Source: Nannobrachium achirus
Taxonomy: Eukaryota > Chordata > Actinopteri > Myctophiformes > Myctophidae
Direction: 5' to 3'
Assembly (NCBI GenBank): GCA_963921795.1
Contig: OY997642.1
Span: forward strand, 56,750,591 to 56,814,590
DNA: 64,000 bases
The position numbers and the translations under genes are program-made. The notes under the pieces are model-generated. The model did not search any database. It saw only the letters and a program-made list of their open reading frames with translations, and was not told the DNA's origin. Below are positions 1 through 64,000 of this stretch, in pieces (within the stretch, counting starts at the first letter, position 1; every line of letters starts with the position of its first letter).

Positions 1-65
1 CCTCATCAACAACACCTGCTTCTACACAAAGAACGGACACAGCTTAGGTACGGGCGTTGCCACGT

Positions 66-270
66 TGATGTGTACACCGTCGCTGTTGGCCAGAAACCTT
101 GTGTCTCAAGCACAAACCTTGTGTACAAGCACACAACGCCTCGCACCGCGAGGCGTTGTGTGCTTGTAGATCGGCTGTTTTCACTAGTTTAAATCATTTT
201 TAAAATGATAAATTCAAAACGAACGGTTTTCGACATACAAGATTTTCACCCGACAACAACGAAAACTGTC
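66..270. mobile_element. Miniature inverted-repeat element with central hairpin (CGGGCAGAAACCT family)
   Basis: Begins near the variant GTTGGCCAGAAACCTTG and ends near AAGATTTTCACCCGACAAC, decayed inverted ends of a family seen also at 930-1135, 14725-14870, 22240-22520, 27570-27800, 32365-32632, 41108-41352 and 52235-52442. The centre (124-168) is a perfect 21-bp stem with loop ACC. Confidence 0.65.
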
Positions 271-395
271 GCTGGAGTAGCGGGAACGCCACCATCGCCC
301 CCTGCAATGTTGTGGCCCTCGGCTTGGTACCCTAGACATAATTCGGCCCTTGGGGAAAACTAATTGGGGAACCCTGCTCTACTCAGTAAAATAGA

Positions 396-450
396 TGATC
401 TACAAGCTCCAATCGCACCTCATTGTCACTCATTGTGAGCTTGTAGATCT
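396..450. repeat. Dispersed hairpin repeat copy
   Basis: Arms GATCTACAAGCTCCAAT and TTGTGAGCTTGTAGATC around a short loop. It follows the AT-rich end of a decayed repeat. Confidence 0.7.
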
Positions 451-636
451 GCTACCAGCCATTTTAGAACACTTTTGAAAGTGTTCCAAGACCAAGTGTG
501 TATGCCGGCTTTATGGATATTTAACAGATGAAAAGTAGTAACAAGACCTTGCGACTAAATAATAACTACATTGGATCAACTGGAACACATTGAGCCAGTT
601 CAATAGTTTTATATCCTCTGCTACTTTTCAGGATTC

Positions 637-709
637 AAAAGTAGCAGATCTACAAGCTCAAAACGTGTCTCCTCGTGCCGCGTTCAGAGCTTGTGGATCT
701 GCTACTTTT
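637..709. repeat. Dispersed hairpin repeat copy
   Basis: AAAAGTAGCAGATCTACAAG pairs with CTTGTGGATCTGCTACTTTT. The loop is about 25 bases and the stem runs past the core into the A/T-rich flanks. Confidence 0.8.
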
Positions 710-929
710 GATGCATTTGTGTGACGCTAGTATAGAGTTAGAATGGAGGAACGTTTTCTGTGCCGACAGTGAGAGAATATGGACAGTTTCTTCATTCATT
801 TCAGCGGTATCTACGTGCTATTTCAGTGGTTATTTTATTTTATTGTATTTTGCATTTATTTCTGTCCAACCAACCCCTTTTACCTGACTATAACATTTAG
901 CTTGGGAAACTGCAAGAGAAAACAATACA

Positions 930-1135
930 TTGCCGTCGGGCAGAAACCTCTCCATATTCAAGCTTAGTTTTTTCCAAACTAAATGAACTCCCTACTTGAT
1001 CATACTACAGCGTCGCACAAAAGCATCATTGGTAGCAGATCCACAAGCTTGTCGATCTGCCACGTTTGAATTTGAATCCCAAAAAGTAACAGTTTTGGGC
1101 ATGGGAGGTTTGCACCCGTCAGAGACAAATATCTA
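930..1135. mobile_element. Miniature element, CGGGCAGAAACCT family
   Basis: Inverted ends CGTCGGGCAGAAACCT and AGGTTTGCACCCGTC. The central hairpin is reduced (GTAGCAGATCCACAAGC ... TCGATCTGCCACG). Confidence 0.65.
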
Positions 1136-1566
1136 GCGTGCCATTTGCCTTTGCCCTCTGCAAAGCTGCCGTCGTGCGAACATTGAAACAGTGCAGTGCA
1201 CCCACCTACCTACCTACCTACCACCAGGGACCCACTTAATGTCATCCCACGCCCTGCGTGCCAGCGCTGCAGTGAAGACAGCGAGGCAGAGGGAATCTGG
1301 GACGGTGCAGGAGACTTTATGCAGTCGACTAAAAGACAACGTTTGAAAGTCATATTTGTTGTCTCCTCAACGCGACTCTTGTAGCTCAATTCTGGAAATT
1401 GGGGACCGTTCACGAGCAAACAATGTTGTTTCAAGCAGGGTTTGAATTTGGGCCGGGTACAGACTAGACAGACTATAGCAGTTGACGTTCATCTAATATC
1501 TTACTAAGTATAGTGTGTACTATTCTGGTTCAAATGAATATCCGTTGTTTATGAGGTCATGTGCTG

Positions 1567-1959
1567 TAGGGATGGGACGATGTGCAATGTTATCGTATAT
1601 CGTGATTAAAAAACACTCACGATAATCGTATCGTGGAGATTTCATTTATCGTGATATCGTCCTCCGTCATGCACTGGGTTCAATTCACCTTTTACTGTAT
1701 TTACTGAGCTGCATATCCGGTACCACTTAAACCCTCTATAGAATTGGTTAAAAGGTACTTATAATATACTTGATAAAAATAGCCGATCTACAAGCTCCCG
1801 ACGCGTCGCAACGTGGCACGTTGTGAGCTTGTAGATCTGCTGTTTTTTGGCAAGTGTTCCACCCAAGGATAATGGATTTTGATTATCGCAATAATATCGT
1901 AAATCGCAATTTCTTTTGTCACAATCGTGATATGAAATTGTCATATCGTCCCATCCCTA
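1567..1959. mobile_element. Non-autonomous hAT element (TAGGGATGGGACGAT family)
   Basis: Terminal inverted repeats TAGGGATGGGACGAT / ATCGTCCCATCCCTA. The 8-base flanks atgtgctg / atgtgctc match at 7 of 8, as expected of a hAT target duplication. The hairpin repeat lies at 1775-1848. Confidence 0.88.
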
Positions 1960-2228
1960 ATGTGCTCTCAATCAGCCAATCATCATAAGGTCACTTCTCC
2001 TAGCCGTCTATTTATTAGCCTCAGACCGTGGCAAGAATCCCACGGCTCTGTCGTCGCAGCAGCTTTCTTTCAATTTCCTGAAGTGCTTGAAGGTTTAATT
2101 TCTCCATGTTGGTTTGTAATAATGACGATCAAAACGATGAGGAGACCTTCATGTTGGATGGAGATGTGCTGTGGTAACGATAAGAGCTCCAAGTGCTGAC
2201 ATTTCTCTTTCTTTTATCTTTGTTTCAG

Positions 2229-24310
<22,082 letters not shown>

Positions 24311-24323
24311 CCCCGTGCACGCA

Positions 24324-24327
<4 letters not shown>

Positions 24328-24412
<85 letters not shown>
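24328..24412. repeat. (CA)n microsatellite in ranbp9 3' region
   Basis: An uninterrupted CA run just after the stop codon. Confidence 0.97.
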
Positions 24413-24414
<2 letters not shown>

Positions 24415-24550
24415 CACACGCACGTAGACACATAAGGTGCATACACACAGATTTGTAGCACTATACCTGTGAGGATATATAAAGGTTTTTAGGACGGCAT
24501 TGGAAATGGCTGAAAAAAACCTGATGACTAATTAAAAAAATATACAAGCT

Positions 24551-24945
24551 TTAACCCATTAAGACCGGGGACGTATCGGTGTCACATAACCACATTAACC
24601 ATTGTTTTTTATACTTTGGCTGTTCAGAAATAGCAGAAAAATGGCAGATCTACAAGCTCATAGAGCAGCCTGCAAATCGAAGCCCTCCGGATTTTGAAGG
24701 CTCTTTCATAGCTGGCTTCTTGGGGTTGGGAGCCCCATAGAGCTTGTAGATCCGCTATTTTTGGAAAAAATTGAAAACGTTGTGTATGTATTATTTTAAA
24801 TGCTTCTCAATAAATTGAGATGGGGGCCCGAGGTCAAATGGATATAATTCTAGGGGTCCTTGACATTTAAAAACTTTTGAGCACCACAGAAAACCATTAG
24901 AATTTAGAAGACATTTTAGGTATTTTTCATGTCTTAATGGGTTAC
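24551..24945. mobile_element. TTAA-type element with an expanded-loop hairpin
   Basis: TTAACCCATTAAGACC ... GGTCTTAATGGGTT-like ends (the right site is mutated to TTAC). The hairpin at about 24630-24765 has the usual arms but a loop of about 80 bases. Confidence 0.65.
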
Positions 24946-25429
24946 AAAAAGCTGTATTAAGATTACTAAATAAATAAAAAATAGCAGCTCTAAAAGCTTT
25001 GTAGATTGTTTATTTTCCCAGTGTGCAACACTGGTGCGGAACTAAACGAGGCATAGCTCCAACAGCTAAACATAAACCTCTTAAAATGTCTCATCCCAAC
25101 CCTAACCTGAAACTAAGCCCAACTCAATACATATTATATATTTAAATAAGCCCAAATATAATATTTATATTTTAAAATCGTGAAAAGAACCATTTCTCTT
25201 GGAAGGTCTGTGAAAATTGTCCTCTTCTCTCCACTATATTTGTGGGGATATTTGTAGTACAAGCACGCACACATAACACACGCTCATACCCTCCTTTTCT
25301 TTTTTCTTTTTATCATAAAATGTATTTAGTTCAAGCAGGAACATACAAAAGGATAAAAGTGATTAATAAGCCAACAACAGTAGTTACAACAAACCAGTCA
25401 CTGTTACAATAAAAAAAAAAAGTAGCATC

Positions 25430-26250
25430 AGCTTAGCTGGGAAGTCTTGAAGAAGCGTCCGCTGCGGCTGTTCTCATTGCGGACCAGGTTCTCGTCGTCG
25501 TAAGACACCTCGAAGGCCGCGTCGTCCTCCTTCAGCAAACCCACGTCGCCTTCGGGCTGCTCTCTTCGTGTTCCTCAGCCTTTTCTTCTGGAACTCCTGG
25601 AAGCTTTCACAGGTGACTGAACCGAACAAACTGCTTTGTCACTGTGGATGGCGTTGGGAGGCGTGATTGTTCTTGTAGTTGAAACACAACGGTGGTTTCT
25701 CGAATCACTGGTCTTGGTTCGAGTCCAGGGGCAGGAATTATAAATTATTTGAAAGTGAGCCTTGACCTCCTCCAGTCACATCCTGGAGGCTCTGCGGACA
25801 GACAGACAGACAGACTGACTGACTCCCAGGGTCGGGCTGTGACGCAGCGTCAGAGAGACCCACGGTCTGTTAACAGACGATCTTGCAACTCTTGCAGCCC
25901 AACCAGTCTTTCCCTTTACCTGAACCTCAAAGTAAAACTTCCCTGACCCAAACACTTCCTTTGACAACACTTTGTGATATTTAAATCTCTTTATAGTATC
26001 AGGAACGTTCTGAGGCGTTGCTCCAAGCTTCACTGCTTTCCCTTCCGGGGACACGATGAGGTTACAGCGTGCAGTGTGTGTGTGAGTCAAGGGTCACATC
26101 CCCTGCAAAAACCTTCAGCCTTTGCAGGAGAGCTGCACAGCTTCTCACACAGGTGGGATCAGGCAGATTGAAGTCCTCATTTAGCAGAGTAGACAAGGCG
26201 ATTGTGATCAAGACCATGTTGATGCTCCAAGTCAAGACCTGATACAGGAG
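25430..26250 (-). pseudogene. Decayed PRY/SPRY (B30.2) gene fragment, TRIM- or NLR-like
   Basis: Read on the - strand, 26110-25870 encodes FAGDVTLD, CNLIVSPEGKAVKLG, NVPDTIKRFKYHKVL and GSGKFYFEVQVKGKTGW. These are the PRY and first SPRY strands of teleost TRIM or NLR-B30.2 proteins. The frame then breaks. Upstream (26250-26110) VLTWSINMVLI...LLNEDFNLPD may be the preceding linker. Downstream, 25560-25430 encodes GDVGLLKEDDAAFEVSYDDE and a stop, whose parent I do not recognise; it may be unrelated. Frame shifts and stops argue against a working gene, and no RING or NACHT part was seen. Confidence 0.6.
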
Positions 26251-26689
26251 CAGTTAACGTGTGGCCCCTGTGGCATGCAGCTCTCAGGTGAGGCTCCGGG
26301 TGGGCCTTCCCACTAGTGTTGATTACCTTGACTATGACGGATAATGTTTGTCCACTACCTTTTTGTCACTAACAAACGAAACATGAACTAAATAAAAACT
26401 AAGCTACTAAATATTGACAATTTCGTCCAAAAAATAAATAAAAACTAGCCTGTGTTGCGCTCTGAAAGTAGCCAATCTACCGGCTATTTTCAGCATATAA
26501 CCAAATTTAAAATCGGCAATGTGTCACCATCAAGGCACTGTCGAAATACATTTAGTCGACTAAAACAAATGCTTTTCAGACTAAAATTGTGACTAAAACT
26601 CCATAAAGAAAAGAGATTAGATCTGCTGTTTTCACTATTTTGGGTCCTGGGCAAATGCCTTAGTCTCTCTTTTGGGTCACAAGCTAAAA

Positions 26690-27265
26690 GGTTCCCGTCG
26701 CCATCTCCAGCCTCTTAGCAGAGGAGGCAGCCAGGTTGCTGCTGCGCCTCCCGTTAGAAAACCTACTCCTGGTCTTCGAGCCTCCTCTTTTGAAGTCCCA
26801 GAGAAATCCGCTTCTTGCGAGGGCGTCCTTTCTGGGACGAGCGTTGTGGGCAGAAGTTCTGGCTCAGCACTGGATTCACCAAGGAACATGCGGTACGCGG
26901 TAGGCCTGGTTCGAGCCTCCCGTTTTTTGAAGTCTCAGAGAAATCCGTTTCTTGCGAGAGGGAGTTCTTTCTGGGACGGGTGTTGTGGGCAGAAGCTCTG
27001 GCTCTGCACTGTTTCACCAGAGAACATAGTAGTCTGTAGGCCTCCTGCTTGATCTCCTTCAGCCACGCCATTGTGGACCCTGTCCATCTCGGACATGACG
27101 TCGCCCGGCTTCTGCTTCGTGGTGATTCTGAATTTTTTGGTAGTAAAAACGTAGAGATTTTTTGGTAGTAAAACGTTTTATTTTTTCAGATTTTTAAGAT
27201 TTTCAGCCACGCCATTGTGGACCCTGTCCATCTCGGACATAACGTCGCCCGGCTTCTGCATCGTC
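26690..27265. repeat. Tandem and direct repeats next to the B30.2 fragment
   Basis: Two units of about 135 bases (26779-26912, 26913-27050) share CAGAGAAATCCG, CTTGCGAG, TTCTTTCTGGGACG and GTTGTGGGCAGAAG. A 60-base block starting CAGCCACGCCATTGTGGACC occurs at 27060 and again at 27207. They may be multiplied pieces of a coding exon on the - strand. Confidence 0.65.
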
Positions 27266-27334
27266 GTCCTGGAGATTTTTTGTGTGGCTTCCAGAAAAGC
27301 CACGATGGATTAAAACGTTTTATTTTTTACGATT

Positions 27335-27540
27335 TTTTTTGTTGGCCTTTTACTGCCTCTATTGATATATTACAGTAGATTATTGATATATTACAGTAGA
27401 TTGACAGGAAATGAGGGGGGAGAGAGAGAGGTGGGGCTGGTGACACGCTTCCAAAGGTCGTGGGGAATCGAACCTGTGACGCGGTCAGGCTTGGGTGCAG
27501 CAGCCTAGGTGCCCGTACCGCTACGCCAGCGGTCCAGGGC
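27335..27540 (-). mobile_element. tRNA-derived SINE
   Basis: On the - strand the head has a tRNA-like A box (GGCGTAGCGGTACGG) and B box (GGTTCGATTCC). It is followed by a CT-rich body, CATTTCCTGTCA and an AATAGAGGCAGTAAAAGGCC tail, the layout of widespread teleost SINEs. Confidence 0.75.
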
Positions 27541-27569
27541 CACAGATTAAATGTTTGGTTAAACAACTC

Positions 27570-27800
27570 TGTTGCTCTTTGTTCCCCCTGAGTCTCAAAA
27601 ACAACAATGTGTACGTTCTTTCGCAAGTAAAGCCCTGCTTCATCGTACAAGGCCGTCGCACAAAAGTAGTGAAAACCGCGAGGCGTTGTGTGCTTGTAGA
27701 TCGGCTGTTTTCACTAGTTTAAATCATTTTTAAAAATGAAAAATGCAAAACGAACGGTTTTGGACATACAAGGTTTTCACCCGACAACGACGATCTCCAT
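27570..27800. mobile_element. Element of the CGGGCAGAAACCT family with half a hairpin
   Basis: The right portion matches 150-270 closely (CACTAGTTTAAATCATTTTT; ACGAACGGTTTTGGACATAC). The left hairpin arm is lost while the right arm (GGCGTTGTGTGCTTGTAG) is kept. Confidence 0.6.
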
Positions 27801-28093
27801 AGTCTGTGCTGACTCATGCTGCTCTGCCACGTTTGTGCTGAGTCACTGTGAGTTCGTCAGTAGTGAAGGAGGAATGTGTGTACATCACGCGGTCAGGAGG
27901 TCATCTAATGGAATGGACGGAGACTCGCCTCAGATGTTCTCCACTTAACGTCGTAATCCGGGGTCAGCCCAGATCACATCAGCACTTCTGGAGTCCTTGG
28001 AAGCGATTATAGGGGGTCCCCAGCAAACTCGGTTAATAGAGCATCACAATCAGTTTGTATTATAATAATTATGAGGACATGGACATTTGAACC

Positions 28094-28224
<131 letters not shown>

Positions 28225-28724
28225 CCCTGTACACACTGGAAGCGTGACAAATTAAAAGATGAGAAAATGCTTTGGCGGATATTTCACCATCAAACTTAGT
28301 TGGTTTGGGTGATGAATGATTCATTCAACCAGGTTGGAGCTTTCAATTCACGGTAAAAAAAATGTAATCGGACAATAAATGGGACGTAGGGACTGTTTGG
28401 TCCGCTTTTAACTCTTTGGGAACCGCTTTCGGGATCGCGGCTGCACCCGTCTCTTCTGGGGACACCTCGAGTTGGAACCACTACTTGCAGTTGCAGCCCC
28501 CATGGTGTGAAGTGGCTGTGTGTGCACGCCCCCCTAGACCCATACAATTGGGGAAAAACAAAACCCAGCATGAAGGGATCTGTCAGTTGTATCCAGCAGC
28601 TGGCTTGCAGTCTTCACCTGTTTGTCTTTGATCTTCGAAGTACTTTATTGCTGCTTAATGTTGGCGTTCTTTAGCATTTAGAATGTACTCGGACAAAGGA
28701 CCTTTTTAAAGCTTGAGTAAAGCT

Positions 28725-28938
28725 GGTTGCACACTGCAGCGTTTTTCGGACCGAATATCGGAGTGAATTTCGGAGAACACAAATAAAAAAATCAACCTCA
28801 CGTTATGTCAGTCACGTTTGCACACTGCCGCCCGTTTCGCGCACCACTCAGTCCCTTGCTCTCTCTATCTCCCTCTCTCTCCTTGCCCTGAAAAACGCAT
28901 TTCGCAACGAAAAACGCAGCAGTGTGCAACCACCTTTA
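28725..28938. mobile_element. Inverted-repeat miniature element (GGTTGCACACTGC)
   Basis: GCTGGTTGCACACTGCAGCG pairs with CGCAGCAGTGTGCAACCACC. It is flanked by TAA and TTA, as in PIF/Harbinger insertions. Confidence 0.65.
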
Positions 28939-29214
28939 GCCTTGGGTTGTGCGTTGGTGTGGCGCAGCGAAAACATCAGGTCCACATCCCACAAGCTCGC
29001 AAGGTGTGATCTTGTAGGGTGTCGTGACGATTCTGTCTACTAACAGTGCATTTGGCTTCATGCTAAATCTCATTATAAGCACTACAAAAGGGTAAATCTC
29101 AAACTCGTTCAAAGCCAAATATTACATCTATAAAACTCAATCAACGTAAATGTTAACTAATTGTTCTGCTATTTTCAGGAACAGCGTTAACTCTCCGACC
29201 CCAACCCTTAATCC

Positions 29215-29490
29215 ATTTAGGCCTAGAATTATTGAATGCTTTATCTGTTGAAAACATAGCAGACATGCAAGCAGACATGCAAGCTCACAGCGCGGCACTC
29301 GGTGCGAGCTTGTAGATCATTTGTGCAAATCTCTGAATATCTCATTTTTAAGTGAACATTTGTAACTCGAATATTTGCTTCTGGGGGGTCCCTGATACAA
29401 AATATTTTGAGACGGGGGTCGGCGGCCAAATACATATAATTCTAACCGTCCTTCAAAAAAGGATTTAGAAGACACTTATAGAATTGGGTC
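29215..29490. repeat. Decayed TTAA-type composite with hairpin
   Basis: Shares ATCCATTTAGGCCTAGAATT and AGACACTTATAGAATTGGGT with the 21506 and 62508 elements. The hairpin at 29262-29322 has a partly duplicated left arm. Confidence 0.55.
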
Positions 29491-29667
29491 AAAATTAACT
29501 AATTTAAATCTAAATCCAACCTCTAAACTAAAGGCCTAATCCTAAATCTGAATCTTTTCAAAGCCTGAAGTCTAAAATCCTATTTATTTTTTATTATTAT
29601 AAAACGCAAACATTTTTGTCGAGAACCAAGAAAATTATCCTCACATGTATAGTACCACAAGTGCGTG

Positions 29668-29685
29668 CACACACACACACACACA

Positions 29686-29728
<43 letters not shown>
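29668..29728. repeat. (CA)n microsatellite
   Basis: A CA run with one AAAA interruption. Confidence 0.95.
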
Positions 29729-30035
29729 CTTCCCTATCCATTTGTACATGGCTAGTGTTCACGCATCGGCCCATCGCCTGCACCATTCTGGTAGACAGTA
29801 GGGGGGAGGAGGGGGGCTAGCCAAGAGTAGCCATCTTGAAAATCCTCTTTAGACGAAACAAAGAGAGAAAAAAACACACCCGTCCTGCTCTGGACATTTC
29901 AGGACAGAAGACTGATCCAGGGACGGACAAAAAAAGAGATATATAAATATATTGATGCTTTTTGTGGTCCTCCCCGTTAATCTAATCAAGCTGCACACTT
30001 ACACCCATCCAGAGGAGAAAGTGGAATGCTTAAGG

Positions 30036-30480
30036 CAGGGAGGGGTCTTCAACAGGGGGTCCGGGACCCCTGGGCCGGGGGTCCTCAGAGTTACTACAGG
30101 GGGTCCTCCAAATCTTTCAGTGATAGATATATTAACCACTTGAACCCTGGTGTCCATATTTGGAGAAGTTTAGCGAAAAAATAGCCGATCTACAAGCTCA
30201 CAACGTCTCGCGCTGCGAGGCGTTGTGAGCTTGTAGATCGGCTATTTTTGGCAAAGTGGTTTGATGTAGAGGGGAAAAAGAGCAGACTAAGATTTATTAG
30301 GTAATGGTGGCTCAAGTGGTTAAATATCTTAGAACAAATTGACATGATTCCAAAATACACTGATGATTGTGCTGTCAAACAATGGAACTATATGGAATCT
30401 ACAAACGGGTTGTGGGGGTTCCCTGCTTCATCTCTCTTTCAACTAAGGGGTCCTTGGCCTGAAAACGTTGAAGACCCCTG
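30036..30480. mobile_element. hAT element with nested TTAA element
   Basis: CAGGGAGGGGTCTTCAAC ... GTTGAAGACCCCTG. The 8-base flanks GCTTAAGG / GCCTAAGG match at 7 of 8. Confidence 0.85.
30132..30323. mobile_element. Compact TTAA-flanked element built around the hairpin
   Basis: TTAACCACTTGA ... TCAAGTGGTTAA, 192 bases. The hairpin at 30176-30249 is its centre and is almost perfectly self-complementary. This is the cleanest example of the core in a miniature element. Confidence 0.85.
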
Positions 30481-30525
30481 GCCTAAGGAATATAGGAAAG
30501 TGGGTGGGGGGTTGGGGTTTATCAC

Positions 30526-30710
30526 AGTGGTTCTCAAAGTGGGGTCCGGGGATCCTCCATGGGTCCTTGATGGGGTTCCCAGCGGGGCATGCAAAAAAGT
30601 TCACGATGGCATCAACATCAGAACTACTTTACCCATGTATACATTGGTTATTTGAACATTGCAAATTCAGGTTCCACGATCAAAAATACATTTGGGGTCC
30701 TTTCAAAAAC

Positions 30711-30744
<34 letters not shown>

Positions 30745-31690
30745 CCATCCTGGACAAACGTACATGTGTGTCCCTTCGGACCAGCCATCCCTGTCTCACT
30801 CGCCAAGGCTTGACGAGTTCGCACCGCACTCTTCATCTGAAGGACCCTCCCAATTTTTTTTAATTCAAGGACACTCGGTTTGCTACAAATTGGACCACAA
30901 GCATCCATAAATCTTGAGAGTTACGGACCGGTAAGGGTCCATTTGGTTCCTATCTAAATCCTACTTTTTTTTGGCTGGAAACTAGGGATGGGACGATTAT
31001 CGTGATAAAAAAAAAAAACATTCACAATAATTGTGGAGATTTAAATTGATCGTGAAATCATCCTCCGTCAGTCCGTCACTTACTGGGATCAATTCACCTT
31101 TAATTTGCCGAGCTGCATATCCGGTAGTACCATTTAAACCCTCCCCTATAATGGGTAAAACGGACCTGGAAGTGACGTACTTGATAACGGTGTCTAGCCG
31201 ACGCAGTCATCTCGACACTGGTCTCGCCGATGCAGTCATCTCGACACTGGTGCCTCGCTGACGCAGTCATCTCGACACTGGTGTCTCGCCGACGCAGCCG
31301 AGCAAACTTTCCAGGTGCCTCCATGTTGTGTGTGTTCCTTGGGGAGAAATAATCTTCTAGTAGTTTGACTTGTTGTCGCTGCCTTCTCCTTTTCCACGCG
31401 GCCGTTTCCCAGGATCAATAAATAACAAAGATCACTGTCTACCAAATCTCTGTGCCGAAAAACAGTTGATCTACAAGTTAGCGACGCGTTGTTTTGTGGC
31501 AAATGTACCCGCCCCAGGATAAAGCATGTTGGGGATAATATGATTATCGCGATAATATCGGTAAATCGTAAATTTCTTTGGTCGCAACAATCGTGACATG
31601 AAATATCGTATAATATCACATCGTCCCATCCCTACTGGAAACCACCCTCAAGGACCCCTGGGCCAGGGACCCCCACTTTGAGAACCCCCC
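30526..31690. mobile_element. hAT-like element split by another hAT
   Basis: CAGTGGTTCTCAAAGTGGGG ... CCCCCACTTTGAGAAC. Split by 30983-31634. The right end runs into a C tract. Confidence 0.65.
30983..31634. mobile_element. hAT element with perfect target duplication and internal tandem repeat
   Basis: TAGGGATGGGACGATTATCG ... CATCGTCCCATCCCTA flanked by CTGGAAAC on both sides. At 31195-31305 the unit GCAGTCATCTCGACACTGG recurs in a roughly 30-base register. Only part of the hairpin remains (31460-31490). Confidence 0.92.
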
Positions 31691-31832
31691 CCCCCCCCCC
31701 TCTCCCCTGGCTCAGAAGCAACCTCACTTCATCTGAAGCACTGCAAACATCCCTCCCTGCCCATGACCTAAACTCTCGGCACGTTGGTTTTGGGGGCGCA
31801 AAACAAAGGCATCTAAAATTGAACCCCTGGAC

Positions 31833-31835
<3 letters not shown>

Positions 31836-31864
<29 letters not shown>
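31836..31864. repeat. Poly(C) tract
   Basis: An almost pure run of C, with another at 31686-31700. Both mark a region prone to assembly error. Confidence 0.95.
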
Positions 31865-31865
<1 letters not shown>

Positions 31866-32364
31866 CCCCCAAAATAACGGACTTCTGTACGTCAGGTGGA
31901 GACTGACGGTGTAGTCGGTCAATCGGAAACGCATCTGGACTCCTTTAAGAGGAAACCGACCGGAGAGAGAATCTTGACCGAATCTGGACTTTAAAACAAC
32001 CCTTTTATTTTACTTTATTTTTTTCTTCGTTGTCTCTACCCTCTTGTTTTTAATCTTGTTTAAATGTTTGTAGCGGGGGAGGGGGAGGGTTTACCTGGAT
32101 CTCGTTTCCTGCTTTTCTTTTGTTTTTAAGGTTTATAGTTTTTTTTTCTCCCTGGATTAATGGCATGGTGCAGATTATTATTATAATTATTATAATTATT
32201 GTTGTTATTGTTAACTTTGCATTCACAGTATATTTGTTGAGCGCCAGCAAAGAAGTGAAAGTTCCACCCATTACATTATTAATAATAAAAATAAATAAAG
32301 GTCCCAAACCCACCCAATTCATGCAACCGGCCAACATGTCTACATGTTAACGTTTGTAAATCGT

Positions 32365-32632
32365 CGTCGTCGGGTGGAAACCTTGTATGTCCAAAAGCGT
32401 TTGTTTTGTATTTATCATATAAAAAACTAACTAAACTAGTGAAAACAGCCGATCTACAAGCTCACAACGCCTCGCACCGCGAGGCGTTCGAGGCGTTGTG
32501 AGCTTGTAGATCTGCTGTTTTCACTACTTTTGTGCGACGGCCTTGTATGATGAAGCAGTGCTTTGCTTTGCGAAAAAAAAATTACAAATTTGAACCTTGG
32601 AGATACAAGGTTTCTGCCCGACCGTGACGATA
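32365..32632. mobile_element. Well-preserved element of the CGGGCAGAAACCT family
   Basis: Ends CGTCGTCGGGTGGAAACCTT / AAGGTTTCTGCCCGACCGTG. The hairpin at 32437-32526 has the extended stem TAGTGAAAACAG / CTGTTTTCACTA and a duplicated GAGGCGTT in its right arm. Confidence 0.8.
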
Positions 32633-32639
32633 TGAATTT

Positions 32640-35600
32640 AAACACAAACAAAAAAAGGAATTCCATCGAGTGAGATGTTTAGTTATCAAAAGAAATGGAA
32701 ATGATTGAAAAAATATAACCTCAGTCATTCATTAAACACTTAAACGCTATATACTTTGTGGACTGGGGTCCCTCAGGGGTCTGTACTAAGCACCCCAACT
32801 TTTCTTTCCCCTTTACACTAATAGGCGAAAAAATATCTTGACAGTTGGTGAGTTTGTAGGTCACCTATTTCTTGGCAAATGTTGGCCCAGAACAGGCATG
32901 ATGCTAGGGGATTGTATTGACCTGGTGACCAGTTCTCACCAACGGTACAGACCGTCTGCTGTTATAGCATGTGCTGGTAAGTGTGCTGGACTTTTAACGT
33001 GTTTATGCCATGCGTTCTCAGCCCAAGGCGTCGTGTAGCGCCACTCTTGTCAAGGTCACCATTCTTTTATTCATCATTTGAACTGGGGATCCCCCCCTAA
33101 CCTGACAAGCACTTGAAACCGTAGGAGTTGAAGCATAACATTTTGTCAGACTCTGTTCCCACATATAGATATTGTGAAAATGGCAGATCTTCAAGCAGTT
33201 TGGCCAATGTTTGATTAGTTTGTAGTATAGCTATTAGCTTGGTGAGTACTTTTGATGCAGTAGTGGTCTTTTTTTTTTTTTTTTTCGGCTTCGCCTCGTG
33301 CCACAACCCTGAAACAGTGGTAAATAAGCCTACAAACCAATTCTTCTCATGGTAAATGGCTTACTTAAACCCTATACTAGTGAATTCTGTTTTCGCTCTA
33401 CATTAAATGTCTCTGATGGAAATGGCCGATCTACAAGCTCGCCGATCCACAAGCTCACGATCCGTCGTGATCTCGCTAACTTGTAGATCTGCACCGGGCG
33501 CAAAAGGTAACCTTGACCGAGTAGCCGAACAATGGATGCCCTGGATTGAGAACGCGTCGGTTCACTGGGTTTTCTACGCAAGTCTAACAGGACTGGAGAA
33601 GGATCTGGAAATGTAACCTGTGACTGTTTGCAGCTCTTTGGGGGAATTGTACAGATGGGTTGGAGAGAGCGGGTGTACAGTGGCTGTCGTGTGGCACATC
33701 GGCCAATCCACTTCAGACACACAACGTCTAGAGGAAAGGATGATGCTTAGAAATGGAAATGTTAAGGAACTATGATAGCTGCTGGGCCCTTATACCTTTA
33801 AGCCTGAGTCATACTTCAAATAGCCGATCTACAAGCTCACAACGCACTGCACTGTGAGCTTATAAATGGGCTATCTTGGGAGTATGATGTCACCGACGCG
33901 TAACTAAGTATAAACATGGCTTTGCGGTCACCTCCCCCTCTCTCCCGTAAACCCTAAACCTCCAATTGCACAACAGGTTTGACGCAAACGTTGTGCTTTA
34001 TATTTTCGTAACGTATATCTATGCTAATCCTTTATCGATAAAGAACTCAGGACCCAAATGGGTTTCCCTCTCCTTGGTTTTAGGAGGCTAAGACCCTGAC
34101 CTGACCTGACCTGGTCTAAAGCGCAAACTCGTACTCTTGTCGCACGATGGTATGACACGCCTCATGTGGTCGGTTGTCGGACAGGCAACCCCATCGCGCG
34201 ACTAGAGTGTGAGCCGGGCACGAGCCTCCATTACAGTCTGAGGTGTTTCCGTGTGGTGGTGTGATGACGGGCTTTTCAAACTTGAAGCTGAATTTAGTCA
34301 TAAACAAACAGGGCAACCGGGTTATTGACGCCTATGACATGACCATTGTTACTTACTTTGATACCAGGGGGCAATTACTGGGGTAGTGTAACCCGAACTC
34401 GGCAGCCATTACTGGGATTTGCGTAACCCGAACTGACTCGGCAGCCATTTAATGCATAAACGTGTTGGGAGAGCTGACTTTAGACCGTCATGGGTGAAAT
34501 GGTTCGGTCTAACCGTCTTTAGCCAAGCTCAACCGCCTCTCCTTAACTGCTTTCTGGTCCTATTTCTTTTTTTTTTATCTACTAGAGCTGTGAGCTTGAA
34601 AAGACACCCTTCTCCTAGTAGGTGACTCCTGTCCTAGTAGCACCCTGCTTCTCCTCATCAAGGCTGCTGCTGCATTTCAGGTGTGAAAAGCCCTAAAGCT
34701 CGCCTGTTTTTAAGCTAGTTTCTTTTCTTTTTCTTAGGTTTGTCAGCGACGTCCCCGCAGTACCTACCTACCTACCGAACCTCCCAAGGAGGCTAACTTT
34801 CTCTGTCCCCCATTTGTTTTATTTACTTTTTCCGTTTAGTTTTTTTTATTGGGTCGTCTTTCTGTCTCTCGTCAACGGAGGCGTGTTGGTGAAAGAAAAA
34901 AAAAAACAGTAATGTCAAACTGCACTGTGGCTGCCACGTATTTACACAAATAAAGAACCAAATACTTTTAGGGCGACGACGACATCGCAAACTGTGTGTT
35001 TTGAGCCTGTGTTTGTGCTTTGCCATTTTTTTTCTTTTTTCTCCAGAGAAACCAGAATGCTAAAGGCTTAAAAAATAATGATAGGAAAATAATCTATATA
35101 AATATTATATATATATCTATGTGTCTGTCTGATCCCGACACTGATCCTCTTGCTTTCTCCAAGGAGCGCTCAAGATGTGAAGTTTCTCCTGGCAGGGGGG
35201 AAACGGAGCTTTTCTGTAACCTTGTTTTTTTGTTTTGTTTTTTGTTTGTTTCTTTTTTTTAAAGTGCAAGCAGTCACGACATCGTTTAGATTTAAAAGAA
35301 GAAAAGAGAACAATCTTGTTAGAGAAGTGTCTTATTGTCGCTCTAAATGAGTTTAAGGTCTGAAACCTATGCATGCCATAGTATACAGTGGTGATAAGAT
35401 CACGTTTAGATGTCTCTTCTCTTGACTTGATTTTCTTTTAATTTTTTTTGTTTAGCCAATTCACGGTGTTTTGAAAAGAAAGATGTCAGAACAAGTTTGT
35501 TGTCCACTGCTGACTTGTTGTCCGTTTGGAGAAGACAGGAAAAAAACAAAAACTAACAAAAAAAATGTGCAATTTGTGTGAGGGTGAAATGATTTTTATT

Positions 35601-35730
35601 AAAAAGACGACAAATGATAGAACTTGTCTTGGATGCTTGTACCGTTGCGACTGATGACTAATGTCTAACAAACTGTAGTTACTTGAGTAAAAGTACTAAA
35701 GTACTGTCATCAACATGTACTTGGAGGATC
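32640..35730. other. ranbp9-nol7 intergenic stretch without a gene
   Basis: Holds hairpin copies at 33418-33492 and 33810-33886, poly(T) runs and AATAAA-like sites (for example 34948), but no exon I can support. 34525-34625 is an inverted copy of 39945-40050. Whether 34740-35680 is a distant 3' UTR cannot be told from the sequence alone. Confidence 0.45.
33810..33886. repeat. Dispersed hairpin repeat copy with long stem
   Basis: CATACTTCAAATAGCC pairs with GGCTATCTTGGGAGTATG around the standard core arms. The outer arms match no other copy in the window. Confidence 0.75.
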
Positions 35731-35930
35731 NNNNNNNNNNNNNNNNNNNNNNNNNNNNNNNNNNNNNNNNNNNNNNNNNNNNNNNNNNNNNNNNNNNNNN
35801 NNNNNNNNNNNNNNNNNNNNNNNNNNNNNNNNNNNNNNNNNNNNNNNNNNNNNNNNNNNNNNNNNNNNNNNNNNNNNNNNNNNNNNNNNNNNNNNNNNNN
35901 NNNNNNNNNNNNNNNNNNNNNNNNNNNNNN
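35731..35930. other. Assembly gap (200 N)
   Basis: Exactly 200 N. The left flank is the ACTTGAGTAAAAGTAC repeat and the right flank is a GGGTAGGG-rich repeat, so the gap lies in repetitive DNA. Confidence 1.
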
Positions 35931-36120
35931 CATACCCAAACCCGACCCGACATTTAGGGTAGGGTAGGGCCTAAAATGTATGTTAACTAGCAGGGCCGGG
36001 TAGGGCCTCGGGCCCGGGCCTTAATTTTCAGGCCCGTTGAGAACTCCACTTGGAGGACCAAAAGTAAAAGTTCTCATTATGCAGAAAGTCCCATTTCAAG
36101 TTTTCAAATGTAATTTATAA

Positions 36121-36204
36121 CATTTTGAAAATGGCAAATCTACAAGCTCACAATGCGTTGCATCGCCACACATTGTGAGCTTGTAGATCTGCTATTTTCA
36201 AATG
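36121..36204. repeat. Dispersed hairpin repeat copy
   Basis: CATTTTGAAAATGGCAAATC pairs with GATCTGCTATTTTCAAATG. The inner stem is CACAATGCG / CACATTGTG-like. Confidence 0.75.
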
Positions 36205-36262
36205 TATAGGGCTGAAGTGGTTAATGTATGTTTCGTAATAATAATCAAAATCTACAAAGTAA

Positions 36263-36587
36263 AGCCCTTTGCACACAGGCGCGTTTAACCGCACGGATAA
36301 AACGGACAATATAATGTTTTGAAAAGAAAACAATGATTCTCTATGACCTCATGCACACCGGCTCCGAATTAGCCGTGCGACGAGTGCCTGCCGCCGTGCG
36401 TTTTTTTCTCGATCTAACCCAGTTCGATTCGTGCGTCTTGTCGCATGCGGTAAAAAACTCATCACTCCTTTTATGACTCCTTTTTGGATCCGCAGCGCCG
36501 ATTCCGCACAGCCTTGCACACCAAATCCAATGCGTTTTATTCATGCCGCAAACGAAAAAAACGCAACTGTCCTGTGTGCAAAGGGCT
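36263..36587. mobile_element. PIF/Harbinger-like miniature element
   Basis: AGCCCTTTGCACACAGG / CCTGTGTGCAAAGGGCT ends with a TAA duplication on both sides. Confidence 0.82.
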
Positions 36588-36731
36588 TAACTCAGGTTTT
36601 CAAATAAAAAGCAGTGGGGTAAAAGTACAATGTTTGGATCCGAGATGTAGTGGAGTAGAAGTAAAAGAACTGGAAATGATGAAGTAAAGTACATATGCCT
36701 CAATTGTACTATTAACTGCAGTACTTAAAGG

Positions 36732-37170
36732 AGGACTTCACCACTTTTTAACCTATCTTCATATAATGGGTCCTCACTAATGTTCATGATAAAATGACAC
36801 CATTTTTTTTCTACTCCGTCTGGGTCTCATAGGAGAGCTGTGGCGGGTCAAATCCATCCACCAGTGACATCATCAATGTGGAATCCAAGCTAATAGAAAC
36901 TGTAGGCGTTCTATTCCTGAAAAGTTACAATGTTAAAGTGGAAGCTATTGTTCTCGCTATAATAAAAATCTAAATATTTGTTCAGAAATAGTTCAAGAAA
37001 AACTGTCAAACGATGATGTCACTGGTGGATGGATTTGACCCGCCCACAGCTCTCCTATGCGACCCAGACTGAGTAGAAAATAATGGTGCTATTTTATCAT
37101 GAACATTATTTTATCATGAACATTAGTGAAGACCTATTATATTAAGACGGGTTGAAAATGGTGAAGTCCT
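36732..37170. mobile_element. Fold-back element with arms of about 180 bases
   Basis: AGGACTTCACCACTTTTTAA pairs with the far end GGTTGAAAATGGTGAAGTCCT. The arms also share GGCGGGTCAAATCCATCCAC and CATGATAAAAT blocks. No clear target duplication. Confidence 0.8.
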
Positions 37171-37735
37171 ATGTAAATTAGTTACTTTGCACCACTGTTT
37201 ATGACAACCACCAAACCACAACGGTACCCTGTCACCAACATGCCTGCAACGTACCTGTCATTTGCGGCCTGAGAACGATTTATGAGTTCTACCTGTACAC
37301 GAGTAGGTAAGGAAATACAGAAGATTCATGAAAGAAAGTAAGGACCTCACACTGGTGAGAATAAATTCCAATACGTGGCTTTGGTACAATGGAAAAACAC
37401 ACGGTCTCACACACACAAATACTGATATTTGACCTCCCACGTGACGTCATGTGGGTTTATCACCAGCCCCACGGGTCACTTCACACAGGGGTGATTATTT
37501 TTTTTATTGTAACGATTCAATCCAAAAGATCTTCAACAGGAATTCCTGATGCATTAAAGTCGAGCTTATTCTTACCAGTGTAATGCCTTCAAGAGCCAGC
37601 GTTTCTAAAGGTGTAAGAGATATTCTTTTGGTTAAAACAAAGTTGAAGCTGATGGTAACCTATAGTTTGTGCAGTGACTGGAGTCAGGCGGGACACCAGT
37701 TTCATCCAATCAGGAGAGAGAACACATTCAACAGT

Positions 37736-38241
37736 CAGGGTTCCCACGGTCATGAAATTCCTGGAAATATTTTGAAATTAGAAAAATATTTTTCCAGTAC
37801 TGGAAAGGTTTTGGAATTGATCAAGGGTCCTGGAAGGTCCTGGAAAAAATAGCTATGCATTGTCTTTGGTTATTGATTTTGTTAATACCTCTGAAATGAC
37901 AAACATTGGCCAAATTGTCAAATATTAGAGGCAGAAATTGTGAAAATAACACGAGGCGTTGTGAGCATGTAGATCGGCTATTTTCACAATAAAACCGTGT
38001 TATACAAAATTCCTCTACTCTTGGTGCTCGTCAGGGTGCCGGGTCCCCAGTTAAAATATGATTATTTCGGGGGTCACGGCCAGGAAAGGCTGAGAACCCG
38101 GCACTACCTGTCTTTGGGCATTGTGCATAGGAGTAAGTGACTCGTTATTGAGCTGAATTATTGTTATATAGTCCTGGAAATCGGATTAAATATTCTGGAA
38201 AAAATTTGGAAATTAATTGGTAAAGATGTGTGGGAACCCTG
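37736..38241. mobile_element. Second CAGGGTTCCCAC element
   Basis: Near-identical to 11845-12382 over most of its length. The left hairpin arm has been deleted (37945-37990), leaving the right arm GGCGTTGTGAGCATGTAG. It lies within a larger inverted pair (ATCCAATCAGGAGAGAGAAC / GTTCTCTCTTCCTGATTGGA-like). Confidence 0.8.
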
Positions 38242-39683
38242 AACAGTGTTCCAGCGCCAATATTTTTCTGCACATATTTTACTTTCATCACTTCCAATTT
38301 CACTGTGTTCATCCTGTATGAGTTCTCTCTTCCTGATTGGATCAAATTGATACCCTGACCGGAATTTTTTCTTTCTTTTTTGGTTTACTAAAGAGCTTGA
38401 GTGACGGCTTATTACCCCCAGGGACATGGTTAATGCATGTTTTGTAATAATCAAAAAGTAACTAGTTACTGAAGTTTTCAAATGTGGAGTAAAAATACAA
38501 TATTTGCCTGAATTGCCTCGGAGATGTAGTGGAGTAGAAGTGAAAGTACAGAAAATTGGACATACTCAAGAAAAAGTCAAAAGAATATATATTTCAAGAT
38601 TGTTAGTCTGTTTGGGATGACCTGATTTATCAGTATCAACAAGCGCTTGATATTCAATACATTTATTTTTTCCCCCTGCATCCTGAAATGTTACAATTTT
38701 AGACAACGTTTTTGCCTGAAGATACATAGTATGTAGGCCTACTTGTATATAAAAAGACACACCTTAAGACACGTCATTTAAACAATATGCTGTATATAAA
38801 AAAACATGCCTTAAGACGAGTCATTTAAACATGTGTGGTGGCTTTACAGTAGAAAGGTTAATACACTGTTTTTTTCATAGTCACATTTTATTCCTCCACA
38901 ATTCATTCCTCCACAAATACAAAGAACAAATAGATTCATAGCATTATTTATAAGTGAAGTGAAATAGTACAAATGGCCCTTTCTTGACAATGTTTTGTAC
39001 GTTTTTAATTTCTTAGGATGTGTGTAATTACAACCCTAATTTGACGCTAGATTGACCAGTTTTGTGGTAAATAACAGCATGTGAATGAATATTATTGAAA
39101 AGCAGAATGGATTACAGCCAAGCTGCTTCCTCTGTGCAGTCTCTTACTAAACACCACAGCCACCCAGCTAAGACCCAAGTTTATCCCGAATTATTCTTAG
39201 TCGTAGTCGAACATTTCTCTTTTTATTTGACCAAAACAACACAACATGGGTGCACACACACGTCATAGTGTTTTAGCTCTACGGTTTGAAGTTGGTGAAC
39301 TTTTTTACTCATATTTACAGTCCATGGAATATTGGATGTGGCTGACATTTTGGTCGCAGCAGTCATCAGTCCCATCTGAAGCGTGTGCCGTTTGAGCCGC
39401 ACACTACTCTTTACAGATCTGATGGCGCTGCTTATGGTGGAATTGCAGACTGTGTCATGAACTGCTCTTTACAGATCTTGATAGCGCCATTGAAGATGGA
39501 ACCCGTGATCATTTCAATCAGATTACGGTTCATCAAAAATATCCGTGCACGGACAAATGTGCCTGTGGCAAAGACTTGGTCTTGTCCGTGGCAAATTTGA
39601 GATTTTCCACCATAAGACCCAATTACTACTGAACGTCAGGTCTCCAGCTTTCTTCAGAATATGTATGACACTATGGCATATTA
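38242..39683. other. nol7 3' flank without a gene
   Basis: Includes TAGTGGAGTAGAAGTGAAAG-type repeat remains (38440-38570) also seen near 36600-36720, and AT-rich sequence. Confidence 0.45.
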
Positions 39684-39819
39684 CGGGAGCGCTCTCCATT
39701 CCGACATGTCGCCACTCCGACAGTGACTTCTTATTGTCAGAGTGGCAACACTTCCATAGAGGTTAAGTTTAGGGTTAGGGTAAGAGATAGCGTTAGTGTC
39801 GGAATGGAGAGATGCACTC
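39684..39819. mobile_element. Short inverted-repeat insertion with 9-base target duplication
   Basis: Flanked by GGCATATTA on both sides. The ends CGCTCTCCATTCCGACA / GTGTCGGAATGGAGAG surround a TTTAGGGTTAGGGT patch. The superfamily is uncertain (8 or 9 bases depending on the boundary). Confidence 0.75.
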
Positions 39820-40210
39820 GGCATATTATGAGTCCACCGGTAGTAGTGGTTCTCAATTAAAACACCATAACTTGAGTGTGCAAATGGAACCAAACTGACC
39901 CGTACAGGTCCATTTGGTTCCATTTGAACACCCTCCACCCTTCTCTCAAGCGGGAGAAGGGTGGCTCTTCAAGCTCACAGCTCTAGTAGATTTAAAAAAA
40001 GAAAATCAATAGGACCAGAAAGCAATTCAGGAGAGGAGGTTGAGCTTGACTAAACACACATGAGTTACAGACCAGTTATGGTCATTCATTCAAAGTATCT
40101 CTTTATGCGTTTCTGGTCATATTATTGTCCACTCAGTGTGTGTGTCTGTGGCAAACAAAATAAACGGACCAAAACGTCCACCACAAGCCAACATGGCAAC
40201 GACCCCCGAA

Positions 40211-40284
40211 TCAGCTGGATTGAAGCTTCTGTTTGTGGAGCCACCTTTTCTTGAACTTCTCTGCGTTGGCCTTGTGCTTGTAGC
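40211..40284 (-). CDS. nol7: nol7 exon 7 (C-terminus)
   Basis: Encodes YKHKANAEKFKKRWLHKQKL then QSS and TGA. This is the basic nucleolar-targeting-like tail of NOL7. Acceptor ttccag. Confidence 0.87.
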
Positions 40285-43200
40285 CTGGAAGAGTAGAGGT
40301 CATAGTGGACATTAGAAACCTTTTAAAGGTATTGTTTATTGTTAGTGTATGCCTTGGGTAACAGGTACATAAAGAGTAAAATATATTTTGTTCTGATCAT
40401 TGTGGCAGCATCAATATATAAAATAAATAACGACCCCTTGTGCAATTTAGAAATAGTTGTATCAACTCTGAAAGAAAACACATGGAATCGGATTTGAACC
40501 ACATTTTTAGTTGGTTTGAAATGTGATTCAAAAAGTCTGGACACTGAAGGCTGCTTTAAGGCCCATTCCCACTGGGCCAGATAACAGATAAAAATAATCT
40601 CTTTCTCCAGATAAAAAAATCTTTTTCTCCATTCAAGTGGATGGTAAGATACAGATAAAAAAAATCTGTCACAGATATTCTTTTTATCTGTTAGGAATGG
40701 GCCTTTATACTTAATTGCGCAACTGCGTCACACATTATAAATTCAGCATTACTCAATCACGCCTATGCTGTTACCCCAGTAAACAATGAGATATTTTGTA
40801 TGAATACACGAATACCAAATCCAATCTCATAACTACAGGGAACAAGATCAAATGTGTCTGTTAGTGCATCCTAACTTCAGCCTAGCTAAAACATACAGAT
40901 GTTTGACGCTGTGTGAGGGTGTGTGTGTTCTCACCCCAGTCCTTGTTGATGAACTCCATGGCGGTTACGTTACTCTCACCTCTCTTGATCCCAAGCGAGA
41001 GAAGCTCATTGGCTGTAATGACAGGGCGATGGAAATATGGCACAGTTTCAATATGAATGTAAATGAAAAATGCAATGGAAAACAATAACACAGAAGTGTA
41101 CTGTGTTCTTTCATTATCGTCTCAGTCGGCTGGAAACCTCTTATGTCCAAACCTGTTCACTTTTCATGATTCAAATTCAAAAGCATCAAAAGTCTGCAAG
41201 CTCCTTTTGAGCTTGTAGATCTGCTACTTTTGGTGCTTTCGTGTGACGCTGTAGTATGATCGAGTAGGGGCGTTAATTTACGGGGGAGAAACAAAAAAAC
41301 ACAAAAAGTTAAAATGTGGTGATAAGAGGTTTCTGCCCGACAGCAACGATGTGGAACTGATCCTCTTTGTCAGTTCAGTGCAGTCAGTAAGTATGTATGA
41401 TCAGCTGCTGTGTTGGTTCTGGCCCTAGATCAGTTCCATGCAGGGGTCAGCAATGATGTCCGTGACAAAGACATGGCCTCGTCCGCAGCAAATTCTGCTT
41501 TTACACACCGTTATAACGATCTTATTTTGATCATAAGACCCAATTACTGAATGTCAAGGTTACTGAAGGTCTCCAGATTTTCTTTAGAATACAGTCGTGG
41601 CTAAAAGTATTGGCACCCTTGCATTTGTTTAAAAAAACAACAACACACAATGGTCTAGATTGCACACAGTGAAGGAACATCAAGGTCTCTGGAGATGGAC
41701 TTGGAGCCTTCAGATTGTCCATGTTTGGCTGCAATCTGACCTCTGAACTCCAATTCTCTCCTTTTTTATTTGGTCCATGCTCAGTGCGTGACACAAAACA
41801 GCAGAATGAGGGATTTACTCCATTTAAACTGGGTGGATTAGTGGTTACTAAAGATTTAAGTCAACTTGGACTCACCAGGTGAGTTCCAGGTGAATAGACT
41901 GCTTGAAATTCAAGTACAGCGTATTTAAGTACGTATGCAAGTTTCTGTGTAGAATGAGCTAGGATTCTGTATTTATTCTAGTTTTATGTTGTGTTCCTCT
42001 GCAAACCAAACACTGTATGTTGATGCAAAATATGTTTTAATTTGCCAAGCTTCTGGAAGATGTTTTCGTTTTTTTCTGTTTTACAAATGCAAGGGTGCTA
42101 ATACTTTAGCCAAGACTGTATGTATGACACTGATTTACTATGACCCACGTATGGCACATTAGGAGTCCAACTAGTACAGCGGTTACTTAACGTTTTATTT
42201 TCAAGGACTTCCATAGCTCCTTGGTTCCATTTGTACACACTCAGAGTTACAGACAATCCTCATTCAGGGATCGCTCTTCATCTGTTTGTCAAATCATTTG
42301 GTATGTCGGTGGCAAAAAAGGAACTGACAAAAATGCCCACCACAAGCCAGCATGGCGATTCTGTGTGTGTACAGTAGGGGTGTGAAAGAATATTCAATAT
42401 TCGAATATTCGTTCGAATGTTAACAATAAAAGAATATTCGAAAGTAAAAAATTGAGCTTCGAATTAATTTATATTTAATTAAAACAAATCTACCGCACTT
42501 CTCGCGAGATTCTGGGCGCATGGAACGTCAAAAGGTGGCTGGTCTCGCAAGGCAGAAGTCTCCATTCGCTGCTGCAAAAGTGGGCTGATCTACAAGTCCA
42601 CAATACGTCGCTGATCCAATACGTTGTGGGCTTGTAAATTAAGGGTGCCTATTTAGCGACACCGTCATACAGCGAAGAATAAACCTCCAGCTGCTTAACT
42701 TTCCCTTCACACTGTCACTGGCCGTCACATGTCGGAGTGGAGAGATGCACTCGTCCGCCTCGCAGTGCACAGTGCACACACAGTGCTTTTAAACTTGCTC
42801 ACGTTGATTCAGAATGATAAACGAGTCAAGCTGAAACGGGCGACTCATTTGGTAGTGACGGGAAGGCATACAACGAGACTTCTCCACCGAAAACACAATA
42901 TAAAAAAGCATGGATTTCTTCTCTCACCGAGTCAGTCTCCCCGCACGCAGCCACGGTAACGGTAAAACTCCCTCTGTCACTCACGCTGCTCTTGTAGACT
43001 ACCTAATTTGGTTCAAACCAAAACATAATCCATTGGTGTGATTATAATTGCTCGTTTCATGTCGTGGCTGTTCCAACTCAATCACAGCTGCTGTGACGCT
43101 TTGCAGCGACGATCCGATTCTGCTCTTGCTTTTACCAACGCAGGCACGTGCACACAGACATCAAACGGGGCTTGAGCCCCTGCCCTTTTAACAGAGAATT

Positions 43201-46200
43201 GTCCACCAAAAGGCCCTTTTAGAAATGTCAGCCCCTGCCTCTCTTAACATTCTTTGCACGTCCCTGACCAACGCGGACCTGCACACAGTAAAGCGATACA
43301 AGCGACTGTCTAGAATAAACAGCTTCAAAGTGCGAATGCTTCGAATTATTCGATATTTTCGAATATTCGAATTTATTCGAATCAACGGTGGATTTTGAAG
43401 GGAATATTCGAATGCCATTTTTGGCAAATTTTGACAGGCCTAGTGTACAGTATGGGCGCTTTTCGACCGGCAAGGAACCGGTTCGGGTTCTTTCTCCCGC
43501 CTATGGGATGAACCAAAGGTGAGCTTTTCGCTGAGAACCGAGTTGGTTTCCGAACCGTAAAAGTTGGTTCAGAACGGGAACCACAAAATCCTTGGTTCCT
43601 CTGGTTCAATCATGGTTCAATCTGGTGGAAACGCAAGCCGGTTCGCAAGGACGAACCAAGGTTCCAAGAAAGTTGAATGGCACTGGTTCTTGAACCAAGG
43701 TTCTTTTGGTGGAAAAGAGCCCACTGTGTGTTCTTACAGTTCTGTGCGGGCGTACAATATGTGAGTGTACAGAGTGTTCTTACATGTAGTTCTACTGCTC
43801 TTAGATCAGTTCAGTGTGTGTACAGTGTATTCTTACATGTAGTTCTACTGCTCTTAGATCAGTTCAGTGTGTGTACAGGCAGCGTTGATTTCGACTAAAA
43901 CTATGATGAAAAATGTATGTCGACTGCATTTTTTTCACTGACGAAAACGAAATAAAAACGAAATAAAAACTAAGCTGTGATGGTTAAAACTAAGACTAAA
44001 TATATTGACAATTTCGTCAACAAAATAAAAACTTAGACTAAAACGTTAGGGAGGGACTAGTGGAGAAGAGAGTAATTTTATGTTTGGTTGCTCTCAGGTG
44101 TTGCGTGCTGAAAATAGATCTACAAGGCGCGTTGTGAGCTTGTAGATCTGCTATTTTCAGCACCCAACCAAGTGTAAAATCAAGGCCTGCCAAAACGCAT
44201 TTGTTGATTTAGTCACTAAAATCTTATGACATTTAGTCGACTAAAATTAGACTAAAACTAAAACTTTTCAGTTGACTAAATTATGACTAAAACTAAAATA
44301 CATTTTATTCAAAAGACTAGGACTAAAACTAAATCAAAATTTGCTGTCAAAAACAACACTGGTACAGAGTGTTCTTACATGTGGTTCTACTGCTCTTAGA
44401 TCAGTTCAGTGTGTGTACAGTGTATTCTTACATGTGGTTCTGCTGCTCTTGGATCCGTACATCCTGTTGTGCAGGAAGTCCATGGCGCTCTGCTGCTGGG
44501 AGGAGGACAGGGGCGGAGCCTTGGTCATGGCGGTCACCGTGTAGCTGCCCTTCACACTGGAGGGAAAACATGTCTGCAGGTCAAGCTCACGTAAAAGAAC
44601 AAGATCCAATGAAAAGCCATTATCGGCCATTTTATCTTGAAGGTTCGGTCTCAAAAGATCTGCCGTTGTCACGAGAAACTTTCTGCCTAAACTTTCTGTA
44701 CTAAACTAGTGCAGTATGTGCAGCCATCATTTTGGTCCCGTGTTTAGAGTTTGGAAGAGCTCGTAGAAAAACAGCATCTACAAGCTCGCATCGAGCTCGA
44801 GCTTGTAGATGTGCTACTTTTGAATTTGAACCGTGAAAGTAACAGTTTGACATAAAACGGTTTGTTTCCACTCGACAGAGACGATAGATGATTGTTTACA
44901 AACAAAGTCTCGACAGAGACAGGATAATCTATGCTGTCCGTACAGTTGCAATATTGGTGACTATCATCCTTTAATACAATCAGACATGAACGGGCTGTCA
45001 TTGGAGGCTATACTGTACGTACGTGCGGCTGTACTTCTGTTTGGTTGTCTTTGTGTCCTCATCCTCTTCTTCCGCCATGTCGCCGCCCTCATCTTCATCA
45101 TCCTCAGAGGAACCTCCCTCTTCACCTCTCTCCACGTCTTCAGCTGGGTGACAACAACAAACACAATGCTTTATAGAACTTCATTAACAAGATCTCTCTC
45201 TCACACACTACAGCATACATACATTATGAATAGTATAGGCATAGCGTGGCTGTCGTTGACGAAGAACAGATCTAACAAGCTTAACACGTCGCCTTACAAT
45301 GCGTTGCTAGCTTGTAGATCAGTTCTTTCGCAAACACCACCCTTGTGCAATAGTCTAGCATTAATTAAAGTTTTTGTTGTTATCAATTATGAAAGGATAG
45401 ACAAATGTATCACGAATAAAAATAAAAATGTGACAACAATAAGCAGGTAAATGTACAGCATTAATCAAAGTTAGGGGAAGGGTCTTCTTATTTACCTTTA
45501 TCTTTTGACAGCTCCCGTTTCCTATATGAATGACAGCAGATGAGAAGGAGAAGAATTTGTATTTTAATGATGGAGCTTGAGAAAGGTCTGGTGACCGAAA
45601 CGTTGCTACATTATTAATAAATTCTCTGAAACGGACAAGCGGCAGTGTGCGGGTCAGTCTGTCTTTGAGTCAGATCTCCTCCTAATGATGGAGAGAGACA
45701 TAAAGATCGATAGATCCTCTAGTGAACGAGGCAGTCAGACTGAACGTACTTTGAAGGCGGCGCGCCGATCTCCTCTAGGACTTCAGCGGGGAGCAGTCTG
45801 CGTTTCTGTAGAGACCAGAAGAGAACACGTTAGGAATGGGACAATAACATTTCATATCACATTAATTGTGACCAAAGAAATTGTGATTTACAATATTATC
45901 GCGATAATCAAAACATCCCCCAACATCCATTATCCTGGGGGCGGAGCATTTGCCACCAAAAAAATAACAGATCTACAGGAACAGCGCGTTGTGAGCTTGT
46001 AGATCTGCTATTTTTTTGCAAAGAGATTTGGTAGAGAGTGGGGGAAAAAAAGACTGTATCAAGTACATTATTTCCAAGCCTGTTTTACCAATTATAAAGG
46101 GTTTAAGTGGTACCGGATATGCAGCTCGGCAAATAAAAGCTGAATTGATCCCAGTGCATGACGATTTCATAACAATAATTACAATAATCGTATCGTGGAG

Positions 46201-47167
46201 ATTTCCTTTTTTTTTATCAGGACAAACGATAATAACGACCCATCCCTAGAACACATATGGATCAGTGCATCTCTCTCTCTCTAACACTGACACACAGTAC
46301 CACACACACACACACACACCAGCACACACACACACACACACACTCCATTACCTTCTGTTCTTGAAACAACTCGTGTTTCTTCCTTCTCTTTTCTTTCAGT
46401 TGTTCTTTTTCTCTGTCAACACAAACAATGACATGTTTTTGTTTCATTCCTTGGCATCAAAAACATCACATACTGTAACATAACAATGTTCTGTTACTAT
46501 GCTGCAAAACACGTTATATTACTAAGCTATATATTATGTTTATTGCATTGTGTCACCTGTTGCAGCATGCAGGGTGTCATCATTTATATAATATACTGTA
46601 TGTTATTGTAGGTAATATTGTATATTGTAACATAGTGACCTGTTTGTTGGAGGCTTCCAGAGCTTGTTTCATATATATTAATGTATATTAAAGTGTAAAT
46701 AACAAACAGTGACCTGTTAACAGCTTCCAGGGCTTGTCTCATGTATATTAATGTGTAAATAACAAACATAGTAAACCTGTTAACAGCTTCCAGAGCTAGT
46801 CTCATGTATATTAATGGGCAACAGTCCGCCATTCCGAAACACCGCTATTCCGAAGCAGGGTTAGGGTTAGGGTTAGGGGTAGGGTTAGGGGTAGGGTTAG
46901 GGTTAGGGTAAGGGTTAGGGTTAGGGTGTAAATAGTAAACATAGTAAACCTGTTCACAGCTTCCAGAGCTTGTCTCATGCTCTGCAGAGCCTTGGTCTTG
47001 GAGTCCTCAAACGTCACCTCGTCTGGAGCTCCGTCATCATCATCATCTTCATCGCTGGAGTCAAACATCAACATGTTGACAGCATCTGCCTTGTTTTGTT
47101 CCATTTCTGCTCTTAAAGATCCAGAAACTACACTCGTCTTCTTCTTCCCATGCTGTTTGGACGCCAT
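40211..47167 (-). CDS. nol7: Nucleolar protein 7 (seven coding exons, one-base frame conflict)
   Basis: NOL7 is a small basic/acidic nucleolar protein involved in ribosome biogenesis (family knowledge). Exons on the - strand: 47167-46950, 46412-46352, 45521-45496, 45143-45023, 44556-44432, 41012-40935 and 40284-40211, about 233 residues. Key matches: an acidic stretch then GAPDEVTFEDSKTKA, EKEQLKEKRRKKHELFQEQK, KRELSKDK, SSSQQQSAMDFLHNRMYG, NELLSLGIKRG...AMEFINKDWG, and a basic C-terminus HKANAEKFKKRW, all collinear with human NOL7 as recalled. Every junction keeps phase except exon 2 to exon 3, where the only visible acceptor leaves one extra base. The neighbourhood with RANBP9 agrees with the human order on 6p. 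Confidence 0.88.
40560..40703. mobile_element. Short inverted-repeat element (GGCCCATTCC)
   Basis: GGCCCATTCCCACTGGGCCA-type left end; ATCTGTTAGGAATGGGCC right end. Inner AGATAAAAA repeats. Confidence 0.6.
40935..41012 (-). CDS. nol7: nol7 exon 6
   Basis: Encodes NELLSLGIKRGESNVTAMEF then INKDWG, matching human NKFLSLANKR...VQFLNNAWG. Acceptor attacag, donor G|gtgaga. Confidence 0.88.
41108..41352. mobile_element. Element of the CGGGCAGAAACCT family in nol7
   Basis: ATCGTCTCAGTCGGCTGG AAACCTCTTAT and ATAAGAGGTTTCTGCCCGAC are the inverted ends. The hairpin at 41184-41235 has a very short loop. Confidence 0.75.
41592..42118. mobile_element. Tc1-like deletion derivative in nol7 intron 5
   Basis: TA-flanked. 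Ends CAGTCGTGGCTAAAAGTATT / ACTTTAGCCAAGACTG with the inner GCACCCTTGCA / TGCAAGGGTGC. No transposase remains. The insertion site matches a related uninterrupted repeat at 39640-39670. Confidence 0.85.
42375..43442. mobile_element. hAT element of 1068 bases with perfect target duplication
   Basis: TAGGGGTGTGAAAGAATATT ... TTGACAGGCCTA flanked by GTGTACAG on both sides. Inner repeats of TTCGAATATTCG mark both ends. A degenerate hairpin lies at 42583-42650. Confidence 0.93.
43453..43722. mobile_element. Inverted-repeat element with GGTTC motifs
   Basis: GGGCGCTTTTCGACCGGCAA and TTTTGGTGGAAAAGAGCCC ends. The interior is full of GGTTC/GAACC. Confidence 0.6.
43879..44365. mobile_element. Element rich in ACTAAAACTA, with hairpin
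   Basis: CAGCGTTGATTTCGACTAAA ... AAAACAACACTG ends. Related, more decayed copies are at 11290-11440 and 26310-26610. The hairpin at 44100-44168 has the extended stem GTGCTGAAAATAG / CTATTTTCAGCAC. Confidence 0.65.
44432..44556 (-). CDS. nol7: nol7 exon 5
   Basis: Encodes VKGSYTVTAMTKAPPLSSSQ then QQSAMDFLHNRMYGSKSSRTT, matching human AAQAFIHNSLYGPGTNRTT. Acceptor ccctccag, donor T|gtaaga. Confidence 0.88.
45023..45143 (-). CDS. nol7: nol7 exon 4, acidic
   Basis: Encodes AEDVERGEEGGSSEDDEDEG then DMAEEEDEDTK and QKYSRT. Acceptor cacccag, donor AC|gtacgt. The length of 121 bases keeps phase with exon 5. Confidence 0.8.
45496..45521 (-). CDS. nol7: nol7 exon 3, microexon with phase conflict
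   Basis: 26 bases encoding KRELSKDK between catatag and gtaaat. A pyrimidine-rich run lies upstream, so the acceptor looks real. Reading from phase 0 meets TAA, while the frame set by exon 4 needs one base fewer. This is an indel, an assembly error or an unseen splice form. Confidence 0.7.
45831..46248. mobile_element. hAT element in nol7 intron 2
   Basis: TAGGAATGGGACAATAAC ... CGACCCATCCCTA. The flanks GAACACGT / GAACACAT match at 7 of 8. The hairpin is at 45955-46018. Confidence 0.8.
46352..46412 (-). CDS. nol7: nol7 exon 2
   Basis: 61 bases encoding R-EKEQLKEKRRKKHELFQEQK, matching human LLKEKRKRREELF. Acceptor ttgacag, donor AAG|gtaatg, phase 0 end. Confidence 0.85.
46637..46816. repeat. 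Tandem copies of the nol7 exon 1 3' end with splice donor
   Basis: Three intronic copies of CAGCTTCCAGAGCTTGTCTC with adjoining GTAAAC/CTGTTAACAG precede the real exon end at 46950. Unit length is about 75 bases. On the - strand most copies read QALEAVNR followed by GT. Confidence 0.85.
46817..46926. repeat. Telomere-like (TTAGGG)n insertion
   Basis: About 45 bases of GGCAACAGTCCGCCATTCC-type sequence followed by about 65 bases of TTAGGG/TAGGGG repeats. It interrupts ATTAATG|TGTAAATA, which is intact in neighbouring copies. Confidence 0.88.
46950..47167 (-). CDS. nol7: nol7 exon 1 (start codon, acidic region)
   Basis: Starts at ATG 47167 and encodes MASKQHGKKKTSVVSGSLRA through QALEAVN plus two bases, ending CAG|gtttac. 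It contains an Asp/Glu run (SSDEDDDDDGAPDE). Its 3' end is tandemly copied in the intron (46637-46816). Confidence 0.9.
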
Positions 47168-47229
47168 GTTGGATTGAATGGTCTGATTGCGTCATCAATC
47201 CGCGCCGTGCGTGACGTCATTCCGCTTGT

Positions 47230-47588
47230 TGTCTATTCTGCATCTAGCTTAAGGCAATACCCATTTATTTTTATTTTTTTACATTTTTAACTCAAATATT
47301 TGCTTCTGTTCTGGGGGTCCCTGGAACAAAATATTTTGAGATATCATTTTGGGGGTCCTTGACATGACAAAGTTTGAGGACCATAACATCTCAATTAACA
47401 GAAGAAAAAAAACGTAGACCTATTGCTATATCAGTGGTTCTCAAACTTTGTACCCCAAAATGATATTTATTTGGCTGCAGGCCCCCATCTCAAAATATTT
47501 TGTTCTAGGGACCCCCCGAAGCAAAGATTTGGGTTAACAATGTTCACTCTGAATTTGGGTCTTGCCTCAAGCTAGATGCAGAATAGAT
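47230..47588. repeat. Large palindrome between nol7 and epdr1
   Basis: TATTCTGCATCTAGCTTAAG pairs with CTCAAGCTAGATGCAGAATA. The arms of about 160 bases both contain the CAAAATATTTTG and GGGGGTCC repeat in opposite orientation. Confidence 0.75.
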
Positions 47589-48349
47589 TCACGCCGTCCT
47601 TCCATGGCGTCTTATTGCCTGCCCAGTGCCCTCTGGTGGTGGAGATGTGAAACACACGCACCTGTGCACAGATAACGGAACACTATAATAATAGGCCTAT
47701 TATTTGGATTGGATATATGACATTAAAATAAATATTCGTATTAGGATATAGAAAATCCATATAAATATTTATTGAATGCAAGAGTGAGATACAGTACCAA
47801 CACACCAGCATTTAAATGGTTTATCTTTAAACGTGTGTAGCCTATCTCTTTCATTTATTTTCAACATATTTTTCCTTGTCTTTTGTAAAACGTTTAAACC
47901 TTGTTTCGGAAACCAGGTTTATTTATTATCATGTATTAAAATGAAATATTTAATTCGAATGCAGGCAACAATGAACTAATCAAGTAAGTGGAAATTTAAC
48001 TAAAGTGGAATTATGATTAGAACACCAAATATTTGCCATTTAAGATTGTATAGTCCGAATTGGAGGGGGAAGACCATAGAGTTATAATATAGGGGAAAGC
48101 CCATAGGGCCATATATATAATTGGGAACTTTGGGAAGCCTACCATCTGATTATTATGGAAGGATATTTATCATTGGACATCAGGCCAGTGACGCGACATG
48201 CGCGCGTTGCGCATTTTTACGCAAATTACGCAGCTTCTCTTTCCAAACAAAAGGGCCGTCAGTTCACTGTCTGGAACCCTGGGAACCAGGCAGCAGCGAT
48301 ACGCTACATTTATTTCATTTTCCAGCACGCGAATACATTATTACACATC
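47589..48349. other. Upstream region of epdr1
   Basis: AT-rich and without a gene. It should hold the epdr1 promoter, but I see no clear core-promoter element. Confidence 0.4.
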
Positions 48350-48585
48350 ATGCAGCTCCGGGTCGTGTCGTCGTTGCTGTGTCTGTTCTCCGCGGCGTGC
48401 GTGCTGCCCTCCCCCGGCTCCTCCGGGCCGGCAGGGCCGTGCGCGGCCCCCCTGCAGTGGGAGGGACGCTCGGTCCAGTACGACCACGGCACCGGGAGGA
48501 ACACCCGCTCAGACCTCAGCTACGACGCCCAGAACCAGAGGCTGAGAGTGCTGCAGCAGCACAAGAAGCACACACCCTGCCAGAG
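48350..48585 (+). CDS. epdr1: epdr1 exon 1 (signal peptide)
   Basis: Encodes MQLRVVSSLLCLFSAACVLP through HKKHTPCQ plus two bases, donor AG|gtaaac. GC-rich compared with its surroundings. Confidence 0.92.
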
Positions 48586-51500
48586 GTAAACACATTCATA
48601 ATAACTCTGCACTAATAATAATAACACAAGAAGAACAGCCACTGTGAGCCACACACCATGTCAGAGGTAAAGAATGATGATGATGATAATCTATCTATAA
48701 ATGCGACAAATCTCTGTCTGTTTGTTTGTTTGTTTGTAATCCGCGTATCTCGAGAACCGTTCGTCCCACCGGCTTCAGATTCGGCACGCGCGTTCCCCGC
48801 CGCCGCGCGGAGTGCAGTGCCAGGCCTCGACCCGACCCGACTCGCGGTTTTCCGAAACCGGCGCGAAACGTTCGGAATCTCCTTATGCGGAGCTGATTGT
48901 TGACATCAGGCTGTTCCGGAGGAAATCGGCGCAAGCGCTGAGTCATTGTGACATCACTTCATAAAAGGCTCTGACATCACGTACGCCACATGAGTCAACA
49001 CAAAATCTCTGTGAATGTGTATGTATGTATGTAATCCGCGTATCTCGAGAACCCTTCTTCCCACCGGCACGCGCGTTCTCCAGATATGGGCATAAAGTCT
49101 GACATCAGAGTTTTCCGCAACCGGTACTGTGTGTGCAGAGATCTTCATATATGGGCATAAGTGGACAAAGACAAACAGATGGTCAAAACGGGTCCTATGA
49201 CAACAGGTATATTGGGGTTTGCATTAAAGGGTGGGGCATTCATGGGGTTTGCATTAAAGGGTGGGGCATTCATTCCCTATTTCAAATTCGGCACGTGCGT
49301 TCCCCACCGCAGCAGGTAGTGCAGTGCTCGGCCTCAACCCGACCCGACCCACGATTGTTTGAAAAAGCGACAGAAATCTCATATATGGGCATAAAATGGA
49401 CGCAGATAAACAGATATCTCCATATATGGCATATATGGGCATACAATGGATGCAGAATCACAAAGATCTCCATATACGGGCATAAAAGGGACACAGACAG
49501 ACAGATACAGAGATCTCCATATATGGGCATAAAATGGATGCAGATAGACAGATATCTCCATATATGGGCATATATGGGCATAAAATGGACCCAGAACTAT
49601 AACTGCAGTGATCTCCATATATGGACATAAAATGGACACCGACAGACAGATACAGATATCTCCATATATGGGCAAAAATGGACACAGGCAGACAAATGGT
49701 CAAAACGGGTCCTATGAAAACAGGTATAATGGGGTTTGCATTAAAGGGCGGGGCATTCATTCCCTATTTACATTGTTCCGAGTTGGCCAGGTCGCCGACT
49801 AGACGCTGGGCCGCCCGAAGGGCGGCCCAGCTTCTAGTAATTATAATTAGATGACACTAATAATAGTCTAATAATATTATTATTATTATTATTACTAAAC
49901 ACACCCTGCCAATAGGCAAACACATATTAATAGGCTAATTATAACAATAGGCCTAATAATAACAACGATGATAATAGTCTAACAACAACAATACATTACT
50001 TTAAAGCTGCTGTAAGTTATGTATTTATTTATTTTGGCATTAAAATTAGTGCTAAAGCTCTATTCTGATAGCAATCCTTGATTGATTTATTGTTTGAATA
50101 CTTTATTTGAAGTTTCCATAGGAAAAGCACAGTAGCCTACAGTACTATAGAGATACTAGATCTACTAATAGGATTTAAACCCAAGAAAGCACAATGGCTT
50201 GTTTACATTGTTGGGGTACTCAATTCATAGAGATTACTAGCCTATATAAAGTGTTTTTTCAGGGGTCTCTCCAGATACAGGATAGACAAAGTGGAACTGG
50301 AAATGATGATAACATCATTTATAATGAGCAGACAACATTAGAACCAGAACACAAGCTTATAAATGATCTTTGAGGGGGTTCTCTCTCCTCATTGGTTGAC
50401 ATTTGTAACCCACCTTGTACTAAAAAGCTGGTATTCACCTGGTAGACAGAGAGACGACTCTGTTACTGAACACACTATAGCAGTGGGTCTGGACCCATTT
50501 GTGGGGCACAGACCATTTTTTATGGGTCAAGAGTGAATGAATACCTCTTTATTATTTGTTTCCTACATTTTGTTCTTAATTATCATTTCATTTTTCATGG
50601 TATTTTGAAGAAATTCCATAAATTAGGAAAAAAACATGTTTAAGAAGGAGTGAAAATAGCAGGTCTACAAGCTCAGCACGAAGGGGCACGTTATGAGCGT
50701 GTCGGTCTGCTGTTTTCACTAGGTTTTTTTCATCAATTTCTTTTTTGGCGCTTGAGCTAAAAGGTTTTCGAACCACTGCTCTAATAGAGCTTTATGTTGA
50801 AAGAAAGAAATCAAGTAATCTGAGAGTTGCAGCTAGTGTTGTTCCATCTGTGTTTAAATGAACATTCGATATGTTCTAAATGCTGGGTCTTATTGCCCCC
50901 ACTGGCTGATTCTACAAATGTCTTCTAAATCCTAACAGTTTTTTGAAAAACATATGTTTCTATATCGGTGGTGCGCAAACATTTTCATGTCAAGGACCCC
51001 CAGAATTAGGTCCCATCCTAATTTACAGTACACTTTAAGACAGAATAAGACATAATAAAGCCATAATAAGAAATAATGTGTTGGTAATTAGAACTAATAT
51101 GTTTTATTAGACAGAAACAAAGACAGAATAGCAGAAAGACCGAAATACATTATCTGGTGCCGGGACCTGCTGACCGGCAGTTCGACCAGTTGTGCCTCAT
51201 CGCCCGCGCTAGGACCGGCATCACTGGTAACTGCCGCGGCAGCCACCACCGCACGGACCAGCAGTTTACCGCGACGGGACCTGCCGGTCCGTGCGGCGGC
51301 CGCCGGTCCTACTGCCGGGACTGCTGGTCGAACTGCCAGTCCTATCGCCGGCGATGCAGTGCGACTGCCGTTCGAACTGCCAGTCGTGCGGCGGTACCTG
51401 CCACGGCAGTTCCACGGCAGGTGCCGGTGCCAGAGGAATGTATCCGCTCTTTCTGCTATTCTGTCTTTGTTTCTGTCTAATAAAACATATTAGTTCTAAT

Positions 51501-54500
51501 TACCAACACATTATTTCTTATTATGGCTTTATTATGTCTTATTCTGTCTTAAAGTGTACTGTAAAATAGGACGGGATCCAGAATTATATGTATTTGACCA
51601 CGGACACCCATCTCAAAATATTTTGTTCCAGAGACCCAGAGAAAGAAAGATTTAATATACAAATGTTCTCTTTAAAATATATATCTATATATCTTTCATA
51701 AATAGCAGATCTCACAAGCTCATAGCGCTATGAGCTTGTATATCTGCTAATTTTGAATAGCTAAAGTATAAAATAATGGTTAAAGTAGTTACAAGTGACA
51801 CAGATGCTTTCTAAAGGTTTAAATGGGTTTAAAAGTTGCTGCCAACAACATTAGCATTTGTTGTTCAGTAGTCATGAGTCCATTACCAAAGGTTAATCCA
51901 CTGTGACGGCTTGCTCTGAGCACATGATGGCTCTACTCTACTAGACACAGTATGATGACTTCATCCCTTTGTAATCGATCATTTCTGTCCCGGATAACCT
52001 GCTCACCTTAAATAAAATATAAACTCATTTGTGAGTATGAGATGTCATAACATGTATGTGTGACGGAGAGAGTCGCAGCCCCAGCCTTGAAGCCTCAAAA
52101 GTCTAGTATCTCCCCCAGATCAAAGAGATGTCTCTTTGGTCTAGTGGTTAAGATATTGGACTTTCGCGTGGGAGACCCGGGTACGAAGCCGGGTGGGGAG
52201 GTCCGGATCACCTCCGTTACATATGTATCATGATTGTTGTTTTCAGGCAGAAACCACTTATCTTAATATTTTTGTACTACAGAGGGTCACACAAAAGCGT
52301 TTCAAGTAGCAGATCCACAAGCTCAAAATGTGGGCACGAAAGCATGCATTTTGAGCTTGTAGATCTGTTCCTTTTGAGTTTGAATCCTGAAAAGTAACAG
52401 TTTTGTACACATGAGGTTTCCACCCTACACAGAGACGATATGTGCCAATATCACACGTTATTGTCACATCAAAGGTTTAAGGTAAAAAAGGGAAAACAAT
52501 CCAAGTTATAAACATAGTAAGCATAAACAGTGGCAGAGGTTACACATGAGTTGCAGCAACAAGGTGAAGTTAAAATTAGTGTTGATAAGTGAGTCAGCAT
52601 AATCGTGGCTCATGACTCTGATCAGTTTACATTGCAGATCATGAGACTGTCATAGCTACAAGTGATTGGCTGAATTCATAAGAATAATTAATTCATAATA
52701 ATGTGGTGGGTAATTTGGAACACAGTCAAATTCTCACAGAACATTCAAAAAAAGTAAAGTCTTAACATTCATCTCCATGGGGAAAAAAAAATAAATGGTC
52801 AATCTTTATAGTGGCACTAGTAAACCACGTCCACTTGCTATGCCCTGGCTTATAGGGCTCAAGTGGAACCCCCTCACTTTGACTGGTCCCACTTTGACTG
52901 GTCTAAACATCCATCCATCCCATCTCAACTCTTGTCTTCTGGTTGCAGGTCCTTCGAGTACATCTACCTGTACCAGACTGGGGTGATGTTCCAGATCGAC
53001 CAGAAGACCAAGGAGTGTTCTAAGCTGGCCCTGACGGAGGCCTGGGACCCCTTCGACATCCCAGACAACTCCACCTTCGAGGACCAGTACTTCATCGGCG
53101 GACCCGGGGACATGATCCAGGTGCAGGAGTGGTCTGACAGGAAACCAGCTCGTAAACGTAAGTGTCATCACGATCCATGGTCCAATCTTGACCACTGTAA
53201 CTCCCTCCTTGTTGGCTTCCCAGCATCCTCGCTTAAAGGACAATTCCAGACTAAACTAGAAAGATGATATCATCTGTGGGACAGAAGTACTGCTTGTGTG
53301 GGACAATGTGGGATTATGCCTTAATGTCATATTCGACTATAGGCCTAATACTGCATATTGATATTTCTCATGTTATTTTAACAGGCCTAAAAACATATCT
53401 TTATTCCATTTCGCTTTTGTTTAGATCAACGATGCTGCAGCGGTTCCTTCTGAACATTAGCCTAGTTCCAGACCCTGAATCGCTAGCCACACCCCTTTAA
53501 ATTTTTTGTTTTGGCGATTCAGGGGTCTAGAAGTGCTCTCATTGAAGAGTCCTCCCTCGGTTGAAAATCCGTACGGGGAATCAGCGTCGTGAATCAGTGT
53601 CTTGTGATCAGCGTGGGTGGGGGTTTCCCAGAACTCATGTGTGTTTCCAAGTACACCAGCGCCGCCGCCGTACCGTACCGTGCATCGCGTTGCGATAAAA
53701 TGCGGTAAATTGCGGTAAAATGCGATCGTATCGATCTCGCTATGAAACACCAGTAGCAGGCATGTTATGTTGTGTTTGATTACTAGTTCGTAGTGCTCCT
53801 ATTCTGACTGTTTCTTTGGTTAGCAAGTAGCACTAGCAAGCAACAGGCTAGCCACTAGCCAGCCACACATAACAACCATGATAACAGCACTATGTCATGT
53901 GTTGGTCGGTGAACCAATCGCTGAAGACTGCCTCTTTTTGGCAACGCCCATCCCTGCAATCGCCTTGGGGGAAAGCACTTTCAGACTGAATAATGAAGTG
54001 AAACGAAATGTCAATTCAGGCTGAGTGTCAGGCTATCTGAACATTGTCTCTCAACAAAATAAATGTGTCCATGTTCAATTAAAATAAAAGCATATCCTAC
54101 CCTATAATGTATTCACGTGCCGCTAGAGCAGTGCTATGTCCAGTGTGGTGGTCCAGTCTAGCTTGCTGTGAGCTCACATTAAGAGCTTCAGGAACAATCA
54201 GCACACCTATCAACACCTGCACATTGATTTATTACTGGAGCCTGCATGCCAGTCACAATGTGGGACAGTGTTTCAATGTGTGGGACGTCTGAAAAGTCAT
54301 GGTAATTTGGGATTGTCCCACACAAAGGGGGACATCTGGTCTCCCTATATTTGGCAAAACTGCCAATCAAAGTGACTGTACTGGCCAATCACAGCACGTC
54401 TTTTCCCGGGACTTGGCAAAACACAAAACAGCATGGATGTGTTTGTAATGACAACTAGTAACAGATTGATAAAAAAAAACAAGAAAATACAAAACTTTTG

Positions 54501-57500
54501 AGTGCAGCAAATAGTGTAAAAGCAATCGACTTATAGACGGGTTTCTTGTTTACAAACATTGAGACTAAATGCACAGGTGACTGTATCATGTAATCAGTCC
54601 GTCCAATCCCCAAACCTGTTGTTTTGGGGAGCGCTGGTTAAGCCTGGTTTCATTGGCTAATTTTGGTACCGAATCAAACGTGACGTGGACCAGAAACCCG
54701 TCTATGGGCTCCACTCTATGCTGTGAGGCCTGCTGGGTTCTGCTGGGGAAACTGGGCGACAGGGGCATTTCTGCCTAATAGACCCAGGGCTGTATTAACC
54801 ATTGGGCCGGTGGGGCCGTTGCCAGGGGCCCTTGGCTCTCAGGGGCCCTAAGGGGAACTGGCCCGCGTAGTCATTGACAATTTACAAAAATTAAATGTAA
54901 ATTTTAATCAAAAATCAAATGTGTGGGCCCCTCCTCTGTTGTCTACAGGTGCTTTATTGGTCCACAGATGATCATCATGGCTTAAAATCCAAGCTGGGTA
55001 GTGCGCGTCGGAAGGGAGGAGGGGTTCTGGTGGGGGGTAGGGGGGCCCTAAAAAATTATTGGCCAGGGGCCCTCGCGGGGGTTAATCCGTCCATGAATAG
55101 ACCCCATGGACAGTAATTTGGGATCAATATACTGTAAGTAGGAAAATGAGCCTAGATTTTATTTAGTCTGGAGTTGTCCTCTCTTAAAAGAGTCAACCGA
55201 CACCCTGCAAAACGCTCCACAGCACATCCCAGACTCTTCTCTCTCCTGGCTCACAAACTGTGGAACAAACTCTATTGCAGTCAGAAGTGCAGACTCATGA
55301 GTCACTCCCAATCTTCTGCCATAGTCTGAAGACTCATCTCTTCAGACTCCACCTCTTTTTTTCTTTCAGGAGGGGTAGTTCCAGACTCTATATAACACTC
55401 ATCAGTGCGCCCTGTATATGGTGGGTTTTCTGTCATTTACTCGAAATGCACTCCTCTTGGGTTATCGCGCCTCCTAGCGTGCGATACAGAGCTACACATA
55501 TGCTCCCGAATGACACAGTCGGAGGGTATGCCAGTCAAACGCCCCGCCCCACCCGTGGGCATAAGGCGCGAGACTGGCATGTGTACTTCCTCTTCCGTTC
55601 CTCTGCACGCATGAGATACGGACGTCTACACATGTTACTCTACGACAATTAATTAATTCTTCAAGTTACTCAGTATAAGACCAGTTCGAATTCAACTTTA
55701 GCCTTAGCGGTGAGTAGGACCATCACCCACGGGTTTCGTTCAACTTGGTCTGTTCTTCTCTGTTTTGTTCTTCGCTGTTTGCTGCTAACGATAACAAGCG
55801 GCTAGCCTAGGTTAGCTTAGCTTACCTTCGTCATGTCTAGCGAGGGTCTGTTTTCACCACCCCTCCCTCGACGCTGCGGGGATCCGGAGTGCAGCCGCTT
55901 TATCGCCGCTGAGGACCCGCATTCCATCTGCCTGGGCTGTCTGGAGCTACAACACGCTTGGCAAGGTTTCTACTTCCCAAACAGCTGCGTGTTCTGCGCG
56001 ACGATGGACGCGGCCGTTCTTCACCAGCGTCTGCTGGTGGTCATGAACATGGACGCTGCAAGGCCCAAACAAAGCCACGTCGCTCGGGGAGCTCAGATGG
56101 AACACGGCGCTCAGATCCCCGCCACGCCAGGACAAAGAAGCGGGCCTGTTTCCAGCACCGCAGCAAGGTTTGTCCAGGCGGCTCCTAGTGTTTGCGAACC
56201 TATCCGCAGTAGCTTCTCTCCGATGTACACTATTTCTACCACAGCGCACAGTGGTGGAACCGGCATGTTCGGCTCTACCCCGCGCTTCTCCTTCACGCCC
56301 GGTCCTGGTTTGACCAGCACCGGGCCTCTCCAGGCCTCCGCCGCCCTGCAGGCTAGCCTCCAGGGACCACTCCAGGCGGGGCCATTGTCTCCGGTCGCCG
56401 CCGAGGCGGCCACCAGTGGGACTCCTCACCCCACCAACCCGTTCCTGATGACTCCAGCGGTCACCGCCCCCCCCTCTTTCCCCCCTCTCTTAACGTCCCA
56501 ACAGAACGTGCCACGTAAAGTGCCTCGTGGCTCGGACGAGTTTGGCACCTCCGAGGAGGAGGAAGATGCCATGGAAGGAGAAGAGGAGGAAGATGAAGAG
56601 GAGGAGGAGGAGGACGGTTTGGTTCAAGAGGAGACAAGTGAGGACATTGTGATGCTAAGCCCCCGTCATGGCGGCACCCCTCGCACCTCACCCCAAGCCC
56701 CCCCCATCGCCCCTGCCAAGAAGGCAGCGGTGGATAAGGAGAAGGTGGGCGCCACAGCAGAATCCACCCCACAAGAACTGGACCTGCTGGCAGTGGTTGA
56801 GCTGGCGGTGGCCAAGATGGGCCTCACTATGCCAGTGGAGCCTCGCCCTGCGAGCTCAACGGAGATCAAGTTTGCGGGCAAGAGAGAGGTACAGACACCA
56901 GTCCCTCGCTCTCAGAAGCTACCCGCTACCCCGGGGCTCAAAGAAGCTCTCCATTCCACATGGAAAGAACACAGAGAGCCCGGGAAGATGGCTCTGTCAA
57001 CCTCACTGGCGGATGAGGACAAGTTTGGCGTGGGCGGCCTTCCCCCTGTGGATGTCGCCACTAATCAGTTCTTCTGTGCCCAGTTTAAACCCACGGAATG
57101 CCCCTTCACTCAGGAGCCTGTGCCCAAGTTCAAGAACAAGGACGAGAACAAGGTCTCCAACATGGTAAAAAATGTTTATAAAGCTGCAGGGCTCTCTGTG
57201 AAAAGTTTAAACGTGGTGGGGCTGATGAATGGAGCCATGGCAGAGATGCTGCTCCAAAACAAGGACCGCCTCCCTCCTGAAGCCTATGCTGAATGGGATG
57301 CCATGCTACAGCTGGCAATAGTGAGCAACGTCCATGCCATCCAATGGGCTGGCAGAGGGATGGACGTCGCTGTCAGCATGGAGAGGTTCAGGTGGCTGCA
57401 GAAAGTCCCCTTCCAAGGCGACGAACCAAAGGCCAGCGAGAGGCGAGAGGAGCTGAGGGGCCTGGACACAGCCCCCAACAGTCTCTTCGAGGGAGCGTTA

Positions 57501-60500
57501 CCCTTCCTCCGTGTCATCACCGACACCAATAAAGCCCAAAAAGAAGTGGTGGATGCTGTTTTGGGTAAACCTGATAAAGGGAAAGAACAGTCAGGTTACT
57601 CAGGACGCTCTTCCCGTAATAGGGAGAGATATCAGGGACCCCCCCGACAGGGCGGGAAACCCCATCGTTCTCCTAGAGCTCCGTCTTCCTCCTCGGGCAC
57701 GAGCAGAAACAGAAGTCAGAGCAACCAGGGCTCCCAGCACCAGGAGATGCGCCCACCAGCTCGCCCTTCATACAGTGCAGCAGTGAGGGGGCGTGGGAGA
57801 GGGTCGAGAAAATGACACTTTGAGAAAGAGGGCCTTCTCACCCTCGGCGCACGGAGACAGGGTCATGGACGGCTCTCCAGCGCGCAAGCACAGTGCACTT
57901 TTGATCCTGCCACCCAGGGTGGAGGAATCCAATGTAAATGTGAATTTTGTTACTGTGCCAAATGTTTTCTCCCCAGTAAAGAATGTGTCTGCGAAACAAG
58001 GTCTCTTCTTTCACAATGCACACACAATGGAGAATCCCCAGTGGGGACATCCATATATAAAATATGCATGCCCAGTACCACAATCACAAACACAAACAGC
58101 CTTCAAGGAAACCCCCTTAAGGGGCATTTCCAATATAAAAGGTTTAATTGTTCCACAGCCTCAATCCTCCCTTCCGACACGAGAGGGCGCCAAAGCGCCA
58201 GTCAAGGTAAGAAGGTGGCAGAGAGGTCTTTCTTGTTTAGCTGTCCCAGCCAGAGCTGCGACAGCAGTATTAAACAGGGTTTTAGACAGGACGTGTTTAC
58301 AAGAATGCGTTCCTTTTTACACTCCTCCTCTGCCTCCTGTCCCACCGTGCAACAAAGTGTTGTCGCCGGTGATAAAGGCATTAAACGTAAGGCCCTCGCG
58401 TCACAGCAAGACGGTGTCACGCTCAGTAGTAAGTCACGTGACTCAGTCTCGAGTCCCTTTGACTTCCGCGTTACCGGTGACGTCAGAGTCGTGTCCGGGG
58501 ATGCACATACCGTGCATTCCTATCAATCACATTCCGTTAGGTCTGACGTCAGCTCCCATTCAGAATCCTTTGTCAAGGCATTTAACTCAATGGAAAGCAT
58601 GCAAGCCGTGTCCCTGGGTGCTTCGCACCGTGAGGCAGGGATACAGGCTACAATTCTCAACCCAGCCTCCCTTGTCAGACAGAGTGATATTCACGCATGC
58701 AAAGGGGCAGGCCGCTTTGATTCTGAGGGAGGAGATTCACTCTTTATTGGGGAAAGGAGCGATCAGGGAAATTTCCACAGATCAGCTCGGTCTGGGGTTT
58801 TATTCTCATTATTTCGTTGTGCCAAAGAAAGGGGGGGGGCTGAGGCCCATTCTGGACCTAAAAGCCCTCAACAATTTTCTGGTAAAGTACAGTTTCAAAA
58901 TGTTGACGAACGTAGCGCTATTGCGCTCGATCAGAATCAACGATTATTGGACGTCCCTCGATTTGAAGGACGCGTACCAGCATGTGGGAATTTACCCCCC
59001 ACACAGAAAATTCCTGAGGTTCGGTTTCGAGGGGAAAGTGTACGAATACACTGTTCTCCCGTTCGGCCTCTCTCTGTCTCCCCGCGTGTTTGTCAAAGTG
59101 ACACAAGCGGCTATAGCTCCCCTGCGGCAGCAGGGAATCCGACTTGCGACGTACCTGGACGATTGGTTAATAAGCGCAAGTTCAAGAGAGGAGGTGACAC
59201 GTCTCACCAATGTGGTGATGTCGCAGTTAACCTCTCTGGGGTTCAACATAAACTTCAAAAAGAGTATGTTAACACCAGCTCAGCAGACCACCTTTTTGGG
59301 GATCTCGCTGGACTCAATAAATATGACGGCTCGACTCTCACAGGAGCGATTAGTCAAGATCGTGGCCTGCGCGAAATCTTTTCGCGTGGGCAGAGTGGTC
59401 ACGTACAAGCGCTGCATGATTATGTCAGGGCTGATGGCCTCAACTATCCATCTACTCAGGCTGGGCAGGCTGTATATGAGGCCTTTTCAAAAGTGGATGT
59501 TGGCACTCAAAATCCACTCGACACAAGGTCGCCGCAAGGTCAAGGTGTCCCCAGGGTGTGTGTACACACTGAGACCGTGGGTGGACGTGACTCTTCTGTC
59601 CCAGGGGGTCAGTATGGGCGTGGTGGTGTCACGGAAAGTGATCACAACGGACGCCAGCCTCAGTGGTTGGGGCGCAACGCACGAGGGCCGTTCGGTGAGG
59701 GGAGTTTGGGACTCCGCTCTACAGAAGCGGCACATCAATTTCCTGGAATTAAAGGCAGTGTTTCTGGCGTTGAAACATTTTTTGCCTTTTGTGGAAGGGT
59801 GTCACGTGTTGATCAGGACGGACAACACGACGACCATGTGCTATATCAACAAGCAGGGGGGCCTCTCCTCCCCGGCTCTCAATCAGCTGGCGCGGGATCT
59901 GACGCTGTGGTGGGAACCACGTTTGGCGTCGTTCAAGGCGTCGCACATTCCGGGGCTTCTGAACAGCGGAGCAGATCTGCTGTCCAGGGGGGAGCCCCTT
60001 TATGCAAATTGGTCCCTCCACCCGGGAGTGGTGAGACAGATTTGGAGCAGGTTCGGTCAGCCTCAAGTCGACTTGTTCGCGTCAGCAGAGAACGCGAAGT
60101 GTACACTTTTCTTCTCTGCGACGGGGCCAGCCCCACTGGGGCTGGATGCTCTGGCTCACGACTGGCCGAGGGAACTGCTGTACGCGTTTCCTCCGTTGGA
60201 ACTGATCCCCCAGACTTTGGAGAGGGTCAGGCGGTTCGGCCTCAAACTATTGTTGGTGGCTCCGGGGTGGGGCGTGTGGAGGTCGGAGATATCTCCCCTC
60301 CTTTACGGCAACCCGTGGCCTCTGCCGCCAATCAGAGATCTGCTACGGCAGGCAGGGCAGGAGATCTTCCATCCCGACCCGGCGAAGCTAGACCTTCAGG
60401 TTTGGCCCGTGAAGGGGAGTCTTTGAGCGCTTTGGGTCTGACACCAGGGGCGGTTCAGACTATTCAAAGTGCTAGGGCTTCGTCCACGCGGTCGGCTTAT

Positions 60501-63439
60501 GATAAGAGGTGGAGGATCTTTGAAGACTGGTGTGCGGAGCGTACGTCACCGGTGGTGGCGTTTGAGGCTCCGGTCCAGCTTGTTGTGAATTTCCTTCAGG
60601 AAAAGTTAGAAAGTGGTCTTGCCTTTTCTACCATTAAAGGTTACTTGGCGGCGCTGTCAGCGTGCCATGTGGGCTTTGAGGGTAAGACGGTGGGTAGGCA
60701 CCGTCTGGTGGCTCGGTTTTTAGCGGGTGTGCACCAGCTTAAACCGGTTACTAGGTCCCTTTTCCCATCGTGGGATTTGGGTGTGGTGTTGGACGGGCTG
60801 TGCCGTCCACCGTTTGAGCCTCTGGAGGCGGCGAGCTTAAAGCTTTTGAGTTTTAAGACTAGTCTTTTGTTGGCTTTGTCTACAGCCAAAAGAGTCAGTG
60901 ATCTACATGCGTTATCGGTGGACCCGGTGTGCATGAGATTCTGTGAGGATGGCAAGAAGGTTCTGCTAAAACCCCATTTGGCGTTTGTCCCAAAGAACCG
61001 TGTGATTATACATGAGCCAACCGAGTTGGTGGCTTTTCATCCTCCTCCGTTTTCTTCGGAGGAGGATAGGCGTCTACATTGTCTTTGTCCGGTAAGATCC
61101 TTGAGGATTTACTGTGAGAAGACGAGGGCTATTAGAGCGTCAAACCAACTGTTTGTCACTTTTAAAAGTGGTCCTAGACGGAAAGCGGTGGCTAAAGCTT
61201 CACTTTCAAGGTGGATTGTGCAGGCCATAAAGATGGCCTACACTTGTGCTAAAGTCCCGGTTCCTGAGGGCCTAAGGGCTCATGACACTAGGGGAATGTC
61301 GACCTCCTGGGCTCTAGCCAGGGGTGTCTCGATCCAAGAGATCTGTTCGGCGGCTAACTGGTCGACTCCGTCGACTTTTGTGGTTTTTTACCATTTGGAC
61401 GTGGCTCCATCTTCATTGGCGCATTCGGTCCTGGGTGTTGCCGCCTCCTCTAGTTAAAGACTTTTTCCCCCTTTTTTATAGCTGAGACCAAGTCCCTTTG
61501 CTCTCGGTAAAAGGGGGAGACCCTGTTTCCTTATAAAACGGCTGCTAGTGGGCCTATTAGTGAATAGGCGGGCTCCAGCCTGTCAGGGTTTTATGAGGCG
61601 GACCTGGTCGGCCTATTAGTTCATGAGGCGGATTTCGGTCTGTCAGGGTCTTTCTACTTTCTTCCGCTCTCGAGTCCGGTGGGCTCGGGGCTCCGTGGGG
61701 GAGGGGCCACGCCGGGGGTGTGGTCTCCTGTCAGGCGGAGCGGGCGGATTTTGAGGGTGTGCGCTTCCGGGGGTTTATGTGACCCAAGAGGAGTGCATTT
61801 CGAGTAAATGACAGAAAACGAAAGGTTTCGTACGAAACCATGGTTTTCTTAGTTTAGGAGAAATGCACTCCTCAAACGCCCCTTCGCGCGCATGTTGCGT
61901 GCAGAGGAACGGTGTTGTTAAGAGGAAGTACACATGCCAGTCTCGCGCCTTATGCCCACGGGTGGGGCGGGGCGTTTGACTGGCATACCCTCCGACTGTG
62001 TCATTCGGGAGCATATGTGTAGCTCTGTATCGCACGCTAGGAGGCGCGATAACCCAAGAGGAGTGCATTTCTCCTAAACTAAGAAAACCATGGTTTCGTA
62101 CGAAACCTTTCGTTGGTGTTCCTTGTCAGGGAAGTGCAATTATCATTGGCATCTCTTCATTTATAAAGCCCTGGTTGGAAAACTTCCACCATACATCTCT
62201 TCCATGCTACGTGGAAACCTAGTCACATTCAAACTCACTCCAGCGACTGGCTGGTCCTTCAGGTCCCCTTTGCTAAATCGGGAACTAACTGGGAAAGACT
62301 GCTTTTAGCATTAAGTGCACCTGATTCCTGGAATTCCTACCATCTGTTGGTCATTTTAGGAGTACTTAATAACCGTGCATTACCTGTTTTTAACTTGTTT
62401 TAACTGATTGTTGTCAACATTGTTTTTTCTCTCTGTTTATGGTTTATGTGTGTAATCTCTGCATCATTGTAAATGAGGGTCTCCCTCAACTGATCTCTCC
62501 CGAGAATTTAACCCATTTAGAACGGGTACACATTATTGTGTATCATTATTTTATGCTTTAACTATTGAAAAATAGCAGATATACAAGCTCATCTGCTATT
62601 TTTGAAAAATCGTGAAAATTAGAATTTTGACCCGATTCTATTTGTCTTTTGAATCCTTCTAAGATTTTTTGAAAAACCTATGTTTCTATGTCAGCAATTT
62701 GGCTATCCATCGTCAAAGAAAAGGTCCTTTTCACTTAACTGGAGCTCAGTTAGTCTGTTCTTGAGAGACTACTGTGTCAGTGGTTCTCAAACCTTTTCAT
62801 GTGAAGGACCCCAAAATAATATGTATTTGGCCACAGACCTGCATCTCAAAATATTTAGTTCCAGGGACCACCCAGAAGCAAAATTTTAGTTACAAACGTT
62901 CGCTTTGAAAATACATATATTCAGAGATTTGCACACATTTTCACGACTTTTTCAAAAATAGCAGATCTACAAGCTCGCAGCACGGCACTCGGTGCCACAC
63001 TGTGAGCTTGTATATCTGCTGTTTTTCAATAGCTAAAGCAGTCAATAATTCTAGGCCTATAAATGGGTTAAATAAATGTTGAATAAATGAATGAATGAGA
63101 TTGTGGAATAGTTGTCTGGCTGCGTGAGACTAGGCAGATTCATTGTTTACCTGGTATCCTAGTTTCTTTGAGACACTTATCTTTTCCACCGCCACCATCA
63201 AACGGTGTCTCTCTCTCTCTGTGTGTCTCCACGGAGCAGACGAGACGTGGGTGGGGGTCTACACGCTGCAGGACTGCTACCCCGTGCAGGAGACCTACGT
63301 CAGGAACACCAGCGTCACCACCTCCACCCGCTTCTTCGACATCCAGCTGGGGATCAGCGACCCGGACGTCTTCACCCCGCCCTCCACCTGCCAGACGGCG
63401 CGCCTCAACAGCATGCCCCAGACCCCCACCCACTGCTGA
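48350..63439 (+). CDS. epdr1: Ependymin-related protein 1 (three coding exons)
   Basis: EPDR1 is a secreted/lysosomal glycoprotein of the ependymin family with a lipid-binding fold (family knowledge). Exons 48350-48585, 52949-53157 and 63240-63439 join in phase to give 214 residues against about 224 in human. Residues 1-25 look like a signal peptide (VVSSLLCLFSAACVL). Family landmarks: PLQWEGRSVQYDHGTGRNTR, GVMFQIDQKTKECSKL, WDPFDIPDNSTFEDQY, QVQEWSDRKPAR, ETWVGVYTLQDCYPVQETYV, STRFFDIQLGISDPDVFTPP. Cysteines in GPC, TPC, KEC, DCY and STC are family-typical, and DNST and RNTS are N-glycosylation sequons. The start ATG was chosen for the signal peptide. The gene is divergent from nol7 (about 1.2 kb between starts); intron 2 carries the DIRS element. 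Confidence 0.93.
48690..49837. mobile_element. Non-autonomous Helitron with internal minisatellite
   Basis: Starts A|TCTATCTATAAATGCGAC and has the CGTATCTCGAGAACCG block common near Helitron 5' ends. The 3' end is a perfect 12-bp stem (GCTGGGCCGCCC / GGGCGGCCCAGC, loop GAA, 49805-49831), then TT and CTAG followed by T. There are no terminal inverted repeats and no target duplication, as expected for rolling-circle elements. No Rep or helicase is coded. Confidence 0.85.
49376..49690. repeat. Minisatellite inside the Helitron
   Basis: Six or more units around CTCCATATATGGGCATAAAA then TGGACGCAGATAGACAGATA, of variable length. The block ATTGGGGTTTGCATTAAAGG flanks the array on both sides. Confidence 0.85.
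49838..50480. other. epdr1 intron 1 stretch without a gene
   Basis: Contains short ATT/ATA repeats (49865-49895). Nothing else recognised. Confidence 0.5.
50481..50778. mobile_element. hAT-like element with hairpin
   Basis: CAGTGGGTCTGGACCC ... GTTTTCGAACCACTG ends. The hairpin at 50650-50717 has flanks GTGAAAATAGC / GCTGTTTTCAC. No convincing target duplication. Confidence 0.65.
51009..51578. mobile_element. Fold-back element with arms of about 150 bases and a GC-rich core
   Basis: Nearly identical inverted arms (51009-51160 / 51430-51578) with a perfect 8-base target duplication CAGAATTA. It is inserted in a GGACCCCCAGAATTATATG repeat. The core is very GC-rich with recurring CGGCAGT and GTTCGAACTGCC motifs. 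Confidence 0.9.
51695..51755. repeat. Dispersed hairpin repeat copy
   Basis: AAATAGCAGATCTCACAAGC pairs with GAGCTTGTATATCTGCTAAT. The loop is very short (CATAGCGCTATG is itself palindromic). Confidence 0.75.
52131..52200 (+). pseudogene. tRNA-like sequence (tRNA pseudogene or SINE head)
   Basis: TTGGTCTAGTGGTTAAGAT resembles an A box as in tRNA-Glu, and GGTACGAAGCC is a degraded B box. The anticodon stem does not pair, so a working tRNA is unlikely. Confidence 0.5.
52235..52442. mobile_element. Element of the CGGGCAGAAACCT family
   Basis: TTCAGGCAGAAACCACTTAT ... ATGAGGTTTCCACCCTACAC ends. The hairpin at 52308-52372 has a longer AAAATG(T/C)-type inner stem. Confidence 0.65.
52949..53157 (+). 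CDS. epdr1: epdr1 exon 2
   Basis: Encodes RSFEYIYLYQTGVMFQIDQK through EWSDRKPARK plus one base. Acceptor gttgcag, donor C|gtaagt. Confidence 0.94.
53165..53245 (+). pseudogene. LINE reverse-transcriptase fragment
   Basis: Encodes NLDHCNSLLVGFPASSLK, matching the LDYCNSLLxGLP motif of L2/CR1-type LINE RTs (family knowledge). Only this block is recognisable. Confidence 0.6.
53246..54785. other. epdr1 intron 2 stretch without a gene
   Basis: A short inverted repeat at 53460-53535 (CCAGACCCTGAATCGC / GCGATTCAGGGGTCTAG). Otherwise unremarkable. Confidence 0.45.
54786..55098. mobile_element. Inverted-repeat element rich in GGGGCC
   Basis: CAGGGCTGTATTAACC and GGTTAATCCGTCCATG ends, with inner CCAGGGGCCC / GGGCCCT-type repeats at both sides. 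Confidence 0.55.
55175..55424 (+). pseudogene. LINE 3' coding fragment, left of the DIRS insertion
   Basis: Frames through 55190-55370 read AHKLWNKLYCSQKC and KTHLFRLHLFF, like the C-terminal end of L2-type LINE polyproteins. The DIRS element starts within or next to it. Confidence 0.5.
55443..55613. repeat. DIRS left inverted terminal repeat
   Basis: Matches the complement of 61890-62071, with one 8-base difference (TGTTGTTA is present only at the right). Everything between GAAATGCACTCCTCTTGGGT and GTGTACTTCCTCTT is identical as far as I compared by eye. Confidence 0.93.
55833..57815 (+). CDS. DIRS ORF1, Gag-like protein (660 aa)
   Basis: Putative structural protein of the DIRS element. 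The N-terminus has a zinc-binding-like cluster C15, C20, C33, C36 and H41 (RRCGDPECSRF ... CLGCLELQHAW). Then comes a Pro/Ala/Ser-rich region, a Glu/Asp run (about residues 240-270), a conserved-looking middle domain (TNQFFCAQFKPTECPF; RLPPEAYAEWDAMLQLAI), and an Arg/Gly/Ser-rich basic tail suited to nucleic-acid binding (SYSAAVRGRGRGSRK). The ATG at 55833 follows the left terminal repeat by about 220 bases and is the first long frame. The stop at 57813-57815 overlaps the opening of the RT frame. The domain assignment is by position and composition; DIRS Gag proteins are poorly conserved. Confidence 0.85.
   Translation: MSSEGLFSPPLPRRCGDPECSRFIAAEDPHSICLGCLELQHAWQGFYFPNSCVFCATMDAAVLHQRLLVVMNMDAARPKQSHVARGAQMEHGAQIPATPGQRSGPVSSTAARFVQAAPSVCEPIRSSFSPMYTISTTAHSGGTGMFGSTPRFSFTPGPGLTSTGPLQASAALQASLQGPLQAGPLSPVAAEAATSGTPHPTNPFLMTPAVTAPPSFPPLLTSQQNVPRKVPRGSDEFGTSEEEEDAMEGEEEEDEEEEEEDGLVQEETSEDIVMLSPRHGGTPRTSPQAPPIAPAKKAAVDKEKVGATAESTPQELDLLAVVELAVAKMGLTMPVEPRPASSTEIKFAGKREVQTPVPRSQKLPATPGLKEALHSTWKEHREPGKMALSTSLADEDKFGVGGLPPVDVATNQFFCAQFKPTECPFTQEPVPKFKNKDENKVSNMVKNVYKAAGLSVKSLNVVGLMNGAMAEMLLQNKDRLPPEAYAEWDAMLQLAIVSNVHAIQWAGRGMDVAVSMERFRWLQKVPFQGDEPKASERREELRGLDTAPNSLFEGALPFLRVITDTNKAQKEVVDAVLGKPDKGKEQSGYSGRSSRNRERYQGPPRQGGKPHRSPRAPSSSSGTSRNRSQSNQGSQHQEMRPPARPSYSAAVRGRGRGSRK
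57793..60426 (+). CDS. DIRS ORF2, reverse transcriptase / RNase H / methyltransferase-like
   Basis: The RT domain has the palm motif YLDD at residues 454-457 (counted from 57793), with VPKKGGGLRPILDLKALN and SLDLKDAYQHV upstream. RNase H follows with D620 (TTDAS), E652 (FLELKAV), D677 (RTDNTT) and D728 (GADLLSRG), all four acidic positions. The C-terminus (VDLFASAENAKC, GLDALAHDWP, LLYAFPPLELIPQ) matches the Dam-like methyltransferase domain known in DIRS elements. The frame opens at 57787 in +1 relation to Gag. The first ATG is 57865 (residue 25), so either initiation there or a frameshift from Gag is possible. Nearly all of it is overlapped by ORF3. Confidence 0.93.
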   Translation: MGEGRENDTLRKRAFSPSAHGDRVMDGSPARKHSALLILPPRVEESNVNVNFVTVPNVFSPVKNVSAKQGLFFHNAHTMENPQWGHPYIKYACPVPQSQTQTAFKETPLRGISNIKGLIVPQPQSSLPTREGAKAPVKVRRWQRGLSCLAVPARAATAVLNRVLDRTCLQECVPFYTPPLPPVPPCNKVLSPVIKALNVRPSRHSKTVSRSVVSHVTQSRVPLTSALPVTSESCPGMHIPCIPINHIPLGLTSAPIQNPLSRHLTQWKACKPCPWVLRTVRQGYRLQFSTQPPLSDRVIFTHAKGQAALILREEIHSLLGKGAIREISTDQLGLGFYSHYFVVPKKGGGLRPILDLKALNNFLVKYSFKMLTNVALLRSIRINDYWTSLDLKDAYQHVGIYPPHRKFLRFGFEGKVYEYTVLPFGLSLSPRVFVKVTQAAIAPLRQQGIRLATYLDDWLISASSREEVTRLTNVVMSQLTSLGFNINFKKSMLTPAQQTTFLGISLDSINMTARLSQERLVKIVACAKSFRVGRVVTYKRCMIMSGLMASTIHLLRLGRLYMRPFQKWMLALKIHSTQGRRKVKVSPGCVYTLRPWVDVTLLSQGVSMGVVVSRKVITTDASLSGWGATHEGRSVRGVWDSALQKRHINFLELKAVFLALKHFLPFVEGCHVLIRTDNTTTMCYINKQGGLSSPALNQLARDLTLWWEPRLASFKASHIPGLLNSGADLLSRGEPLYANWSLHPGVVRQIWSRFGQPQVDLFASAENAKCTLFFSATGPAPLGLDALAHDWPRELLYAFPPLELIPQTLERVRRFGLKLLLVAPGWGVWRSEISPLLYGNPWPLPPIRDLLRQAGQEIFHPDPAKLDLQVWPVKGSL
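58041..61457 (+). CDS. DIRS ORF3, tyrosine recombinase with long overlapping N-terminal frame
   Basis: The recombinase proper lies in the last 340 residues, after the RT stop at 60426. It has an N-terminal SAM-like half (STRSAYDKRWRIFEDWC; STIKGYLAALSACHVGF) and a catalytic half with R951 (STAKRVSDL), H1081-x-x-R1084 (AHDTRGMSTSWA) and Y1117 (FVVFYHLDV), numbered from 58041. The recombinase integrates the circular DNA intermediate. The upstream 795 codons run in a different frame through the RT gene without a stop and show no domain I recognise. The true start could be any ATG or a splice/frameshift junction. The frame equals that of Gag. Confidence 0.88.
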   Translation: MGTSIYKICMPSTTITNTNSLQGNPLKGHFQYKRFNCSTASILPSDTRGRQSASQGKKVAERSFLFSCPSQSCDSSIKQGFRQDVFTRMRSFLHSSSASCPTVQQSVVAGDKGIKRKALASQQDGVTLSSKSRDSVSSPFDFRVTGDVRVVSGDAHTVHSYQSHSVRSDVSSHSESFVKAFNSMESMQAVSLGASHREAGIQATILNPASLVRQSDIHACKGAGRFDSEGGDSLFIGERSDQGNFHRSARSGVLFSLFRCAKERGGAEAHSGPKSPQQFSGKVQFQNVDERSAIALDQNQRLLDVPRFEGRVPACGNLPPTQKIPEVRFRGESVRIHCSPVRPLSVSPRVCQSDTSGYSSPAAAGNPTCDVPGRLVNKRKFKRGGDTSHQCGDVAVNLSGVQHKLQKEYVNTSSADHLFGDLAGLNKYDGSTLTGAISQDRGLREIFSRGQSGHVQALHDYVRADGLNYPSTQAGQAVYEAFSKVDVGTQNPLDTRSPQGQGVPRVCVHTETVGGRDSSVPGGQYGRGGVTESDHNGRQPQWLGRNARGPFGEGSLGLRSTEAAHQFPGIKGSVSGVETFFAFCGRVSRVDQDGQHDDHVLYQQAGGPLLPGSQSAGAGSDAVVGTTFGVVQGVAHSGASEQRSRSAVQGGAPLCKLVPPPGSGETDLEQVRSASSRLVRVSREREVYTFLLCDGASPTGAGCSGSRLAEGTAVRVSSVGTDPPDFGEGQAVRPQTIVGGSGVGRVEVGDISPPLRQPVASAANQRSATAGRAGDLPSRPGEARPSGLAREGESLSALGLTPGAVQTIQSARASSTRSAYDKRWRIFEDWCAERTSPVVAFEAPVQLVVNFLQEKLESGLAFSTIKGYLAALSACHVGFEGKTVGRHRLVARFLAGVHQLKPVTRSLFPSWDLGVVLDGLCRPPFEPLEAASLKLLSFKTSLLLALSTAKRVSDLHALSVDPVCMRFCEDGKKVLLKPHLAFVPKNRVIIHEPTELVAFHPPPFSSEEDRRLHCLCPVRSLRIYCEKTRAIRASNQLFVTFKSGPRRKAVAKASLSRWIVQAIKMAYTCAKVPVPEGLRAHDTRGMSTSWALARGVSIQEICSAANWSTPSTFVVFYHLDVAPSSLAHSVLGVAASSS
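61782..61873. repeat. DIRS internal complementary region
   Basis: The first part (61782-61819) is the exact complement of the left end 55425-55462. The second (61820-61873) is the exact complement of the right end 62058-62111. This is the template layout used to join the ends in the DIRS replication model. Confidence 0.95.
61890..62071. repeat. DIRS right inverted terminal repeat
   Basis: Complement of 55443-55613. It is followed by a unique 40-base outer end (to about 62113) that is represented only in the internal complementary region. Confidence 0.93.
62114..62400 (+). pseudogene. LINE 3' coding fragment, right of the DIRS insertion
   Basis: Encodes HWHLFIYKALVGKLPPYISS then PLLNRELTGKDCF, the FIYKALLGKLPPYL...RTELGK block near the C-terminus of L1/L2-like fish LINEs (recalled, not searched). 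Confidence 0.6.
62508..63071. mobile_element. TTAA-flanked composite element with two hairpins
   Basis: TTAACCCATTTAGAACGGGT ... TAAATGGGTTAA. Close relative of 21506-22088. The first hairpin (62568-62610) has lost its loop and inner stem; the second (62945-63030) is complete apart from a few changes. Confidence 0.78.
63240..63439 (+). CDS. epdr1: epdr1 exon 3 (C-terminus)
   Basis: Encodes HETWVGVYTLQDCYPVQETY through QTPTHC and TGA. Acceptor gagcag after a CT/GT-rich run. Confidence 0.94.
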
Positions 63440-63523
63440 GACCCCTGTCCTGAGACCACCACCACACACTGCGGAGACCCACCAATCTGTCCTCTGATGT
63501 TAAACTGCTTAAAGGGAACTCTT

Positions 63524-63651
63524 AGGCCGGATTTACACTGGCAGCTAAATCCAGCCTGAATCGGATCTGTGCCACATCCAGATTGGTTCATTTGGTGATG
63601 TGACACAGATCTGATTCAGGCTGGGTTTGACTGCCAGTGTAAATGGGGCCT
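63524..63651. mobile_element. Short inverted-repeat element (ATTTACACTGGCAG)
   Basis: GGCCGGATTTACACTGGCAG pairs with CTGCCAGTGTAAATGGGGCC. A second pair (CAGCCTGAATCGGATCTGTG / CACAGATCTGATTCAGGCTG) makes it almost wholly palindromic. Confidence 0.8.
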
Positions 63652-64000
63652 TTATGCGCTGCTTCTCAATGTCTGGGACCTTGTCCTTAACATAAAACTT
63701 ACATATTTGAAAAATGGTCTTACGTTATAGAAAGTATATGTGATCATTACATGCTGCAACATTCAACAAGGTCTAATAATTCTACAATTACTACAATTGC
63801 TATACAAAACCTGTATGTCCAGTCATTTGGGTGCATAAACAAGAAGTTGAAGGATGAAATTAAGTCTGATAATGATGTACCATGCATGTTCACATCATGG
63901 ACACTTTCTTTTACTTAAGACCATTTTTCTAAAATGTATTTTATAACATTTTGGACAAAATAGTCAATTTCACATCGAGGTGCCCAGATGTCCCTAGTGC

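Follow-up and report, generated by a model that had tools for sequence, protein, structure and literature searches.

A palindromic core carried in the interior of non-autonomous hAT and TTAA transposon families of Nannobrachium achirus

In the genome of Nannobrachium achirus, one short hairpin recurs inside non-autonomous transposon families of different superfamilies, hAT elements with 8-bp target duplications and TTAA elements among them. It was followed up from a 64,000-nucleotide stretch of contig OY997642.1 (positions 56,750,591 to 56,814,590), referred to here as the window. The reading that we favor, with confidence about evenly balanced, is that the hairpin core is a palindromic passenger in many such families, acquired once per family at or before founding and then hitchhiking on the host transposase.

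The arm AGATCTACAAGCTCAC, allowing up to 3 mismatches, matches the window 56 times against 0.41 expected, and none of 100 shuffles reached 56, which rules out a chance origin of the arm matches. Scanned with the 71-bp core and with half of it, the 64-kb window gave 43 core intervals, several of them partial, single-armed, or decayed, so that the recurrence reported in the initial annotation is borne out. The 17 hairpins that it had located individually all have arms as described (17/17); an arm is damaged at 12051-12123, 41184-41235, and 44100-44168. One interval, 15573-15595, is probably not a true core, because its host repeat has copies without a core; it was the sole flag raised by a search for coreless hosts over 145 core intervals. 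Genome-wide (1.6585 Gb in 564 contigs), the exact 23-mer GCAGATCTACAAGCTCACAACGC occurs 24,026 times (11,926 + 12,100), and its reversed control 0 times. The window holds 4 exact copies of GCAGATCTACAAGCTCACAACGC against about 0.93 expected per 64 kb and is therefore richer than the genome average. Scaling by 43 intervals per 4 exact copies suggests on the order of 250,000 core intervals in the genome, a figure that, with n = 4, indicates order of magnitude only. Core patterns were found 0 times in the viral contigs and 0 times in the genome contigs searched.

What is the conserved unit? It is a near-perfect palindrome of about 73 to 86 bp with a sharp outer edge. Across 60 half-arms aligned on GATC, conservation extends from -10 (AAAATAGCAG) to about +20 (ACAACGCGTC), and at the outer edge the information drops from 0.81 to 0.34 to 0.08 bits (n = 60 half-arms). 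These half-arms were selected by likeness to GATCTACAAGCTCAC, so that conservation within GATCTACAAGCTCAC is partly ascertainment; the outer edge is unaffected. An alignment of 15 hand-picked cores paired 93% of cells, versus 31 to 44% in slid controls, which do not correct fully for relatedness. Folded as DNA, window positions 30176-30249 reach -42 kcal/mol (z -16), and five cores folded as single-stranded DNA gave z values of -9.8 to -16.1. A structured RNA represented in Rfam was ruled out, as an Rfam scan of the window at the gathering threshold gave no match at any core. The cores and hosts of the window are listed below, with the basis of each call; none is assigned a strand.

124-181: core palindrome of family h (h3), left arm truncated (arm check, core scan, flank clustering)
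388-454: core palindrome (core scan)
638-708: core palindrome of family h, CGGGCAGAAACCT ends (core scan; family by reading)
1567-1959: hAT MITE of family b (TAGGGATGGGACGAT) (duplication ATGTGCTG/ATGTGCTC, 1 mismatch)
1776-1846: core palindrome within family b (arm check, core scan)
2438-2808: hAT MITE of family a (TAGGGCTGTCAC), core partly deleted at 2631-2670 (8-bp duplication GCTCACAG)
8486-8863: hAT MITE of family a (8-bp duplication GCGGCATC)
8599-8652: core palindrome within family a (arm check, core scan)
11845-12382: element with CAGGGTTCCCAC ends (family c), no confirmed 8-bp duplication (ends, duplication test)
12057-12117: core palindrome within family c, damaged arm (arm check, core scan)
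18361-18429: core palindrome of family g (core scan, flank clustering)
20801-20845: decayed core of family b (core scan, flank clustering)
21506-22088: TTAA-type element of family g, one core near either end (ends, core scan)
21567-21622: core palindrome, first of two in the family g element (arm check, core scan)
21974-22044: core palindrome, second of two in the family g element (arm check, core scan)
22388-22444: decayed core of family h (core scan, flank clustering)
27675-27711: core of family h (h3), one arm lost (core scan, flank clustering)
29270-29318: decayed core of family g (core scan, flank clustering)
30041-30479: element with family k ends (GGGGTCTTCAAC) (by ends)
30132-30323: nested TTAA element T (family f), TTAACCACTTGAACCC ends, within k (by ends)
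30178-30248: core palindrome at the center of T (arm check, core scan)
30983-31634: family b element of 652 bp, half core at 31459-31487 (duplication CTGGAAAC)
32442-32521: core palindrome of family h (h3), extra central bases (arm check, core scan)
33818-33877: core palindrome with 7-bp inverted flanks TCATACT/AGTATGA (arm check, flank reading)
36128-36198: core palindrome of family F8, right end TTAACCACTTTAGCCC with 1 mismatch (core scan, ends)
37736-38241: second family c element, one-armed core at 37952-37984 (ends, core scan)
41205-41230: half core of family h (core scan, flank clustering)
43880-44361: family e element (CAGCGTTGATTTCGAC / CAGTGTTGTTTTTGAC), no confirmed duplication (by ends)
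44107-44159: core with internal deletion, within family e (arm check, reading)
45831-46248: hAT MITE of family b (duplication GAACACGT/GAACACAT)
45961-46014: core palindrome within family b, damaged arm (arm check, core scan)
50650-50717: diverged core in a CAGTGG-ended element (d1) (arm check; element by reading)
52304-52374: core palindrome of family h (arm check, core scan)
62508-63071: second two-core family g element, cores at 62569-62591 and 62955-63025 (ends, core scan)

The window has other contents as well. A palindrome of about 566 bp at 51011-51576 (73% over 610 columns when aligned with its reverse complement) contains no core interval. Long open frames of a retroelement span 57793-61457; they include a reverse transcriptase domain (PF00078), and an RNase H-like match there stays below the cut-off. 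Our guess, from reading, is that the retroelement is of DIRS type. An ependymin domain exon (PF00811, E 6e-21) lies at 52863-53264 and, like the repeat types, suggests a teleost, and the window's only Rfam match is to a tRNA at 25671-25737, just above the gathering score.

Hosts were grouped by clustering of their flanks. Target duplications were scored in elements with both ends in the sequence, core-bearing or not, at no more than 1 mismatch. Duplications of 8 bp were found in 20 of 24 elements of family a (TAGGGCTGTCAC), 7 of 11 of family b (TAGGGATGGGACGAT), 11 of 17 of family k (CAGGGGTCTTCAAC), and 2 of 4 of family e (CAGTGTTG), and all four families thus show the 8-bp target duplication of non-autonomous hAT elements. 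At the assumed ends of families c and n the count was 0 of 2 in each, and in the single true copy of family q (L075) the candidate 8-bp duplicates differ by 2 mismatches. TTAA flanks the inverted ends on both sides in 23 of 28 elements of family f (element T, TTAACCACTTGAACCC; at most 1 mismatch). These f elements sit mostly at one identical nested site within k and therefore do not represent independent insertions. F8 and g also have TTAA-type ends. The initial annotation was therefore right to name both hAT elements with 8-base duplications and TTAA elements as hosts.

A census of exact arms took in 90 of the 100 listed places of the exact 23-mer, all within the first 8.2 Mb of contig C1; being restricted to exact 23-mers, it favors well-kept copies. 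A second arm, accepted at up to 4 of 13 mismatches, was present at 73 of the 90 loci and absent at 17, one palindrome having been read twice (as L026 and L027). At 80 of the 90, at least one flank belongs to a reference family, and the commonest hosts on both sides are f (30), a (12), F8 (7), and b (6). Neither flank does so at the other 10, where reading nonetheless identified repeats in L075 and L099 (relatives of T), L096 and L023 (family o), L046 (b), and L044 (m). Window copies L001 and L063 were left out of later pooled counts. The L044 locus (G000:C1:3276640-3277640) is a palindrome of about 700 bp, judged by eye, with a core in either arm near its center. As for the source of transposase, 150 PF05699 hits were scored for hAT transposases. 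A search of 36 transposase 3' stretches turned up no autonomous partner for family a; 8 of the stretches have a-like ends and are not its partner. The k-like matches near transposases (L131, L135, and L149) and an n-like one (L121) resemble neighboring MITE copies, less surely so for L135 and L149.

Are these hosts truly unrelated to one another? Flank consensuses, those of family o not included, were compared in anchored alignments against a null maximum; the o flanks of L096 and L023 matched no reference family at E 1e-3. Only three pairs align strongly: F0 with F19 (families f and b), F5 with F7 (the two sides of h), and F11 with F15 (g). The first of these extends over about 90 positions and scores 52, where the null reaches at most 16; family b therefore contains a relative of T in decayed form. 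Weaker pairs are F8-F15 (22 versus 12), F5-F13 (26 versus 18), F0-F20 (18 versus 16), and F8-F11 (30 versus 26). The likeness of h and a seen in F5-F13 is weak, and it could mean more shared descent than is allowed for here. Element T, with the core at its center, is nested inside k, and a relative of T lies in the hAT-like host q (L075); by reading, T ends were not found beside the core in families a, e, h, and o. The earlier statement that the ends of the hosts share nothing thus holds for some of them, is less certain for h and a, and fails for k, b, and q, which have a nested TTAA element around the core in common. Its companion, that the core sits in unrelated hosts, stands insofar as hAT and TTAA hosts both carry it, but part of the diversity is nesting, seen in k and q and, decayed, in b. 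Descent of all hosts from a single ancestral element was ruled out by the mostly unrelated flanks and the different superfamilies; with 8-bp hAT hosts and TTAA hosts both present, one ancestral element does not explain everything.

Several loci are rearranged at or near the core. L041 is a chimera joined at the core, of e type on its left and of o type on its right. Flank F6 pairs with F14 in family c and with F20 in L026 and L003, and F14 occurs also in n. L033 and L046 are half elements broken at the hairpin center. At L131 and L157 (G000:C3:56023450-56025050), a k-type element has its right end directly beside the core, and the rest of that half is missing. At L057:221-860, a k element is inserted, with the 8-bp duplication CTTTAGAG, into an older TTAA element (TTAACCACTTCAACGCC ... 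TTTAAGTGGTTAA) that may itself hold a decayed core.

The core sequences themselves speak to when each family obtained its copy. From 312 half-arms, 93 complete palindromes were assembled, of which 88 are distinct (5 identical ones were dropped). With 70 of the 88 assigned to a host family and 18 left out, and with some assignments that look wrong (L062 and L014), the mean core distance is 0.164 within families and 0.211 between them, and 0 of 500 label shuffles gave a value as low. The cores cluster by host, and each family therefore looks founded with its core. Some pairs of cores from different hosts differ at just 2 to 3 of 68 positions; the spread between families is therefore not much older than the families. 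The interior is more conserved between families than the ends are, as the half-arm profile, the mostly unrelated flanks, and the between-family core distance of 0.211 indicate. In 9 of 15 hand-picked cores the arms mismatch one base outside GATC, and the A/C states at this site next to GATC recur in a, b, f, h, F8, and n. A mismatch found across families argues for inheritance of the palindrome with both arms and against its reconstruction from a single arm in every host.

The palindrome runs about 5 nucleotides past the common core, in letters that are specific to the family and yet complementary across the core. At offsets 1 to 6, flank complementarity sums to 3.11, a value that 0 of 1,000 re-pairings reached (70 of 88 pairs, 18 contexts); at offsets 7 to 15 it is near chance, and 28 of 1,000 re-pairings reach the sum. 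On our reading, these paired flanks are an outer stretch of the hairpin in which paired changes have made the families diverge, or else they reflect quasi-palindrome correction via template switching; a third possible reading is that palindromic targets were inserted into. The flanks read are inverted, not direct, and contain no direct repeat or target duplication of constant length around the core. On these grounds it was ruled out that the core inserts precisely and makes a constant target duplication.

Does the core jump by itself? Empty sites were sought with host flanks minus the core as queries, and the best 40 copies per family were scored, a depth at which rare or old empty copies could be missed. 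Copies were then read as sequence in family a (10), family e (11), and family k (2, L158 and L160), with 0 read in family o. No certain empty site was found among the best 40 copies of each of families a, e, k, and o. Of the family a loci, L063 is the window copy and L068 has one flank, leaving 8 informative. L060, L061, L064, and L067 retain pieces of both arms, and L059, L062, L065, and L066 retain a remnant on one side, with differing breakpoints; L059 keeps ATAGTG alone, on one side. Core letters survive in 8 of the 11 family e loci (L110-L120) and are gone from L110, L112, and L115, again with differing breakpoints. L110 and L112 lack the adjoining host flank as well, and in L115 GTTGC is joined to AGCACAC with zero core letters. 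In family k, 1 of the 40 scored copies spans the query, namely L158, in which the right-hand part of T survives; T and the core are both present in L160. In family o, the table gaps place both flanks 56 to 80 nucleotides apart in 36 of the best 40 copies, while 1 of 40 spans with 42 extra nucleotides and 3 of 40 match one flank only. As judged from their sequences, the copies of a, e, and k that were read without a full core look like deletion derivatives, although L059 and L115 might, formally, be empty sites. The initial proposal of an independently spreading unit accordingly fared poorly, given deletion-like coreless copies in a, e, and k, o flanks a core length apart, and no constant target duplication.

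On the favored reading, then, the core would not jump by itself, and each family would multiply it with its own transposase after a single acquisition of the complete palindrome, both arms included, no later than the founding of the family. How might so many families have come by it? For k, b, and q, the route would be ordinary nested insertion of a TTAA MITE with the core at its center. For a, e, o, and h, the likeliest route may be filler capture by template switching during break repair, at the birth of an internally deleted MITE. A hairpin so common in the genome would be a frequent repair template. Filler capture is favored because every copy seen has the hairpin in its interior and the search gave no certain ancestor lacking the core; as neither a founding event nor a certain empty site was seen, we infer the capture. 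The complementary flanks of about 5 nucleotides are not predicted by simple filler capture.

A different history, which we regard as rather unlikely, would make the core no more than the center of a single old superfamily of TTAA MITEs (T together with f, F8, g, and an older relative in L057). T would have inserted repeatedly into hAT elements, its flanks later being lost in a, c, e, h, and o so that the hairpin alone remained. T does surround the core in k and q, and a decayed version of it does so in b; F8 and g have their TTAA-type ends and flanks that are weakly alike (F8-F15). The k end that directly abuts the core in L131/L157 means that loss of T flank up to the hairpin does occur. Against this, a, e, h, and o have no T ends beside the core, by reading, and the base of the hairpin has no excess of deletion endpoints. 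Thirty k/f elements were picked and 29 aligned (L022 was skipped for its short alignment), and they contain 27 deletions of at least 10 bp, with 2 endpoints at the hairpin base (2.5 expected), 8 inside (7.1), and 44 outside (44.4). L157, the case that prompted the idea, counts as no base deletion in this comparison, its missing half being outside the local alignment. Trimming to one edge in many families would thus be a coincidence, and hairpin-base deletions found no support as the route that left the core beside host ends.

Might the hairpin instead have been favored because it helps transposition or amplification, by bringing the ends together or through replication restart, so that the families acquiring it won? 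We consider this improbable. It would suit a hairpin found in at least 8 host families plus family o, and the same idea was raised, for their own interior, by the authors who described coral CMITEs (PMC2872659). Family o (L096, L041, and L023; left flank TTTCTGCGCCTGG) has a right flank 94 to 100% identical in 39 of the best 40 copies, which on sequence comparison makes it look recently active. The arms also co-vary. The 88 palindromes contain 138 both-arm changes versus 63.7 in shuffles (maximum 86), in shuffles that do not correct for relatedness, and 15 hand-picked cores from several families contain 27 doubly changed cells versus 11.6, with relatedness not fully corrected. That lack of correction weighs against the explanation, as does the finding that in 75 of the 88 palindromes the two arms differ from each other by more than the left arm differs from the nearest other left arm; the arms are therefore not kept alike copy by copy. 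Within families, moreover, the non-ascertained arm diverges roughly as the flanks do (less in a), at 0.06 versus 0.15 to 0.16 in a, 0.13 to 0.16 versus 0.13 to 0.25 in f, 0.14 versus 0.17 to 0.23 in b, and 0.08 versus 0.08 to 0.25 in e (hand-picked copies: 7, 18, 4, and 3, respectively), and so offers no strong indication that selection acted once the copies had amplified. There are also copies that have lost the core and yet have exact duplications (L059 and L062). A bolder version, in which the hairpin is a universal amplification module whichever transposase is used (hAT or piggyBac type), recruited independently by many families and driving much of the MITE burst, strikes us as quite a long shot.

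Finally, the sharp edges, the host-specific complementary flanks 1 to 5 nucleotides outside them, and apparent solo copies with inverted flanks (L014, GGGACA/TGTCCC; L032; window 33818) would fit a tiny mobile element entering the centers of short palindromes or MITEs, by some transposase or hairpin-mediated integration, but this is quite improbable with no consistent target duplication, no certain empty/filled pair in a, e, k, and o, cores that cluster by host, and few solo copies (10 of 90 loci, 6 of them repeats on reading; L032, L047, and L073 count as solo sites).

How does the passenger core compare with known systems? The hosts are of familiar kinds, being hAT MITEs and TTAA (piggyBac-like) MITEs that are short and have terminal inverted repeats with 8-bp or TTAA duplications; we know of no ordinary MITE families that share an interior across superfamilies. 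Foldback elements have long inverted arms that fold into a hairpin, and these arms are the ends of the element. The core resembles them in its long, hairpin-forming inverted arms and differs in that its hairpin lies inside elements whose ends are those of the hosts. Angel of zebrafish is said to be one family whose inverted repeat is the element itself (Izsvak et al., 1999), and the model reportedly put forward for it involves replication restart. Here, one hairpin is common to many families, and it is set apart from Angel by description, not by sequence. The likenesses are that both occur in fish in high copy number, and that their long inverted repeats form a stable stem-loop with compensatory changes between arms (PMC3636048).

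The closest precedent is found in corals. The CMITEs of Acropora are MITE families with different terminal repeats and an interior of about 75 bases that, from one family to another, is better conserved than the ends (PLoS One, 2010; PMC2872659). The interior is described there as of unknown origin, tandem arrays are reported, and the families, about 100 bp long with TTAA duplications and piggyBac-like ends, are estimated at about 1,600 copies in A. millepora; acquisition of host sequence and a role in transposition were both weighed for the interior (PMC2872659). Families with different ends and a common conserved interior are the point of likeness, and CMITEs are a close precedent for what the initial annotation took to be without a described counterpart known to it. 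Tandem arrays are another parallel, L014:16-590 being an array of a 52-bp unit with one core arm, some units shortened. In contrast to the CMITEs, which are characterized by TTAA duplications and CCYT ends in all families, the core here crosses hAT and TTAA hosts, the former with 8-bp duplications, and it is a near-perfect palindrome whose exact arms number in the tens of thousands. The CMITE paper nowhere uses the word stem "palindrom" (PMC2872659). What is new here is one interior that crosses transposase superfamilies (hAT and TTAA), and its palindromic form. Searches of open-licence papers with exact core strings and related concepts found no description of this element; 15-mers matched 0 papers, and 13- to 14-mers matched 2, both on subjects unrelated by title.

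One practical consequence is that a repeat library whose clusters are based on interiors can lump together families that are unrelated. What gives rise to a MITE family, and why a few of these families reach such huge numbers, is an open question. An interior common to families of different transposase superfamilies is a natural marker of founding events, many of them comparable within one genome, and such a marker lets one ask whether the hairpin is a frequent repair template, a transposition aid, or both.
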